A stretch of 64,000 nt of DNA, taken from assembly GCA_947478725.1 (NCBI GenBank), contig CANJWZ010000018.1, positions 1 through 64,000 on the forward strand, read 5' to 3'. Origin of the DNA: Comamonadaceae bacterium (GTDB lineage: Bacteria; Pseudomonadota; Gammaproteobacteria; Burkholderiales; Burkholderiaceae_C). Below the pieces are notes generated by a model. It ran no database searches and was not told where the DNA came from. It saw nothing but the letters and a program-made list of their open reading frames with translations. Below, in pieces: positions 1 to 64,000 of the stretch (within the stretch, counting starts at the first letter, position 1; each line of letters opens with the position of its first letter). The translations under genes were made by a program, and so were the position numbers.

Positions 1-353
1 AAATCATCGAATCCGCCATGGCCAGCGACAGCGCCGAAGTCTGGGAAAAACGTCTCAAGGAAGGCGGCGTGGCAGCTGCCCGCGTCAAGAACATCGGCCA
101 GGCCCTGTCCAATCCGCAGATGAAATACCGCAACCTGCTGCTGACTGTGCCCGGCCCCAAGGGGTATGACAAACCAGTCACCATCATGAACGCGCCGTTT
201 CTGTGCAACGAAGACGGACCCGGCACCGACAAGCCGGCACCAAACGTGGGAGAGCACAACGATGAATTGCTCGCCGAGGCCGGCTACAGCGCCGAGCAGA
301 TCGAAGTCTTTCACCGCACTGGTGCCATCTGGGACGTGCCTGCACTGCGCTGA
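1..353 (+). CDS. CaiB/BaiF class III CoA-transferase, C-terminal part
   Basis: The reading frame is open from the left edge (first full codon at 3) and stops at 351-353, so only about 116 C-terminal residues are present. The sequence has the family's tail: a segment 'GGVAAARVKNIGQAL' (choice of boundary), 'NPQMKYRN', then 'PNVGEHNDELLAEAGYS' followed by a short end. Class III CoA-transferases move CoA between an acyl-CoA donor and a carboxylic acid; the catalytic Asp lies in the missing N-terminal half. The substrate cannot be told from this fragment. The ATG at 18 is internal and should not be taken as the start. Confidence 0.85.
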   Translation, partial: IIESAMASDSAEVWEKRLKEGGVAAARVKNIGQALSNPQMKYRNLLLTVPGPKGYDKPVTIMNAPFLCNEDGPGTDKPAPNVGEHNDELLAEAGYSAEQIEVFHRTGAIWDVPALR

Positions 354-649
354 TTCACAGCATTGAGCCTTTGCGGGCAAGACCCGGCGACCCGGCCATG
401 GTTGCCCAACCGGCGCCGGACGAACACCTTGCGACCATCCACAATGGTCCCGCAAAACAACACTGGACGCCCCGTATGGTTAAAAATCCATCCGCGCCAA
501 TTTCCAGTTCAAAACCACGGTGTTGACAGCCATCGAGCAAAATGCCAGTTCTGACGAACATCTCAATATTACTTAACATAATATACATCGTGGAATATTT
601 AAAATCCAAAGAAAGGACTTGCAAAAGCGAAATCGGGAGCCAAACAAGC
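354..649. other. Intergenic region, no gene seen
   Basis: About 300 bases lie between the CoA-transferase stop and the stop of the convergent ankyrin gene. The right part (about 560-625) is clearly A+T-rich against its surroundings. Short frames on both strands have no recognisable protein character. I see no clear Rho-independent terminator for either gene. Confidence 0.5.
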
Positions 650-1321
650 TCACCATTTGCCGGTCGCGTACTTAAGCCTCTGGGCTTTTGTCAGCAATTC
701 AATCGCGTCTGGCCGTTTGCCCCGTTCAGCGAAGTCAAGCGCCGTCATGCCTTGCTGGTTTTTAAGGCTCAAGTCCGCGCCTTCGTCAAGCAGCAGCTTG
801 ACGGCCTGGGGGCTGCCATACATGCTGGCCATCATGAGTGGCGTGGAGCCATTTGGTGACTCGGCGTCAATGTAGGCATGGTTCTCGAGCAGGAGCTTGA
901 TGACTGCCACATGGCCGTTGCTGGCGGCGTAATGCAGAGGCGTCCAGCCGGTCTTGTTAACGTCGGCACCTTTTTTGACCATCTGGGCGGCGAGTTCGAG
1001 CTGGCCTTTGAGTGCAGCCAGCATCAACGGGCTCTCACCCTGCAGATTCAATGTGTTCAGGTCGACCTTCGGAGCGTTCAGCAAAACTTTGGCGGCCTTG
1101 GGTGACGGCTCCTTGATGGCTAGCAGCAGACCGTGCTGGCCTTGGGGGTCGAGGGTGTTGGCATCGAAACCACGCGCCAGCAAGCTGCTGACTGTGACGG
1201 CATCGTCCCTCTTCAAAGCCATGAAAAAATCATCATAAGAACCGGCATAAGACAAGCTAAATCCTGAAAAAACAACAAGATATAGCGTATTCTTAAAGTG
1301 ATTTATCAGGTTTTTATTCAT
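650..1321 (-). CDS. Exported ankyrin-repeat protein
   Basis: A 223-residue protein with an N-terminal hydrophobic segment (about residues 10-27, ending S-Y-A-G) that looks like a Sec signal peptide, so it is probably periplasmic. About five ankyrin repeats follow, seen as G-x-T-P-L-H-Y-A-A-S-N-G-H and G-S-T-P-L-M-M-A-S-x-Y-G repeats with 'LLLDEGADLSLKNQQGMTALDFA' type turns. Ankyrin repeats bind proteins; no enzymatic domain is seen. Its ATG lies one base after the tatD stop (TGA-T-ATG), so it is probably the last gene of the mltG-tatD operon by translational coupling. The partner is unknown. Confidence 0.85.
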   Translation of the reverse strand: MNKNLINHFKNTLYLVVFSGFSLSYAGSYDDFFMALKRDDAVTVSSLLARGFDANTLDPQGQHGLLLAIKEPSPKAAKVLLNAPKVDLNTLNLQGESPLMLAALKGQLELAAQMVKKGADVNKTGWTPLHYAASNGHVAVIKLLLENHAYIDAESPNGSTPLMMASMYGSPQAVKLLLDEGADLSLKNQQGMTALDFAERGKRPDAIELLTKAQRLKYATGKW

Positions 1322-1322
1322 A

Positions 1323-2120
1323 TCAAACCTCTGCAGTCACACCCATAAACAGCTGCTCAAAATTATCACTTGTGGCTTGGGCAATGGTTTGAAGCTTTTC
1401 GCCTTTGAGCTCGGCAATCACTTTGGCAACATAGGGAACGTACGATGGGTTGTTGGTTTTGCCGCGATAGGGCACCGGTGCAAGGTAAGGGCTGTCGGTT
1501 TCGATCAATAGGCGGTCCAGTGGCACAAATTGGGCGACTTCGCGCAGGTCAGCAGCGGTCTTGAAGGTCAAAATTCCCGAAAACGAGATGTAAAAACCCA
1601 TGTCGAGAGCGGCTTTGGCAACCACCATGCTTTCGGTAAAACAGTGGAAAACGCCGCCTGCTGCACCTTGGACGCCCTCACCCTCCTCCTTCAAAATGGC
1701 CAGCGTATCGACAGAAGCACTTCGCGTGTGGATGATGAGCGGCTTGCCAACTTGCTGCGCGGCCCGGATATGCACCCGAAAACGATCGCGCTGCCACGCC
1801 ATGTCGGCCACCGAACGGTCGCCCAGACGAAAGTAGTCCAGGCCGGTTTCACCAATACCCACCACTTTGGGCTGCCGTGAGCGCCGCACCAGGTCATCCA
1901 CGGTGGGTTCTGTCACGCCTTCGTTGTCAGGATGCACGCCGACGGTAGACCAGAAGTTGCTGTATGTCACTGCCAGTTGGTGAACATCTTCAAATTCTTC
2001 CAGCGTGGTGCAAATGCACAGTGCGCGGTCAACCTGCGCGTCGGCCATGGCCTGGCGGATCTGCGGGAGATCAGCTTTGAGTTGGGGAAAGTTTAAGTGG
2101 CAATGGGAGTCTGTGAACAT
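1323..2120 (-). CDS. tatD: TatD-family metal-dependent deoxyribonuclease
   Basis: A 265-residue TIM-barrel metallohydrolase. The metal ligands are visible in order: 'DSHCHL' at residues 4-9, 'GIGETGLDYF' near 90, 'HTR' near 130, 'FHCFTES' near 160 and 'ETDSPYLAP' near 210. TatD/YcfH enzymes act as Mg-dependent 3'-5' exonucleases on DNA and related substrates. It is the usual downstream neighbour of holB-pilZ in beta- and gammaproteobacteria. A roughly 100-base gap holding a repeat copy separates it from pilZ, so it may have its own promoter or be read through from upstream. Confidence 0.93.
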   Translation of the reverse strand: MFTDSHCHLNFPQLKADLPQIRQAMADAQVDRALCICTTLEEFEDVHQLAVTYSNFWSTVGVHPDNEGVTEPTVDDLVRRSRQPKVVGIGETGLDYFRLGDRSVADMAWQRDRFRVHIRAAQQVGKPLIIHTRSASVDTLAILKEEGEGVQGAAGGVFHCFTESMVVAKAALDMGFYISFSGILTFKTAADLREVAQFVPLDRLLIETDSPYLAPVPYRGKTNNPSYVPYVAKVIAELKGEKLQTIAQATSDNFEQLFMGVTAEV

Positions 2121-2149
2121 ACGGTAAATGCTTAAAAAGAGCCTCTTTA

Positions 2150-2171
2150 GGCATCAAATAGGCATCAAATA
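2150..2171. repeat. Two tandem 11-mers
   Basis: GGCATCAAATA occurs twice head to tail (2150-2160 and 2161-2171), and a third, diverged start (GGCGTCTAGG) follows. The second unit overlaps the right edge of the 57-nt dispersed repeat at 2166-2222, so it may be a duplication of that element's end. Confidence 0.8.
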
Positions 2172-2222
2172 GGCGTCTAGGCCAATGATTATATGCATTG
2201 TTAGCTATTAAATAAGGAGCAT
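2166..2222 (-). repeat. 57-nt dispersed repeat, copy in pilZ-tatD gap
   Basis: Read on the minus strand this copy has the family marks: GCT near the left end, AGCT at 17-20, then A-TTGG at about 37-41, CTAGACGCC and TATTTG at the right end. It aligns without gaps to seven other copies in the window. It fills most of the intergenic gap and ends two bases from the pilZ stop. Confidence 0.7.
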
Positions 2223-2223
2223 T

Positions 2224-2622
2224 CTAAATGGTCTGGGTTGGCCGTTCTGACGCCAGATGGGCGCCCAGAATCTCTTCTATTTTGAGTTTCAGCAGACGCG
2301 ATTTTTCGTCGTTTGGGAACCGTACCCCGACGCCCTGCGTGCGGTTGCCTGAGGCTTTGGCCGGTGTTACCCAAGCAACCTTGCCTGCCACCGGATAGCG
2401 CTGCGTGTCATCGGGCAGCGTCAACAGCAGGTAAACATCAGCACCCAGCTGATAGTCACGCTCGGTCGGGAAAAACACCCCTCCCTCCTTGAACAGGGGG
2501 ATATAGGCTGCATACAGCGCCGCTTTTTCCTTGATGGCCAATTGAACGACGCTGGGCCGGGCAGAGGAAGCGCTGGAAGGTACGTTGGCTTGGGGCATGC
2601 TGGCGGGTGGGTTGGCGCTCAT
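2224..2622 (-). CDS. pilZ: Type IV pilus assembly protein PilZ
   Basis: A 132-residue single PilZ-domain protein. After a disordered 25-residue start it shows 'LAIKEKAALYAAYIPLFKEGGVFFPT' and 'YPVAGKVAWVTPA...GNRTQGVGVRF', closely matching the founding PilZ of Pseudomonas. Like that protein it lacks the RxxxR and D/NxSxxG c-di-GMP motifs, so it is probably a non-binding PilZ that acts by protein contact (PilB/FimX) in pilus biogenesis. The gene order holB-pilZ-tatD is classical. The start ATG at 2622 leaves a 46-base gap to holB. Confidence 0.9.
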   Translation of the reverse strand: MSANPPASMPQANVPSSASSARPSVVQLAIKEKAALYAAYIPLFKEGGVFFPTERDYQLGADVYLLLTLPDDTQRYPVAGKVAWVTPAKASGNRTQGVGVRFPNDEKSRLLKLKIEEILGAHLASERPTQTI

Positions 2623-2668
2623 CGAGCTAGTTTATCGGTTTGGCCATGGGAGCGTGTCGTGAAATCGC

Positions 2669-3730
2669 TTATTTCGAGTTCAGCCCCATCTTGGCCCGGC
2701 TGGTCAGGGACTCCAGCATCAAACCGGGGTTGTAGGGGTGTTCGACCGTGCGGGCCGTGCTGGCCAGTTCTTTGGCCCAGGCCGCCAGGCCAAACGTACC
2801 GGCTTTGGCCGGCGATACCGGAAGGTCAGCCAGGCTGAAAAAGCGGGGAGAAGCGCCTACCCGGACAGACCACACATCGTGGCAAAGCTTTTGCAGCGCG
2901 TCGACGGCCTGAGATGGCAACAGGTCGCTGATGGCGGTCACGTCACCCCTGGCCATGGCTTTGGGCAGTGCATGCCAGCTTTGTGCGAGGGCTGCCGCCT
3001 GCCCGCTTTGTATCCAGGCCAGTGCATCGGCTGGGCGGCCACCGGCTGCTGTGAGCAGCGTTTTTAAATCAGCGGACAACAGGGGTTTGGTGGGCTTTTT
3101 GTCACCGCCCTGCCCCTCGTCGTGGCTTGCCTGCAGCCACGCCAGTGCCTCGTCAAAGCCCGGCCAAACCATGGTGTGCCCCAGACAACGGCTGCGGATG
3201 GTGGGCAGCAACTGGTGTGCCGCCTCAGTGGCCAAAATGAATTTGACCGCGCCGGGCGGCTCTTCGAGCGTTTTGAGCAGCGTGTTGGCGGTGATGCCGT
3301 TCATCCGCTCGGCCGGGAAGACCAGCACCACTTTGGTTGTGCCGCGCGAGCGGGTGAACTGGGTAAAAGACACGACTTCACGCGCGGCATCGACCTTGAT
3401 TTCTTTGCTGGGTTTGCGTTTTTTGCTGTCGAGGTCGTCCTGGGTCTTTTCATCCAGTGGCCAGCCGAGCTCAATCGTCAGAACCTCCGGCATCAGCATC
3501 GCCAGATCGGCATGGGTGTGCACATCGACGGCGTGGCAACTGCCGCAAACGCCGCAAGCGCCTTGCGGCGTGGGGGTTTCACACAGCCAGGCGCGTGCTA
3601 ACGCAAGAGCCAAGTCAAACTGCCCCAATCCGGACGGGCCCGCCAGCAGCCAGGCGTGGCCGCGCTGATTGAGCAGGCTTTCCAGCTGGGTTTGCAGCCA
3701 GGGGGCCAAAACGCCGTTCCTGTTGTTCAT
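2669..3730 (-). CDS. holB: DNA polymerase III delta-prime subunit
   Basis: A 353-residue clamp-loader subunit. It has a degenerate P-loop '[15 protein letters not shown]' near residue 30, which is expected because delta-prime binds no ATP. Next come the four-Cys zinc module 'C-E...ACGVCGSCH', the '[30 protein letters not shown]' region and 'IRSRC', which fits the SRC arginine-finger motif. It opens the beta clamp together with delta and tau/gamma. I chose ATG 3730 because ATGA overlaps the tmk stop; a TTG at 3736 is also possible. Operon with tmk and mltG. Confidence 0.93.
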
Positions 3731-4374
3731 AGCCAAGCTCGGGTTTTGAAGACCGTGACAACATCTTGCCAGACCGTTTCACGGCTCTGGGCGGCGTCAA
3801 TCCGGGCAAAACGGTTGGGTTCGGCCTGCTGCCGGTCGGCATAGCCTTGCGCGACACGGCGGAAGAATTCGACCGGCTGGGCTTCAAACTTGTCGGGAAC
3901 CCGGGCACCGGCCAGACGTTCGGCTGCCTTGAGCGGGTCCAGGTCAAACCAGACCGTCAGATCAGGCTGCAGCAAAGCCTGGCCTTCTGTGGATTGAACC
4001 CATGCCTCAAGCGTTTTCAGAACATGCAGGTCAAAACCGCGCCCACCGCCTTGATAGGCAAAGGTGGCATCGGTAAAACGGTCACACAGCACCACCTCGC
4101 CCCTGAGCAACGCGGGCCGGATGACATGGGCCAAGTGGTCGCGCCGGGCGGCGAATATCAAAAGCGATTCCGTCAGGGAATCCATCGCGTCGTTGAGCAC
4201 CATGGCCCGCAGCTTTTCCGCCAGTGGTGTACCGCCGGGTTCGCGGGTCAGCGTCACGCCGCGGCCAGCGGCTTTGAAGGCGTCTGCCAGGCCGCTGATG
4301 TGAGTGGACTTGCCCGCGCCGTCGATCCCCTCAAAGCTGATGAATAGACCCGACGGTCGATTTAAGTTGCTCAT
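3727..4374 (-). CDS. tmk: Thymidylate kinase
   Basis: A 215-residue P-loop kinase that converts dTMP to dTDP. The P-loop is '[12 protein letters not shown]' at residues 14-25, the DR motif is '[17 protein letters not shown]', and '[11 protein letters not shown]' follows. It has a TMPK lid with an acidic-basic stretch. The start codon overlaps the mltG stop (TAATG) and the stop overlaps the holB start (ATGA), so the three genes form a tightly coupled operon. Confidence 0.95.
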
Positions 4375-5381
4375 TACCGGCCCCGAATGTATTTGTTGAC
4401 GGCACGGTTGTGCTCGTCGAGCGTTGCGCTGAACTGGCTGCTGCCGTCGCCGCGCGCCACAAAATACAGCGCCTTGGTCGCTGCGGGCTGCACGGCTGCC
4501 AGCAGGGCGGCCTTGCCGGGCATGGCGATGGGCGTGGGCGGCAGGCCAGCGCGGGTGTAGGTGTTGTAGGGCGTGTCAGTTTGCAAATCGCGCTTTCTGA
4601 TGTTGCCGTCAAACTGGTCACCCATCCCGTAAATCACCGTTGGGTCGGTTTGCAACAGCATGCCAATTCGCAGCCGGTTGGCAAAAACGCCGGCAATTTG
4701 GCCCCGGTCTGAAGGTTTGCCGGTTTCTTTTTCAACAATGCTTGCCAGCGTCAAGGCTTGTTCGGGTGATGTCAAGGGCGTGTCCAGCGCGCGCAAGGCC
4801 CAGGCGGCGTCCAGTCGTTTGTCCATGGCCTTGGCGGCGCGCTTGAGAATGGCCAAATCGCTTGAGCCTTTGGCATAGGTGTAGGTGTCAGGAAAAAAGC
4901 GTCCCTCGGGGTGAACCCCTGGCCTACCCAGCTTTTCCATGATCATTTCGGGCTGTAGGCCAATAGAATCCTGGGCTAGCAGCTCTGCTTTTTGTAGCGC
5001 TTCGCGGACTTGCCGGAAGTTCCAGCCTTCCACCAGGGTGATGCTTTTGAGGCTTTGGTCGCCGCGTACCAGCATGGCCAGCAGCTTGCGCGGGGTCATG
5101 CCGGGTGTGATTTCGTAGCTGCCCGCCTTGATTTGCCGGGCCTGCCCCGAGATGCGAAACCACCATTGCAGCAGTTGCACAGGCGTCTGCGCACCGCTGG
5201 TCACCACCGCTTGGGCAACCTGCGCAGGACGCGTGCCGGGTTCTATCTCCAGATCAAGCACCGGGCTGCCGGACGGCAAATTCAGTGTCATGGGGCTGTG
5301 CAGCCACCAAAAGCCAGCTGCCAGCCCCAAGCCTGCCAGCAGCACGGCAACCATCAGCAATCTTGTAAAAGCACGCACCAC
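4374..5381 (-). CDS. mltG: Endolytic transglycosylase MltG (YceG)
   Basis: A 335-residue inner-membrane lytic transglycosylase that cuts nascent glycan strands and ends their elongation. It has one N-terminal membrane segment (residues about 8-28), a LysM-like region, then the YceG core '[14 protein letters not shown]', '[10 protein letters not shown]' and '[10 protein letters not shown]' with the catalytic Glu in the last motif, and '[12 protein letters not shown]', '[17 protein letters not shown]'. The start is GTG (5379-5381). A stretch near residues 128-146 (A-L-x3-E-L-L-x3-S-I-G-L) is encoded by a copy of the 57-nt repeat. Heads the operon with tmk, holB, pilZ and tatD. Confidence 0.93.
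4944..5000 (-). repeat. 57-nt dispersed repeat inside mltG
   Basis: Read on the minus strand (the sense of mltG) it begins GCGCTA, has GAGCT at 16-20, ATTGGCCTA near 37-45 and ends near GAAATG. About 27 of 42 core positions match the copy at 31005-31061 with no gaps. It is in frame and gives the peptide pattern A-L-x3-E-L-L-x3-S-I-G-L, which the selO copy also encodes. Confidence 0.7.
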
Positions 5382-5425
5382 GACCCAGTTACCTCAGTAA
5401 GCTTATTCAATTCACATCAACAGCC

Positions 5426-6415
5426 ATGATAATTCAGCCCATGACGACCACCGCACCCACCCCGCCCGCGCAAATGATCTCAGGCATCGTAGAACTGAAT
5501 CATTTGGGCGTGATACGCGCAGTAGGCCCGGATGCCGGCGCATTTTTACAGGGTCAACTGACGCAAGATGTGCTGAATATGGGGCTGGACACTGCCCGTT
5601 TGGCGGCGTTTTGCAACGCAAAAGGGCGTATGCAGGCCAGCTTTGTGGTGTTCAAACGCAAAAATGACGGAGACGAGGAAGAGTTCTTGTTGGTGTGCAG
5701 TGCTGACATCCTGGCCCAGACGCTCAAACGCCTGAGCATGTTCGTGATGCGGTCCAAGGTCAAGCTGAGCGATGCCAGCAGCGATTTTGTGCTTTTTGGT
5801 TTGGCGGGAGATGTAGCAGGTGCTATCGATTCAGGAGCTAATCGCTCTCGTCTGCACTGGTCAAAGTACGATTTCGAAGGTCGAAACCTCGTATTTTTGT
5901 ATCCTGGCGCGGGTGTCGGGCGGGTTTTGTGCTGTGCCCCTTTGGGTACGCAGCCGCCAGCGGGGCAGAGACTGGCCCCGAGCATCTGGCTGTGGCTGGA
6001 AGTGCAATCTGGCATTGCGATGGTCACGCAGGCTCTGTTTGAAGCCTTGGTGCCCCAGATGCTCAACTACGAGTCGGTCGGTGGTGTGAGCTTTAAAAAA
6101 GGCTGCTACCCGGGTCAGGAAGTGGTGGCGCGCAGCCAGTTCAGGGGCACCTTAAAACGCCGTGCCTACCTGGTGCATGGCCCGCTGAATGGCTCTGTCC
6201 AGCCGTCTGTGGGTCAAGAGGTGTTTCATTCATCCGATATCGAACAGCCCTGCGGCCTGGTGGCGGCAAGCGCTGCCAACCCGTCAGGTGGTTTTGATGC
6301 CATCGTGTCGATGCAAACATCAGCCGTTCAAGACGGTCAGTTGACCCTGGGTAGTACTTCAGGCGTGGCGCTGACGGTGATGCCCCTGCCCTACTCCCTG
6401 CTGGACGATATTTAG
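5426..6415 (+). CDS. ygfZ: Folate-binding protein YgfZ (Fe-S cluster repair)
   Basis: A 329-residue GcvT-like protein that binds tetrahydrofolate and helps maintain some Fe-S enzymes such as MiaB. The YgfZ signature K-G-C-Y-x-G-Q-E is present as 'KKGCYPGQEVVARSQFRG' near residue 220, with the conserved Cys. The N-terminal half has 'LNHLGVIRAVGPDAGAFLQGQLTQDV'. The start may be 5426 or ATG 5441; neither has a strong ribosome site. A 57-nt repeat copy lies in frame near residues 132-150 ('AGAIDSGANRSRLHWSKYDF'), where the family is poorly conserved. Divergent from mltG. Confidence 0.92.
   Translation: MIIQPMTTTAPTPPAQMISGIVELNHLGVIRAVGPDAGAFLQGQLTQDVLNMGLDTARLAAFCNAKGRMQASFVVFKRKNDGDEEEFLLVCSADILAQTLKRLSMFVMRSKVKLSDASSDFVLFGLAGDVAGAIDSGANRSRLHWSKYDFEGRNLVFLYPGAGVGRVLCCAPLGTQPPAGQRLAPSIWLWLEVQSGIAMVTQALFEALVPQMLNYESVGGVSFKKGCYPGQEVVARSQFRGTLKRRAYLVHGPLNGSVQPSVGQEVFHSSDIEQPCGLVAASAANPSGGFDAIVSMQTSAVQDGQLTLGSTSGVALTVMPLPYSLLDDI
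5820..5876 (+). repeat. 57-nt dispersed repeat inside ygfZ
   Basis: The left 20 bases (GTGCTATCGATTCAGGAGCT) match the copy at 31005-31061 at all but a few positions. The right half is more worn, with TGG and GATTT still recognisable. It is read in a different frame from the mltG and selO copies. Confidence 0.6.
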
Positions 6416-6507
6416 CAGACTCTCAAAGCTGCGCCTGGAATTGCACCGGGATTTGCTTGCGCAAGCTGTCACTGTGGTTATTGGCGCTGCGATTTTTCAG
6501 GACGAAC

Positions 6508-6525
6508 AAAAAGCTCATGTGAGCT
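6508..6525 (-). terminator. Rho-independent terminator of the thioesterase-GNAT gene
   Basis: On the minus strand AGCTC-ACAT-GAGCT is followed at once by TTTTT. The hairpin overlaps the stop codon of the gene it would end (stop at 6515-6517). The stem is short, so termination may be partial. Confidence 0.5.
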
Positions 6526-7375
6526 GCCTGAACATTTCGATATGTGGGATGCCTGCTTCTTCAAAGGGTTCGCCCCGGCAAATGAAGCCTGCGCGCTGAT
6601 AAAAGCCTTCAGCGCTGCGCTGGGCGTGCAGCACGATCTCTTGGTCGCCTCGACGGGCTGCGGCGCTTGAGAGTGTGTCCAGCATGACGCGGCCCAGTCC
6701 AGAGCCCCGCATCACGCGCTTGACTGCCATCCGGCCAATTTTGCCAACGCCCGGTGCAGGCGTCAGCAGCCTGCCGGTCGCCAGCACCTGGCCCAGGTGA
6801 TTGCGGGCCACCGCATGAATCGCATCCGAGTCGGCGGTGTCGCACTCCAGCTCGATGGGCACGCCCTGCTCATGCACAAAAACCTCTACGCGAAGCTGCG
6901 TCGCACCGGCCCCCAACTCTGCCCATCTGCCCTCTGTGACGGTGTAACTCTTTTGCCCCGCCTCATAGCCTGTCAGCAAATCGCGCAAGAGATCTGGCAC
7001 GGGCTGGGAAAGCTGGGTCAGGGGATCGGCGAAAACATAAATCAGCTCGCCCTTGACCAGCAAGGTGTCTGCCCTGAAAACAGCCCCTGAAAACTCAATC
7101 GATGAGCGACCGATTCGCACACACTTCAGGCCGATGTTGAGCTGGTCGTCAAATCGGGCCGAACCTTCGTATTGCAAACTGGCTTTCTTCACATACAAAT
7201 CACCGCCCATCTGGTGCATGGCTTCTTCGTAGGGGAGTGCCAGTGCACGCCAGTATTCGGCAATGGCGGTGTCAAAATACATCAGGTAGTGGGCGTTGAA
7301 GACAATTTTTTGCATGTCTACTTCTGCCCAACGCACCCGCAAAGGGTAGAAAAACCGGAAATCGTTTCTTTTCAT
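6515..7375 (-). CDS. Fused YbgC-type thioesterase and GNAT acetyltransferase
   Basis: A 286-residue protein with two domains. Residues 1-135 are a hotdog acyl-CoA thioesterase of the YbgC/FadM type: 'FFYPLRVRWAEVDMQKIVFNAHYLMYFD', with the catalytic Asp in 'WAEVD', and 'YEGSARFDDQL'. Residues about 145-286 are an ElaA-like GNAT: 'LRVEVFVHEQGVP', 'HAVARNHLGQVLATGRLL', acetyl-CoA loop 'VKRVMRGSGLGRVMLD' and 'GFYQRAGF'. The frame runs upstream to 7786, but ATG 7375 begins the hotdog domain and avoids overlap with the divergent dehydrogenase. The joined substrates are unknown. Confidence 0.85.
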   Translation of the reverse strand: MKRNDFRFFYPLRVRWAEVDMQKIVFNAHYLMYFDTAIAEYWRALALPYEEAMHQMGGDLYVKKASLQYEGSARFDDQLNIGLKCVRIGRSSIEFSGAVFRADTLLVKGELIYVFADPLTQLSQPVPDLLRDLLTGYEAGQKSYTVTEGRWAELGAGATQLRVEVFVHEQGVPIELECDTADSDAIHAVARNHLGQVLATGRLLTPAPGVGKIGRMAVKRVMRGSGLGRVMLDTLSSAAARRGDQEIVLHAQRSAEGFYQRAGFICRGEPFEEAGIPHIEMFRQLT

Positions 7376-7459
7376 AGGTGCTTGCCGTTTCGTCGTCTGT
7401 GATGTGCGCACATGGTACAAGCTGCGGGCTTTGTTTATCTCAACTGGGGCAACAGATTT

Positions 7460-8596
7460 ATGGCTTTTATTTACTACGTGACACAGGTCCAGTTTGATTT
7501 TGGTGCCATCAAACTGCTCAAGCAGGAATGCGACCGTGTGGGCATCACCCGGCCACTGGTGGTCACAGATGCCGGAGTGAAGGCGGCAGGCATCTTGCAA
7601 AAAGCACTGGACATGTTGCCCGGCATGACCGTTGCCGTGTTTGACCAGACGCCGTCTAACCCAACCGAAGCTGCTGTGCTGGCAGCAACTGCGCTGTACA
7701 AGGCCAGTGGCTGTGACGGCTTGATTGCCGTCGGGGGTGGTTCTGCGATTGACTGCGCCAAGGGCGTCGCTATTGCGGCGACCCATGACGAACCCCTGAC
7801 CAGCTATGCGACGATTGAAGGTGGCTCAGCCAAAATTACTGACCGTGCAGCCCCGCTGATCGCCGTACCCACCACCAGCGGCACTGGCAGCGAGGTCGCG
7901 CGAGGTGCCATCATCATCGTGGATGACCACCGCAAGCTCGGCTTTCATTCCTGGCACATCGTTCCCAAAGCCGCCATTTGTGACCCTGAACTCACGCTAG
8001 GCCTTCCCGCAAGGCTAACGGCGGCCACCGGCATGGACGCGATCGCGCACTGCATGGAGACGTTCATGTCCGCAGCCTTTAACCCGCCAGCAGACGGCAT
8101 TGCACTGGATGGCCTGGAGCGTGGTTGGGCCCATATTGAACGCGCAACCCGGGACGGCAGCGACCGGGAAGCAAGGTTCAACCTGATGAGTGCCTCCATG
8201 CAGGGGGCCATGGCGTTCCAAAAAGGCCTGGGCTGCGTGCATTCGCTCAGCCACAGCCTGGGCGGTGTCGATCCCCGGCTGCATCATGGCACCCTGAATG
8301 CCATGTTTTTGCCCGCTGTGGTGGAGTTCAACGCCAGCGCTGAATCGATGCAAACAGACAAGCGGCTGGACCGCATGGCCCGGGTTATGGGCTTGGCCTC
8401 TGGTAGCGACATTGCCAGTGCGCTGCGCGATATGAACAAGCGCCTGGAACTGCCCTCAGGACTTTCGCAGATGCATGTTTCAGCAAATGCGTTTGCAAAA
8501 ATTATCCACGGCGCGCTGCTGGACCATTGTCATAAAACAAATCCACGTCTGGCCACCACCGAGGACTACACACAAATCCTGGAGCGATCAATGTAG
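7460..8596 (+). CDS. Iron-containing alcohol dehydrogenase
   Basis: A 378-residue group III alcohol dehydrogenase. The NAD-binding motif is 'AVGGGSAIDCAKG' near residue 95, and 'PTTSGTGSEV' near 140 is typical. The Fe ligands are in 'GMDAIAHCMETF' (Asp and His), 'HSLSHSLGG' and 'LHHGTLNAMFLP'. These enzymes oxidise or reduce alcohols, aldehydes or hydroxy acids. ATG 7460 is preferred over 7412 because residue 2 onward matches the family start 'IYYVTQVQFDFG'. It is divergent from the fusion gene across 84 bases. Confidence 0.88.
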   Translation: MAFIYYVTQVQFDFGAIKLLKQECDRVGITRPLVVTDAGVKAAGILQKALDMLPGMTVAVFDQTPSNPTEAAVLAATALYKASGCDGLIAVGGGSAIDCAKGVAIAATHDEPLTSYATIEGGSAKITDRAAPLIAVPTTSGTGSEVARGAIIIVDDHRKLGFHSWHIVPKAAICDPELTLGLPARLTAATGMDAIAHCMETFMSAAFNPPADGIALDGLERGWAHIERATRDGSDREARFNLMSASMQGAMAFQKGLGCVHSLSHSLGGVDPRLHHGTLNAMFLPAVVEFNASAESMQTDKRLDRMARVMGLASGSDIASALRDMNKRLELPSGLSQMHVSANAFAKIIHGALLDHCHKTNPRLATTEDYTQILERSM

Positions 8597-8704
8597 AACC
8601 CTTTTATCAAGGGGTCACTGGCAGTTGCCGGGGCGCCTGAGCCGCGCGGTCAATGATGTGGCTTACATGAACAACTAAAATCAAACCACCACGTGAGAAA
8701 CACC

Positions 8705-9397
8705 ATGGCATCGATCAATTTCATAGGCGGCGAAAAAGGCGGTGTGGGCAAGTCCGTCACGGCACGCGCCCTGGCGCAATACTTCATTGACAAGGGCACG
8801 GCTTTTACCGGCTTTGACACCGACCGCTCTCACCATTCGTTCAACCGGTTTTATGCGGACTACGCCTCTCCCGTGGTGGTGGACAGGTATGAAGGTCTGG
8901 ACCTGATTGCGTCGGCGTTTGAAGACAATCCGCAGCAAAGCGTGATTGTTGACCTGGCCGCGCAAACCTCTGCCCCGCTGGCCACATGGATCAAGGACGC
9001 CAGCCTGATGGAACTCTTTGCCGAAATGGGTGTGACGGTCAACCTGTGGCATGTGATGGACGATGGCCGGGACGCGGTTGATTTGCTGGGGCGACTGGTC
9101 GACTCCTATGGGCAAGGACCCAACTATGTGGTGGTGCAAAACCACGGGCGCGGGTCTGATTTTGTGTTGTTGCGCGACTCGTATGCGCTGCAAAAAGCCC
9201 AGCAACATGGCGCCCATGTCATTGAGCTGCCGCGGCTGCACGACGCCTGCATGCGCAAGATAGACCAGAACAATACCAGCTTCTGGAAAGCCATCCATGA
9301 CAAGGACAGCAGTGATGCGCTGGGGATGCTGGAGCGTCAGCGCGTGAAAACCTGGCTGAAAAACTGCTACGACGTTTTTGACAAGCTGCCGGTTTGA
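8705..9397 (+). CDS. Orphan ParA/MinD-like ATPase
   Basis: A 230-residue protein beginning with a deviant Walker A box, 'FIGGEKGGVGKSVTARALAQYF'. 'GFDTDRSH' follows where ParA has its A' motif, and 'VIVDLAAQTSAPL' matches the Walker B segment. No ParB, MinC/E or plasmid genes are near. It resembles mobilisation-associated ParA-like proteins more than chromosomal Soj. ATG 8705 is preferred over GTG 8693 because the P-loop domain starts directly after it. It ends three bases from the convergent SDR stop. The role is unknown. Confidence 0.75.
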   Translation: MASINFIGGEKGGVGKSVTARALAQYFIDKGTAFTGFDTDRSHHSFNRFYADYASPVVVDRYEGLDLIASAFEDNPQQSVIVDLAAQTSAPLATWIKDASLMELFAEMGVTVNLWHVMDDGRDAVDLLGRLVDSYGQGPNYVVVQNHGRGSDFVLLRDSYALQKAQQHGAHVIELPRLHDACMRKIDQNNTSFWKAIHDKDSSDALGMLERQRVKTWLKNCYDVFDKLPV

Positions 9398-9400
9398 GGC

Positions 9401-10306
9401 TCAGACCGTCTTCAGCGCCGCTTTCAACTTTAGCCCCAACTCCGGCTTGCCTTCGAACGGGTCGGTTGGATTGCGAATTTGCACAATGTCTTCCAGCCGC
9501 GTTTGAACCGACTTGATGGCTTTGGGGTGGCTGTAGATATAGAACTGATTGCAGGCTACTCCATCAAACACCAGTTGCGCCACGTCTGCCGCGCTGACCT
9601 TGCCTGAACTCACTGCTTTTTCGCTCATGGCCTGGCCGATGAGCTGGCTTTGGGTGGGTTTGCTGGCGCGCAGGTCTGACGGGCGATTGCGATGGCTCTG
9701 GCTGATGCCAGTGGCCACAAAAAACGGGCACAGCACAGAGGCGCTGATCTGGTCGGTGACCAGTGACAGGTCCTGGTACAAGGTCTCCGACAGCGACACG
9801 ACCGCATGCTTGCTGACGTTGTACACGCCCATGTTGGGCGCATTGAGCAGCCCGGCCATGCTGGCGGTGTTGACGATATGACCTTGCCAGCTGGCATCCT
9901 GTTGGGCCGCTGCGAGCATCATGGGGGTGAAGATGCGCACACCATGAACCACACCCATCACGTTGACGCCCAGCACCCAGTCCCAGTCTTTGACTGAGTT
10001 TTCCCAAATCAGCCCGCCCGAGCCAACGCCTGCGTTGTTAAACACCAGATGCGGCGCACCAAAGCGTGCCAGCACCGCAGCGCCCATCGCTTCCATGTCG
10101 CTGCCGCTGGACACGTCGAGTTTGAAGGCCAGTACCTGCGCCCCGGCCGCCTGCATTTCCTGCGTGGCAGCATCAAGCGCGTCTTGCTGAACATCGACCA
10201 GCACCAGGTTCATGCCCAGCCTGGCACCTATGCGCGCGCATTCCAGGCCAAAGCCTGAGCCAGCACCCGTCAGGACGGCTGTTTTTCCTTTGAAGTCTGT
10301 GATCAT
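9401..10306 (-). CDS. Short-chain dehydrogenase/reductase
   Basis: A 301-residue classical SDR. The nucleotide motif is 'TGAGSGFGLECARIG' near residue 12, 'NNAGVGSGG' near 90, the catalytic Ser is in 'NTASMAGLL', and the YxxxK motif is 'YNVSKHAV'. The protein is longer than the usual 250 residues, with a C-terminal extension after 'FYIYSHPKAI'. It is probably an NAD(P)-dependent alcohol or 3-hydroxyacyl oxidoreductase. It follows the GST gene by two bases and belongs to the minus-strand acyl catabolic block. Substrate unknown. Confidence 0.85.
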   Translation of the reverse strand: MITDFKGKTAVLTGAGSGFGLECARIGARLGMNLVLVDVQQDALDAATQEMQAAGAQVLAFKLDVSSGSDMEAMGAAVLARFGAPHLVFNNAGVGSGGLIWENSVKDWDWVLGVNVMGVVHGVRIFTPMMLAAAQQDASWQGHIVNTASMAGLLNAPNMGVYNVSKHAVVSLSETLYQDLSLVTDQISASVLCPFFVATGISQSHRNRPSDLRASKPTQSQLIGQAMSEKAVSSGKVSAADVAQLVFDGVACNQFYIYSHPKAIKSVQTRLEDIVQIRNPTDPFEGKPELGLKLKAALKTV

Positions 10307-10308
10307 GC

Positions 10309-11238
10309 TTACGCTTTCTTCAGGATGTAACCAACACGGGGAAAGTGCACATGCACGGTGCCCGCGCGCTGGTCGGTGCGGCGCAGCGTGTAGTGCATGC
10401 GGGTGGCGGCTATCAGCTCGCCCTGGGTAGGCTCCAGCCCAAAGTTTTCGCTGTTGATCGTCACCTGACTGCCCAAGGAAATACCGTGCTCGTCTTGAAA
10501 AATATCATCATGCAAAGCCGCTGGTGTGGCCCCAGCAGCCACTGCAATGGCATCTGCCGCACTGAACTTTTCAAATTTGGCGTGCCCCATGGCTGCCATC
10601 CGGTCCATCCAGGTCAGTACGGCAGGCGTGGCGTTCAAAATTCCCGCCATGGCTGGCGTGCGGGCCCGGGTGAACCACAGCGGGTGGTAGGCGGCAAAGT
10701 CTGCAACGCTCGGCAATGAACCCAATAAAAAGGGCCAGTCATCCAGCATGTCAGACATGCGGCGCAGGTACGATTTGTAGGCGGCTGCGCTATCAGCCGC
10801 GGGCATGCGCGGCATGCCTTGGCGCATCGCCTGGCGGTCGTCGGCGAAGGCTTTGGCCGCCTCGGGCGTTGCGTTGGCAAACACCTGGGCAACGCCCGGC
10901 GGCTGAAAGTTATAGACCATGGCCGTCCAGAACAGCGTGGTGTCGGCCCACTGTGCCAAGGTGCGGCCCATGCCTTTGCTGGGCTCGGGGTACAGGCTAG
11001 GTTCTGGCTGCAGGTGCTCCAGCACATCGCAGATCAATGCGGTGTCGCAGTAAATATCAGCGCCTATTTGCAAGATGGGTGTTTTGCGGTAGCCGCCCGT
11101 TAAAGCCACCACATCCGGTTTGGGCATGATCATCGGGATGATCACCGACTTCCATGCGAGGTTTTTATAGCCCAAAACCAGCCGGATTTTTTCAGCGAAC
11201 GGTGAGGTCGGGTAGTGATGAAGAATCAGATCAGCCAT
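10309..11238 (-). CDS. Glutathione S-transferase family protein
   Basis: A 309-residue protein with an N-terminal thioredoxin-like GST domain, 'LILHHYPTSPFAEKIRLVLGYKNL' with Ser/Tyr near residues 7-10, then 'TGGYRKTPILQIGADIYCDTALI', the usual glutathione site. A long helical C-terminal domain follows, and the last 80 residues form an extra region not found in standard 200-220 residue GSTs. ATG 11238 has AGGA eight bases upstream; the upstream TTG at 11244 is less likely. It sits between an MDR reductase and an SDR in one operon. Confidence 0.82.
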   Translation of the reverse strand: MADLILHHYPTSPFAEKIRLVLGYKNLAWKSVIIPMIMPKPDVVALTGGYRKTPILQIGADIYCDTALICDVLEHLQPEPSLYPEPSKGMGRTLAQWADTTLFWTAMVYNFQPPGVAQVFANATPEAAKAFADDRQAMRQGMPRMPAADSAAAYKSYLRRMSDMLDDWPFLLGSLPSVADFAAYHPLWFTRARTPAMAGILNATPAVLTWMDRMAAMGHAKFEKFSAADAIAVAAGATPAALHDDIFQDEHGISLGSQVTINSENFGLEPTQGELIAATRMHYTLRRTDQRAGTVHVHFPRVGYILKKA

Positions 11239-11266
11239 GTTCAAAGTCCTTGAAGGTTCCTGAAAA

Positions 11267-12283
11267 CTAGGTCAGTTTGACAATCTGTTTGCCAAAGTTT
11301 TTGCCCTTGAGCAGACCCAAAAAAGCTTCTGGGGCAGCCTCTAGCCCTTGCGCCACGGTTTCGCGCGGTTTGAGTTTGCCAGTGGCCACCAGCATGCCCA
11401 GCTCTTTCATAGCCTCCGGCCAGACGTCCATCTGCTCGCTGACGATGAAGCCCTGAATCCGCAAGCGGCTCATCAAAATCAAGGCCGGGTAACTCATCGG
11501 AACGGGTTTCCCGTCGTAGCCAGCAATCATGCCGCACAGGGCAATGCGGCCAAAGGCGTTCATCAGCGGCAGCACCGCATCCAGCACCATACCGCCCACG
11601 TTCTCGAAATAGCCATCAACCCCGTCCGGGCAGTGGGCCTTGATGGCTTTTGACAGAGAAGCGGCATCCTGATGGGTCTTGTAATCAACACAGGCATCAA
11701 AGCCGAGCTCATCGAGCGCGTATTTGCATTTGTCTGGCCCGCCGGCCGTGCCCACCACCCGGCATCCACGGGCTTTGGCCAGGGCTGCAAACGCACTACC
11801 CACAGCACCGGTTGCAGCACTGACAACCACGGTCTGCGCCGCTTTGGCTTCTATGATTTTGACCAGCCCGTAATAGGCCGTGATGCCCGGCATGCCCACC
11901 GCACCGAGGTAATACGACAGCGGGACGTGGCTGCCGTCCACCTTGCGCAGCGCGCCCAGCTGCTCGGCGTCCACCACGCTGAACTGCTGCCAGCCGCCCA
12001 TGCCCACCACGGTGTCACCCACAGCAAACTTGGGGCTTCGGCTGTCAACGACCTCACCTGCCGTGCCGCCAATCATCACCTGGCCAAGTGCTTGGGGCGC
12101 GGCGTAGCCTTTGGCGTCGTTCATGCGACCGCGCATGTATGGATCGAGACTTAAAAAGTGATGGCGCACCATGACCTGGCCGTCTTTCAAGGCCGGCGTC
12201 TCGGTTGTCACCAACTTGAAGTTGCTGACAAGCGCCTGGCCCGTGGGACGGTTGTCTAAAAGTATTTGCTGGTTACTTGGCAT
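11267..12283 (-). CDS. NADP-dependent MDR oxidoreductase (CurA/PTGR-like)
   Basis: A 338-residue zinc-free medium-chain reductase. It begins 'NQQILLDNRPTG', has 'HFLSLDPYMRGRMND', 'VVSAATGAVGSAFAALAKARGCRVVGTAGG' as the NADP Rossmann fold near residue 155, and 'DGVDGYFENVGG' and 'RIALCGMIAGYDG'. This family reduces the 2,3 double bond of enones and 15-keto prostaglandin-like compounds or curcumin. No zinc ligands are visible. It lies in the same operon as the GST and SDR genes, which suggests detoxification or breakdown of unsaturated carbonyls. Confidence 0.88.
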   Translation of the reverse strand: MPSNQQILLDNRPTGQALVSNFKLVTTETPALKDGQVMVRHHFLSLDPYMRGRMNDAKGYAAPQALGQVMIGGTAGEVVDSRSPKFAVGDTVVGMGGWQQFSVVDAEQLGALRKVDGSHVPLSYYLGAVGMPGITAYYGLVKIIEAKAAQTVVVSAATGAVGSAFAALAKARGCRVVGTAGGPDKCKYALDELGFDACVDYKTHQDAASLSKAIKAHCPDGVDGYFENVGGMVLDAVLPLMNAFGRIALCGMIAGYDGKPVPMSYPALILMSRLRIQGFIVSEQMDVWPEAMKELGMLVATGKLKPRETVAQGLEAAPEAFLGLLKGKNFGKQIVKLT

Positions 12284-12333
12284 GGTGTGTTCTGTTCTTC
12301 AAGATTGAGAAAAGCCGTGAAATGGTTGTCAAA

Positions 12334-12390
12334 GCGCTTCAAAATTGATAGCGTATCGTGTATGTAGGCGTTGGCTTATAAGCAAATTTA
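12334..12390 (+). repeat. 57-nt dispersed repeat in intergenic gap
   Basis: On the plus strand it begins GCGCTTC, has TAGCG at 16-20, GTTGGCTTA near 37-45 and AAATTTA at the right end. It lines up without gaps with the other copies. It occupies the 155-base gap between the thioesterase and the MDR reductase. Confidence 0.6.
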
Positions 12391-12438
12391 ATAAGTAAAA
12401 AGACCTGAAAAATTCTGCCAAGTGACTGACCACCAGCT

Positions 12439-12891
12439 TCAGTCGGTCGAAATGACGGTTTGGGGCAAGCCAAGAGGCGATTGAACACTTTTGGACCCCG
12501 TGGCCAGGCGTTTGACATATTTGAAAGTCCCTGTTGCGTGCGCGCAGGCGTTTGTCTGCGCATCAAACAGCGTCGCCTCGGTAAACGCCAATGTCGCCGT
12601 GCGATGAAGCAGGCGGCCTTTTGCCGTGACCCGACTGCCGTCGCCGGGCGCTGGCCGCATGAAGCTGGTTTTCATCTCGATGGTGACGACCCCCATGTCG
12701 GGTTGAACGCTGCGCGCGGCGGCGGCCAGCGTCACGTCCATCAGCGTCATGACCGCACCGCCGTGGATCGCCGCGAATGAATTCAGATGCTCAGGCTTGG
12801 GGCTGTAGCCAATGGCCGACTCGCCGTCTTCAAACTTTTCAAGCTCAAAACCAAGGTGCGCCACGAAAGGGATGTCGACGCCAAAACTCAT
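12439..12891 (-). CDS. PaaI-family acyl-CoA thioesterase
   Basis: A 150-residue hotdog thioesterase. 'HLNSFAAIHGGAVMTLMDVTLAAAA' carries the family HGG motif and the catalytic Asp region near residue 55; 'TIEMKTSFMRPAPGDG' follows. Such enzymes hydrolyse acyl- or aryl-CoA esters to free CoA from dead-end intermediates. It lies in the beta-oxidation block. A perfect 12-bp palindrome lies just upstream of its ATG. Confidence 0.87.
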   Translation of the reverse strand: MSFGVDIPFVAHLGFELEKFEDGESAIGYSPKPEHLNSFAAIHGGAVMTLMDVTLAAAARSVQPDMGVVTIEMKTSFMRPAPGDGSRVTAKGRLLHRTATLAFTEATLFDAQTNACAHATGTFKYVKRLATGSKSVQSPLGLPQTVISTD

Positions 12892-12901
12892 ATGAAGTCC
12901 A

Positions 12902-12913
12902 CTGAACGTTCAG
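12902..12913. promoter_or_regulatory. Perfect palindrome CTGAACGTTCAG
   Basis: A 12-bp perfect inverted repeat ends 10 bases upstream of the thioesterase ATG on the minus strand. Position and symmetry suit an operator that blocks transcription or translation, but short palindromes occur by chance and no second copy was found in the window. Confidence 0.25.
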
Positions 12914-13030
12914 ATAACGGAGCCCGATTCAAGCAGGGGCCGTGGTACTGGCTTTCCCGGGGAACAGGTGCAGCTGCCCCGTCGCAGGGCAGAGAACGAC
13001 ACGAGGCGAGCGATCGTGGCGGCAACATCT

Positions 13031-13825
13031 TTAGCCCCCCTTGATGATTGAAACACCACCATCGACGGCCAGATACTGACCCGTGATGTGCTTGCCGGCA
13101 TCTGACGCAAACAACACACACAACCCCTTCAGGTCTTCGTCGTCACCCAGCCGCTTCAGAGGCGCATGCGACGCCAGCGTCTCCTCGCCTAGTGCCTTGA
13201 GTGTTCCCATGGTCAGCTTGCTTGGAAAAAACCCAGGGCAAATGGCGTTGACGGTGATGCCATGAACGCCCCACTCGCCTGCCAGTGCCCTGGTGAAGTT
13301 GACCGCAGCTCCCTTGGACGTGTTGTAGGCAATGGTTTGCATGCCGCTGGGGTTGCCGCCCAAACCGGCAATCGACGCGATGTTGATGATGCGTCCAGAC
13401 TTTCTAGGAATCATCGAATGCTTGGCGATATGCTGCGACAAAATAAAATAGCCGCGAATGTTCAGATTCATCACCTTGTCCCAAGCCTCAACCGGATAGT
13501 CTTCAGCTGGGGCACCCCAGGCGGCACCTGCGTTATTGAGCAGAATGTCCACCTGCCCCATGCGCTTGATGGCAACATCTGCCAGCATGCGGATATCCGC
13601 CTCTTGGGCGCAGTCGGCGGCGATCCAGTCGGCGGCAATGCCAGCGGCTTTCAGTTCGGCAACCGCTTGCATCAGGTCGTCGGCCTTGCGCGAACTGAGC
13701 ATGACTTTTGCCCCGGCCTCGCCCAGCGCATGGGCCATTTGCAAGCCCAGGCCGCGTGATCCGCCCGTCACCAGGGCGGTTTTGCCGGTGAGGTCAAACA
13801 GCTTTTGAATCGTTCTAGGTGTCAT
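13031..13825 (-). CDS. Short-chain dehydrogenase/reductase
   Basis: A 264-residue classical SDR close to gluconate 5-dehydrogenase and acetoacetyl-CoA reductase types. 'TGGSRGLGLQMAHALG' is the cofactor motif, 'NNAGAAWGAPAEDYP' the NNAG motif, the catalytic Ser is in 'IINIASIAGLGG', YxxxK is 'YNTSKGA', and the C-terminus is 'GQYLAVDGGVSI'. It probably handles a hydroxyacyl-CoA or alcohol in the surrounding beta-oxidation operon. It follows the small membrane protein gene by 21 bases. Confidence 0.87.
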   Translation of the reverse strand: MTPRTIQKLFDLTGKTALVTGGSRGLGLQMAHALGEAGAKVMLSSRKADDLMQAVAELKAAGIAADWIAADCAQEADIRMLADVAIKRMGQVDILLNNAGAAWGAPAEDYPVEAWDKVMNLNIRGYFILSQHIAKHSMIPRKSGRIINIASIAGLGGNPSGMQTIAYNTSKGAAVNFTRALAGEWGVHGITVNAICPGFFPSKLTMGTLKALGEETLASHAPLKRLGDDEDLKGLCVLFASDAGKHITGQYLAVDGGVSIIKGG

Positions 13826-13846
13826 CTTGTCTCTTTCAAGTTGAAA

Positions 13847-14077
13847 TCATGGCTCGGACGTCATGGTCGAACGCACATAAATCAGAACAGCACCGATGGC
13901 TGTCATGACACCACCGGCAACCACCATGATCCAGCCGATGGCATCGTCGGCCTTACCGACAAAAATGCCGAGGATCACGGTCAGCAGGCCGGCAAAAATC
14001 AGCGACCAGATGATTTTGTGCAGTCGGACCATTTTCGGGTCGGTGGTGTGGTTGGCACCTGGTTTGTAAAAGCCCAT
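13847..14077 (-). CDS. Small two-helix membrane protein
   Basis: A 76-residue protein with two hydrophobic segments, about residues 22-42 ('IIWSLIFAGLLTVILGIFVG') and 48-68 ('IGWIMVVAGGVMTAIGAVLI'), probably an inner-membrane hairpin. Its ATG overlaps the stop of the acyl-CoA dehydrogenase (TAATG), with GGAGG upstream, so it is translated by coupling. I do not recognise a family. The link to the dehydrogenase suggests a membrane or quinone-side helper, which is inference only. Confidence 0.75.
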   Translation of the reverse strand: MGFYKPGANHTTDPKMVRLHKIIWSLIFAGLLTVILGIFVGKADDAIGWIMVVAGGVMTAIGAVLIYVRSTMTSEP

Positions 14078-15909
14078 TAAAACGCCTCCTCCGGCAAGTT
14101 GGCACACAGCAGGTTTCGGCTTTCGACCACCCCGAGCCAGGCCGTTATTTTAGGTAGCTCGTAGGCATAAAAGTAGGCTGAAGCGCCCTGAATACCTGTA
14201 CGAGAAGCTATTGAATGTGTAGCGCCTTGGTCAAGCGATGCGCAGGAAACATCCAGCCATATCCAGCCCAATACGGTGTGGCCGAAGGCCTGCATGTACG
14301 GCACGGCATTGGCCAGCGCGTCTTGCGGCTTGCCTGTGGCCCAGGCGGCTTGGGTGGCGCTGGTCACCGCTTGCCAGGCTTTACCCAGTGCGTCGGCATG
14401 GCTTTTGAGCTCTGCAACGCCGGCCGCTTTGTCCATCGTGGCCTGTATGCGCGCCGCCAGCAGCGCCAGCCCCCTGCCCCCTTCCATCAGCACCTTGCGA
14501 CCGAGCAAGTCCATGGCTTGAATGCCGTGCGTGCCTTCGTGAATCATGTTCAGCCGGTTGTCACGCCAGTACTGCTCGACGGGGAAGTCGCGGGTATAAC
14601 CGTAGCCACCGTGGACCTGAATCGCCAGCGAATTGGCCTCCAGGCACCACTCGCTGGGCCAGCTTTTGGCAATCGGCGTCAGCACTTCCAGCAGCATGCG
14701 TGCGTCGTCAGCGGCCGATGGGTCGCCGGTGTGCTGCTCATCGACCAGCCGGGCGCAGTACAGCTCAAGCGCCAAAGCGCCTTCGCAATACGACTTTTGC
14801 GCCAGCAGCATGCGCCTGACATCGGCATGCTCAATGATGCGGATTTGCGCCTGCGCGGCGTCTTTGCCGCCCGGCCCGATGGGCCTGCCTTGCGGACGGT
14901 TTTTGGCGTAGTCCAGGCTGGCGTGGTAACCCGCCATACCCAGCATGGTGGCCGCCATGCCGACGCCAATGCGCGCTTCGTTCATCATGTGGAACATGCA
15001 GCGCAGGCCTTCATGCGGCTTGCCCACCAGATAGCCGACGGCGCCATGTTGCCCATCGACTGGGTACTTGCCCTCGCCGAAATTGAGCAGGGTGTTGGTG
15101 GTACCGCGCCAGCCCAGTTTGTGGTTCAGGCCCGCCAGGGCCACGTCGTTGCGCACGCCGGTCAGTTCACCATTCGTATCCACCAGTTTTTTGGGCACGA
15201 TGAACAGCGAAATACCGCGCGTGCCTGCAATCAATTTGCCGTCAGGCCCGGGGATTTTGGCCAGCACCAAATGAATGATGTTGTCGGTCAGCTCGTGTTC
15301 GCCTGACGAGATCCACATCTTGTTGCCCTTGAGGCGGTAACGCGCGCCCAGCGGCTCAGCCTCAAAGTCAGCGCCATCTGGCACAGCACGTGTGGTGACA
15401 TCGCTCAGTGACGAGCCCGCCTGCGGCTCGCTCAAACACATGGTGCCTGAAAAGCGCCCTGAAAATTCATTTTTGGCAAAGACTTCTTTTTGCAACTCGT
15501 TACCGTGCACCATCAGCAAATTGGCATTGCCCGTGGTCAGCATGCCAGAGCCAATGCTGACCGATGCCATCGCAAAAAAGGCATTGGCCGCCGCCTCGAC
15601 CGTGTAGGCCAGTTGCATGCCGCCCATGTCGTAGTCTTGCGCGGCACTGAGCATGCCCGATTCGGCATAAGCCTTTTGCGCATCATGCGTGGCCTGCGGC
15701 AGGATGACTTTTTCCCCGTCAAAGTGCGGCTCTTGGGTATCGACCAGACGATTGAACGGCGCGTATTTTTCACGCGCAATTCGTTCACAGGTGTCAAACA
15801 CGGCATCAAAGGTTTCCCGCGAGTGGTCAGAAAAGCGCGGGCGCTGGTTTAATGACTCGGCTTGCAGCCAGTCGTACAACAGAAAATCAAGGGTGGAGCG
15901 CAGATTCAT
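14077..15909 (-). CDS. FadE-like acyl-CoA dehydrogenase, long form
   Basis: A 610-residue flavoenzyme of the long acyl-CoA dehydrogenase group, which introduces the 2,3 double bond and passes electrons to ETF. Seen are 'MCLSEPQAGSSLSDVTT' (FAD/substrate loop near residue 160), 'HKLGWRGTTNTLLNFGE', 'DYAKNRPQGRPIG', and 'VHGGYGYTRDFPVEQYWRDNR' with 'IHEGTHGIQAMDL', whose Glu fits the catalytic base. A C-terminal extension of about 140 residues follows. A 57-nt repeat copy encodes part of its C-terminus (near 'GATHSIASRTG'). It follows a terminator after the thiolase gene, so it probably has its own promoter. Confidence 0.92.
   Translation of the reverse strand: MNLRSTLDFLLYDWLQAESLNQRPRFSDHSRETFDAVFDTCERIAREKYAPFNRLVDTQEPHFDGEKVILPQATHDAQKAYAESGMLSAAQDYDMGGMQLAYTVEAAANAFFAMASVSIGSGMLTTGNANLLMVHGNELQKEVFAKNEFSGRFSGTMCLSEPQAGSSLSDVTTRAVPDGADFEAEPLGARYRLKGNKMWISSGEHELTDNIIHLVLAKIPGPDGKLIAGTRGISLFIVPKKLVDTNGELTGVRNDVALAGLNHKLGWRGTTNTLLNFGEGKYPVDGQHGAVGYLVGKPHEGLRCMFHMMNEARIGVGMAATMLGMAGYHASLDYAKNRPQGRPIGPGGKDAAQAQIRIIEHADVRRMLLAQKSYCEGALALELYCARLVDEQHTGDPSAADDARMLLEVLTPIAKSWPSEWCLEANSLAIQVHGGYGYTRDFPVEQYWRDNRLNMIHEGTHGIQAMDLLGRKVLMEGGRGLALLAARIQATMDKAAGVAELKSHADALGKAWQAVTSATQAAWATGKPQDALANAVPYMQAFGHTVLGWIWLDVSCASLDQGATHSIASRTGIQGASAYFYAYELPKITAWLGVVESRNLLCANLPEEAF
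14169..14225 (-). repeat. 57-nt dispersed repeat inside the acyl-CoA dehydrogenase
   Basis: Sense to the gene. It begins GCGCTACACATTCAATAGCT, which matches the selO copy at 15 of 20 positions including the first nine. The right half is worn but keeps CTTCAGCC and CTTTT at the right spacing. The reading frame is as in the ygfZ copy. Confidence 0.5.
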
Positions 15910-15945
15910 GGGTCAAGCGAAAGCCAAGTTGTCAGACCAGAAGTT

Positions 15946-15984
15946 AAAAAGGGTCGGTCTGCAAGATGTTCGCAGGCTCGACCC
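15946..15984 (-). terminator. Rho-independent terminator after fadA
   Basis: On the minus strand a two-part stem (GGGTCG with CGACCC, and inner CTGC with GCAG) is followed by TTTTTAAC. It lies 33 bases after the thiolase stop and separates that gene from the acyl-CoA dehydrogenase downstream. Confidence 0.75.
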
Positions 15985-16016
15985 CTTGGTAGTCATCCTA
16001 GTGCATCAATGCCCGG

Positions 16017-17192
16017 TTAGAGCACCTCAAAAATACCTGCTGCGCCCATGCCGCCACCAATGCACATGGTCACGCAAACCCGCTTTGCGCCGCGGCGTTT
16101 GCCTTCGATCAGCGCATGGCCGGTCAGGCGCTGGCCCGTCACGCCGTAGGGATGGCCCACGGCGATAGCGCCGCCATTGACATTGAGCTTGTCCATCGGT
16201 ATGCCCAGCTTGTCAGCGCAATACAGCACTTGCACGGCAAAGGCTTCATTGAGCTCCCACAGGTCAATATCGCTGACCTTGAGGCCCAGTTTGGCGAGCA
16301 CTTTGGGAATGGCAAATACCGGGCCAATACCCATTTCGTCGGGCTCGCAACCCGCCACCGCAAAGCCTAAAAAGCGGCCCAGGGGCTTCAGGCCTTTGCG
16401 CTCTGCGACAGTCTCGTCCATCACGACCACTGCACCGCCACCATCGGAAAACTGGCTGGCGTTGCCTGCCGCAATCACGCCGCCGGGAATAGCTGGTTTG
16501 ATGCCGCTGATGGCTTCTTTGGTCGTGCCTGCGCGAATGCCTTCGTCGTTGCTGACGGTGACCTGCTTGGTCATCAGGCCCATGACTTTGTCGGCCACGC
16601 CAGCAGTGACAGTGATCGGTGCGATTTCAGCTTCATACAGGCCTGCCGCCAGCGCAGTCGTGGCTTTTTGCTGGCTCATGGCACCGTACTCGTCCATGCG
16701 GTCGCGGCTGATGCTGTAGCGGCTGGCGACCTGCTCGGCGGTTTGCAACATGTTCCAGTAAATTTCGGGCTTGTTATTGGCCAGCCATGAGTCAGCCAGC
16801 ATGTGGGTGTTCATTTCCTGCTGGACGCAAGAAATGCTTTCAACACCACCGGCCACATAAATATCGGCCTCGCCTGCAATCACGCGCTGCGCGGCCAGTG
16901 CAATGGTTTGCAGACCTGACGAACAAAAACGGTTTACTGTCATTCCCGACACGGTGACCGGGCAACCCGCACGCAGAGCGATCTGACGTGCAATGTTGGC
17001 ACCCGTTGCGCCCTCGGGTGTGGCGCAGCCCATGATGACGTCATCGACTTCGGCGGCGTCAATGCCGGCGCGCTTGATGGCGTGCTCCACGGCGTGACCG
17101 CCGAGAGTCGCGCCGTGCGTCATGTTGAAAGAGCCCTTCCAGCTTTTGGCCAAAGGAGTACGTGCGGTAGAAACAATTACGGCTGAAGTCAT
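16017..17192 (-). CDS. fadA: Acetyl-CoA acyltransferase (thiolase)
   Basis: A 391-residue thiolase II-fold enzyme that cleaves 3-ketoacyl-CoA with CoA. All catalytic residues are present: nucleophile Cys in '[11 protein letters not shown]' near residue 88, His in '[14 protein letters not shown]' near 348 and Cys in '[12 protein letters not shown]' near 378. AGGA lies upstream of the ATG. It is 27 bases downstream of the FadB-like gene, so the two probably form the beta-oxidation complex. Confidence 0.94.
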
Positions 17193-17219
17193 GATGGTGT
17201 CCTAAAAAATGGGCAACTG

Positions 17220-19319
17220 TTAGCTGAAAGTTTTGCCTTCAGCGACCAAACGGGCCAGCAAAGGCGCAGGCTGCCAGAACTTGGCATCGTCCAGCGGGTT
17301 TTGTGCAAAGCGGTTCATGGCTTGCACCACATTGAACAAACCGACTTCGTTAGCGTAGTTCATCGGACCACCGCGATAAATCGGAAAGCCATAACCCATC
17401 AGGTAGACCATGTCGATGTCGCTGGCTTTGGAGGCAATGCCTTCTTCCAGAATGTGCGCGGCCTCATTGACCAGCGAATACACCAGCCGCTGCACGATCT
17501 CTTCGTCAGAAATTTTGCGCGGGGTGATGCCCAGTGACTTGCGGTGCGCTTCAATCATGCTGATGACTTCTGCATTTGGAATCGCATCGCGTTTGCCTGG
17601 CACATAGTCGTACCAGCCAGCACCGGTTTTTTGGCCGAAGCGGCCTTTTTCGCACAGCAAGTCAGCAGTTTTGCTGTATTTCATGTCTGGCTTTTCCAAG
17701 TAGCGGCGCTTGCGGATGGCAAAGCCGATGTCGTTGCCCGCCAGGTCACCCATACGGAACGGGCCCATGGCAAAGCCGAACTTTTCAATCGCTTTGTCAA
17801 CCTGTGCGGGCGTGCAGCCTTCGTCTAACAAGAAACCGCCCTGGCGTCCGTATTGTTCAATCATGCGGTTGCCGATAAAGCCATCACACACACCCGACAC
17901 GACAGATGTCTTCTTGATTTTTTTGCCCAGTGCCATCACGGTGGCCAGCACGTCTTTGCCAGTTTTTTCGCCGCGCACAACCTCTAGCAGCTTCATGATG
18001 TTGGCGGGGCTGAAAAAGTGTGTGCCGATCACGTCTTGCGGGCGCTTGGTGAAAGCCGCAATTTTGTTCATGTCCAGCGTCGAGGTGTTGGACGCCAGAA
18101 TCGCACCGGGCTTCATCACCCGGTCAAGTTCTTGGAAAACCTTTTCCTTGACACCCATTTCTTCAAACACCGCTTCAATCACCATGTCCGCGTCTTTCAG
18201 GTCGTCATAGCTGAGCGTGGTGCTGAGCAGGCTCATGCGCTCTTCGTATTTTTCCTGCTTGAGTTTGCCTTTTTTAACCTGCGCTTCGTAATTTTTGCGA
18301 ATCGTGGCGATGCCCCGGTCGAGAGCATCCTGTTTCATTTCCAGCATCTTGACGGGAATACCAGCGTTCAAAAAGTTCATCGAAATGCCGCCACCCATGG
18401 TGCCTGCACCGATCACCGCAATCGATTGGATGTCGCGCTTGGGCGTGTCCGCCGGCACGTCCGGGATCTTCGAGGCGGCGCGTTCCGCGATGAAAATGTG
18501 GCGCAATGCCCGGCCTTCAGGGCTCCACATCAGGTTGATGAACAGCTCTCTTTCATACGCCATGCCGTCGTCAAACTTGCGCTTGGTGGCCGCCTCCACA
18601 GCGTCCACGCATTTGAGCGGCGCTGGGTAACCTTTGGACATACCGCCGACCATGTTGCGGGCAAACTGAAAGTAAGCGTCGCCATTTTTGTGTTTGCAAG
18701 GCAGATTGCGAACCAGCGGCAGTGGGCGCGTGTCAGCAATCGACTGGGCATAAGCCAGTGATTCTGCGGCCAGCGATTGGACTGATGCCGCCATTTTGTT
18801 GAACAGGTTCTGGCCCGGGATTTGCGCCAGTAACTCGCTTTTGACGGGCTCACCGCTGACAATCATGTTCAGCGCAGGCTCCACGCCCAAGGCGCGCGGC
18901 AGACGCTGCGTACCGCCAGCACCCGGCAACAGACCCAGCTTGACTTCCGGCAGAGCCACGCTGCAACCGGGTGCGGCGATGCGGTAGTGACAACCCAGTG
19001 CCAGTTCCAACCCGCCGCCCATGCAGACCGAATGAACTGCCGCCACCACTGGCTTGGCAGAAGTTTCAATCGCCAGAATCACGCTGAGCAAATTGGGTTC
19101 TGCCAAGGCTTTCGGACTGCCAAATTCCTTGATGTCTGCACCACCTGAAAACGCTGTGCCAGCACCCGTGATCACGATCGATTTGATCGCAGCATCGCTG
19201 TTGGCTTTTTGCAGATGGTCGGTGATCGAGACGCGTGTGGCGTAACCCAGACCATTGACAGGCGGGTTGTTCAAGGTAATGACGGCAACCGTGCCGTGAA
19301 CTTCGTAGAGCGTTGTCAT
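17220..19319 (-). CDS. FadB-like bifunctional enoyl-CoA hydratase / 3-hydroxyacyl-CoA dehydrogenase
   Basis: A 699-residue multifunctional enzyme. The N-terminal crotonase domain (residues 1-190) has 'GAGTAFSGGADIKEFG' and 'PEVKLGLLPGAGGTQRLPR', with the catalytic Glu residues in these loops. The central Rossmann domain starts 'IAVIGAGTMGGGISMNFL' near residue 297, followed by 'EAVFEEMGVKEKVF', 'SNTSTLDMNKIA' and the catalytic His in 'GTHFFSPANIMKLLEV'. Two C-terminal 3HCDH domains follow. ATG 19319 has GAGAGG upstream; the longer frame to 19385 lacks this. It hydrates enoyl-CoA and oxidises the 3-hydroxyacyl-CoA, feeding FadA. Confidence 0.93.
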   Translation of the reverse strand: MTTLYEVHGTVAVITLNNPPVNGLGYATRVSITDHLQKANSDAAIKSIVITGAGTAFSGGADIKEFGSPKALAEPNLLSVILAIETSAKPVVAAVHSVCMGGGLELALGCHYRIAAPGCSVALPEVKLGLLPGAGGTQRLPRALGVEPALNMIVSGEPVKSELLAQIPGQNLFNKMAASVQSLAAESLAYAQSIADTRPLPLVRNLPCKHKNGDAYFQFARNMVGGMSKGYPAPLKCVDAVEAATKRKFDDGMAYERELFINLMWSPEGRALRHIFIAERAASKIPDVPADTPKRDIQSIAVIGAGTMGGGISMNFLNAGIPVKMLEMKQDALDRGIATIRKNYEAQVKKGKLKQEKYEERMSLLSTTLSYDDLKDADMVIEAVFEEMGVKEKVFQELDRVMKPGAILASNTSTLDMNKIAAFTKRPQDVIGTHFFSPANIMKLLEVVRGEKTGKDVLATVMALGKKIKKTSVVSGVCDGFIGNRMIEQYGRQGGFLLDEGCTPAQVDKAIEKFGFAMGPFRMGDLAGNDIGFAIRKRRYLEKPDMKYSKTADLLCEKGRFGQKTGAGWYDYVPGKRDAIPNAEVISMIEAHRKSLGITPRKISDEEIVQRLVYSLVNEAAHILEEGIASKASDIDMVYLMGYGFPIYRGGPMNYANEVGLFNVVQAMNRFAQNPLDDAKFWQPAPLLARLVAEGKTFS

Positions 19320-19481
19320 GGAGAGGTTTCTTTCCTGGTGTGAAGCTGGTGTTGAAATGCTGACGTGCCGGAAACTAGCTAGCAAGCCATGAAATAGTAC
19401 GACCGTTCTTTTTGCATTGTAGGACGGCTTGGCAAGGCGTTATCAGCCTGCTTTGTCTCGATTGAGACACGTGTTGGACTT

Positions 19482-20183
19482 TTATACCTCAAGCCACTCT
19501 TTGCGAATGTAGGCATCCGCCCGCAGGCTGTCGGGTGTACCCTGAAAAACGATGCTTCCATGGCCCATGACCAGTGCGCGGTCAGATATGGCCATCGCAA
19601 TCGTCAGCTTTTGCTCAATCAGCAGCACCGATATGCCCTTGGCCTTCAGCGTTTGCAAATATTGACCGACCAACTCGACGATCTTGGGGGCCAAACCTTC
19701 GGTCGGCTCGTCAATGATGATCAGGTCAGGGTCGCCCATCAGGGTGCGGCACAGCGTCAGCATTTGCTGCTCGCCTCCTGAGAGCACGCCCGCCTCGGTG
19801 TGCTGGCGCTCCAGCAAGCGCGGGAACATGCTGTACATGTCGTCAAACGACCAGCGTGAACTTTTGCCAGAGCTTTTTTGCCCCAGCATCAGGTTTTGAT
19901 GCACGGTGAGCTTGGGGAAAATATCTCGATTCTCTGGCACGTAACCAATGCCCAGATGCGCAATTTTGTAGGCTTCTTTGCCCATGATTTCCGCATTCCT
20001 CCAACTGATCGACCCCTGGCAATCGACCAGACCCATGATCGCTTTGGCGGTGGTCGAGCGGCCAGAGCCATTGCGGCCCAGCAGCGCCACAATTTCACCC
20101 GGTTGCACGTCAAATGACACGCCGTGCAGCACATGGCTTTTGCCATAGAAGGCATGAAGGTTGTTGATGGATAACACGATCAA
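19482..20183 (-). CDS. livF: LIV-type ABC transporter ATPase (LivF)
   Basis: A 233-residue ABC ATPase of the branched-chain amino acid transporter family. Walker A is 'LLGRNGSGRSTTAKA' (Arg replaces the usual Lys-flanking residue: G-S-G-R-S, so the canonical Lys is missing), the signature is 'LSGGEQQM', Walker B is 'DLIIIDEPTEGL', and the H-loop region reads 'VLLIEQKLTIA', with Gln for His as in LivF. The start is TTG, in a TTGA overlap with the livG stop. Last gene of a five-gene operon. Confidence 0.9.
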   Translation of the reverse strand: MIVLSINNLHAFYGKSHVLHGVSFDVQPGEIVALLGRNGSGRSTTAKAIMGLVDCQGSISWRNAEIMGKEAYKIAHLGIGYVPENRDIFPKLTVHQNLMLGQKSSGKSSRWSFDDMYSMFPRLLERQHTEAGVLSGGEQQMLTLCRTLMGDPDLIIIDEPTEGLAPKIVELVGQYLQTLKAKGISVLLIEQKLTIAMAISDRALVMGHGSIVFQGTPDSLRADAYIRKEWLEV

Positions 20184-20980
20184 TGCCCTCCCGTTTGTTG
20201 GTCGGCGACCGATGAGCCTAGATAAGCCTCTTGAACACGCTGGTCAGCGCGGACTGCCTCAGGCACGTCAAAAGCGATGACTTCGCCATAGACCACCACG
20301 GCAATTTTGTCAGCCAGACCGAAAACCACGCCCATATCGTGCTCCACCGTGAGAAGCGTCTTACCAACCGTGACGTCCTTGATCAACTTGATGAAGCGCG
20401 TCGTTTCCGAACGGCTCATGCCAGCGGTCGGTTCGTCCAGCAAAATCACGCCAGCGCCGCCCGCGATAGTGATACCAATTTCAAGCGCGCGTTGCTCAGC
20501 ATAGGTCAGGTTCATGCCCAGCACGTCGCGCTTCTTGTCGAGCTTGATCATCTCCATCAATTCCTCCGCTCGGTCATTGGCATCGTCAAGGTTGGCGAGA
20601 AATTTAAAAAACGTGTACTTGTAGCCAAGACTCCAGAGAACGCTGCAGCGGAGGTTTTCAAACACACTGAGCTTCGGGAAGATATTGGTAATCTGAAAGC
20701 TGCGCGACAGCCCTAACCGGTTGATCTCATATGGCTTTTTTCCATTGATACTTTGGCCATTGAGCAACACGTCACCGCTGCTGGGCTCAAAGCGCCCACT
20801 GATCAGATTGAAAAGTGTCGACTTGCCCGCACCGTTTGGTCCAATGATGGCAACCCGCTCGCCAGAGGTGACTGCCAGATTGATCCCACGAATAATTTCG
20901 GTTTTACCGAAACTTTTGCGCAGATCTTTCAGTTCGAGCGCAATGGCAGGGTTGGCCCCGGAAGAACGGCTGGTGTTCAT
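20180..20980 (-). CDS. livG: LIV-type ABC transporter ATPase (LivG)
   Basis: A 266-residue ABC ATPase. Walker A is 'IIGPNGAGKSTLFNLISG', then 'GLSRSFQITNIFPKLSVFENL', a signature-like 'LTYAEQRALEIG', Walker B 'VILLDEPTAGM' and H-loop 'LLTVEHDMGVVFGLAD'. It powers import with LivF. ATG 20980 overlaps the livM stop (ATGA); the longer frame to 21034 runs inside livM and is unlikely. Confidence 0.93.
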   Translation of the reverse strand: MNTSRSSGANPAIALELKDLRKSFGKTEIIRGINLAVTSGERVAIIGPNGAGKSTLFNLISGRFEPSSGDVLLNGQSINGKKPYEINRLGLSRSFQITNIFPKLSVFENLRCSVLWSLGYKYTFFKFLANLDDANDRAEELMEMIKLDKKRDVLGMNLTYAEQRALEIGITIAGGAGVILLDEPTAGMSRSETTRFIKLIKDVTVGKTLLTVEHDMGVVFGLADKIAVVVYGEVIAFDVPEAVRADQRVQEAYLGSSVADQQTGGH

Positions 20981-22269
20981 AACGCGTCCCTCCGCTTGGT
21001 TTCCTTCTCGATGTATTCCTGAATCTCGCTCCATTCACGCAAAAACTGCCGCCTGACAACTTCGAACAGGCCCAGTCCTGTGAGAAATACAAACGCCGAA
21101 CCAAACCAGCTGTTCAGGCCAACTGGGTTCAACGTGATTCCTAAAAACTTAAGCTCCGACCCGAGAGTGGCATTGAGCTGCAGGTGGTAAATCATTTCAA
21201 TCATGGCAGCCGCTCCGAGCAATCCGACCAGCCCGGTCATCGCAAGCCCCAGGTAACTGACCCACAGCTCACGCAAGCGGCCGAAGGCTGCAACGCGCAG
21301 ATTCATCATGATCAAACTCGCGACACCGCCTGGCGCATACATCACCGTGAAAAGGAAGATCAGGCCGAGGTACAGCAACCAGGCGCGGGTGAATTCACTG
21401 AAAAGTACAAAGGCCAGCACCATCATGACGGCACCAATGATGGGGCCAAAAAAGAAGGTTGCACCGCCAAGGAAAGTAAACAACAGATAGGCACCAGACC
21501 TTGCAGCACCCACGACTTCGAAGTTCACAATTTCAAAGTTCAATGCACCTAGCCCCCCGGAAATACCGGCAAAAAAACCAGCGAGGATGAAAGCGATGTA
21601 TCGAACGCGATGCGTGTTGTAACCGACGAACTCAACACGTTCAGGATTGTCACGGACCGCATTGAGCATGCGGCCAAGTGGCGTTCGCGTGAAAGCGAAC
21701 ATGGCGGCCACAGCGAAAAAAGTGTAGATCGCGATCAGGTAATAAACCTGGATAGGCGGCCCAAAGGTAATGCCCAAAAAGCCATTTTTAACCATGCGAT
21801 TACCCGACACACCACCCTCGCCACCAAAAAACTCTGGGACCATCAAAGACATGGCAAAAACAAGTTCACCCAAGCCCAGAGTAATCATGGCAAATGTAGT
21901 GCCCGACTTGCGCGTTGTGACGTAGCCAAACAGGACCGCAAAACCCATACCAGCCAGGCCGCCAATCAATGGCACCGCTGCCATCGGAACGGGGAGCGAG
22001 CCACCGGTCACGCTGTTCAGTGCATGAATGGCTACAAACGACCCTAGACCTGTGTACACCGCATGACCAAAGCTCAACATGCCGCCCTGCCCCAGCAGCA
22101 TGTTGTAAGACAGGCACGCGATGATGGCGATGCCCATTTGCGACAAAACAGTGATCGACAGTCCGCTGCTAAATACCAGAGGCACCAGCGCCAAGATGAG
22201 CGCAAACAAACTCCAGACCAGCCAGCGCCCGACGTTGATCGGCGTAAATTCGTAATGACTTTTACTCAT
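20977..22269 (-). CDS. livM: LIV-type ABC transporter permease (LivM)
   Basis: A 430-residue inner-membrane permease with about ten hydrophobic segments. 'LLGQGGMLSFGHAVYTGLGSF' and 'TRTPLGRMLNAVRDNPERVEFVGYNTHRVRY' are the LivM hallmarks, the latter being the coupling loop. A C-terminal extension of some 70 residues beyond the usual end contains a further helix and a charged tail. It lies three bases after livH. Confidence 0.92.
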   Translation of the reverse strand: MSKSHYEFTPINVGRWLVWSLFALILALVPLVFSSGLSITVLSQMGIAIIACLSYNMLLGQGGMLSFGHAVYTGLGSFVAIHALNSVTGGSLPVPMAAVPLIGGLAGMGFAVLFGYVTTRKSGTTFAMITLGLGELVFAMSLMVPEFFGGEGGVSGNRMVKNGFLGITFGPPIQVYYLIAIYTFFAVAAMFAFTRTPLGRMLNAVRDNPERVEFVGYNTHRVRYIAFILAGFFAGISGGLGALNFEIVNFEVVGAARSGAYLLFTFLGGATFFFGPIIGAVMMVLAFVLFSEFTRAWLLYLGLIFLFTVMYAPGGVASLIMMNLRVAAFGRLRELWVSYLGLAMTGLVGLLGAAAMIEMIYHLQLNATLGSELKFLGITLNPVGLNSWFGSAFVFLTGLGLFEVVRRQFLREWSEIQEYIEKETKRRDAL

Positions 22270-22272
22270 GCT

Positions 22273-23307
22273 CTAGTCCTCCCGCTTGCCAAGCAAGCCT
22301 TTGGGACGGAATATCAAAATAAGTACCAGGAACAGGTACGGAAGAATCGGTGCCACCTGCGCCAGCGTCAGCTTGACGAGCGTGTTGCTTCGCACGGCGT
22401 CGCCTAACTGCAGGCCCATTTGCTGGGCCAGCGTGGCAAGAGAATAATCAAACGCCACCGCGAAGGTCTGGACCGTGCCGATCAAGATAGAAGCGACAAA
22501 AGCGCCGGACAAAGAGCCCATACCGCCCACCACGACGACAACAAAGATGACCGAACCAACCGTCGCGGCCATTCCCGGCTCGGTTAAAAACGTGCTACCG
22601 CCAATGACCCCAGCAAGTCCCGCAAGCGCTGATCCAGCGCCAAACACCAGCATGAAAACGCGGGGCACGTTATGGCCCAAGGCCTCGACAGTCGTTGGGT
22701 GCGTCAAAGCCGCCTGAATCACCAGCCCAACTCTGGTCCGCGTGAGCAATACCCACACAGCTCCCAGCATGACCAGCGCCACCAACATCATGAAACCGCG
22801 AGTCGCGGGGAAGGGTGAGCACACCACGCGAACCGCTGTGTCAGCGGCACTGCACATGGCCGCAGGCACGGCACCAAAGTGAAGACTCAGGCCTTCGAGC
22901 GAATGATTGATAAGGGTAAAAGCGGGCCCTCTTAACAATTCTGGTGGCTTGAAGTCCAGCGCCGTACGACCCCAAATCAGTTGTACCAATTCGACGATGA
23001 CGTAAGACAGACCAAACGTGATCAGTAGTTCTGGCACGTGTCCAAACTTATGCACTTTTCGCAGGCACAGACGCTCGAACAAGGCCCCAAGCCCACCAAC
23101 AACGATAGGCGCCAAGACAAGCGCAGGCCAAAAACCAGTGAAAAGTGCGAGGGTGTAGCCCACATAAGCGCCCAGCATGTAAAAAGAAGCATGCGCGAAG
23201 TTAAGCACACCCATCATGCTGAAAATCAGGGTCAGCCCTGAACTCAGCATGAAGAGGAGCAAACCATAACTCAAACCATTGAGCATGGAAATGATGAAAA
23301 ACTCCAT
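22273..23307 (-). CDS. livH: LIV-type ABC transporter permease (LivH)
   Basis: A 344-residue permease with about eight membrane helices. 'LLMLSSGLTLIFSMMGVLNFAHASFYMLGAYVGY' is the LivH opening and 'RTRVGLVIQAALTHPTTVEALGHNVPRVFMLVFGAGSALAGLAG' the coupling loop, followed by 'VVVVVGGMGSLSGAFVASILIG'. It is somewhat longer than LivH (about 300), with an insertion near residues 150-185. It is the first gene after the intra-operon terminator. Confidence 0.92.
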   Translation of the reverse strand: MEFFIISMLNGLSYGLLLFMLSSGLTLIFSMMGVLNFAHASFYMLGAYVGYTLALFTGFWPALVLAPIVVGGLGALFERLCLRKVHKFGHVPELLITFGLSYVIVELVQLIWGRTALDFKPPELLRGPAFTLINHSLEGLSLHFGAVPAAMCSAADTAVRVVCSPFPATRGFMMLVALVMLGAVWVLLTRTRVGLVIQAALTHPTTVEALGHNVPRVFMLVFGAGSALAGLAGVIGGSTFLTEPGMAATVGSVIFVVVVVGGMGSLSGAFVASILIGTVQTFAVAFDYSLATLAQQMGLQLGDAVRSNTLVKLTLAQVAPILPYLFLVLILIFRPKGLLGKRED

Positions 23308-23350
23308 CGCAGTTAACCTTCTCTTTTTCTATTTGTGCTGACGTGGTCCA

Positions 23351-23384
23351 TAAAAAAGCCCGACACGGCAAACCGCCTCGGGCT
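23351..23384 (-). terminator. Intra-operon terminator after the receptor gene
   Basis: On the minus strand AGCCCGA pairs with TCGGGCT, with an inner CGG/CCG stem, and is followed by TTTTTT. It lies between the receptor stop and livH. Such a hairpin would make the receptor mRNA much more abundant than the permease-ATPase mRNA, as is common in ABC import operons. Confidence 0.85.
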
Positions 23385-23402
23385 CGTGGGCGTCGTCGTT
23401 GA

Positions 23403-24635
23403 TTACGGGCGCTTCATGTCGCAGCTGGTTGGCGTGCTGGACACATAATTAGGATATTCCTTGACCGGTGCCAGCGTCATACCGGTTTTTTCAGGACTGT
23501 AGGGAAACTTGGCGTCGGCTTTCTGCCAAACCGTCATGTACAGAGGCTGTTGTAATTGGTGATCGGTCTTGCGCATTTCGACTTCCCCGTTGAAGCTCTT
23601 GACCTTGATGCCTTCCATGGCAGCAGCCACCTTGACTGGATCGGTCGATTTGGCTTTAGCCATGGCAGCACCCAGCACTTCAAAAATACGAATGGTCGAG
23701 CCGGTGTAGAAGTCGTCGTTGTATTTGGTATTGAACTCCGTCATCCACTTGGCCATTTGCCCACTGATGTTGTAGTGGTTGTAAGACACCTGGAAAACCC
23801 GCCCGGCACCATTGGTGCCCAAAGCAGACGGCGTACCCGTGACGCCCGCATAGTAAGTAAAAAACTTACCGGTGTAGCCATTCTCGTTGGCAGCCTTGAC
23901 CAACAGGGACAGATCGGAACCCCAATTGCCAGTGATCACAGCGTCAGCGCCTGCAGCCTTGATCTTGGCGATGTAGGGAGCAAAGTCTCGCGTTTGAGCC
24001 AACGGATGCAAATCTTCTCCGACGATCTGAATATCAGGCCGCTTGCGAGCCAGCGTTTCCTTGGCGAACCTAGCAACCTGTACACCGTGCGAATAATTCT
24101 GGCCCAGGATGTAGATTTTCTTGACGTCTTTTTGATCCACCATAAAGCTGGACATGGCTTCCATCTTCATGGATGTGTCAGCATCAAACCGGAAATGCCA
24201 ATAGCTGCACTTGCTGTTGGTCAGGTCGGGGTCGACAGCCGAGTCGTTAAGAAAAATAACTTCCTTGCCTGGATTGCGTTCGTTGTGCTTTGAAACAGCA
24301 TCGGACAACGCCAGTGCGACCGAAGATCCGTTGCCTTGAATGATGTACCTGACGCCTTGATCAATGGCCGCTTTAAGTGCGGTCAAACTTTCTGTCGGGC
24401 TCAGTTTGTTGTCTATGCCGGTGACTTCAAACTTCACGCCAGCAGGGTTACCCGCGCCGCTGAACTTTTCAGCAAAGAACTGATAGCCTTTGAGCTGGCT
24501 CACGCCGACTGGGCCGAGTAAGCCGGTGAGCGGATCGATCCTGACCATTTTGACCGTCTCGCCTTTTTGCGCGAACACAGCAGCAGAACAAAGAACCGCC
24601 GCAGCGGCAACAACAACTTTCAAGGAATATTTCAT
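23403..24635 (-). CDS. LIV-type periplasmic substrate-binding protein
   Basis: A 410-residue receptor with a signal peptide ('LKVVVAAAAVLCSAAVFA|QKG', cut near residue 22) and the Peripla_BP_6 fold: 'VKMVRIDPLTGLLGPVGVSQLKGYQFF', 'YIIQGNGSSVALALSDAVSKHN', 'KKIYILGQNYSHGVQVARF', 'ITGNWGSDLSLLVKAA'. It captures the substrate and delivers it to the LivHMGF complex encoded downstream. In this setting (acyl-CoA ligase upstream, beta-oxidation genes downstream) the ligand may be an organic acid rather than an amino acid. Confidence 0.92.
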   Translation of the reverse strand: MKYSLKVVVAAAAVLCSAAVFAQKGETVKMVRIDPLTGLLGPVGVSQLKGYQFFAEKFSGAGNPAGVKFEVTGIDNKLSPTESLTALKAAIDQGVRYIIQGNGSSVALALSDAVSKHNERNPGKEVIFLNDSAVDPDLTNSKCSYWHFRFDADTSMKMEAMSSFMVDQKDVKKIYILGQNYSHGVQVARFAKETLARKRPDIQIVGEDLHPLAQTRDFAPYIAKIKAAGADAVITGNWGSDLSLLVKAANENGYTGKFFTYYAGVTGTPSALGTNGAGRVFQVSYNHYNISGQMAKWMTEFNTKYNDDFYTGSTIRIFEVLGAAMAKAKSTDPVKVAAAMEGIKVKSFNGEVEMRKTDHQLQQPLYMTVWQKADAKFPYSPEKTGMTLAPVKEYPNYVSSTPTSCDMKRP

Positions 24636-24699
24636 GGTTTAGTCTCGGTTAATTAAAAAAACGCACACACCGTAGAGCGTACAAGTTTATCAATCGTTC

Positions 24700-24729
24700 G
24701 CGGCTAGGGAATGCCCTCAGGAAAGCCGC
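24700..24729. terminator. Strong hairpin without U-tract
   Basis: GCGGCT pairs with AGCCGC and encloses AGGG-AATG-CCCT. It lies about 40 bases after the acyl-CoA ligase stop on the minus strand. There is no run of T after it on either strand, so it may be a weak terminator, an mRNA 3'-end stabiliser or a chance hairpin. Confidence 0.35.
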
Positions 24730-24769
24730 AGAAAGCGCGCCGCTATCGCAGACGCGACACCTTCAAAAC

Positions 24770-26395
24770 TCAGCCCGGTAGCTTGTAATCTTTCAAAGTT
24801 TCACGCAACCTGGTCTTCAGCATCTTTCCTGTAGCGCCCAAAGGAATGGCATCGACAAAAACGACGTCATCAGGGATTTGCCACTTAGCTGTCTTACCTT
24901 CATAAAACTTGATCAGCTCAGCAGCGGTGACTTCCATGCCCGGCTTTTTGACCACTGCCACAATCGGACGCTCGTCCCACTTGGGGTGCGCCACGCCAAT
25001 GCAGGCAGCCATCGCCACCGCTGGGTGCGCCACAGCAATGTTTTCGATGTCAATCGAGCTGATCCATTCACCACCCGACTTGATCACGTCCTTGCTGCGG
25101 TCGGTGATTTGCAGGTAGCCGTCGGCGTCGATCGTGCCGACATCGCCTGTGGGAAACCAGCCATCGGTTAACGGGTCACCGCCTTCGCCTTTGTAGTATT
25201 CGCGAATAATCCACGGACCCTTGACCAGCAAGTCACCGTAGGTTTTGCCGTCCCATGGCAGTTCTTTGCCCGCTTCGTCGACAATTTTCATGTCAACGCC
25301 GTAAATTGCCCGTCCCTGCTTGAGGCGAATCTTCATTTTTTCGTCAGCGCTCAAGGTATCGTGTTTGTTTTTCAGCGTGCACAGCGTGCCCAGAGGGCTC
25401 ATTTCAGTCATGCCCCAGGCGTGCAGTACTTCTACGCCATAGTCGTCATTGAAGGCCTTGATCATGGCCGGCGGGCAGGCCGAGCCGCCAATCACCGTGC
25501 GCTTGAGGTGTGAAAACTTCAGGCCGTTGGCGGCCAGGTGTGCCAGCAGCATTTGCCAGACCGTGGGTACGCCAGCGGCATAGGTGACTTTTTCAGCCTC
25601 CAGCAATTCGTAAATCGACTTGCCGTCCATCGCCGGGCCGGGAAACACCAGCTTGGCCCCAGTCAAAGCGGCCGAGTACGGAATGCCCCAGGCATTGACG
25701 TGAAACATCGGCACCACAGGCAGCACTGCGTCGCGGGCCGACAGGCTCATCACGTCCGGCAGCGCAGCCGCGTAAGCGTGCAGCGTGCTGGAGCGGTGGC
25801 TGTACAGCGCGGCTTTGGGATTGCCCGTGGTGCCGCTGGTGTAGCACATGCTTGATGCGGTGTTTTCATCAAAACTGGGCCACTGATAAGAACCGGACTG
25901 CGCTGCGATCCACGCCTCGTAACTGATGAGATTCGGCACGCCTGAATCTTTGGGCAGCTTATCTTCGTCGCACATCGCAATGTAGTGCTTGATCGTGCCA
26001 GCTCTGGCATGCACCGCCTGCACCAGCGGCAAAAAGCTGGCGTCAAAACACAGCACCTGGTCTTCAGCATGATTGGCTATCCAGGCGATCTGGTCCGGGT
26101 GCAGTCGCGGGTTGATCGTGTGCAGCACCCGGCCCGAGCCGCTGACGCCGTAGTACAGCTCAAAGTGGCGGTAGCCGTTCCAGGCCAGCGTGGCGACACG
26201 GTCGCCGAACGCCAGCTTCAGTCCATCCAGCGCGCCTGCCACCTGCCGGGCGCGTTTGGCCGAGTCCTTGTAGGTGTAGCGGTGAATATCACCTTCCACC
26301 CGGCGCGACACAATTTCTGCGTCGCCGTGGTGGCGCTCGGCAAATTCGATCAAACCTGAAATCAGCATGGGCTGACTTTGCATTAAACCTAGCAT
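24770..26395 (-). CDS. Long-chain fatty acid CoA ligase family (AMP-binding)
   Basis: A 541-residue acyl-CoA synthetase. The AMP motif is '[20 protein letters not shown]' near residue 180, followed by '[12 protein letters not shown]', '[35 protein letters not shown]' and C-terminal '[13 protein letters not shown]' with the catalytic Lys. It activates a carboxylic acid to its CoA ester through an acyl-AMP. Of several ATGs, 26395 has GGGAG upstream and matches the family start. It lies upstream of the transporter operon on the same strand, so import and activation may be linked. Confidence 0.92.
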
Positions 26396-26513
26396 TTCAA
26401 CATCTCCCGTGGTCATCAAAAACAAGCCGCTATCATGCCGTACCCGCCAAACCCTTGCATGGGGGATTCCCCCTGAATCCAGCAGACCATGGCGCATGGG
26501 AGACAATTTGGGC

Positions 26514-27986
26514 ATGACGACTGATCTCTCGCAACCATTAGCCTGGAACAACCGCTTTGCCCGATTGGGCGAGAACTTCTCAACCCGCTTGCAGTCCCAG
26601 GCGCTGCCTGAACCCTATTGGATCAGCCGCAACCAGGCAGTAGCGCGGGAATTGGGTCTTGAAGCAGACTGGTTTGCATCGCAGGACGCACTGCAAGCTT
26701 TTGTCGGCAACAGCGTTCTGAGCGGCAGTCAGCCGCTGGCCAGCGTGTACAGCGGCCATCAGTTTGGCCAATGGGCGGGGCAGCTCGGCGATGGCCGGGC
26801 GATTTTGCTCGGTGAACTTGACACGCCTTCGGGCGGTCAGGAGGTTCAGTTAAAAGGTGCTGGCAAAACCCCCTACTCCCGCATGGGCGATGGCCGGGCC
26901 GTGCTGCGCTCGTCCATCCGTGAATATTTATGCTCTGAAGCCATGCACGGCCTGGGCATACCGACCACCAGAGCGCTGTGCCTGACTGGCTCGGACGCCA
27001 AAGTGTTGCGCGAAGACATTGAAACCGCCGCCGTCGTCACCCGCACGGCGCCCAGTTTTATCCGCTTTGGACATTTTGAGCACTTCAGCTACAACGATAG
27101 GCATGTCGAGCTCAAAGCCCTGGCTGACTTTGTCATCGACAGCTTTTACCTGGCCTGCCGTGATGCGGCCAACCCCTACGCCGCGCTGCTTGAAGCCGTG
27201 AGCGAACGCACTGCCCACCTGATGGCCGCGTGGCAATCGGTCGGCTTTTGCCATGGCGTGATGAACACCGACAACATGAGTATTTTGGGGCTGACGATTG
27301 ATTACGGCCCGTTCCAGTTTTTGGACGCTTTTGACCCAACGCACATCTGCAACCATTCGGACACCCATGGCCGCTATGCCTACAACAAGCAGCCGAACAT
27401 CGGCTACTGGAATTTGTTTTGCCTGGGCCAAGCCCTGCTGCCGCTGATCGGCGAGCAAGAGCTGGCGCTGGCGGCGCTCGAGCCGTACAAAGCCATCTTC
27501 CCCGCTGCATTGGGCGGCAAAATGCTCGCCAAACTGGGCTTGACCCAAGCGACACCCGACACCAACGCGCTGATTGAAAGCACCTTCAAGCTGCTGGCCG
27601 ACAACAAGGTGGACTACACCATTTTCTGGCGGCGACTGTGTGCATTTACCCCGCAAAGTGGGCATGAACCCCTGCGCGATTTGTTTTTTGACCGGGAATC
27701 CTTCAATGCCTGGGCGCTACACTATTCAGAGCTTCTGACCCATGAATCTATTGGCTTAGAGGTCGATTCAAGAGCTATTTTGATGCTCAAAAGCAACCCG
27801 AAATACGTGTTGCGCAACCATTTGGGCGAAGAAGCCATCCGCGCCGCGAAAATGAAAGACTACTCCAAGATCCGCACCTTGTTAGACACCCTGCAAGCCC
27901 CATTTGATGATCATGCTGATCACGATGCGCTGGCTGGCTTTCCGCCAGAGTGGGCCAGCGGTATTGAAATCAGCTGCAGTTCCTGA
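26514..27986 (+). CDS. selO: Protein adenylyltransferase SelO (YdiU)
   Basis: A 490-residue pseudokinase that transfers AMP from ATP to Ser, Thr or Tyr of target proteins, linked to redox homeostasis. It shows '[21 protein letters not shown]', '[34 protein letters not shown]', '[25 protein letters not shown]' (active-site Asp residues) and '[10 protein letters not shown]'. The C-terminal Cys is present near the very end ('EISCSS'). ATG 26514 has GGGAGA upstream. Residues about 401-420 come from a 57-nt repeat copy. The msrB gene follows, matching the redox theme. Confidence 0.93.
27714..27770 (+). repeat. 57-nt dispersed repeat inside selO
   Basis: Sense to selO. Starts GCGCTACAC, has GAGCT at 16-20, ATTGGCTTAGAGG near 37-49 and GATTCA at the right end. 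It is in the same frame as the mltG copy: both encode A-L-x3-E-L-L-x3-S-I-G-L followed two residues later by E or D. Confidence 0.7.
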
Positions 27987-28005
27987 TCTTTTTAGAAAGC
28001 AACAC

Positions 28006-28416
28006 ATGACCCCCAAAATCCAGAAAACCGATGCTGAGTGGAAAGCCCTGCTCAAAGAAAAAGGCGCAGAAGCTGTTGCGTTTGAAGTCACCCGCCACGC
28101 CGGCACCGAGCGCGCTTTCAGTGGCAAATACGAAACTGTCTGGGCCAACGGCGCTTACCACTGCATGTGCTGCGGTGAAAAGCTGTTTGATTCTGAAACA
28201 AAGTTCGACGCTGGTTGCGGCTGGCCCAGCTTTTCACAAGCTGCCAATGAAACGGCGATTACCGAGCATGTCGACATGAAGTACGGCATGCGCCGCACCG
28301 AGACGGTCTGCACCAACTGTGGCGCGCATTTGGGCCACGTGTTCAATGACGGGCCGTCACCGACGGGTCTGCGCTACTGCATGAATTCGGCTTCGCTGGA
28401 CTTTGTGCCCAAATAA
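28006..28416 (+). CDS. msrB: Peptide-methionine (R)-S-oxide reductase MsrB
   Basis: A 136-residue repair enzyme that reduces methionine-R-sulfoxide. The two zinc CxxC pairs are '[11 protein letters not shown]' and '[13 protein letters not shown]', with '[10 protein letters not shown]' between, and the catalytic Cys is in '[12 protein letters not shown]'. ATG 28006 starts the conserved domain. It follows selO by 19 bases, probably in one redox-linked operon. Confidence 0.95.
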
Positions 28417-28447
28417 CTGAATAAGCTGTCGCCGATAATCCACACCC

Positions 28448-28993
28448 ATGAAGCAATTACTCGATTTTCTCCCCATCCTGCTGTTTTTCGGCGCGTTCAA
28501 GATGTACGACATCTACGTCGCCACCGGCGTCATCATGGTGGCGACCAGCGTGCAGATGGCCATCTTGTACAAACTCGATGGCGGATTGCAAACCATGCAC
28601 AAGGTAACCCTGGCGCTGGTGCTGGGCTTTGGTGCGCTGACGCTCGGCTTTCATGACGAACGCTTTGTGAAGATCAAGCCCACAGTTTTGTATGCTTTTA
28701 CCGGCCTGGCTCTGGCCTTTGGTTTGTGGGTCCTCAAGAAGAATTTCCTCAAAATGATGCTCGGTGCGCAACTCAAATTGCCTGACCCGATCTGGCGCAA
28801 TCTGACCGTCATCTGGATCAGCTACAGCTTTTTCATGGCGGCGCTCAACGCCTATGTGGCCTTGTTTTACACCACTGAGCAGTGGGTCAACTTCAAGCTG
28901 TGGGGTTATGCCCTGCCGCTGCTGTTTCTGGTCGGGCAAGGCCTGTACATCGCCAAATACCTGCAATCAGATGATGAAAAGATCAGCTCGTGA
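28448..28993 (+). CDS. yciB: Inner-membrane septation protein YciB (IspZ)
   Basis: A 181-residue membrane protein with about five hydrophobic segments. '[30 protein letters not shown]' and '[23 protein letters not shown]', '[28 protein letters not shown]', 'WVNFKLWG' are family hallmarks. It affects cell envelope and septum formation. It overlaps bolA by four bases (GTGA). Confidence 0.95.
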
Positions 28994-29271
28994 GCGCCCC
29001 TACCACGCCGCCCGTGCACAGCGCGGCCATTGAACAACAACTCATCGCAAAGCTGCAGCCCACACAGCTTCAGGTGATTGACGAAAGCGCTGACCACGCC
29101 GGGCACATGGGCGCCAATGCCGAAGGTTTTGGCACGCACTTTCGGGTCCGTATTGCCAGCCCGGCGTTTGCGGGCAAGACCCGTGTGGCCAAGCATCGGC
29201 TTGTGTATGATGCAATGCAAATTTTTATCGACCAGGGCCTGCACGCCCTGGCTATCGACATCCTCGAATAA
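28990..29271 (+). CDS. BolA family protein
   Basis: A 93-residue BolA-like protein with the class II-type fold: '[28 protein letters not shown]' then '[27 protein letters not shown]' and 'GLHALAIDI'. BolA proteins bind monothiol glutaredoxins and Fe-S clusters and can act in transcription. It starts with GTG inside the yciB stop. The order yciB-bolA-parvulin is common in Burkholderiales. Confidence 0.92.
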
Positions 29272-29311
29272 CCTTCCCCAAAAACTTACTCTTACTTTCC
29301 ACAGGACTTTC

Positions 29312-30094
29312 ATGAAAAAGCAACTCTTACTTGTCTGCGCTGCCGCACTGGTGGCCGTCACCGCGCAAAGCGCTCTGGCGCAAAACATCGCCATCGTCAA
29401 CGGCAAAGCGGTGCCAAAAGCACGCCTGGACGCCCTGGCACAACAGGTGGCAAAGTCGGGTCGTCCGGTCACGCCCGATGTGCAGGCGCAAATGCGTGAG
29501 GCGGTGATTGTTCGGGAAATTTTTGCCCAGGAAGCTGAAAAACTGGGCCTTGTCGGCAGCGACGATTTCAAAAGCCAAATGGAAATTGCGCGTCAGAGCA
29601 TTCTGATCACGTCGCTGATTGAAGACTTCAAAAAGAAAAACGCCGTGACCGACGCAGAGCTGAAAACTGAGTACGACAAGTTCTCAGCAGCCAACGGCGG
29701 CAAGGAATACAAGGCCCGTCACATTCTGGTTGAAAAAGAAGCCGAGGCCAAAGCCATCATTGCCAGCCTCAAAAAGGGTGGCAAATTTGAAGACATCGCC
29801 AAAAAACAGTCAAAAGACTCTGGCTCAGGCGCCAACGGTGGCGACCTCGACTGGGCCAACCCGAGCAGCTACGTTGCCGAGTTCACCCAAGCCATGCTGA
29901 AACTCAACAAAGGCCAGATGACCGACGTACCCGTCAAGACCCAATTTGGCTTTCACATCATCCGCGTTGACGACATCCGCACCGCACAACTGCCCTCGTT
30001 TGACGAACTCAAGCCGCAAATTGCACAGCAGATCGAACAGCAGCGCCTGGGCGCCTACCAGCAAGGCCTGAGGGACAAAGCCAAGGTTGAGTGA
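29312..30094 (+). CDS. Periplasmic parvulin-type peptidyl-prolyl isomerase
   Basis: A 260-residue PpiC/SurA-like foldase. A signal peptide ('KKQLLLVCAAALVAVTAQSALA|QN') precedes an N-terminal helical domain ('QVAKSGRPVTPDVQAQMREAVIVREIFAQEAEKLGL') and a rotamase domain from residue 135: 'KARHILVEKEAEAKAII', 'KDSGSGANGGDLDWA', 'GQMTDVPVKTQFGFHIIRVDD'. It helps fold exported proteins. ATG 29312 is chosen since the signal peptide starts there and AGGA lies upstream. Confidence 0.93.
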   Translation: MKKQLLLVCAAALVAVTAQSALAQNIAIVNGKAVPKARLDALAQQVAKSGRPVTPDVQAQMREAVIVREIFAQEAEKLGLVGSDDFKSQMEIARQSILITSLIEDFKKKNAVTDAELKTEYDKFSAANGGKEYKARHILVEKEAEAKAIIASLKKGGKFEDIAKKQSKDSGSGANGGDLDWANPSSYVAEFTQAMLKLNKGQMTDVPVKTQFGFHIIRVDDIRTAQLPSFDELKPQIAQQIEQQRLGAYQQGLRDKAKVE

Positions 30095-30939
30095 GCAGCT
30101 GGCCAAACCATGCTGTGACGCTTGCTGGCCCTTCACGGTTTGGTTTTTTATTCGCACTGGTCAGCCTGCTGACGGCCTGCGCCATGCCCACATCGCCTAC
30201 ATCTACACCCACGCCCCCAGCGCCCACGGCAGAGCTTGCCCCCACAGGCAGGCTGCGCGCAGCGATCAATTTTGGCAACCCCATTTTGGCCAGCAAAGAC
30301 AGCGCTGGCCAGCCGCGCGGCGTGTCGGTGGACCTGGCGCGAGAGCTGGCCAAACGCCTGGGCGTGCCGGTTGAACTGCTGCTTTTTGACGCGGCTGGCA
30401 AAGCGGTTGAGGCCATCAAAACCGCCCAGGCCGACATCGCCTTCGTCGCCATTGACCCGGTGCGCGGCGCAGACATGCTGCAAACGCCACCCTACGTCAT
30501 CATTGAAGGCGCCTACCTGGTGCGCCAAGACTCACTCATCAAAACCAACGCCGAGGTTGACCGCCCAGGCAACCGCATCGCCGTCGGCCATGGCAGCGCC
30601 TACGACCTGTACCTGAGCCGGGAAATCAAGGCCGCCGCCTTGCTGCGTGCCCCCACCTCCCCCGCTGTGGTGGACTACTTTTTAGCCCAGGGTTTAGAGG
30701 TAGCCGCCGGCGTCAAGCAGCAATTGCAGTTGGACGCGAAACGCCTGCCCGGCTTGCGCCTGCTGCCCGGCCGCTTCATGGTGATCCAGCAGGCCTTAGG
30801 TGTGCCCAAAGGCCGTGAGGCTGGCGCGCGTTACGTGACAGCGTTTGTTGAAGAGATGAAGGCCAGCGGCTTTGTGGCTGCGGCGCTGATCAGGCACAGG
30901 ATTGAGGGGGCGGCTGTTGCGCCTCAAGCTGGACCTTGA
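30091..30939 (+). CDS. Lipoprotein substrate-binding protein, family 3
   Basis: A 282-residue extracellular solute-binding protein. The lipobox is L-T-A-C near residues 28-31, so it is anchored to a membrane. 'GRLRAAINFGNPILASKDSAGQPRGVSVDLARELAKRLGVPVELLLFD' and 'AQADIAFVAIDPVRGADMLQTPPYVIIEGAYLV' are SBP_bac_3 hallmarks for polar amino acids. It starts with GTG overlapping the parvulin stop (GTGA). No permease or ATPase lies nearby, so it is an orphan receptor or sensor. Confidence 0.87.
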   Translation: MSSWPNHAVTLAGPSRFGFLFALVSLLTACAMPTSPTSTPTPPAPTAELAPTGRLRAAINFGNPILASKDSAGQPRGVSVDLARELAKRLGVPVELLLFDAAGKAVEAIKTAQADIAFVAIDPVRGADMLQTPPYVIIEGAYLVRQDSLIKTNAEVDRPGNRIAVGHGSAYDLYLSREIKAAALLRAPTSPAVVDYFLAQGLEVAAGVKQQLQLDAKRLPGLRLLPGRFMVIQQALGVPKGREAGARYVTAFVEEMKASGFVAAALIRHRIEGAAVAPQAGP

Positions 30940-31004
30940 ACCGGTTTTGCCTTTTTAACTTTTTTTGACGCTGCAGAACTCGCTTTTTAGCGTCTCTCAC
31001 TCGT

Positions 31005-31061
31005 CAAATCAGCCTACAAGCCAATGAATGCTTGGGCGATAAGCTCCTGAAGCAATAGCAA
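31005..31061 (-). repeat. 57-nt dispersed repeat in the gap before purL
   Basis: On the minus strand: TTGCTATTGCTTCAGGAGCT, then CGCCCAAG, ATTGGCTTGTAGGCTGATTTG. It is the copy I compared most of the others with. Next to it, at 31052-31075 on the plus strand, AGCAAT units run in tandem (AGCAATAGCAATAGCAATAGCAA), possibly a slippage product of the left end. Confidence 0.75.
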
Positions 31062-31107
31062 TAGCAATAGCAATTGACAAGAGCTTCACGCGTCATGGCG
31101 CTGCTGA

Positions 31108-31238
31108 TCAACGCACCACGTCAATATTGACCAGCGTATCGGCGTCAACAAAGATCAGCCAGTCACCCGCTGACGCCTGGTTGAGATAACGGAAAACGGA
31201 TGAAAACTGTGGCTGTTTTTGATCCGCACCAGGCTCTA
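31108..31238 (-). pseudogene. Possible C-terminal gene remnant after purL
   Basis: In the 300-base gap downstream of purL one minus-strand frame without a canonical start reads through about 43 codons and ends at a TGA at 31108-31110. Its product is protein-like (ending 'WLIFVDADTLVNIDVVR'), with a segment reminiscent of a glycosyltransferase DxD region. It may be the tail of a decayed gene or chance. The rest of 30940-31235 holds only the repeat copy. Confidence 0.25.
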
Positions 31239-34200
31239 CCCCACCCAGCGCCGCGCGTTGTGCCACAACTGCATCCACGGGCTGTGGGCTGCTGCGTCCA
31301 GCGGTGTCCAGCTCATCTGGATATTGCGAAAGACGCGCTCCGGGTGCGGCATCATGGCAGTGAAGCGGCCGTCTGCCGTGGTGACTGCTGTCAAGCCATC
31401 AGGGCTGCCGTTGGGGTTGGCGGGGTAACTCTCAGTCACCGTTCCAGTTGCATCGGTAAAGCGCATCGCTGCAATGGACTTGGCGGCATCGCCGCGTCCG
31501 CCGAGTGCAGGCTCAAAGTTGGCGAAGCCTTCACCGTGGGCTACGGCGATGGGCAGTCTGCTGCCGGCCATGCCTTTGAAGAACAGGCTGGGCGAGTCCA
31601 GCACTTCAACCTGGCTCAGGCGGGCTTCAAAGCGCTCGCTGCGGTTGGTGGTAAAGCGCGGCCAGGCCTGGGCACCCGGAATGATGTTGGCCAGCTCGGC
31701 AAACATTTGGCAGCCGTTACAAACGCCCAGGCCGAACGTGTCTTGTTCAGCAAAAAAGGCCTTGAACTGATCGGCCAAGGCCGGGTTGAAGGTGATGGAC
31801 CGGGCCCAGCCGATGCCTGCGCCCAGCGTGTCGCCATAGCTGAAGCCGCCACAGGCGACCACGCCTTTGAAGTCGGCCAGTTGGGCACGGCCCGTTTGCA
31901 GGTCGGTCATGTGAACGTCGTAGGCGTCAAACCCGGCCTGGGTAAAGGCATAGGCCATTTCGATATGGGAGTTGACGCCCTGCTCACGCAGGATCGCGAC
32001 TTTGGGCTTGGACAGCAGCAGAGCGGGGGCTGCTAATTGGCCTGCATCAAATGTCAACTTGACATGCAAGCCGGGGTTGGCCACATCACCGACTGCCGCG
32101 TGCTCTACGTCTGCGCCTGCCGGGTTGTCGCGCTGCTGACAAATGCGCCAGCTCACAGAGTCCCACACCTGATGCAGGTCTTGCAGCTTGGCTTTGAAGA
32201 CCGCTTTGGTGTCGCGCCAGACTTGGACTTCGCCTTTGCCGACGGTGAGCTGCGAGTGTTCGGGTCGGGTTTTGCCAATGAAGTGGCTGAATTTGCTCAA
32301 AGAGTGCTCGCGCAAGGTTTGCATGACCTCATTGCGGACAGCCGTGTTGACCTGGATCACCGCGCCCAGCTCTTCGTTGAACAGCGCCTTGAGCGTCAGC
32401 TCGTCGCGCCGTACACCGACCTGGCTTGCCCAGTTTTTGCTGTCGCCCACTTCCATGCGGCTGTCAGTGATGCCGTCGCCTTCCACCAGCAGCATGTCGA
32501 TGTTCAGCGCCACGCCGACGTTGCCAGCAAATGCCATCTCACAGACGCAGGCAAACAGGCCGCCGTCGCTGCGGTCGTGGTAGGCCATGATCTGGTTTTT
32601 AGCCCGGAGCGCGTTGATGGCATTGACGAGATGGACCAGGTCTTTGGCGTCGTCGAGGTCGGGCACAGGGCCGTCTTCACAGTTTAGAGTTTGCGCCAAA
32701 ATGCTGCCGCCCATGCGGTGCTGGCCTTTGCCCAGGTCGATCAGAATCAGGGTGGTGTCAGCCTCGTCCTGGTTGAGCTGAGGGGTGAGTGTGCCGCGTA
32801 CGTCGGCCAATGAGGCGAAAGCGCTGACGATCAATGACACGGGCGATGTGACTTTTTTGCTGTCAGTGCCATCCTTCCAGGTGGTGCGCATCGACAGGGA
32901 ATCCTTGCCGACCGGAATGGACACGCCCAGCGCGGGGCACAGCTCCATACCCACGGCTTTGACAGTTTCAAACAGCGCCGCGTCCTGACCCGGCTCGCCG
33001 CAAGCGGCCATCCAGTTGGCCGACAGCTTGACGCGTGGCAGTTCTATCGGCGCAGCCAGCAGGTTGGTGATGGCTTCGGCAACAGCCATGCGGCCTGATG
33101 CTGCCGCGTTGACGACTGCCAGCGGCGTGCGCTCGCCCATGGCCATGGCCTCGCCCGCAAAGCCCTGGTAGTCGGCCAGCGTCACGGCGCAGTCAGCCAC
33201 CGGCACTTGCCAAGGGCCCACCATCTGGTCGCGGTGCGTGAGGCCACCCACCGTGCGGTCGCCGATGGTGATGAGAAAGCGTTTGGACGCCACTGTGGGA
33301 TGGCTGAGCACGTCGATCGCGCTTTTTTGCAGGTCTATGCCGGTCAGGTCGATGGGCTTGATGCTGTGCTTGACGGTTCGGACGTCGCGGTGCATCTTTG
33401 GTGGCTTGCCAAGTAGTACTTCCATTGGCATATTCACTGGTGCCCCCACGCTCGTCACTTCGTGTACTTCGCTGCCCCCCGAGGGGGCCGCTGCGCCTGC
33501 GGCCCGGCTAAGCCGGTTCCGCGGCCCCGGCTTGGATGAAGAATCTGCGCCACCATCCATGACAACCAGATCCCGCTCATCAGTTGCCACGCCAATCACT
33601 GCAAACGGGCAACGCTCACGCTCGCAAAATGCTTTGAACTGCGGCAAAGACTCGGGCGCAATCGCCATCACATAGCGCTCCTGGCTTTCGTTGGACCAGA
33701 TTTCTTTGGGTGACAGCCCGCTTTCTTCCAGCGGCACGGCACGCAAATCAAACCTTGCGCCCCGCCCCGCATCGTTCGTCAATTCAGGAAAGGCGTTGGA
33801 CAAGCCGCCCGCGCCGACGTCGTGAATCGCCAGAATCGGGTTGGCCGCACCCTGCTGTGCACACTGGTTGATCACCTCTTGCGCACGCCGCTCAATCTCG
33901 GGGTTGCCGCGCTGCACCGAGTCAAAGTCAAGTTGCGCGGCATTGGTTCCGGTGGCCATCGAGCTGGCCGCGCTGCCGCCCATGCCAATCCGCATGCCCG
34001 GCCCGCCGAGCTGAATCAGCAAGGTGCCCGCCGAAAACAGGATTTTCTTCGTCAAGCCGGCGTCAATCGTGCCGACACCGCCCGCAATCATGATCGGCTT
34101 GTGGTAACCCCAGCGCTGACCTTGCGCGGTCTGCTCGTATTCGCGAAAGTAGCCGTTCAGGTTGGGGCGGCCAAATTCGTTGTTGAAAGCCGCGCCGCCG

Positions 34201-35399
34201 AGTGGGCCTTGGGTCATGATTTGCAATGGGCTGGCGATGTGGTCTGGCTTGCCGTAGTCGCCGCCGAACAGCTTTGACACGGTAAATCCGGTCAAACCCG
34301 CCTTGGGTTTGGAGCCACGCCCAGTGGCACCTTCGTCGCGTATCTCGCCGCCTGCGCCAGTGGATGCACCAGGAAAAGGTGAGATGGCTGTCGGGTGGTT
34401 GTGGGTTTCGACCTTCATCAGGACGTGGGTCAACACGTCATTTGCTGCGCTATACATTTGGGAGCTACTAACCAAGGTATCGCTTGGGCTAGAGGCCGAT
34501 TTGGCGTCTGAAACTGCCGATTTTGCGGTAAAAACCTGCCTTTTTGAGCCTTCCATGATTGACGCGTTGTCTGAATAGGCCACGACCGTGTGTTGCGAGT
34601 TCAGCTTTTCGGTGTTGCGAATCATGCCAAACAGGCTGATGCCCTGGGCCACACCGTCAACCGTAAAGTCGGCGTTGAAGATTTTGTGGCGGCAATGTTC
34701 GCTATTGGCCTGGGCGAACATCATCAGTTCAACGTCGGTCGGGTTGCGCTTGAGCTGGATAAAGGCATTAACCAAGTAGTCGATTTCATCCACCGCCAGG
34801 GCCAAGCCAAACTCGGCGTTGGCTTGTTCAAGCGCAGCTTTGCCCCCGGTCAGCACGTCGATGCTGACCATGGGCGCGGCCTGTAGCTCAGTAAACAGCG
34901 CCGCAGCCTGAGCGCGGTCTGCCATCACACTTTCCGTCATGCGGTCGTGCAGCAAGGCGGCCACTTGCTGGTGCTGCTCGCTCGTCAAGGCGGCTTTGCC
35001 AAACAGGCCAGACTTCAACACCACGCGGTATTCGGTGATGCGTTCAATGCGTTTGACTGCCAAACCGCAGTTACGCGCAATGTCCGTGGCTTTGGAGGCC
35101 CAGGGCGACACGGTGCCCAAACGGGGGGAGACGATGAACACCGCCTCATCCAGCTTTTTACCTTCTGGCGCCTTGCACGGCTCGCCGTAGCTGAGCAAGG
35201 CCGCTAATTGACTTTTTTCTTCTGGACTGGGGGGCTGTTCGGTGGCGACCCAGTGAACAAAACGGGCATTGATGCCCACGATCTTGTGATCCATAGCCTG
35301 CAGCTGGGGCAAAAGCTGAAGGGCGCGAAAGTCGCTGAGAGCGGAAATCGGAGCGTTTGTAGAGCTGTCGCCCTCAAAAGTAGTCAGATGCAGTGTCAA
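31236..35399 (-). CDS. purL: Phosphoribosylformylglycinamidine synthase
   Basis: A 1387-residue large-type PurL (FGAM synthetase) for purine synthesis. The synthetase domains show '[41 protein letters not shown]' and '[27 protein letters not shown]'. The C-terminal glutaminase has '[24 protein letters not shown]', nucleophile Cys in '[12 protein letters not shown]' and 'PHPERVF'. The start is uncertain: TTG 35399 begins 'TLHLTTFEG', while ATG 35456 adds 19 unlikely residues. Two extra in-frame stretches come from repeat DNA (near 33442-33560 and 34440-34560). They account for the greater length against the roughly 1300-residue norm. Confidence 0.95.
33442..33535. repeat. GC-rich palindromic repeat inside purL
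   Basis: Contains CCCCC-CGA-GGGGG and CCGGCT-AAGCCGG hairpins and ends with GC-rich GCGGCCCCGGC. It encodes a low-complexity linker ('[20 protein letters not shown]' and following residues) between two conserved PurL domains. Such hairpin-rich units are known to be dispersed in some Comamonadaceae genomes; this assignment is from memory. Confidence 0.6.
34447..34503 (+). repeat. 57-nt dispersed repeat inside purL (antisense)
   Basis: Plus strand, opposite to purL: GCGCTATACATTTGGGAGCT, then TTGGGCTAGAGGCCGATTTG at the right end. It encodes part of a Ser/Ala-rich insertion in PurL just before the conserved '[13 protein letters not shown]' motif. Confidence 0.75.
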
Positions 35400-35494
35400 G
35401 GTGTGGTGGCCTGGTGATGGTTGGCGGGCAGAGCCTGATTTTAACCTTGCACCCACGCCGCACAGGGCGGCTTTGGCGGTGGGATAATCAAACT

Positions 35495-36331
35495 ATGACC
35501 ATTACCTACAAAGACGCAGCGGGCATTGAAGGCATGCGGGTGGCTGGCAAACTGGCCTCTGAGGTGCTCGACTATCTGACGCCCTTCATCAAGCCCGGCC
35601 TGACCACCAATGAAATTGACCGCCTGGCGCACGACTACATGACGCAGGTGCAGCAGACCATACCCGCCACGCTGGGCTACCAGCCGCAGGGCTATGCAGC
35701 CTACCCCAAGTCACTCTGCACGTCCGTCAACCACCAGGTTTGCCACGGCATTCCCAACGACAAGCCGCTCAAAAAAGGCGATATTGTGAATGTGGACGTG
35801 ACGGTGATCAAAGATGGCTGGCATGGCGACACCAGCCGCATGTTTTTGGTGGGCGATTGCTCGATTGCCGCCAAGCGCCTGTGCACCATCACCTACGAGG
35901 CCATGTGGCAAGGCATCATGCGCGTCAAACCCGGCATTCGGCTGGGTGACATTGGCTTTGCGATCCAGCAGTTTGCCGAACGACAGGGCTTTTCCGTTGT
36001 GCGCGAGTTTTGCGGCCACGGTATTGGCCAGAAGTTTCATGAAGACCCCCAGGTGCTGCACTACGGCAAGCCAGGCACGCTGGAAGAGCTCAAGCCGGGC
36101 ATGATTTTCACCATTGAGCCGATGATCAACGCCGGCAAGCGCGACATCAAGAACGGCCCGGAAAAAGACGGCTGGTCCATCGTCACCCGTGACCATTCGC
36201 TGTCGGCGCAATGGGAGCACACGGTTCTGGTCACCGAGACAGGCTACGAGGTGCTGACGCTGTCAGCAGGCTACCCACCGCTGCCCGCTTTTGTCACGCC
36301 ATCCAGCGCGCAAGAAGCTGTGCTTGCCTGA
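35495..36331 (+). CDS. map: Methionine aminopeptidase, type I
   Basis: A 278-residue metalloprotease that removes N-terminal Met. Metal ligands fall in '[23 protein letters not shown]' (two Asp), '[17 protein letters not shown]' (His), 'MIFTIEPMI' (Glu) and '[10 protein letters not shown]' (Glu). The substrate His lies in '[10 protein letters not shown]'. It lacks a zinc-finger extension. ATG 35495 fits the family start. Divergent from purL and just upstream of glnD. Confidence 0.96.
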
Positions 36332-36344
36332 GCCATTGCATCAG

Positions 36345-38972
36345 ATGTCGCAGCTTGCCCAACTCGCCTTGGCGCGTGAGCAATACCGTACAGGCAAAGC
36401 CGCGCTGTTTGAATCTTTGGGTGCCAGCGGTGCGTCGACCCGCGGCATTCATGCCCGGCTCCACAAACTGGCCAAACACACCGACCAAACCCTGCAAACC
36501 CTGTGGCTGCTGGCCGATATGCCGCCAGAAGCTAGCCTGGTGGCAACCGGTGGCTATGGCCGGGGCGAGCTTTTTCCTTTTTCTGATGTCGATGTGCTGC
36601 TGCTGCTGGCAGACGACAGCGCGGTCGAGGACAACCCGGCCCTGAAGGCAAAAATCGAGCAATTTATCAGCCACTGCTGGGACGCGGGGCTTGAAATTGG
36701 CTCCAGCGTGCGCACTGTCGCTGAGTGCGCAAGCGAGGCCGCCAAAGATGTGACCGTGCAAACGGCTCTTGTGGAAGCGCGCTGGATCACCGGCCACAAA
36801 AAAAACGTCGAGCGACTCAAAACGCAACTGGCTGCTGGACTGGACGCCAAAGCCTTTTTTGTGGCCAAAACGCTTGAACTTCGCCAGCGCCACAACAAAT
36901 TTGAGAACACCCCCTACTCTCTGGAGCCCAATTGCAAGGAGTCGCCTGGCGGCCTGCGGGATTTGCAAATTATTTTATGGGTGGCGCATGTCGCGGGCCT
37001 GGGCAGGACCTGGGACGAGCTGGCTAAAAATGGCTTGGTCACCCCGTTTGAAGTCAAGCAGCTCAAGGCCAATGAAGCATTGTTATGCCTGATTCGCGCG
37101 CGTCTTCATCTGCTGGCGGGCCGGCGTGAAGACCGTCTGGTGTTTGACCTGCAAACCGTGGTGGCTGAATCGTTCAACTATGCGAGCAAACTCGACGCCA
37201 ACGGCAGACTGTTGCGCCGCGCCAGCGAAGCCCTGATGCGGCGCTATTACTGGGCCGCCAAAGCGGTGGCGCAGCTGAACCAGATTCTGCTGCTCAATAT
37301 TGAGGAGCGCCTGAACCCTGCCACGCATACGCTGCGCGCCATCAATGCGCGTTTTTTAGACAAAGCCGGCATGCTGGAAGTGGCCAGCGACGACCTGTAT
37401 GTGAAACAGCCGCATGCGATTTTGGAGACATTTTTACTCTACGAATCCACCGTCGGCATCAAAGGCTTGTCTGCCCGGACGCTGCGTGCGCTGTACAACG
37501 CACGCAGTCTCATGACGGCCCATTTCCGCAGCGACCCCGTCAATCGCCAAACCTTCCTGAATATCCTGCAGCAGCCTGAGGGCATCACCCATGCGCTGCG
37601 GCTGATGAACCAGACCTCGGTGCTGGGTCGCTACCTTTGGGTGTTTCGCAAAATCGTCGGGCAGATGCAGCATGACCTGTTTCATGTCTACACCGTGGAC
37701 CAGCACATTTTGATGGTGCTGCGCAATGTGCGGCGCTTTTTTATGGCTGAGCATTCGCACGAATACCCGATGTGCTCCCAGCTGGCAGCAGGCTGGGACA
37801 AGCCCTGGGTGCTGTACATCGCCGCCCTGTTTCATGACATTGCCAAGGGCCGCGGCGGTGACCATTCCGAGCTCGGCTGCAAAGACGTGCGCTTGTTTTG
37901 CCGGCAGCACGGTGTCGCTACAGAGGACGCCCAGCTGGCCGAGTTTTTGGTGCGCGAGCATTTGAGCATGAGCCGCATCGCGCAAAAAGAAGATTTGAGC
38001 GACCCGGAAGTCATCACGGCCTTTGCCCGGCGCGTGGGCAACGAGCGCTACCTGACAGCGCTGTACCTGCTGACGGTGGCCGACATACGCGGTACCAGCC
38101 CCAAGGTGTGGAACGCCTGGAAAGGCAAGCTGCTGGAAGATTTATACCGGTATACCCTGCGGGTGCTTGGCGGCCGCGCACCGGATGCCGATGCAGAAAT
38201 TGAAGCCCGCAAGCGCGAGGCGCTGACCACGCTGGCCCTGCACGCTGAGCCTTTTGAAGGCCACAAAGCGCTGTGGGACACCCTGGACGTGAGCTATTTC
38301 ATGCGCCACGATGCCAGCGACATTGCCTGGCATGCGCGGCAGTTGTCGCGCCATGTGGGCAAGGCCAAGGCCATTGTGCGCGCCCGCCGATCGTCAGCGG
38401 GAGAAGGCATGCAGGTGCTGGTCTACACCCCCGATGTGCCGGATTTGTTTGCGCGCATTTGTGGCTACTTTGACCACGCCGGCTTCAGTATTCTTGATGC
38501 GCGTGTCCACACTGCCAAAAACGGCTACGCGCTGGACACGTTTCAGGTCAGCAGTCATGATCTTGCCGACCCGCTAGATGCAACTGACCACTTTCGTGAG
38601 CTGGCCGCCATGGTTGAAGCCGAGCTGAACCGCACCATTGAAGACCGTGGGCCGCTGCCATCTCCTGCCGCCTTCGGCAAAAGACGCGTTTCACGTCGCG
38701 TCAAGAGCTTTCCTGTCGCGCCGCGGGTGGACCTGCAGCCTGACGAAAAGGCCCAACGCTGGCTGCTCAGTGTGTCGGCCAGTGACCGCGTGGGTTTGCT
38801 CTACCTGATTGCGCGGGTGCTGGCCAAGCACAATATCAACCTGCAACTGGCCAAGGTCACCACGCTAGGCGAGCGGGTAGAAGACACGTTTTTGATTGAC
38901 GGGCTGGAGCTTCAGCACAACAAGGCCCAGATTGCGATTGAGACCGAGCTGCTCGAAGCCCTGAACGCCTGA
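36345..38972 (+). CDS. glnD: Bifunctional PII uridylyltransferase / uridylyl-removing enzyme
   Basis: An 875-residue nitrogen sensor that adds UMP to PII proteins when glutamine is low and removes it when high. The nucleotidyltransferase motif is '[19 protein letters not shown]' near residue 69, the HD hydrolase motif '[16 protein letters not shown]' lies near 500, and two C-terminal ACT domains ('[35 protein letters not shown]' and '[27 protein letters not shown]') bind glutamine. ATG 36345 avoids overlapping map; no strong ribosome site is seen. Confidence 0.95.
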
Positions 38973-38996
38973 TAGAAAACGCTAAAAGTCGGCTGG

Positions 38997-39980
38997 TTAT
39001 TTCGCTGTAGCGCCTGACAGGCGAATCACTTCAGTCAACCGTTCAGTGTCTTTTTTGATGCGCGCTTCAAACTGGCTGCTGCTGCCACCCACCATTTCAC
39101 CGCCTGCCGCCCGCACGGTTTCAATCATGTCGGGCGTTTTTAAAATCCGGCTGACTTCGTCCTGCAAGCGGACCACCACGTCTGGCGGTGTGCGCGCAGG
39201 GGCCAGCAGGCCAAACCATGCGGTCAATTCATAGTCAGGGATAGCCAAGGCTTCAGCGACCGTCGGTACATCAGGCAACAAGGGCGTGCGTTTGCTGGAC
39301 GTCACTGCCAGTGCTTTTAGCCTGCCGCTTTTGACCAGTTGCAAAGCTGCTGCCAGATTCACAAAACCGACCTGCAAGGTGCCGCCAATGTGGTCAGTGG
39401 CCGCCTGCGCATTGCCCTGGTAGGCCACGTGGTTGATTTTTGCACCCGTTTTAAGGCCCAGCAATTCCCCTGACAAATGCCCAGAACTGCCCGCCCCCAC
39501 CGTGCCGTAATTGAACTTGCCAGGCTCTTTTTTGATCAGCGCGATCAGCTCTTTCATGTTGTTGGCTGGCACGCTGGGGTGCACTGTGACGACATTGAGC
39601 ATTTCCGCCACCTCAATGATGGGCGCGAAATCCCTGGCTGGGTTGTAGGGCATGTTGGCGTACAGCGACGGGTTGGTGGCCAGCGGAATACCGTTGATCA
39701 ACAGGGTGTAGCCGTCAGGGGCAGACTTGGCGACAAAGTCATTACCAATGTTGGTACCTGCGCCGGGCTTGTACTCAACGATGACCGGCTTGCCCAGGGC
39801 ATCTTGCAGCTTCAGGGCTATCGCACGGGCCAACACGTCAGACGAGCCGCCGGGCGTGGCCGGAACGATAATGCGCAGCGCCTTGTTCGGGAAAGACTGC
39901 GCGTGGCTGGCTTGCGGCAAAGCCAGCGCAGCAGTCAACAACATCAACATCGAGTTAAACAACTGCATGAACGATCGCAT
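38997..39980 (-). CDS. Tripartite tricarboxylate transporter receptor (Bug family)
   Basis: A 327-residue periplasmic receptor. A signal peptide ('FMQLFNSMLMLLTAALALPQASHA|QSFP') is followed by 'KALRIIVPATPGGSSDVLARAIALKLQDALGKPVIVEYKPGAGTNIGNDFVAKSAPDGYTLL', the Bug hallmark. Orphan Bug receptors bind carboxylates and are very numerous in Burkholderiales. ATG 39980 has AGGAG upstream. It is divergent from a catabolic operon, and its ligand could be that operon's substrate. Confidence 0.92.
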   Translation of the reverse strand: MRSFMQLFNSMLMLLTAALALPQASHAQSFPNKALRIIVPATPGGSSDVLARAIALKLQDALGKPVIVEYKPGAGTNIGNDFVAKSAPDGYTLLINGIPLATNPSLYANMPYNPARDFAPIIEVAEMLNVVTVHPSVPANNMKELIALIKKEPGKFNYGTVGAGSSGHLSGELLGLKTGAKINHVAYQGNAQAATDHIGGTLQVGFVNLAAALQLVKSGRLKALAVTSSKRTPLLPDVPTVAEALAIPDYELTAWFGLLAPARTPPDVVVRLQDEVSRILKTPDMIETVRAAGGEMVGGSSSQFEARIKKDTERLTEVIRLSGATAK

Positions 39981-40052
39981 CGCGGTTCTCCTGAGCGTAG
40001 TGCACAATAATTAGATAGGCCTGAAAATAATCTCACAGATCGTAAAGCAAAA

Positions 40053-41246
40053 ATGAACCATCACGTTTTAATCGCGGGCGCAGGGCCTGTCGGTCTGGTC
40101 AGTGCATTGGTATTGGCCACTGCTGGCGTGCAGGTCACCGTCTTTGAGCGTGCCCTCAGCGCACCGGAAGACCTGCGCGCATCAACCTTTCACCCGCCCA
40201 CGCTGGACATGCTGGCTCGTTTTGGTATTTCTGACGACCTGCTGCCCCAAGGTCTGGTGGCACGTTACACCCAGCAACGTGACCGCCAGGAGGGTTTGGT
40301 GGCTGAATTTGACATGTCACTGCTGGCAGGTTTGACACAGCACCCCTACCGACTGCAATGCGAGCAGTGGAAGCTCAACAAACTGCTGCTGGATCGCCTG
40401 GCAAAATTCCCGCATGCCACAGTGCTGCTCGGCGCCGCGCTGCAATCGGTTGAACAAAACGCAGACGGTGTTGAAGTCAAGGTTGACGTGAAGGGCGGTG
40501 TACAGACCTTCAAGGGTGACTACCTGATCGGTGCTGACGGTGCGTGGAGTTCCGTGCGCCAGTCGCTGGGTATCGACTTTGAAGGCTTTACCTACCCCGA
40601 GCGCTTTTTGGTGGTGTCGACCGCTTTTGAGTTTGCCGACCACCTTCCCAAACTGTCTTACGTGAATTACGTGTCTGACCCGCAGGAGTGGTGTGTGCTG
40701 CTGCGCGTACCCACCCTGTGGCGCGTGCTTTTTCCGACTCATCCTGAGGAGTCTGACGAGGCGGTAATGACGGACGAGTCGATTCAAACACGCTTGCAGA
40801 ATTTGCTGCCACAGGACAAGCCTTACCAAACCGTGCACCGCACGCTCTACAAAGTACACCAGCGCGTGGCCAAAGAGTTCCGGCGAGGCCGCGTTTTGCT
40901 GGCCGGCGATGCGGCCCATATCAACAACCCATTGGGCGGTATGGGCATGAATGGTGGTGTGCATGATGCCTTCAGCCTGGCCGACAAGCTGGTGGATATT
41001 CTGGTCAGCGGTGCTGATGAAGCACTGCTGGACCGTTACGAGCGTCAGCGGCGCTCGGTGGCGATCGAATACATCAACGCCAACACCGCGCGCAACAAAA
41101 AGAACATCGAAGAACGCAACCCAGAAGCGCGGCGCAAAACCCATGATGAACTGCGCGCCACTGCCGCCAACCCGGATGCGGCCAGAAACTATCTGCGCAA
41201 AACGTCGATGATCGATGCGCTGGAACGCGCAGAGGCTATCGAATAA
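40053..41246 (+). CDS. FAD-dependent aromatic monooxygenase
   Basis: A 397-residue class A flavoprotein hydroxylase. The FAD motifs are 'VLIAGAGPVGLVSALVLATAGVQVTVFERA' at the N-terminus, 'YLIGADGAWSSVRQSLGI' (DG motif) near 165 and 'GRVLLAGDAAHINNPLGGMGMNGGVHDAFSLADKL' (GD motif) near 285. It uses NAD(P)H and O2 to hydroxylate an aromatic or heteroaromatic ring. It heads a four-gene operon with a lyase, an amidase-like and a racemase-like gene. The substrate is not known. Confidence 0.9.
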   Translation: MNHHVLIAGAGPVGLVSALVLATAGVQVTVFERALSAPEDLRASTFHPPTLDMLARFGISDDLLPQGLVARYTQQRDRQEGLVAEFDMSLLAGLTQHPYRLQCEQWKLNKLLLDRLAKFPHATVLLGAALQSVEQNADGVEVKVDVKGGVQTFKGDYLIGADGAWSSVRQSLGIDFEGFTYPERFLVVSTAFEFADHLPKLSYVNYVSDPQEWCVLLRVPTLWRVLFPTHPEESDEAVMTDESIQTRLQNLLPQDKPYQTVHRTLYKVHQRVAKEFRRGRVLLAGDAAHINNPLGGMGMNGGVHDAFSLADKLVDILVSGADEALLDRYERQRRSVAIEYINANTARNKKNIEERNPEARRKTHDELRATAANPDAARNYLRKTSMIDALERAEAIE

Positions 41247-41254
41247 GACAAACC

Positions 41255-42166
41255 ATGAAACAAGGCATCCACACCAAAACAGCGGCTGATCGCCGCGCAG
41301 AACTGAAAGCCCGCTTTAGCAAAGGCCACCTGGTGGTTGCGCCTGGCGTGTATGAAATGATCTCTGCGAAAATCGCCGACCGTATGGGCTTTGAAGCGCT
41401 TTACATGACGGGCTACGGCACGGTGGCATCGTATCTGGGCCTGCCCGATGCAGGCTTGGCCAGCTATACCGACATGGTGAACCGCGTGGCGCAGTACGCC
41501 AGCATCACCGACACACCACTGATCTGCGATGGCGATACGGGTTACGGCGGACTGCTCAATGTCATGCACACGGTGCGGGGCTACGAGGCGGCAGGCGCTT
41601 GCGCCATCCAGCTTGAAGACCAGGAATTCCCAAAAAAATGTGGCCACATGCTGGGCCGCCGTGTGGTACCCCTACAAGACATGGTGGACAAAATACAGGT
41701 AGCGGTTGAGACACGCAACGACAAGAACTTCATGATCATTGCCCGCACCGATGCGCGCACCGTGCTGGGCCTGGACGAAGCGCTGCGCCGTGCTGAAAGC
41801 TACGCCCGGGCTGGGGCAGACATGCTGTTCATTGAAAGCCCGGAGTCGGTCGAAGAAATGGAAAAGATTGGCCGCACGTTTGACCTGCCGCTGGTGGCCA
41901 ACATGGTTGAAGGTGGGCGTACCCCAGTGCTGAGTCGCGAAGAACTCAAGCGCATCGGTTATGGTCTGGCCATCTTTCCGGCCACCGGCTTTTTGGCTGC
42001 TGGCGCTGCGCTGCAAAGCGTCTACAGCAGCATCAAAAGCACAGGTTCCAGCAACCAGGTGGAGGCACCCTTGCATAACTTTCAGGCCTTCTCGCAGCTC
42101 ATGGGGTTTGACTGGGTGGCAGCGTTTGATGCAGCCCATGCGCCCGTTGTTGCCGAGGAGAAATGA
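41255..42166 (+). CDS. Isocitrate lyase / PEP mutase family enzyme
   Basis: A 303-residue C-C lyase. It begins 'LVVAPGVYEMISAKIADRMGFEALYMTGYG', has Mg/oxyanion residues in 'TPLICDGDTGYGG', 'CAIQLEDQEFPKKCGHMLGR' (the KKCGH loop carries the catalytic Cys) and 'FMIIARTDARTVLGLDEALRRAESYARAGADMLFIESP'. Relatives are methylisocitrate lyase, dimethylmalate lyase and oxaloacetate decarboxylase. In this operon it probably cleaves a ring-opened di-acid. It overlaps the next gene (ATGA). Confidence 0.9.
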   Translation: MKQGIHTKTAADRRAELKARFSKGHLVVAPGVYEMISAKIADRMGFEALYMTGYGTVASYLGLPDAGLASYTDMVNRVAQYASITDTPLICDGDTGYGGLLNVMHTVRGYEAAGACAIQLEDQEFPKKCGHMLGRRVVPLQDMVDKIQVAVETRNDKNFMIIARTDARTVLGLDEALRRAESYARAGADMLFIESPESVEEMEKIGRTFDLPLVANMVEGGRTPVLSREELKRIGYGLAIFPATGFLAAGAALQSVYSSIKSTGSSNQVEAPLHNFQAFSQLMGFDWVAAFDAAHAPVVAEEK

Positions 42167-42807
42167 TGATGGCCGAAAACAACGAGAACGACGAGAACGA
42201 CGTTTATCAAAAACAAAATTTTGGCAATCTATCAGGCATCGGCAAACGATGCGCCCTGATTCTGGTGGATTTTGTCAACGGCTTCGTCGATGCTGAACAG
42301 TTTGGCGGGCCACACATCGCAGCCGCTGTTCAAGCCACGGTTCCATTGCTGGCCGCCTTCAGGAAGGCCAGCTTGCCTGTGGTTCACACTCGGGTAGTGT
42401 TTGCAGACGATGGCGCCAATAAAAACGTGTTTTGCATCAAGGTACCGCCGCTGCTGCAATTGACCGAGCATGCGCATGGCTCGCAAACCGTGCCCGAGCT
42501 TGCACCTGTCCAGGGCGAGCTGATCGTGCGCAAGACATCGGCCTCCGCCTTCTTTTCCACCGGTTTGTCAGAGTGGCTGCACTTGCGTGGTGTAGATACA
42601 GCGGTCATTGTCGGCTGCACCACCAGCGGCTGCATACGTGCCACGGTGGTCGATGCCATGCAGTTCAACTTCTCGACCATCGTGATCGAAGACTGCGTGG
42701 GCGACCGCGCTATGGGCCCGCACCAGGCCAACCTGTTTGACATGCGGCAAAAGTATGCCGATGTCATGACGCGTGATATTTTTCTTAGCGCATTGATGAA
42801 GGCCTGA
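42163..42807 (+). CDS. Isochorismatase-family amidohydrolase
   Basis: A 214-residue cysteine hydrolase. The triad is visible: Asp in 'CALILVDFVNGF', Lys in 'LIVRKTSASAFFST' and Cys in 'IVGCTTSGCIRATVVDAM', with the cis-peptide region before the Cys. This pattern is close to N-carbamoylsarcosine amidase and maleamate amidase. A hydrophilic N-terminal tail carries short Asn-Glu-Asn-Asp repeats from a tandem 9-base DNA unit. It probably releases ammonia from a ring-derived amide. Confidence 0.88.
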   Translation: MMMAENNENDENDVYQKQNFGNLSGIGKRCALILVDFVNGFVDAEQFGGPHIAAAVQATVPLLAAFRKASLPVVHTRVVFADDGANKNVFCIKVPPLLQLTEHAHGSQTVPELAPVQGELIVRKTSASAFFSTGLSEWLHLRGVDTAVIVGCTTSGCIRATVVDAMQFNFSTIVIEDCVGDRAMGPHQANLFDMRQKYADVMTRDIFLSALMKA

Positions 42808-42809
42808 AG

Positions 42810-43550
42810 ATGGATCACCTCGGTTACAGAATGAAGTTTGGGGCTCTTGGCCCTTCGACCAACACCATCGTCCAACCCGATTTTGACGACATGCGACCGG
42901 TTGGCGTGACCAACCATTACAGCCGCATCATCATTCCCAACGACCCGGTCAACACCGATGAAGACTTCCTGCGGCTGGTCAAGAACATTCAAAGCAACAC
43001 GCTAGACGCGGCAGACGTTTTGAAAAGCTGCGAGATGCAATACCTGGTGATGGGCATGTCGGCGGCAACGTTCTGGGACGGGCGTGAGGGTGCGCTGCGC
43101 TACCTCAACATCATGCGTGAACGCGCGGAAGTAGATGTGTCGTGCGGCTCATTTGCTACCGAGGCCGCGCTGAATGTGCACAAGGCCAAGCGCATCGCGT
43201 TTTTCTCGCCGTACTTTCCGGTAGCCAACGCGCAGGTGCGCCGTTTCTACGAAGACTGCGGCTTTACCGTGGTGCGCGACCTGTGCCTGCAACGCCCCAG
43301 TCCGGTACAAATTGCGCACACCACCGATGCGATGTGTCGCGACGCCCTGAAGCAGCTTGACAGTGACGACGTGGATGCGATTGTTCAGGTCGGTACCAAC
43401 CTGTCAATGGTGCGCTTTGCAGCAGCGGCTGAATTGTTTTTGGGCAAACCGGTGATCGCGATCAACACCGCGACTTACTGGCATGCGCTGCGTGCGGTGG
43501 GCATCCACGACAAGATTCAAGGCTTCGGTTCCCTGCTGTCACATCACTGA
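42810..43550 (+). CDS. Asp/Glu racemase-fold protein (AMDase / maleate isomerase-like)
   Basis: A 246-residue protein of the two-domain Asp/Glu racemase superfamily. 'GALGPSTNTIVQPDF' is the substrate-carboxylate loop, 'YLVMGMSAATFWDGREGA' sits where relatives have the first catalytic position, and 'AIVQVGTNLSMV' where the second Cys normally is. Neither position has Cys, unlike racemases (both), maleate isomerase (both) and arylmalonate decarboxylase (second only). The chemistry therefore may differ or the family is decarboxylase/hydrolase-like. Last gene of the operon, two bases after the amidase. Confidence 0.8.
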   Translation: MDHLGYRMKFGALGPSTNTIVQPDFDDMRPVGVTNHYSRIIIPNDPVNTDEDFLRLVKNIQSNTLDAADVLKSCEMQYLVMGMSAATFWDGREGALRYLNIMRERAEVDVSCGSFATEAALNVHKAKRIAFFSPYFPVANAQVRRFYEDCGFTVVRDLCLQRPSPVQIAHTTDAMCRDALKQLDSDDVDAIVQVGTNLSMVRFAAAAELFLGKPVIAINTATYWHALRAVGIHDKIQGFGSLLSHH

Positions 43551-43552
43551 TT

Positions 43553-44092
43553 TCAATCGTCCTGGCTGGCGTCAAGCCCCGGGAACAGAATCTCGATAAA
43601 CCCAAACTGGGTGAAGTCGCGGATCCGCATCGGATACAACTTGCCGATCAGATGGTCACATTCATGCTGCACCACCCGCGCATGAAAGCCATCTACTGTC
43701 CGGTCAATCGCATCGCCGTATTGATCGAAGCCGGTGTACCTGAGCTGCGAAAAACGCGGCACCATGCCGCGCAAGCCGGGCACCGACAGGCATCCTTCCC
43801 AACCGTCTTCTTCCATCGTGCTGAGTGGCGTGATCACCGGGTTGAGCAGCACCGTGCGTGGTACCAGCGGTGCATCCGGGTAGCGCGGATTCGTAGCGTC
43901 AGTGCCAAAAATCACAAGTTGCAGATCAATCCCAATCTGAGGGGCGGCCAGACCGGCGCCATTGACCGAGCGCATGGTATCAAACATGTCGCCAATGAGA
44001 AGATGCAGCTCGTCCGTATCGAATTGGGTGACGGGTTGGGCAACTCGCAACAGTCGTGGGTCGCCCATTTTCAGGATGGTGTGAATGGTCAT
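43553..44092 (-). CDS. def: Peptide deformylase
   Basis: A 179-residue metallohydrolase that removes the N-formyl group from nascent proteins. All three motifs are present: '[11 protein letters not shown]', '[11 protein letters not shown]' (Cys ligand) and '[15 protein letters not shown]' (HExxH type, His-Glu-Cys-Asp-His). ATG 44092 is chosen over 44113. No fmt neighbour is present, so this is probably a second deformylase copy. It ends two bases after the convergent operon's stop. Confidence 0.93.
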
Positions 44093-44099
44093 GCCTGGA

Positions 44100-44263
44100 T
44101 TATCGAGGCGCAAAGTTATTTGTGCTGCACGCCTTGCTGCGGGTCAGTCCTGCAGCATCGCCTTCGCCTGCCATAAAGCTCTTGAAGACTTTGAGCTTGA
44201 ACTCAGTTTTGTACTTTTCAAGGAAACCCTTTGAAGTTTGTCCAACTTCTGGGGATCAGTTCA
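44100..44263 (-). mobile_element. Truncated IS3-family (IS150-type) element
   Basis: On the minus strand the outer terminal repeat TGAACTGATCCCCAGAAGTT begins at 44263, followed after about 20 bases by a start-less orfA frame (44222 down to stop at 44100-44102). Its first codons give 'EKYKTEFKLKVFKSFMAGEG', the typical OrfA opening of IS150 relatives, but the start ATG is mutated to CTT and the frame turns unrelated after about 25 residues. No orfB or right end is seen. The remnant sits between the deformylase and the catabolic island, as expected for an old insertion or recombination point. Confidence 0.75.
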
Positions 44264-44314
44264 AATACGGGGCGATTCAACAAGCTATGCCAAATGGAAT
44301 TTGATTTGGGCAAC

Positions 44315-45064
44315 TTAAACGGATGCTTTGGCGTCAACACCCAGGTATGCACGAACCATCAGGCTTTGACTAAATTCACTGGACAACCCAGTAAATACCA
44401 CTTGTCCTTTAGATAAAACACAAACACGATCTGCGACCGATAAAGCAATGCGACTTTGCTCCGCCAAAATGACCGCTACGTTTCCAAAAACTTCAGCTCG
44501 AAGAGCAAAAAATTCATAAATAACCTCCGTCAGGAGCGGTGAAAGTCCCATGCTTGGCTCATCCAGTAGCAATGCCACTGGCCTTGCGATCAAAGCACGC
44601 CCAATGGCCAGCATCTGCTGCTCACCGCCGCTGAGCAGTCCACTGGCAACATCCCGCCTCCTAGCGATGTTAGGGAACATGGTAAATATGCGCTCTATTT
44701 CTGCATTCAGTTCTTTTGGAGGGCATCGCTTGGAGGCAAGTCCTGCCATTTGCAGATTCTCAAGGACTGTCAATGGCGCAACCACTTGTCTGCCTTCCGG
44801 AACCTGAAGCAGCCCAGATCGCGCAATTTGATCTGGCCTAAGACCACTCACCAGCTGACCGCATAGCGTGACTCGTCCGCTCTGTATGGGCAATAGACCA
44901 CTCACAGCTCGCAGAGTTGTGGTCTTGCCGGCGCCATTGGGTCCGAGAAGAGCGACGACTTCTCCAGAGTTAACCGACAGATTAAAGTCCGTGACAGCTC
45001 TCACATGTCCATATGAAACGGAGACATTTTCAATCACAAGCGCTGGTTGTTGATGTGCATTCAT
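44315..45064 (-). CDS. LIV-type ABC transporter ATPase (LivF-like)
   Basis: A 249-residue ABC ATPase. Walker A is 'LLGPNGAGKTTTLRAVSG', the signature is 'LLSGGEQQMLAIGRAL', Walker B is 'ALLLDEPSMGLSPLLTEV' and 'VILAEQSRIALSVADR' has Gln at the H-loop position, as in LivF. The start overlaps the LivMG fusion stop (ATGA). Last gene of the second transporter operon, next to the IS remnant. Confidence 0.92.
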   Translation of the reverse strand: MNAHQQPALVIENVSVSYGHVRAVTDFNLSVNSGEVVALLGPNGAGKTTTLRAVSGLLPIQSGRVTLCGQLVSGLRPDQIARSGLLQVPEGRQVVAPLTVLENLQMAGLASKRCPPKELNAEIERIFTMFPNIARRRDVASGLLSGGEQQMLAIGRALIARPVALLLDEPSMGLSPLLTEVIYEFFALRAEVFGNVAVILAEQSRIALSVADRVCVLSKGQVVFTGLSSEFSQSLMVRAYLGVDAKASV

Positions 45065-46779
45065 CGCTTAGCCGCCCCTTGACCGCCCACATAAGCATTA
45101 ATGACCAACTCCTGTTGCAATACGCTGTCTGGGTCGCCAGAAGCAATGACAAGACCAAAATCCAGTACAACCAGTCGGTCGCAGTATTGACTCATCATGG
45201 CCACATCATGCTCTACCACAATGATGCCTATACCCTGTGACAGCAGCGCAGCAATACGTGCAAAAACATCCTCACGTTCCTGCGGATCCATGCCTGCGGT
45301 AGGTTCATCAAGCAACAAAAGCTTTGGTCGACTAGCAACGGCCCGAGCAATCTCAACTCTGCGACGAAGACCATAAGACAGCTCACCAGCGTACCTGTCA
45401 GCGATATGCGCAAGTCCGTGCTCTTGTAAAACTCGCTCAATCTCGTAAATTCGTCTTGACTGCCTTTGCTTGCCATTTGGGAGAACAGAGTTTCCGCCAT
45501 TTGTACTATGAAGACCAATCGTGACGTTATCCCGCACACTGAGATCATCGACCAAACGAATGGTCTGAAAAGTACGTGCTATGCCGGCGCGCGACATGAG
45601 GTGCGGACTTCCAAACAAACTCTGAATTGCTTGACCCCGAAGCACGCCAGAACCACCCGTAGGTTTGTAGGCGCCCGATATAACGTTGAGCAAAGTTGTC
45701 TTGCCAGAGCCATTGGGTCCAATGACACCAAGCAACTCGCCACTAGAACAAGCCAATGAAACACTTTGTAACGCAATAATGCCTCCAAAGTGCATGGAGA
45801 TATCAGCTAACTCGATGACCGTCTCACGGCTTTCGCTCACCTGATTTTTTCGTGAAAGCCTGTCGAATTTTATTGTTGCGTTATTTAGAGCGTTGAATTC
45901 AGCGTCCAAAACTTGACCCCTTGAGGTCTTTCTTCGACGAAGAAAATCACTCACAACACCGATCAGTCCAAACGGTGCGAATGCAACAACTGTAATGATG
46001 ATCACCCCATTCACAATTCCCTGATACTCACCCACCACCGTGACGACCTGCGACAAAGTCGACATTAAAATGGTGCCAAGCAAAGCCCCACCCACATAGA
46101 CCATTCCACCCATGACGACATTGGCTAAAGTGTGCGCGAGCAAACCGAAATTGAAAAAGCCTGGTTCAACAAAACCCGCTAAGTGAACATTGAGCGCCCC
46201 AGCAAGACCACACAAAAAACCTGCCAGTGCCATCAATCCAATTCGATAGGCAACGACATTAATGCCTTGATGGCCCGCCATGAGTGCGTCCTCGCGAATG
46301 GCCACGATGGACAGGCCCATGCGTGAACGACGTATCGCAAACAGCAACACCAATGCAAGAGCAACAGATCCAACGATCGCCAAATCAGTTGTTGACCGCG
46401 GAATTCCAACTCGTCCCTGGGCTGCACCAGTCAGTGGTATGTTGAGCACCGCTGCACTGACAGCTTCACTGAATGCAATGGTGGCAATAGCCAGGTAAAT
46501 GCCATTTAGACGCCCCAAGACGGCTGCCAATATCAAACCGCAAAGTGTGGCAGCGACAGTGCCACCCGCCACAGCCACAAAGAACGGCAAATGAGCATCA
46601 AGGGATAAAACGGTTGCAGTGTAGGATCCAACTGCCATCAACCCCATGTGCGGCAAGGCAAAAATTCCTGCATTAAGTAATACATAGATAGCCATTGCCA
46701 CCAGACTTAGTACCAATGTGCTTCGCGCAGCAAACGCATATACACCAAAGATTTCGAGTATCTGAGCGTTTAATTCCAT
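45061..46779 (-). CDS. Fused LIV-type permease and ATPase (LivM-LivG)
   Basis: A 572-residue fusion. Residues 1-290 are LivM with about nine helices ('FALPHMGLMAVGSYTATVLS', coupling loop 'RRSRMGLSIVAIREDALMAGHQGINVVAYR'). After a charged linker (about 290-325), residues 325-572 are LivG: Walker A 'GVIGPNGSGKTTLLNVISG', 'GIARTFQTIRLVDDLSV', signature-like 'ELSYGLRRRVEIARA', Walker B 'LLLLDEPTAGM', H-loop 'IIVVEHDVAMM'. It supplies one permease half and one ATPase of the importer. Confidence 0.93.
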   Translation of the reverse strand: MELNAQILEIFGVYAFAARSTLVLSLVAMAIYVLLNAGIFALPHMGLMAVGSYTATVLSLDAHLPFFVAVAGGTVAATLCGLILAAVLGRLNGIYLAIATIAFSEAVSAAVLNIPLTGAAQGRVGIPRSTTDLAIVGSVALALVLLFAIRRSRMGLSIVAIREDALMAGHQGINVVAYRIGLMALAGFLCGLAGALNVHLAGFVEPGFFNFGLLAHTLANVVMGGMVYVGGALLGTILMSTLSQVVTVVGEYQGIVNGVIIITVVAFAPFGLIGVVSDFLRRRKTSRGQVLDAEFNALNNATIKFDRLSRKNQVSESRETVIELADISMHFGGIIALQSVSLACSSGELLGVIGPNGSGKTTLLNVISGAYKPTGGSGVLRGQAIQSLFGSPHLMSRAGIARTFQTIRLVDDLSVRDNVTIGLHSTNGGNSVLPNGKQRQSRRIYEIERVLQEHGLAHIADRYAGELSYGLRRRVEIARAVASRPKLLLLDEPTAGMDPQEREDVFARIAALLSQGIGIIVVEHDVAMMSQYCDRLVVLDFGLVIASGDPDSVLQQELVINAYVGGQGAAKR

Positions 46780-46793
46780 CGTTGTCTATTCTT

Positions 46794-47684
46794 TCAAACT
46801 CGTTCAAGATCATTTGACGTTTTGAGCAATCCACTGGGGCGAACGACCAAAAACAGCAATAAGAACAAGAAAACCACCAGATCACGATATGAAGTGTCGA
46901 TATATGCCACAGCATATGTGGATGCCAAACCAATGATCAATCCACCCAGTGCAACGCCCATCACGCTACCAAATCCTCCCACCACCATGGCGGCGATGGC
47001 AATGACGAGGTATGTGCCGCCAAGATGAGAACTGATCACGTTAAATGCCATTGCAACCAGAACAGCTGCGACCCCGCCCAGAGCACCAGAGAGGAAAAAC
47101 AATCCCACACTCACCTTGTCGACATTGGTCCCCAGCAAAGCGGCCACATCACGATTAAAGGCCACAGCCCGCACCTCTCGCCCCCATTCAGTGCGATGAA
47201 CCAACCAAGCCAGTATCAACATCAGAGAAACAGTCAACACCAAGATAGTGAGATCAAGCGTATTGAACTGCATGGATCCCAAATGCAAGCTCTGAACAGG
47301 ATAAGCCTCACGTGGAATTCGCTCAGCCATTCCACCCAGAACCTTGGAGGCCACTTCTTCCAAAACCATCAAAGCACCCAAGCTGGAAATGAAAGCAGCC
47401 AGTTGAGTGTGTCGGCGCTTAAGAAGGCGTCTAACAAAGACAAAGTAGGCCATCACGTTGATCAGGCCAGCCAACACAGCCGCTACGGGCAATGCCGCCC
47501 ACAAAGGTACGCCAACCCGTGCCGTCAGAAACCAAGCAACGATTGCACCCCATGTAAACACGCCCGCATGCGCAACGTGAAAGACCTTAAGATTCGCCAA
47601 GACCAGCCCGAAGCCTAGACCGTACAAACCATAGACACTGCCCAGTACAAGACCGTTCAGCGTTTGTTGAGCCCAAAACTCCAT
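46794..47684 (-). CDS. LIV-type ABC transporter permease (LivH-like)
   Basis: A 296-residue permease with eight or so helices. 'GLGFGLVLANLKVFHVAHAGVFTWGAIVAWFL' and 'RTEWGREVRAVAFNRDVAALLGTNVDKVSVGLFFLSGALGGVAAVL' are the LivH signatures. AGGA precedes the ATG. It lies 14 bases upstream of the fusion gene and 27 bases downstream of the receptor gene. Confidence 0.92.
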   Translation of the reverse strand: MEFWAQQTLNGLVLGSVYGLYGLGFGLVLANLKVFHVAHAGVFTWGAIVAWFLTARVGVPLWAALPVAAVLAGLINVMAYFVFVRRLLKRRHTQLAAFISSLGALMVLEEVASKVLGGMAERIPREAYPVQSLHLGSMQFNTLDLTILVLTVSLMLILAWLVHRTEWGREVRAVAFNRDVAALLGTNVDKVSVGLFFLSGALGGVAAVLVAMAFNVISSHLGGTYLVIAIAAMVVGGFGSVMGVALGGLIIGLASTYAVAYIDTSYRDLVVFLFLLLFLVVRPSGLLKTSNDLERV

Positions 47685-47711
47685 AGCGGGTCCTTTTTAT
47701 GCGCTGTGCAA

Positions 47712-48845
47712 TCAGTTAGCAATGCCAACAATGTCGCCATTATCAGCAAAGCGCGATATTGTTCCAGGTGAGACGACATCGCCGCTTGCTGTGAGTGCTA
47801 ATTCCATGATCCCGTTTTTTGAAACGAGGTCTCCTTTGGAGGCAGCGGGTATCGCGGCCTTGAGGTTCTCTCCTGTGATGGGCTTGCCAGCTTTCTCCAC
47901 ATCAACCGCTGCCGCTGCAATGAGCCATGCCACTTGGTAACCCACACCGCTATAGGATGTGGGAACAGCGTTGAATTTTTGTTTGTAGGCCGCCTCGAAT
48001 GCAGCTGATCGACCACCGCCTGGCGCCCAAGCTTGTGGGAAAACCATGCTGCTTGCAGCCTTGCCCGCAATCGTGAAAGTTTGAGGACTGGTGGCAATCG
48101 TTCCAGCCAAGAGGACATTTTGCATTCCCATAGAATTCATTTGCTGAATGATGTTACCTGCTTGCTCCGGCAGAACTGATAAAACCAGCGCATCAATGTT
48201 GGCACTCTTGAGGTTGGTGATGACGGCTGAGAAGTTAGAGTCTTTCATAGTGACATTTTGAGTCGACACATAGTTCACACCAAGACCGTCCAAGGTTGCG
48301 GCTGCAAGGGTCGGAAAAGATGGATTGTCAGTGGCCACGATGAGGCCTATGCGTTTTGCACCTTTGGCGATTAAGTGCTTACCGATAGAGCTTGAGGATG
48401 TCTTAAGGTCAGCTAAGCGAAAGGCATAGCCACCTTTGTTTTCCAATTGACTGCCAGCACCGCTGATGAAAGCCATTTTTGCATCATTGGCAAGAGGTGC
48501 AACTGCTTGGCCAATAGGGCTTTGAGAGTCACTCACAATGATGGGGAGTTTGCGCTGGGCAAATTGATTGAAAGACGTTACAGCCTTGGTGACTTCGGAA
48601 TTGGTGTCCAGCACCTCCATCACGATAGTGGTTTTGGTTGAATTAAGAACGCCCGATCGAGCGATGTCTGCCAATGCTATTTCAAAGCCATTCTTGAAAG
48701 GCACACCGAACGAGGCTGCTGCGCGGCCAGTTAAGTTGCCCAGCAAACCGACCTTGACCTCGGTCGCCCAGGAGGCAAGAGGAAGGGCCGCTGCAACGGC
48801 AATAACAACACACTTGCGCAGACTTAGGGATGTAAGTTTTATCAC
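47712..48845 (-). CDS. LIV-type periplasmic substrate-binding protein
   Basis: A 377-residue receptor. A signal peptide ('KCVVIAVAAALPLASWA|TEV') precedes 'VKVGLLGNLTGRAAASFGVPFKNGFEIALADI', 'PIIVSDSQSPIGQAVAPLANDAKMAFISGAGSQL', 'IGLIVATDNPSFPTLAAA' and 'YSGVGYQVAWLIAAAAV'. GTG 48845 has GGAGA eight bases upstream and is preferred to ATG 48884, which would precede the ribosome site. It heads the second transporter operon and probably binds the island's growth substrate. Confidence 0.9.
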   Translation of the reverse strand: MIKLTSLSLRKCVVIAVAAALPLASWATEVKVGLLGNLTGRAAASFGVPFKNGFEIALADIARSGVLNSTKTTIVMEVLDTNSEVTKAVTSFNQFAQRKLPIIVSDSQSPIGQAVAPLANDAKMAFISGAGSQLENKGGYAFRLADLKTSSSSIGKHLIAKGAKRIGLIVATDNPSFPTLAAATLDGLGVNYVSTQNVTMKDSNFSAVITNLKSANIDALVLSVLPEQAGNIIQQMNSMGMQNVLLAGTIATSPQTFTIAGKAASSMVFPQAWAPGGGRSAAFEAAYKQKFNAVPTSYSGVGYQVAWLIAAAAVDVEKAGKPITGENLKAAIPAASKGDLVSKNGIMELALTASGDVVSPGTISRFADNGDIVGIAN

Positions 48846-48953
48846 GGTAAGGTCTCCTATTGAACTTGGGTTGAGGGGAAGCAAAAAATCACAGAAATAC
48901 CATCCAATCAGTCACTCAGCGATGGATCTAAATAGATGAATGAAAATGAAATT

Positions 48954-49910
48954 TCAGTCATCGTTGTCAAACGGATTTGGCACGCGGAACGAGTCAACCA
49001 AACCAGCAGTCATATTGGGCGCCATGCGATCGAGCATTTCAACTGTCCAGCCGCCCGCGTGATACAAGGTCGAGACAAATTGAGGGGGTGAGAGCAAAGC
49101 AACTTCATCACCACCGACAAAGAAATCCTGCCCATTGATGTTTTCAGCTGCAGGTGTACAAAGCCATGTGACAAATGCAGCAATGGAATCTGGGGGGGCG
49201 GGACGATCCCAACCAGCATGGCCACGCTCGCCAATCCAAAAGCGTCCAAGCGACTGAACAAATGGACGCCATATGCCGGCCAAGTTTTTGGCAAACCAGT
49301 CGCCGCCGCCTGTATTGCCCGCAGTAGCGCGGGGACGGATGAGGTTACATCGAATATTGAAGCGAGCCTGCTCTCGTGCAACGCATCGGGTCAAACCAGC
49401 CAAACCCTCTTTGGCAGAGGCATATGCAGAATTGAAAACCATGCCTAAACCCGCTTCGGAGCCAGTGTTGATGATGACACCGCCGCCACGTTCGCGCATT
49501 AAAGGCACGCCATACTTGATCATCAAAAACGAGGCCTTGAGGTGACTTCCTAAAACCGTATCCCACTGCTCTTCAGTGAGTTTATGAACGGGGTTGCCCC
49601 CGCGTAAACCGGCATTGTTGACGATGATGTCTAGGCCGCCGAAAGTACTTTTGGCCGTTTCGATGGTCCGTTGCGCACCTTCGGCAGTCATGAGATTTTC
49701 AGTGACAGCAATCGCTTTTCCGCCTGCGGCCAGTATCTCTTCTGTCACCAGTGCAGCTAAATCACGACCCTGTTCGTCCTTGCCGAAATCACTGACAACC
49801 ACCATCGCACCTTCTCGTGCCAAGGCCATGGCCTCACATCGACCAATGCCTCGGCCACTGCCTGTGACCACTGCAACCTTACCTTGAAGTCTGCCTGTAA
49901 CCATGTCCAT
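48954..49910 (-). CDS. Short-chain dehydrogenase/reductase, MFE-type
   Basis: A 318-residue SDR. 'VAVVTGSGRGIGRCEAMALAREGAMVVVSDFGKDEQGRDLAALV' is typical of the SDRs related to 17-beta-HSD4, then 'NNAGLRGGNPVHKL', 'IINTGSEAGLGM' (Ser), and 'YASAKEGLAGL' (YxxxK). It probably oxidises a secondary alcohol or 3-hydroxyacyl-CoA. GAGGAGG lies upstream of the ATG. It is transcribed divergently from the next gene, and its -35 lies in the palindrome at 49999. Confidence 0.88.
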   Translation of the reverse strand: MDMVTGRLQGKVAVVTGSGRGIGRCEAMALAREGAMVVVSDFGKDEQGRDLAALVTEEILAAGGKAIAVTENLMTAEGAQRTIETAKSTFGGLDIIVNNAGLRGGNPVHKLTEEQWDTVLGSHLKASFLMIKYGVPLMRERGGGVIINTGSEAGLGMVFNSAYASAKEGLAGLTRCVAREQARFNIRCNLIRPRATAGNTGGGDWFAKNLAGIWRPFVQSLGRFWIGERGHAGWDRPAPPDSIAAFVTWLCTPAAENINGQDFFVGGDEVALLSPPQFVSTLYHAGGWTVEMLDRMAPNMTAGLVDSFRVPNPFDNDD

Positions 49911-49998
49911 TTGCCTCCTCGTTTCTTTCTAAAAGCCCGACCTTGTCAAATGCTCAATGAATGCGCATACCTAAATGATGCGTTGCAATTTGCAGTTC

Positions 49999-50016
49999 GT
50001 CAACAATTATGTTGAC
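49999..50016. promoter_or_regulatory. Palindromic operator, site 1, overlapping divergent promoters
   Basis: GTCAACAATTATGTTGAC: 7-bp arms around ATTA. To the left, TTGACG (50003-49998) is followed 17 bases on by CATCAT (49980-49975), a plausible promoter for the SDR. To the right, TTGACT (50012-50017) is followed by a weaker -10 near 50036. Nearly the same palindrome occurs at 55802-55819. Confidence 0.7.
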
Positions 50017-50137
50017 TGAATGGGTATGACGGTAGTAAGGTACTGCTTGGAATGCGTGAACGACCTAGTGGAAACCCGATCCACCAGACCTTGGCCATGC
50101 ACCAATTCCTTCAATTTTTCTATCAACGGAGACGCCT

Positions 50138-51145
50138 ATGGTCAAGGAAGAAGATGCAGAATTTCACGCTCGCGATCCAAAGGATTACGACTGGGCAGAG
50201 ACCCGATTTATTAGTTTTTCAATCCCAGAAGAACAATTATTCGGCAACGTTTATGTGCTGGCGCGGCCCAATGTTGGCGCAGTGATCTCTGACGTCACCA
50301 TTCAAAAGGGATTTTCTAGATTTCCATACGAAATGGATTTCCATGATCCGCACATGCACCTGCCCTGCCCCCCGTCGTTCAGAAAATTCACACTGCGCAA
50401 TGGTCTAAGTGTTGAGGCCGTTCGCCCGCCCTACGAACTCCACTACTCCTACCAGCACAATGGCGGCAATTGCAGTTTTGAGTTTGACTTCACCGCAGTG
50501 GGTGAACCCTTTGACTGTCACGATCCGAACCAAAATCCACTTCTTGGAGACGCAACCTTCTCAGGACTTGGCGATCAGTGGCTCAATGGTCACTACGACG
50601 TCCTGGGGCATGTCAAGGGCGAATTGGTTCTACGCGGTAAACGCTACAAAATTGACAGCTACGACGGTGCGGATCACAGCTGGGGGCCTCGCAAGGAGGA
50701 AGGCATTCGTGCCATGGGCTGGACTGCGGCGGCCTTTGGTCCAGACTATGGATTGCACACCGTCTTTCACCTGAATTTAAAAAACGGAGAAGTACTTTAT
50801 GACAAGCTCCGCTTTGGTTATGTGGTTGATGAAGGCAAAACTTACGGACTTGTGAGTGCCGAATTGACCGCAACTCGAATCGACATGATTGCTGTCAGTA
50901 ATCACATTCGAGCCGTGGATGTTCGGGGCAAGGTCCACGAGATGAGGGGCACAGCCGTTGCTGGACATCCCCAGTACGCCATCAACCCCTGCCAAGCAGT
51001 TTTCCAAACTCTCTTTCGATACGAAGTCAATGGCCGGGTGGGATACGGCGAGAGTGCCGACTGTTTCGGATTAGATTATTTAGCAGAACGCATGTCGGCA
51101 CTGGGGCGTTATCGCGGCGGTGTGCCACCTGCTCCCAGTAACTAA
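50138..51145 (+). CDS. Conserved protein of unknown function, CrtC/AttH lipocalin-like
   Basis: A 335-residue protein with no signal peptide or membrane segment. The pattern of beta-rich segments, with 'YKIDSYDGADHSWGPRKEEGIRAMGWTAAAFGPDYGLHT' in the middle ('DHSWG' also appears in CrtC/AttH two-lipocalin proteins), suggests that fold and perhaps a DUF7064/7065-type family. CrtC relatives hydrate or act on large hydrophobic molecules. CGGAGA precedes the ATG. It leads the plus-strand operon after site 1, so it probably acts on the island's substrate. Function not known. Confidence 0.7.
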   Translation: MVKEEDAEFHARDPKDYDWAETRFISFSIPEEQLFGNVYVLARPNVGAVISDVTIQKGFSRFPYEMDFHDPHMHLPCPPSFRKFTLRNGLSVEAVRPPYELHYSYQHNGGNCSFEFDFTAVGEPFDCHDPNQNPLLGDATFSGLGDQWLNGHYDVLGHVKGELVLRGKRYKIDSYDGADHSWGPRKEEGIRAMGWTAAAFGPDYGLHTVFHLNLKNGEVLYDKLRFGYVVDEGKTYGLVSAELTATRIDMIAVSNHIRAVDVRGKVHEMRGTAVAGHPQYAINPCQAVFQTLFRYEVNGRVGYGESADCFGLDYLAERMSALGRYRGGVPPAPSN

Positions 51146-51159
51146 GAGGAGTATGCCCA

Positions 51160-52374
51160 ATGGCCTCTAACGAATACGCGGTGCTGGATGCACCGACCCG
51201 CGATTTCATTGAACACATGCAGCTCAAATATCCAACTGAGCGTGAAACCAACGAGCTGCTGGTGCGAAAGCTCGAGCGAAGAGCAAATCAAACGCAGGAT
51301 TACCATGTGCCTCGGTTGTCAGAAATGGAATCCTGGATTCATGCATTTTTTGCAGCCAACTTAGAGTCGCCTTTTCAAATCTCTCACCCACGATGGTTAG
51401 CGGGTGGCGCTTCTAAGCTGCAAGTGCTCTTTGAAATTGACTGGCAGCAGGCAGGTCGACAGCGCCATGATCGCATGGTGGTTCGAATGGATCCTGCCGA
51501 ATCACACAATGCCACGAGTCGATTGCGAGAAGCGGAGTTGTTGCGAGCATTCAGCGGCATCATTCCTGTTCCCGAGGTCTTCTTTGTTGATGAGAATGCG
51601 CGGTGGTTCCCTGAGCCTGCATTGATCTACGCATTCTCTGAGGGCGTCACCAAGCCCAGTACAACCGCATCTGGCGCAGTCAGCGGACTGGGGATCCGTT
51701 TTGGGCCAGAACTGCGAGCCCAACTTGGGCCGCAGTTCGTTGAACATCTGGCAAAAATTCACTCTTTCCCAATTGAATCTGCAGGCTTTACAAGCATGGA
51801 GTCACCCTCTCTGGGTACAACCGAGGCAGCGAAATTGCAGTTAAATCGCGCTAAACGTGTTTGGGAAGAAGATCGTGGCGAGGACTTTCCTTTGATGGAT
51901 GTGGCCGTGAACTGGTTGTCTCGTAATTTGCCGGTGATGGATCAAGTGAGTGTGATCCATGGCGACTATCGAAGTGGCAACTTTTTATTTGAAGAGTCGA
52001 GTGCACGCATCACCACGTGGCTGGACTGGGAGCGCGGTCATCTGGGTGACCGCCACCGCGACCTGGCATGGATTACGCAAGCGATGTTTGGTGATCCTCG
52101 GGAAGATGGGCAGGGCTACTACATTTGCGGCCTTTTGAGCGAACTTGAGTTTCAAGAACAGTACCAAGCTTTGTCAGGCCTGGTGATTGATCCTGTGCGC
52201 TTGCAGTGGTATTCAGTGCTGAATTGCTACCAAGCACTGGTCTCTACACTGGGCAGTTGCTATCGGGTGGTGCGCATGGGCAAGAACCACCAAGATGCGC
52301 TCATGGTTGCGCTCAAAGCCGAAGCGGCCATGGCCAGCGCGCGTCTTCAGGAAATGCTTCAGGAGATCCTCTAA
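51160..52374 (+). CDS. APH-family phosphotransferase, probable hydroxyacyl-CoA kinase
   Basis: A 404-residue kinase-fold protein. The catalytic loop is 'VIHGDYRSGNFLFE' near residue 268 and the metal motif is 'WLDWERGHLGDRHRDLAWI' near 290. The D-W-E-x3-L-G-D-x3-D-L form is that of LvaA and of the kinase domains of ACAD10/11, which phosphorylate the 4-hydroxyl of hydroxyacyl-CoA so that it can be eliminated. It is not a resistance gene by context. Its stop overlaps the next start (TAATG). The substrate is inference. Confidence 0.8.
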   Translation: MASNEYAVLDAPTRDFIEHMQLKYPTERETNELLVRKLERRANQTQDYHVPRLSEMESWIHAFFAANLESPFQISHPRWLAGGASKLQVLFEIDWQQAGRQRHDRMVVRMDPAESHNATSRLREAELLRAFSGIIPVPEVFFVDENARWFPEPALIYAFSEGVTKPSTTASGAVSGLGIRFGPELRAQLGPQFVEHLAKIHSFPIESAGFTSMESPSLGTTEAAKLQLNRAKRVWEEDRGEDFPLMDVAVNWLSRNLPVMDQVSVIHGDYRSGNFLFEESSARITTWLDWERGHLGDRHRDLAWITQAMFGDPREDGQGYYICGLLSELEFQEQYQALSGLVIDPVRLQWYSVLNCYQALVSTLGSCYRVVRMGKNHQDALMVALKAEAAMASARLQEMLQEIL

Positions 52375-52904
52375 TGTCTGATGTCACCACCAATGCGCTG
52401 CGCGGTATCGTCAAGACTTTGGGCGACGTTGTCGCACCAGCAATTCCTGCAGACGACCCCCTTGCCTTTCAGGAACTGAAGATGACCATTCGTTATCTGT
52501 CGTTCTGCCGTGATCGCGTCGACCACCTCTACGCGAGGGCTAGATATGAATTGAGTTTTTATGAGAAGCTTTCTTCGGATTGTGCTGTATTGCTTGCGCT
52601 TAAAGAACACAAACTTGCCAATGAGTTAACCGAACTTTGTCACTTTGCGCAAGCACAGTTGGCACTGCCGGGTGTCGCCATTGGCGCACTTCGTGAGCAA
52701 ACGCAGTCGCTGATGAGTCGATTAACCCAGATGCTGGGCGAAATCGTTGACGCCGAAGCACTGACTAAAGTGGAGAAGGCCATCGTGGGTTCATCAGCCG
52801 AGATCACCGCTTTCGAGCGCTCATGGTATTTGCCACTCAAGCTTGAGCGCTTTCCTGCTGACGTACGTCCATTGAACACTTTTATTCCCATCCACCCAAA
52901 TTGA
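52374..52904 (+). CDS. Small helical partner of the kinase, unknown family
   Basis: A 176-residue, mostly helical soluble protein without recognised motifs; conserved-looking parts are 'DPLAFQELKMTIRYLSFCRDRVDHLY' and a C-terminal 'FERSWYLPLK'. It starts inside the kinase stop codon (TAATG), so the two are made in equal amounts. In the levulinate pathway the kinase LvaA needs a small partner LvaB encoded next to it; this gene has the same position, but I cannot show homology. The frame reaching back to 52206 is antisense-like extension and rejected. Confidence 0.7.
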   Translation: MSDVTTNALRGIVKTLGDVVAPAIPADDPLAFQELKMTIRYLSFCRDRVDHLYARARYELSFYEKLSSDCAVLLALKEHKLANELTELCHFAQAQLALPGVAIGALREQTQSLMSRLTQMLGEIVDAEALTKVEKAIVGSSAEITAFERSWYLPLKLERFPADVRPLNTFIPIHPN

Positions 52905-52925
52905 AACCAATCTGGAGATATCACA

Positions 52926-53744
52926 TTGAACGTATTGATCACCAATGACGATGGCATTGACGCAACTGCCTTGCCTGTTCTAGCGCGAGCGTTGGTTGAT
53001 GCCGGACACAAGGTACATATCGTTGCACCACGGGAGGGATATAGCGGCTGCGGTGCATCCATCGGCAGTGTGGCAGAAGGTCACCTCGTTCGAGTTCAAC
53101 GTGTTCAACTGACCGGCGTCGAAGACATCCCATCCTATGCAGTGGATGGCCCCCCTTCCCTCATCGTTCTTGCAGCGTTGCAAGGGCGGTTTGGTCCTCG
53201 CCCTGATGTTGTGGTCACAGGACCCAATTCAGGACTCAACCTAGGACCTCTGGTCATCCACTCTGGAACCTTGGGCGCAGCTTTGACTGCGGCATCCAAT
53301 GGCGTACCCGCAATTGCTTTGAGCACAGAAAAACGTGCGCGTTATGGCTATGCCGCAGCGAGCCAGTTTTGTCAGCGCCATCTGAGTAACTTGGTTGCAA
53401 ACATGCAGCCTTGCACCGCACTGAATATCAATGTGCCCGATCTTCCTTTGGATAAGGTTCAGGGTGTTCGTCATACCCGACTAGCAACTCGCAGCTTAGT
53501 CGAGATCTTGTTGCTTGATGATGACCATCAAGTGGGCGAGAACTCAGACTCATCTCACTTACGAATAGAACTGAATCACGACGACAACCATCTTTTGCAT
53601 CGTCAATGGCGTAGCACTTTGAAAGAACACGATGATACTGATGCCGGCGCCATCATTGACGGGTTTATTTCATTGACAGTGATTCATGGCGGTCTTAGCA
53701 ATGTCGATGGTCATCACCTCCAAACATCATTGCAAGCCAATTAA
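52926..53744 (+). CDS. SurE-family 5'/3'-nucleotidase
   Basis: A 272-residue phosphatase. The metal site is 'VLITNDDGIDA' (two Asp at residues 8-9), followed by 'IVAPREGYSGCGASI' (Ser) and 'DVVVTGPNSGLNLGPLVIHSGTLGAALTAASNGVPAIALS' (Asn and loop). SurE removes phosphate from nucleoside monophosphates. It differs from housekeeping SurE and lacks the usual pcm/rpoS neighbours. It starts with TTG after CTGGAGA. Placed directly after the kinase, it may act on a phosphorylated intermediate or nucleotide of the pathway. Confidence 0.85.
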   Translation: MNVLITNDDGIDATALPVLARALVDAGHKVHIVAPREGYSGCGASIGSVAEGHLVRVQRVQLTGVEDIPSYAVDGPPSLIVLAALQGRFGPRPDVVVTGPNSGLNLGPLVIHSGTLGAALTAASNGVPAIALSTEKRARYGYAAASQFCQRHLSNLVANMQPCTALNINVPDLPLDKVQGVRHTRLATRSLVEILLLDDDHQVGENSDSSHLRIELNHDDNHLLHRQWRSTLKEHDDTDAGAIIDGFISLTVIHGGLSNVDGHHLQTSLQAN

Positions 53745-53753
53745 GGATCAATC

Positions 53754-54662
53754 ATGAACGAACTAACTTATGTCGACCGGGTCGTGGTGGTAACTGGTGC
53801 GGGTCGGGGCCTTGGAAGAGAATATGCATTGGCTTTTGCGGCAAGAGGTGCAGCAGTGGTTGTCAACGACATCGGCACCACACTGGATGGTTCGGGACCT
53901 TCGAACAGCGCACCTGCCGACGAAGTTGTTGCCCTCATCAATCAGTCAGGTGGGCGTGCTGTTGCCCATCATGATTCTGTTGCAACACCCGAGGGAGCAA
54001 ATGGGCTCATTGAAAAAGCAATTCAGGCATTTGGACAGGTTGATACAGTGGTCAACAATGCAGGCGTTCTTAACATGAAACCCTTCGATCAAATGACGCT
54101 TGAGGGGCTGGAGAGTCACTTGGCCGTCCATGTGAAAGGTAGTTTTTTGGTCTGCAAAGCTGCATGGCCGCATATGGTCAAACGACGTTATGGACGAATT
54201 GTCAACACCATCAGTGGTGGCATCTTTGGCTTGCCGGGTTTAACTGAATATGGCCCCGCCAAAGGCGGCGTGTTTGCATTCTCGCGAAGCCTTGCCTTGG
54301 AAGCCATCGAGCATGGCATTCGCGTCAATGCTTTGGCCCCACAGGGTTCCACTCGAATGCTGCATGCTTCTGCTCTAGATGCGGTCTTGCGAGAATCCCT
54401 CGATAAGATCATGAAACCGCATCTAGTGACACCAGGCCCCCTATATTTGGGACACGAGAGTTGCGCAATCAATGGTGAAGCATTGGCCATTTCTGGCGGC
54501 AAGGTGTGTCGCATTGCTTTAACCTATAACGATGGTTTTACGGATCCATCGCTCAGCCCTGAAATGATCAGAGATCGACTTGACGAAGTGCTTGATTCCT
54601 CAAGTGCCAAGGTATGGACCAGTGCAACTTCGCGCTACGAAGCTCGAGCTGCAAACGGTTAA
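53754..54662 (+). CDS. Short-chain dehydrogenase, 17-beta-HSD4/MFE-2 type
   Basis: A 302-residue SDR of the group found as the first domain of peroxisomal multifunctional enzyme 2. 'VVVTGAGRGLGREYALAFAARGAAVVVNDIG' and 'GGRAVAHHDSVATPEGANGLIEKAIQAFGQVDTVVNNAGVL' are characteristic; Ser is in 'IVNTISGGIFGLPG' and YxxxK is 'YGPAKGG'. It probably oxidises a 3-hydroxyacyl-CoA. Nine bases after surE, it closes the first plus-strand operon. Confidence 0.88.
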   Translation: MNELTYVDRVVVVTGAGRGLGREYALAFAARGAAVVVNDIGTTLDGSGPSNSAPADEVVALINQSGGRAVAHHDSVATPEGANGLIEKAIQAFGQVDTVVNNAGVLNMKPFDQMTLEGLESHLAVHVKGSFLVCKAAWPHMVKRRYGRIVNTISGGIFGLPGLTEYGPAKGGVFAFSRSLALEAIEHGIRVNALAPQGSTRMLHASALDAVLRESLDKIMKPHLVTPGPLYLGHESCAINGEALAISGGKVCRIALTYNDGFTDPSLSPEMIRDRLDEVLDSSSAKVWTSATSRYEARAANG

Positions 54663-54714
54663 ATTTCTATTGAGCGAACATCCAGGCTAAATACAAACCA
54701 AGAAATCAATCCAA

Positions 54715-55689
54715 TCATTCACCGGTTTGAGTTTGATAATTCAAAAGAAGACCAGAACGAGGCCAACGAACTCTGGTCAAAATTCCGGTTGATGAGAGGG
54801 TAATGAAGGCGGTCTCTAGATCATTGCCCCCAAAACAAATGTTGGTTGTGAAATAGTCGGGCATGACATGACGTTCGAGCAATTGGCCTTGAGGCGTAAC
54901 CACAGTAATGCCCCCGTGGGGAATATCTCCCAAACAAATATTGCCGTTTGCCTCTATTGCCATGGAGTCCAACATGGAATAAATATTAGACGAATAGAGC
55001 AATCGACCTCGATCCCAAGGCATAAAACCATCGTTGCGTTCGACTTGTCCTGGAGAAATGATGTCATACGCCCAAATTCGGCCTGTCCAAGATTCCGAGA
55101 CGTAAAGTTTGCGTTGATCGGGTGACAGCCCAATGCCATTTGGACCTTCTAGTGGATAGATAACTTGTCGAATCGACAATCCGTCGGTAGTTGCGTAATA
55201 CACTGCGCCGCGATCACGTTGGCGGCCAACCATCTTCCCGCTGTCGGTAAACCACATGCCACCATGTTGATCAAATACCAAATCATTGGGACCCCGCAAA
55301 GATACTCCATTGCAATCACGATACAAGACTTCAGACTGACCCGTACTGAGGTCAACCGCTTCAATCCAACCACCTGAATAATCAGGTGGCAGCAAGCCTG
55401 GAATAAGTTGATCGTCTTTGCGCGAAAAGGTAAAGCCACCGTTATTGCAGACATAGCAACGGCCATCTGGCCCTATGGCTGCACCGTTGGGCCCACCTTC
55501 TAATTGCGCAACCACTGTGACTTGGCCATCGGTGCTGACACGTGAAAGCGTTTTACGGTGCATCTCCACCAGCAAAACACTACCATCTGGCATGGCAATC
55601 GGGCCTTCAGGAAATTCAAGGCCTCGGGCAACAACGTGGTGATCCGTCAAGATGGCCAGCTCCCTTGTGTATGTTCTATAAATACCCAT
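54715..55689 (-). CDS. SMP-30/gluconolactonase family lactonase
   Basis: A 324-residue beta-propeller. 'LEFPEGPIAMPDGSVLLVEMHRKTLSRV' holds the first metal Glu, 'GGPNGAAIGPDGRCYVCNNGG' and 'GPNDLVFDQHGGMWFTDSGK' the Asn/Asp ligands, and 'EGPNGIGLSPDQRKLYVSES' follows. The family hydrolyses lactones with a divalent metal. ATG 55689 is chosen because the predicted -10 of its promoter lies at about 55783-55778, downstream of the alternative GTG 55788. It is divergent from the thiolase operon at palindrome site 2. Confidence 0.82.
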   Translation of the reverse strand: MGIYRTYTRELAILTDHHVVARGLEFPEGPIAMPDGSVLLVEMHRKTLSRVSTDGQVTVVAQLEGGPNGAAIGPDGRCYVCNNGGFTFSRKDDQLIPGLLPPDYSGGWIEAVDLSTGQSEVLYRDCNGVSLRGPNDLVFDQHGGMWFTDSGKMVGRQRDRGAVYYATTDGLSIRQVIYPLEGPNGIGLSPDQRKLYVSESWTGRIWAYDIISPGQVERNDGFMPWDRGRLLYSSNIYSMLDSMAIEANGNICLGDIPHGGITVVTPQGQLLERHVMPDYFTTNICFGGNDLETAFITLSSTGILTRVRWPRSGLLLNYQTQTGE

Positions 55690-55801
55690 GCCATACAAGG
55701 GCAAACTCGACAGCTTTGCAGTCAGCCCGGTTGTGCTCTCGCACTGTGCACATATGTTTGCATGAGTGAATCTGCCAACATTAACCACTGCCTAAGAGCT
55801 T

Positions 55802-55819
55802 GTCAACAAGTATGTTGAC
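55802..55819. promoter_or_regulatory. Palindromic operator, site 2, overlapping divergent promoters
   Basis: GTCAACAAGTATGTTGAC: the same arms as site 1, with AGTA in place of ATTA. To the left TTGACA (55806-55801) is a consensus -35, with TAATGT 17 bases on. To the right TTGACT (55815-55820) is followed 17 bases on by CATCAT (55838-55843), the same -10-like hexamer as at site 1. A dimeric repressor would block both promoters. Confidence 0.75.
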
Positions 55820-55909
55820 TAAGTCTGATTTATTTGGCATCATGCAGGCTGTCTTGCTTCGCTTGTCTTCAATCAGTGGAGTGATTTTCATCTTAACTTG
55901 GAGCTTTGC

Positions 55910-56992
55910 TTGGCGACCTCAAGACCTCAAGTCTTCATCGAATCTGCCGCGCTTTATATGGGCTGGAGAGATGAAACCCGAAATCTCTCGGAGCTTATTT
56001 TTGATACGGTCCGACGTGCTATTGATGACAGCCTGCATGGACTCAATGACATTGAGTCGGTTGTATTGGCCGCTCACGATCTGGTGGATGGAAGATCCCT
56101 CTCCAGCATGGTGACCGCACCTGCGGCAGGTGCTTATTTGCGAGATGAAATTCGCTTCAGCGATGATGGTGCTGTCGCCTTAGCTGCTGCCGTTGCGCGA
56201 ATTGAGGCTGGCGAAGCAACCCGGTCTATCGTCGCAGCATGGGGACGTGCCAGCGAACACGATGTAGATGCCTTATCAATGTCGATGTTCGATCCCTTCA
56301 TACAAGGCCCAATGGGTTTGAATGAAATTCAAGTTTCAGCCATGCGGGCTCAGTTGTGGTTACAGGCAGGTGGTCAATACACCGATCACTCGGGTGCCGT
56401 AAAACGTCGCCAGGCTGCGGCAGCGGCCAATGAGCGTGCATTGCACACCAAATCGAGGAAATCGCAGCCCAATTATCCCCTGACAGCTGATGATTTGCCC
56501 GCTTGGGCTGACGTTGTAGCAGCAGTGGTGGTGTCCTCAAAGGGTGGGCCTGTGAAAATAAAAGGAATGGGGCAGGCCTCTGAGCCCTATGCCATAGGAG
56601 ACCGAAAACTACTCGCAATGAAAAGCGCTCGCAAAGCCTGTGATCTGGCGCTGAAAGATGCGGGACTCACACTCAAAGATCTGGACTTGTTCGAAATTGG
56701 CGGCTTAACTTTGATGGATGAAGCCATTGTTCTTGAAGCCATTGGTCTGGCGGGAGCTGGTCAAGGACTTTCTGTGTTGGCCAATCACCCTGCAGTCAAT
56801 CTATCTGGCGGCAGCGCTGCAGGATTTTGTGATCCGGCCATGGGCTTGGTAAGGGTGGTAGAAGCTGCACTTCAACTGCAGGGTCTTGCTGGGGCAATTC
56901 AACGTCCTGGTGTTCAACGTGCGCTTGCGATCTGTCCGGCGATTGTCGCAGCCCAGACTCACACCGCCATCGTGTTGGAGAGCGCATCATGA
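55910..56992 (+). CDS. Thiolase-like protein (SCP-x/Ltp2 type), subunit A
   Basis: A 360-residue thiolase-fold protein. It follows the SCP-x/Ltp2 layout ('VFIESAALYMGWRDETRNLSELIFDTVRRAIDDSLHGLNDIESVV' at the start, 'VNLSGGSAAGFCDPAMGLVRVVEAALQLQG' near the end). The usual nucleophile Cys region has no Cys, and the GHPxG motif is replaced ('GFCDPAMG'). It is thus unlikely to be a normal thiolase. TTG 55910 has GGAG seven bases upstream. It overlaps the next gene (ATGA) and probably pairs with it. Confidence 0.82.
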   Translation: MATSRPQVFIESAALYMGWRDETRNLSELIFDTVRRAIDDSLHGLNDIESVVLAAHDLVDGRSLSSMVTAPAAGAYLRDEIRFSDDGAVALAAAVARIEAGEATRSIVAAWGRASEHDVDALSMSMFDPFIQGPMGLNEIQVSAMRAQLWLQAGGQYTDHSGAVKRRQAAAAANERALHTKSRKSQPNYPLTADDLPAWADVVAAVVVSSKGGPVKIKGMGQASEPYAIGDRKLLAMKSARKACDLALKDAGLTLKDLDLFEIGGLTLMDEAIVLEAIGLAGAGQGLSVLANHPAVNLSGGSAAGFCDPAMGLVRVVEAALQLQGLAGAIQRPGVQRALAICPAIVAAQTHTAIVLESAS

Positions 56993-58152
56993 GGCCGGTT
57001 GCAATTGTTGGTGTTGGCCAAACTTCCTATCGACGCCATCACGCCGATAAAAGTTCTAGGGAGCTCATTTGGGCTGCAGCCCGGGAAGCGCTAGATGATG
57101 CTGGCATGTCGATGGACGACATTGATGTTGTGATGGCAGGCGTTGCACCGGATGCCCTTGCAGGTGAAGCTGCGGTTGATCGCACTGGCGTGATGGGTAA
57201 CGGCATTCCCTACATGCGCATCAATACTGGGGGGGTGACTGGATCTTCTACAGTTTTTGCAGGCGCATCCTACATCCGTGCAGGACGAGCGCGCGCTGTG
57301 TTGGTATTTGCACTTGAACGAATGGGTCAGGCCACCTCATCTCAGCAAGTCTTCAACACCATCTTCGATCCGATCTACGAAAAAGATTTTCCACTGACGA
57401 CCATCACTATGGCCGCATTGCGGGCATCTATGCTGATGCGCCTTTATGGCTATACCGACCGGCACTGGGCAGAGATTGCCGCCCGCAATTATCGGCACGC
57501 TGCAAGAAACCCGCTTGCCCATATTCGCCGCGAAGCCACTGCTGAAGAAGTAATGCAATCACCACTTTTGGCGTGGCCTATCCATCGCATGGAAGCCTGC
57601 CCTATGTCTGAAGGTGCCTGCGCCATGGTTTTGGTTGATGCCGAATATGCAGCCGGCCGCAAACCAGTTTGGATACAAGGTTATGCATCGACTTCTGACA
57701 GTTACGCCATGGGTGACCGAATTCACCGCCCTGGTGCAAACTTGGTTGACCTGTTGTCACTTCGACTTTCTGCTGAAAAGGCATACAAGCAAGCAGGCGT
57801 AACCGACCCCCTGAAACAAATCAGGGTCTTTGAGCTTTACTCAGCGTTCTCTAGCGCCGAAGCCATGGCCTATCCAGCGCTTGGTTTATGTTCATCAAAA
57901 GATGGCCCTGCGTTTGTTGAACAGCAACTGGTTGATTCTTCGCTACCCGTTTTCAATCCCTCTGGCGGACCCCAGGGGGCCAACCCTGTCAGCGCTACCG
58001 CGATGGTTCGAATTGCCGAATGCGCACTTCAGGTGCGTGGCTCCTTGAAGACACATCAGGTTGACGGGGTTGAACGTGCAGTGGCAACTGGACAAGGTGG
58101 CGCGACACAGTTCTCTACGGTGTGCGTACTTGGACGTCACCCAATTTCCTGA
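56989..58152 (+). CDS. Thiolase-like protein (SCP-x/Ltp2 type), subunit B
   Basis: A 387-residue thiolase-fold protein. 'VAIVGVGQTSYRRHHADKSSRELIWAAAREALDDAGMSMDDIDVVM' is the family start. At the nucleophile place it reads 'NTGGVTGSSTVFAGASYIRAG', without Cys, and near the end 'SGGPQGANPVSATAMVRIAECALQVRG' in place of the GHPxG motif. This resembles aldolase-type members that work with a DUF35 partner, which follows 11 bases later. Reaction not known. Confidence 0.85.
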   Translation: MRPVAIVGVGQTSYRRHHADKSSRELIWAAAREALDDAGMSMDDIDVVMAGVAPDALAGEAAVDRTGVMGNGIPYMRINTGGVTGSSTVFAGASYIRAGRARAVLVFALERMGQATSSQQVFNTIFDPIYEKDFPLTTITMAALRASMLMRLYGYTDRHWAEIAARNYRHAARNPLAHIRREATAEEVMQSPLLAWPIHRMEACPMSEGACAMVLVDAEYAAGRKPVWIQGYASTSDSYAMGDRIHRPGANLVDLLSLRLSAEKAYKQAGVTDPLKQIRVFELYSAFSSAEAMAYPALGLCSSKDGPAFVEQQLVDSSLPVFNPSGGPQGANPVSATAMVRIAECALQVRGSLKTHQVDGVERAVATGQGGATQFSTVCVLGRHPIS

Positions 58153-58163
58153 GGAGACTTTAA

Positions 58164-58664
58164 TTGAGTTCAAACGATTTAATCACGATCCAGGGTCACT
58201 GGAACTTTAACTACACCTACTTCGCTGGTGAAGTTGCAACTCGTTTCTTCAATGAGTTGAAGGACAACCGCCGGATCATGGGATCTTTGTGTCCATCCTG
58301 CAATCGCCTGTTGGTGCCTGCCCGTGCCTTTTGCGATGCCTGCATGGCGCGCACAACCGATTGGAGAAGCGTTGGCCCGGAAGGAACGCTGGAGACATTC
58401 ACAATCATCACGACGGCCTTTCCAGGCTTACCCGAGCCACCCATCGTGATGGCGTATGTCACCCTTGACGGGGCAGACACTGCGCTGATCAATGTTGTGC
58501 GCGGTGAAGATTTGAGTGATATCCAGGCAGCAGCCAAACGCCTCAACGCACAGCCGCGTGTAACCGTTCGCTTTGTGGAGGATCCCAATGGTCGAATTAC
58601 CGATTTCTGGTTCGAACTACTGCATAAGCCTAGTACGAGTAACGCCAAGGCTGCCGCAGCATGA
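58164..58664 (+). CDS. DUF35 Zn-ribbon/OB-fold protein, partner of thiolases A/B
   Basis: A 166-residue protein: an N-terminal helix, a zinc ribbon 'LCPSCNRLLVPARAFCDAC' (C-x2-C-x11-C-x2-C) near residues 44-62, and an OB fold ('GTLETFTIITTAFPGLPEPPIVMAYVTLDGADTALINVV'). DUF35 proteins such as ChsH2 bind CoA substrates and complex with thiolase-like Ltp2. It starts with TTG after GAGGAG and overlaps thiolase C (ATGA). Confidence 0.88.
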   Translation: MSSNDLITIQGHWNFNYTYFAGEVATRFFNELKDNRRIMGSLCPSCNRLLVPARAFCDACMARTTDWRSVGPEGTLETFTIITTAFPGLPEPPIVMAYVTLDGADTALINVVRGEDLSDIQAAAKRLNAQPRVTVRFVEDPNGRITDFWFELLHKPSTSNAKAAAA

Positions 58665-59845
58665 GCGGCAATAGTATCTCTGGCAAAGCAGCCATTGTTG
58701 GAATTGGCGAGACTGATTATTTGCGCGGTACAGATCAATCGATTCTTCAGATGATCCTCTCGGCCAGCATGGCCGCCATCAAGGATGCAGGGCTCAAGCC
58801 CTCTGATGTGGATGGCATCATTCCACCACCCGGTTTCGTGGCATGGGATGAAATCGCCGCACACTTGGGTGTACCCGATGTTCGCTACACAGCCTGCCCG
58901 CAAATGGGAGGTGCCAGTCCAACAGCAGCACTCATCAATGCATCCATGGCGGTCGCCACTGGCATGGCCAATGTGGTTTTAGTGCCAATTGGCTGGAACG
59001 GCTATTCAGCCATTAGGCCGCGGCCAGATGCGCGACCCAACCGTCGTCGGTTCTCGGCTGCATTCTTTGATGTGGTCAAAAACTACTATGCGCCTTATGG
59101 ACTTCGGTCTGCGCCTTGGTGGTATTCGCTTTACCTACAGCGTTATGTCAAGCTCTACAACGTTCCGCCTGAGGCAGCAGGCGAAGTTGCGCTGGCATGC
59201 AGAGCACACGCACAACTCAACGACAAGGCTTTGATGCGTGGTCGGCCACTGACCATGGAAGATTACTTGGCCTCTGCTTACGTGAGTGAACCGCTGCGCA
59301 AGCTAGACTGCTGCGTCGAGACCGACTGTGCAGCAGCAATCATTGTCACCACGCCCGAACGTGCGCGTGACATGCCGCACACACCCGTGATTGTGATCGG
59401 TGGCGCCGAGGGTCACCCCGATAGGCCCGATGAGTTAATCAACCGCAAGGACGTGTTGGATCTAGGTTTAGATCGCGCTGCACCAAGAGCATTTTCAATG
59501 GCTGGCGTCAAACCTACCGACATGGACTTTCTTCAAATCTATGATTGTTTTACGCACATTGTTCTGCTCGAAATAGAAGCACTGGGTTTGGCACCGCGTG
59601 GTGGGGCAGCAGACTTCGTCAAGGACGGCAATATTCAGTTAGGCGGAAAGTACCCTCTCAACACACACGGTGGACTCATGTCTCAGGGTCACTGCTGGGG
59701 TATGAACCACATTGTTGAAGCCACCCGACAACTTCGTCATGAGGCTGGCGCGGCGCAAGTTAAGGACTGCGAACTTGGTCTTGTCACTGGTTATGGCGAT
59801 CTTGGTGATGCGAGCATCGCCATTTTGGCAAGGAGCACCTCATGA
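58661..59845 (+). CDS. Thiolase-like protein (Ltp2 type), C
   Basis: A 394-residue protein close to the steroid side-chain aldolase Ltp2 in its layout: 'AAIVGIGETDYLRG', 'KPSDVDGIIPP', 'GRPLTMEDYLASAYVSEPLRKLDCCVETDCAAAIIVT', 'IYDCFTHIVLLEIEALGL', 'INTHGG'-like 'LNTHGGLMSQGHCWGMNHIVEATRQLR'. The nucleophile Cys region reads 'MGGASPTAAL', without Cys; a GH pair remains where Ltp2 has Tyr. It overlaps DUF35 genes on both sides, so it forms a complex with one or both. Confidence 0.85.
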   Translation: MSGNSISGKAAIVGIGETDYLRGTDQSILQMILSASMAAIKDAGLKPSDVDGIIPPPGFVAWDEIAAHLGVPDVRYTACPQMGGASPTAALINASMAVATGMANVVLVPIGWNGYSAIRPRPDARPNRRRFSAAFFDVVKNYYAPYGLRSAPWWYSLYLQRYVKLYNVPPEAAGEVALACRAHAQLNDKALMRGRPLTMEDYLASAYVSEPLRKLDCCVETDCAAAIIVTTPERARDMPHTPVIVIGGAEGHPDRPDELINRKDVLDLGLDRAAPRAFSMAGVKPTDMDFLQIYDCFTHIVLLEIEALGLAPRGGAADFVKDGNIQLGGKYPLNTHGGLMSQGHCWGMNHIVEATRQLRHEAGAAQVKDCELGLVTGYGDLGDASIAILARSTS

Positions 59846-60276
59846 CACAAACAAATACAGCGGCCAATGCCTCACCGCACGTCATGATTCCCAAGCCCGA
59901 TGAACTTGATTTGGATCTCTATCAAGCGATCGCCAGACAAGGTGAAATTTGTATGCAACGTTGCAGCTCTTGCAGCTTGCACACGCACCCTCCGCGTTAC
60001 TATTGCCCTGCTTGCGCAAGTCCACAATTCACATTTGCGCCCGTATCCGGTCTTGGTGTGGTTTATTCCTATACTGTTTCACACATGAGCGTCGAGCCTG
60101 CTTGGCAACCACTTGTTCCATTTTTAACTCTGGTCGTTGAGCTTCAAGAAGGACCACGCATCGTTGCAACTGCGCGCAATTTTGACATCAGCTCCGTCAA
60201 AATAGGAATGCCTGTGCGTGTGATCACTGAAGCCAAGGGAACAGACTTTGCTATCTTTTGGGCTGAACCACAATGA
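59842..60276 (+). CDS. DUF35 Zn-ribbon/OB-fold protein, partner of thiolase C
   Basis: A 144-residue DUF35 protein with a zinc ribbon 'QRCSSCSLHTHPPRYYCPACAS' near residues 45-65 and an OB fold 'GLGVVYSYTVSHMSVEPAWQPLVPFLTLVVELQEGPRIVAT'. It overlaps both neighbours by four bases (ATGA). It probably supplies CoA binding to the thiolase-like protein encoded just before it. Confidence 0.87.
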   Translation: MTQTNTAANASPHVMIPKPDELDLDLYQAIARQGEICMQRCSSCSLHTHPPRYYCPACASPQFTFAPVSGLGVVYSYTVSHMSVEPAWQPLVPFLTLVVELQEGPRIVATARNFDISSVKIGMPVRVITEAKGTDFAIFWAEPQ

Positions 60277-61106
60277 GCGAGAACAACACTCCACCCCTTC
60301 AAGCGCCTGTCTTGTTCACAATTGAGAACGGTATCGCGTGTATCACGCTGAACAGACCCGAAAAAATGAATGCGCTGAATCCAGAGATGATTGTGCGTTT
60401 GGCGCGTTGCTGGGATGCCATCGAATCCGATACATCAGTCCGTGTTGCCATACTGACGGCTCATGGTGAAAGAACATTTTGTGCTGGCGCTGATTTAGGG
60501 CGACTGACACCGCTTCTGATGCGCGCACGATCTGCCGAGGATGAATGGGATGAGGCCTTACTCGCCGAGCCCAAAATCCTCAACCGTGCCATGCTGCGAA
60601 GGTTAGACTTCAATACACCCGTCATTTTGGCAGCACGTGGAACGGTGGTTGCCGGTGGTATGGAGTTGGCTTTGGCCTGTGACCTTCGTGTCGTATCGGA
60701 CAAAACGACGCTAGGTTTAGCGGAGGTCAAGCGCGGATTGATTCCTGCTGCAGGTGGCATTGCTCGTGCTTCGCGCCAACTCGGCTGGGCTGCAGCAGCA
60801 GAAATTTTGCTGGTTGGCGATCAAATCACATCTGCCGAGGCCTTGCGCATCGGGTTGGTAAATCGAGTCGTTGCAGAACAGGATGTAATGCCTACCGCAA
60901 TGACGCTGGCCGAAAAAATGGCGCAGAACTCACCTCTTGCCATGCGCAAAGCAAAGGAAGCCATGCTTGGCTCATCAGGTCGCCCCTTGCAAGAAGCCTT
61001 TGATGTAGAAGATGCATGCATCAAACTGGTCTTGCGCTCACAAGATGCACGAGAAGGGTCTCGCGCATTCATGGAAAAAAGGAAGCCCAGCTTTACGGGC
61101 ACCTGA
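60273..61106 (+). CDS. Enoyl-CoA hydratase/isomerase family protein
   Basis: A 277-residue crotonase. 'IACITLNRPEKMNALNPEMI', oxyanion loop 'AHGERTFCAGADLGRLTPL' and 'ACDLRVVSDKTTLGLAEVKRGLIPAAGGIARASRQLG' are present; Glu of 'AEVKRG' fits one catalytic position, while the other (near 'ARGTVVAGGMELAL') is Gly. It probably hydrates or isomerises an enoyl-CoA. Last gene of the plus-strand operon, convergent with the acyl-CoA dehydrogenases. Confidence 0.9.
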   Translation: MSENNTPPLQAPVLFTIENGIACITLNRPEKMNALNPEMIVRLARCWDAIESDTSVRVAILTAHGERTFCAGADLGRLTPLLMRARSAEDEWDEALLAEPKILNRAMLRRLDFNTPVILAARGTVVAGGMELALACDLRVVSDKTTLGLAEVKRGLIPAAGGIARASRQLGWAAAAEILLVGDQITSAEALRIGLVNRVVAEQDVMPTAMTLAEKMAQNSPLAMRKAKEAMLGSSGRPLQEAFDVEDACIKLVLRSQDAREGSRAFMEKRKPSFTGT

Positions 61107-61117
61107 ATCCCAACAAT

Positions 61118-62203
61118 TCAAGATGGGGTTTGCAATTCTGCGGCCATCTCCCGAAGGCGCTCTGGTGAGCCCAAAGCCTGATAGCTCCAGGCATTTCGCT
61201 TGAACCAGTAGTGCAAACCCAGAACATCGGTAATGCCCATGCCGCCATGGACCTCTGTGGCAGAGCGTGAAATCAGGCGGGATGCTTCGGCCAAGTAGGA
61301 TTTGGCATGCAGACAGGCTAGTGTTGCATCTGGCAACTTTTCGTCAAGTGCATAGCCTGAGTACCAAACAAGTGATCTGGCTGGTTCTAGTTCTGCCGCC
61401 ATTTCGGCGCACAGATGCTTAACTGCTTGAAAGGTGCCAATGGGTCGACCAAATTGCTGGCGCAGCTTTGCAAAGCTGACGGCTTCATCAAGCATCTTTG
61501 AAGAAGCCCCCAACATATCGGCAGCTAGCATGAGGCGAGCCACATCTGCCAGATATTGCACCAGTTTAGGATTTGACTGCCCCAATCCAACACAAGTCAC
61601 ACCATCAAAGTCCAATCGGACAGACGAGCGGGTTCGATCTATGGTTGGTAATTCAGTTACCAGCAGACCAGGTGCACATCGATCGACCCAATGCAGACGG
61701 GCTTCATCGTCAACCACAATGAAATGTTGGGCACCAGCTTCATCCATCACAAAAAGACTGCGTCCGAACAGTCGGTTATCTCGGCAGTTCACGCCCGATC
61801 CGGAACGCCTACCGGCTGTAAATTCTGACAAGGCAATTCCCATTCGCAATTGTCCAGTTGCCATGCTTGGTAACCATTGATTTTTTTGGTCACTATTTCC
61901 CGCATGCATGATGGCCAATGGCGCCAGAATCACCGAACTTAGAAATGGCGAAGGCACGACAAATTGTCCGAGAGATTCTGCAACAAGCGCAGCATCTAGA
62001 ACCCCCATGCCTAAGCCGCCATAAGACTCCGGAATGATCAAGCCTGTGATACCTAAATCCACCAGCACTTGCCACACATCCGAGGGGAACGGTTCGCGAT
62101 CGTTGACGTGACGCCTTACTCGCTCCAGTGGACAGACTTTGGTTAAAGCCCTGTTGATCGAATCTTGTAACTCTTTTTGTGTCGATGTAAGACAGAATTC
62201 CAT
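61118..62203 (-). CDS. Acyl-CoA dehydrogenase, short (beta-like) subunit
   Basis: A 361-residue acyl-CoA dehydrogenase. 'LRQQFGRPIGTFQAVKHLCAEMAAELEPARSLVWYSGYAL' and 'EVHGGMGITDVLGLHYWFKRNAWSYQALG' are typical; the middle domain is shortened and the FAD-binding loops are weak. It lies one base after the larger 402-residue gene. Steroid-type FadE proteins occur as adjacent unequal genes forming alpha2-beta2 enzymes; this pair fits that arrangement. Confidence 0.88.
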   Translation of the reverse strand: MEFCLTSTQKELQDSINRALTKVCPLERVRRHVNDREPFPSDVWQVLVDLGITGLIIPESYGGLGMGVLDAALVAESLGQFVVPSPFLSSVILAPLAIMHAGNSDQKNQWLPSMATGQLRMGIALSEFTAGRRSGSGVNCRDNRLFGRSLFVMDEAGAQHFIVVDDEARLHWVDRCAPGLLVTELPTIDRTRSSVRLDFDGVTCVGLGQSNPKLVQYLADVARLMLAADMLGASSKMLDEAVSFAKLRQQFGRPIGTFQAVKHLCAEMAAELEPARSLVWYSGYALDEKLPDATLACLHAKSYLAEASRLISRSATEVHGGMGITDVLGLHYWFKRNAWSYQALGSPERLREMAAELQTPS

Positions 62204-62204
62204 G

Positions 62205-63413
62205 TCATTCCTTGGTCAAACCAAGCGCCAGTTTTGGCTCACGAGGAAGTCCGAGTCCTCGCTCGGCAATGATGTTCTTTTGAATTTGAGCTGTACCACC
62301 ACCAATGATCATGCCGATGTCAAACATGTTGCGACGTGGCCAAGTACCATGCGATCGCACTTCGGCACTATCAGGCAGCAGTAGGCCCAACTCCCCCATG
62401 ACATCTACCGCCAATGCCGACAGTTGGTAATTGAGCTCACAAGTTTGGAGCTTGACAATCAAGCGCGCTAACAAGTTATCTTCTCCAGACGCATTGGCGC
62501 TGATCAAGCGCATCCCGTGGTACCTCATGGCCATCACCCGAGCCTGAAGTCGCATCGCCCTTTGGCGAAACACCGGCATATCGATGACACACTCGCCGTC
62601 AATGCGCTCGTTGCGCATCAATTCAAGGATCGAATTCATTCGGGCCATCGATGCATCAGGATCGCCCAACATGCCCCTTTCATGTTTAAGCGTGGCATTG
62701 GAGACAGACCAGCCTTGACCACGTTCACCAACGAGTTGCGACTTGGGAACTCGAACATCTTTGAAAAACACCTCATTGAACTCAGAGGCATCTGTCATGG
62801 TTTTGAGCGGGCGGATCTCAATACCAGGCGTCTTCATTGAAAGGATTAAATAACTGATTCCCAAATATTTATTGGGCGCGTTGGACTCGGTTTTAACCAA
62901 GGCAAACATCATGTCTGCACCATGCGCGGTGGTGGTCCAAATTTTCTGCCCATTGATGATGAAGTCTGGCCCATCATCTACCGCGCGAGTGGTCAGCGAA
63001 GCCAAATCGGAACCAGCTCCCGGTTCAGAATATCCTTGGCACCAAATGACTTCACCCCTGAGAGTCGGTGCAATCCAGCGTTGCTTTTGTTCGTCAGACC
63101 CCATTTCGAGCAAGGTCGGCACCAACATCGAAATGCCTTGATTGACCAAGCCCCATGGCGCCCGAGCACGGGAAAACTCTTCAGCGATGATGCGGGACTC
63201 CAAGATGTCCCCCTCGGCGCCGAAGCCCCCGTACTCTTTGGGAATTGTCCGTGCAGCGTAGCCATGCTCCATCAGGAGTGCCTGCCAAGCTAAGGCCTCT
63301 GGTGTTGGACGGTTCACACCAAAAGGTTTGGGAAACCGGCTAGCGTGCGCGCTCAAAAAAGCACGCACTTCTTTGCGAAATGACTCGTGTTGGGCGCTGT
63401 ATTTCAGGTCCAT
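62205..63413 (-). CDS. Acyl-CoA dehydrogenase, large (alpha-like) subunit
   Basis: A 402-residue acyl-CoA dehydrogenase. 'WCQGYSEPGAGSDLASLTTRAVDDGPDFIINGQKIWTT' binds FAD and substrate, then 'NEVFFKDVRVPKSQLVGERGQGWSVSNATLKHERG' and the C-terminal 'GGGTAQIQKNIIAERGLGLPRE'. It lacks Glu in the IxEG position, as do many FadE types using another base. It probably forms a heteromer with the next gene, giving the 2,3-dehydrogenation step of the island's pathway. Confidence 0.9.
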   Translation of the reverse strand: MDLKYSAQHESFRKEVRAFLSAHASRFPKPFGVNRPTPEALAWQALLMEHGYAARTIPKEYGGFGAEGDILESRIIAEEFSRARAPWGLVNQGISMLVPTLLEMGSDEQKQRWIAPTLRGEVIWCQGYSEPGAGSDLASLTTRAVDDGPDFIINGQKIWTTTAHGADMMFALVKTESNAPNKYLGISYLILSMKTPGIEIRPLKTMTDASEFNEVFFKDVRVPKSQLVGERGQGWSVSNATLKHERGMLGDPDASMARMNSILELMRNERIDGECVIDMPVFRQRAMRLQARVMAMRYHGMRLISANASGEDNLLARLIVKLQTCELNYQLSALAVDVMGELGLLLPDSAEVRSHGTWPRRNMFDIGMIIGGGTAQIQKNIIAERGLGLPREPKLALGLTKE

Positions 63414-63425
63414 CTTGCAATGCCC

Positions 63426-64000
63426 TCAGGATTCAATGGTGCCCTGCAAGCGCTCAACCGCCAACAAATAGTCGTTCATGAAGTCAATCACGACAGAACG
63501 CGTGCTTTGTGTAGTATTCATGAGGCCTACGCCTTGACCCACAAAGTAGCTGGCCAGTTTACGTGCACCTTCATGCCCGCCGTTGGCCAACTTGAGGACC
63601 TTGCTCATGGCGGTATCTGACACCATTGATTGAAGTGGCATTGGCAACGGACGAGGTGCCCCTTCTTGCTCCCAGGCATCGGTCCAATCTGATCGCAATT
63701 GTCGACAAAACTTACCCGTGCGTGAGCGTGATCGAATTGTGCCCGCAGAGGTTGCTGCCAGCATCTTTTCTTTGACTGCTGGGGATGTTTCGGCCTCAGA
63801 GGTGGTAAGCCACACTGAACCTGTCCAGGCACCAGCAGCCCCCATGGCCATGCAACCTGCCATCTGACGTCCTGTGACGATGCCACCTGCAGCCAAAACA
63901 GGAAGAGAAATACCTAGGTTGTGCAATGCATCCAGCACCTCTGGTACCAGCACGATGGTGCCAACTTCTCCGCAATGACCACCGGCCTCGGTTCCTGCAG
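63426..64000 (-). CDS. Nitronate monooxygenase / 2-nitropropane dioxygenase-like, partial
   Basis: The frame is open to the right edge; only about 190 C-terminal residues are present. 'GTEAGGHCGEVGTIVLVPEV' is the FMN-phosphate loop with the usual GGHxG motif, followed by 'LPVLAAGGIVTGRQMAGCMAMGAAGAWTGSVWL', a TIM-barrel flavin site. Relatives oxidise nitronates, reduce enoyl groups or act in polyketide and steroid-like pathways. It lies 12 bases upstream of the dehydrogenase pair. Its start and N-terminus lie outside the window. Confidence 0.88.
   Translation of the reverse strand, partial: AGTEAGGHCGEVGTIVLVPEVLDALHNLGISLPVLAAGGIVTGRQMAGCMAMGAAGAWTGSVWLTTSEAETSPAVKEKMLAATSAGTIRSRSRTGKFCRQLRSDWTDAWEQEGAPRPLPMPLQSMVSDTAMSKVLKLANGGHEGARKLASYFVGQGVGLMNTTQSTRSVVIDFMNDYLLAVERLQGTIES

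Follow-up and report, generated by a model that had tools for sequence, protein, structure and literature searches.

What is encoded by a run of 26 genes in which an importer, a kinase, a lactonase-type protein and three thiolase-like proteins stand together? The question is raised by the right-hand part of the window (the whole stretch of 64,000 nucleotides analysed here), where the gene island begins at 44315 and from where it reaches beyond the right end at 64,000. A preliminary description had listed its genes, and that inventory is confirmed from the LIV-type importer to the NMO-type gene that the window end truncates. It had also spoken of compact operons with 4-base overlaps; the 26 genes show six such overlaps, of which five lie entirely inside the window. 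The literature searched, whose coverage is incomplete, assigns no known pathway to the gene set. The island, from what is probably a betaproteobacterium, looks like an undescribed catabolic pathway for an oxygenated ring compound, and its CoA-dependent character, suspected earlier, is supported.

The genes recur as a unit. In one MAG (G670) all 26 island genes are colinear at 76–96% identity, and in another genome (G671) the non-transport genes are colinear too (22 of 22, 58–92%); the whole set lies together in the former and is split in two in the latter. Co-occurrence across genomes, which the preliminary description had made a test of its reading, is thereby borne out, and the colinear recurrence is more than chance. 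One could imagine that ordinary fatty-acid or branched-acid beta-oxidation genes have become neighbours by chance, with the APH, SurE, SMP-30 and DUF7064 genes as passengers. The individual families are indeed common: of 200 genomes from the order, 28, including the island's own, have relatives of the thiolase-like thlC (E 1e-50). We nevertheless consider this improbable: the set travels whole in G670 and in two parts in G671, DUF7064 is its most conserved member (96% in G670, 92% in G671), and in its own genome the island differs in base composition from the left flank, with a GC3 of 0.43–0.58 vs. 0.66–0.71 in the seven left-flank genes measured. The catabolic unit was probably acquired by horizontal transfer. 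A scan of the window for tRNA found none and the two boundary stretches compared have no 13-mer in common, hence no transfer mechanism was found. Among 398 genomes of the phylum, thlB at E 1e-100 and DUF7064 at E 1e-8 were each found in the own genome only, as was thlB at E 1e-60 among 300 genomes of the order. Relatives of thlB at 72–76% identity come from entries named Chelatococcus, Actinomadura, Nonomuraea and a Flavobacteriaceae MAG. A locus in the MAG G672 (L007) has a fragment 92–100% like the island core and then a different CaiB-like gene; with that gene following and a BVMO relative in G672 at 38% only, it was not counted as a full copy.

At the centre of the unit is a small cassette. 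The DUF7064/DUF7065 protein (50138..51145, plus strand; AttH/CrtC-like, named here by its Pfam domains) is a proposed phospho-alcohol lyase. Its gene adjoins that of an APH-family small-molecule kinase (51160..52374, plus), a proposed alcohol kinase in which the motifs HGDYRSGN and DWE are intact. The kinase gene overlaps by 1 base the gene of the third member (52374..52904, plus), a 176-aa protein, all-helical by prediction, with no Pfam domain and no Foldseek match below E 0.001. A SurE phosphatase/nucleotidase (52926..53744, plus), over the TIGR00087 cut-off, may serve as a clean-up phosphatase. The best fold match of the AlphaFold model of DUF7064 is 25-phosphosteroid lyase (25-PSL), at 17% identity only and with the catalytic residues outside the comparison; the fold is also found in hydratases and pericyclases, at nearly equal Z. 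Among 20 aligned rows, H152 is conserved in 19, and D179 and R185 in all 20.

The known pair 25-HSK/25-PSL of Sterolibacterium denitrificans consists of an ATP-dependent kinase and a lyase (PMC8449060, PMC7411048, PMC11061730; PDB 9fzn, 9g2i, 9g4c). The island resembles it in having a phosphotransferase-type kinase and, in DUF7064, a protein whose best fold match is the solved 25-PSL structure. It differs in that kinase and lyase genes adjoin and are followed by the third small protein, whereas no lyase candidate is reported near the 25-HSK gene (PMC8449060). The preliminary description had proposed phosphorylation and then elimination of a hydroxyl by an LvaA-type kinase. The two reactions are supported; the enzyme itself fits a 25-HSK/25-PSL-like kinase-lyase pair, as one of its halves, better than it fits LvaA.

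It is unlikely that the kinase acts on 4-hydroxyacyl-CoA in the manner of LvaA or ACAD10/ACAD11, with the acyl-CoA dehydrogenase pair eliminating the phosphate and DUF7064 having another role. There is likeness to LvaAB-LvaC and ACAD10/ACAD11 in the APH-type kinase, the proposed phosphate elimination and the small coupled protein: kinase, small protein and dehydrogenase pair are all in the set, and lactone opening by the SMP-30 protein would yield a hydroxy acid. The 4-hydroxy acid systems of ACAD10/ACAD11 provide a precedent (PMC11342911, PMC12440821), and a PDB search with the kinase also brings up ACAD11 (E 2e-8). However, 3ats (E 1.5e-11), 9fsg (E 3.3e-11) and 9o56 score better than ACAD11, all weakly and with LvaA outside the comparison. 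The island kinase, moreover, is not dehydrogenase-fused, a DUF7064 protein is present whose model matches a phospho-lyase best, and DUF7064 is tied to kinases, PEP-type ones included, at loci far from the island.

How would the carbon skeleton be shortened? The candidates are encoded on the plus strand. Both thlA (55898..56992; EIGGLT at the YDxx site, no recognisable catalytic residues) and thlB (56989..58152; YSAF at that site) have the thiolase fold. DUF35a (58164..58664) has a zinc ribbon with four Cys and an OB fold; thlC (58661..59845) is a candidate Sal/Ltp2-like retro-aldolase; and DUF35b (59842..60276; zinc ribbon and OB fold), overlapping thlC by 4 bases, is its presumed partner. The nucleophile column is without Cys in all three thiolase-like proteins, and the second-site Cys is kept in thlC alone, within the motif YDCF (294–297), its nucleophile site being Gly-Gly. 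Thiolytic cuts by the three proteins, as had been suggested, are thus not supported; retro-aldol cleavage, suggested with them, gains support from the Sal-type motif of thlC. As in Sal and Ltp2 (PMC12329534; PDB 9myr, 6ok1), thlC combines a thiolase fold, absence of the nucleophilic Cys and a DUF35 partner gene. Its YDCF is the SLP motif, where Sal has YDCY (same source). Unlike in Sal/Ltp2, the DUF35 proteins have no MaoC hydratase domain (none is listed for them or for the other island proteins scanned), and thlC has His at the Tyr344/Gln352 column in a phmmer alignment.

At 11 of 12 further loci, thlC relatives have a DUF35 gene no more than about 3 kb away, and thlB (E 1e-4) is absent from the 12 thlC-relative loci taken from 62 places, the island among the 62. 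Outside the island and its relatives, the order thlA-thlB-DUF35a-thlC-DUF35b was seen only on a Simplicispira plasmid, at 30–39%; in G672 (contig C170) the parts are in a different order. The thlAB pair and DUF35a presumably resemble Ltp3-Ltp4 in gene order, as a neighbouring thiolase-like pair without nucleophilic Cys and with a DUF35 gene; unlike Ltp3-Ltp4, they have no steroid context. Ltp3-Ltp4 is a heteromeric aldol-lyase of C24-branched sterol degradation, according to a review (PMC6678751).

Could the island nonetheless be a steroid or bile-acid side-chain operon in a steroid degrader? Besides the 25-PSL fold of the DUF7064 model, Ltp2 and Sal are among the PDB matches of thlC. The enoyl-CoA hydratase (60273..61106, plus) has EchA19 as best NCBIfam match. 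In the acyl-CoA dehydrogenase pair (61118..63413, minus), the small member (61118–62203) matches IpdE2 best in NCBIfam and Tcur3481 best in PDB; the large one is at 62205–63413. The EchA19 and IpdE2 matches, however, are far under the NCBIfam cut-offs, and the set is without the MaoC domain required for ChsH2/Shy. The own genome was searched with PF19298, and four genomes with TIGR03213 and PF00067. In the own genome there are no P450 (PF00067) matches. Of 9,10-seco steroid degradation, KshA and HsaC were looked for there: TIGR03213 gives only weak matches, none above cut-off, and KshA_C is matched at 23.5 and 28.4 bits, just over the 23.3-bit cut-off, by two VanA-type Rieske proteins whose VanA_C scores are 161 and 165 bits. 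G670 has two P450 matches, so P450 absence is not general among carriers. Steroids as substrate are thus unsupported by the three families tested, and degradation of the steroid nucleus finds no clear support in them. We regard a steroid operon as improbable. Further contrasts with 25-HSK/25-PSL are the absence of a clear steroid marker in these families and the presence of BVMO- and lactonase-type genes.

Not all members of the SMP-30 family are lactonases. The island's SMP-30/gluconolactonase-type beta-propeller (54715..55788, minus) has two best PDB matches: 8djf, which is named gluconolactonase (E 1.4e-91), and 7ris, a beta-propeller lactonase by name (E 4.6e-91). A literature look-up by PDB code found no paper on either entry among those listed. 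Lactone opening, a step proposed earlier, is supported as a candidate, and the case is strengthened by a type II FMO/BVMO gene beyond the window (70362–72182 of contig C18, plus). The FMO aligns to JsFMO over residues 37 to 599, SnoaL-like N-terminal extension included, and keeps the active-site His and Tyr; unlike in JsFMO, Asn stands at the position of the active-site Asp (PMC10028610; PDB 8ACS). JsFMO itself does not accept cyclopentanone, cyclohexanone or camphor (PMC10028610).

The remaining genes fit import and CoA chemistry. The LIV importer (44315..48884, minus) is complete, as claimed, with four genes: an ATPase (44315–45064), a permease fused to an ATPase (45061–46779), a permease (46794–47684) and a solute-binding protein (47712–48884). 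It is conserved in G670 (77–86%); the LIV genes near the set in G671 are only 25–49% identical to it in the aligned parts. Both SDR genes are present: SDR1 (48954..49910, minus) is 3-hydroxyacyl dehydrogenase-like, with PRK07792/PRK07791 as best matches under cut-off and with YxxxK and GxxxGxG, and SDR2 (53754..54662, plus) is PRK07791-like, also under cut-off. The NMO/FabK-type flavoprotein (383 aa, minus) runs from 63426 to the window end and on to 64577 of the contig. The window indeed holds no acyl-CoA ligase for the set, and of the genes predicted to its right, two ligases were found just beyond its end (64574–66193, and an AcsA-like one at 66205–68163, both minus) and, on extending the contig, a TetR regulator (72233–72889, plus). 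A crotonase (68189–68998, minus) and CaiB (69099–70256, plus) lie between them.

The pathway that we infer, with its reactions, their order and its substrate, would serve the catabolism of an imported, already oxygenated cyclic ketone or lactone via kinase-lyase and retro-aldol steps, a reading to which we give an even chance. The substrate is probably an isoprenoid. The type II FMO would insert oxygen beside the ketone, and the SMP-30 enzyme would open the resulting lactone, giving a hydroxy acid with a tertiary or otherwise blocked hydroxyl. The APH kinase, together with the helical protein, would phosphorylate this hydroxyl, and the DUF7064 protein would eliminate the phosphate to give an alkene, SurE removing dead-end phosphoesters. 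The two ligases and the CaiB transferase could make the CoA ester, and the dehydrogenase pair, NMO flavoprotein, hydratases and SDRs could carry out a modified beta-oxidation. Finally, thlC/DUF35b (perhaps also thlAB/DUF35a) would cut by retro-aldol cleavage at a branched beta-carbon, where thiolysis is impossible. TetR may control the unit. Established by the analysis itself are which genes are present, that they are conserved together, which fold DUF7064 matches, that it is linked to phosphotransferases, and which residues stand at the motifs.

With such a reading, what was a vaguely described island becomes a pathway open to testing, and the uncharacterised DUF7064 family, which recurs on catabolic plasmids, would gain a concrete role. 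Dehydration of tertiary alcohols at the expense of ATP is a rare kind of reaction. Should DUF7064 prove to be its mark, genome searches could reveal it, and it may be relevant to how terpenoids, sterols and other branched compounds are degraded. More tentatively, at somewhat less than even confidence, we suggest jointly that DUF7064/DUF7065 proteins are widespread phospho-alcohol lyases working with APH or PEP-dependent kinases, and that the island is an aerobic, non-sterol-side-chain pathway built on them. The APH branch would have the unnamed helical protein as third component and act on alcohols beyond ordinary dehydratases; in the island's pathway, a cyclic isoprenoid would undergo ring opening of the Baeyer-Villiger type, dehydration by kinase and lyase, and retro-aldol shortening.

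Plasmids were surveyed for DUF7064 (15 records, 25 places), and 14 loci were taken, one best place each, leaving out a second Sphingopyxis record identical to the first in position and score. An APH-type gene lies within 3.5 kb at 9 of the 14 loci and a PEP-type gene at 4; at the fourteenth, PPDK is 8.7 kb away. Kinases were picked by product name, except for one L071 gene named oxidoreductase, picked by Pfam; L062, L067 and L068, which carry no annotation, were read by homology and left out of the p-value calculation, for which the coordinates had been copied by hand. Since kinases may sit in catabolic clusters for other reasons, the linkage is suggestive only. On the Methylibium petroleiphilum PM1 plasmid, the DUF7064 gene lies beside B12-mutase genes.

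We regard this island, 26 genes running from livF, at window position 44315, to a TetR regulator, as known enzyme systems in a new form, with a broader testable idea about the DUF7064 family attached. The genes named in the preliminary description are present as listed, and its interpretation stands in outline. Contig C18 is 76,448 bases long, the window covering bases 1-64000, and the island extends rightward beyond the window end. There the NMO gene ends at 64577, and two ligases come next: an acyl-CoA ligase scoring above the PRK07798 cut-off and one resembling AcsA/acetoacetate-CoA ligase. After them lie a second crotonase, which passes the PRK07327 cut-off, a CaiB-type CoA transferase, an FMO-like protein of 606 aa and the TetR regulator, which ends the island at 72889. 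Two ligases and TetR thus bear out the expectation that a ligase and a regulator would lie on this side. Low-GC Sel1-repeat and papain-like (C92) genes (GC3 0.36 and 0.44) lie directly to the right, at contig positions 73063-75031. Just to the left, window 38997-43550 contains a group of genes for a TctC receptor, an FAD monooxygenase and PEP-mutase/ICL-family, isochorismatase-fold and Amdase-family proteins; we take them to resemble part of a nicotinate/maleamate route, named from Pfam matches.

When GTDB genomes were scanned once with thlB, a thiolase-like gene of the island, as query, 14 loci came up, of which three are close relatives. The MAG WB6_2A_069 has the complete 26-gene run, livF to TetR, in the same order (76-96% identity); none of eight left-flank proteins of the source genome matched within 16 kb on that side, and the right flank was unmatched in the 1.4 kb available there. 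A second genome (G671, 70% GC) has 22 of 22 non-transport genes at 58-92% identity, split over two places, and the LIV genes near both share only 25-49% identity with those of the island over the aligned parts. It is the MAG HRSG-H13-bin-83 (locus L006), whose record label, Bordetella parapertussis, looks doubtful. In the source genome GC3 is 0.43-0.58 in the island against 0.66-0.71 in seven left-flank genes. Among 398 genomes of the phylum, thlB and DUF7064 each occur in one, the source genome itself; the set is rare among the genomes sampled. The gene combination is undescribed in the literature searched (titles and abstract starts), and the 12 listed of 16 papers matched make no mention of DUF7064/DUF7065, most subscription papers and bioRxiv preprints lying outside coverage in both cases. 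Novelty holds within the literature covered; 2026 PDB entries imply further work on the 25-phosphosteroid lyase.

The thiolytic cuts proposed earlier are not supported, since all three thiolase-like proteins (thlA, thlB, thlC) lack Cys in the nucleophile column; they are better described as aldolase-like. The motif of thlC is YDCF, as in trypanosomal SLP, whereas Sal has YDCY. Sal cleaves by retro-aldol through the Tyr and Cys of this motif, with a DUF35 partner (PMC12329534). Given this chemistry, the motif and the missing nucleophile, thlC is expected from its sequence to cut by retro-aldol rather than thiolysis. The motif site reads YSAF in thlB of the source genome and both relatives; in thlA it is unrecognisable in the source genome and WB6_2A_069, and slightly different in G671. 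Gene order is what we presume to liken thlA, thlB and the small neighbour DUF35a to Ltp4/Ltp3. They would form a partner set of that kind, of uncertain activity (comparator in the review PMC6678751). Of 200 genomes from the order, 28 contain a thlC relative at E 1e-50, the source genome counted. From the 62 places listed, the island included, 12 others were fetched: 11 have a DUF35 gene within ~3 kb of the thlC relative, and a thlB match at E 1e-4 is absent from all 12. Four more relatives (35-37% identity) lie on contigs C12, C48, C21 and C36 of the source genome (L056-L059), each close to a DUF35 gene and accompanied by further CoA or SDR genes, making several aldolase-DUF35-type clusters in this organism.

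The FMO-like protein aligns with JsFMO (8ACS) over residues 37-599 (E 3.9e-108), retaining His216 and Tyr458 of its active site with Asp217 replaced by Asn; these positions assume that the published numbering is shifted by a constant 16, an inferred offset. The substrates of JsFMO include some ketones, both cyclic and linear, but not cyclohexanone or camphor. The SMP-30 protein matches gluconolactonase-named (E 1.4e-91) and beta-propeller lactonase-named (E 4.6e-91) PDB sequences. Together these matches make a lactone step plausible. A steroid nucleus as substrate is unsupported by the three families searched in the source genome: P450 has no match at E 1e-10, TIGR03213 has none above cut-off, and the two KshA_C matches, barely over cut-off, lie in proteins scoring far better as VanA-type Rieske oxygenases. 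Our best guess is a cyclic isoprenoid that already carries oxygen, for example a terpenoid ketone, or a carotenoid-derived lactone in which the C-O bond is on a quaternary carbon.

The island's DUF7064 protein (50138..51145, + strand), a putative phospho-alcohol lyase, was used in a tblastn search that found 25 places in 15 plasmid records, and the best place was fetched from 14 of them. In 13 of the 14 loci DUF7064 has a phosphotransferase gene no more than 3.5 kb away, APH or ecdysteroid-kinase-like in nine and PEP/PPDK-like in four (Methylibium PM1, Mycobacterium branderi, Rhodococcus sp. ZPP and Paraburkholderia). In the fourteenth, from Rhodococcus oxybenzonivorans, the distance to a PPDK gene is 8.7 kb, and genes for HAD and SurE phosphatases lie adjacent. 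Counted over the 11 annotated loci, the 88 kb within 3.5 kb of DUF7064 contain 13 kinase features and the other 123 kb contain one (p 1e-4, assuming independent features). A profile of the 176-aa small protein that follows the island's APH kinase found relatives only in the five plasmid loci with a close APH relative (E 9.5e-36 to 9.7e-9), directly after APH in all five; in L064 and L067, two of these, DUF7064 genes occur on either side. The genes for lyase, kinase and small protein thus recur as a cassette. A kinase-lyase pair is a more likely reading than the LvaA-type kinase first proposed. The comparable 25-phosphosteroid lyase is termed putative in PMC11061730 and proposed in PMC8449060. 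Phosphatase genes near DUF7064, namely SurE in the island and those in L064, L066 and L068, together with the published promiscuity of the 25-hydroxysteroid kinase, suggest that the phosphatases remove dead-end phosphoesters.

In L066 (8000-13200, R. oxybenzonivorans pRB98), DUF7064, the HAD phosphatase and SurE sit amid bacterial microcompartment shell genes. On the Methylibium petroleiphilum PM1 plasmid (L065, 10001-20999), a DUF7064 gene precedes two hypothetical genes and one for a small protein with a PEP-utilising domain, and B12-binding, AMP-binding, MeaB and mutase genes lie ~7 kb away; the DUF7064 group may be an alcohol kinase-lyase set driven by PEP.
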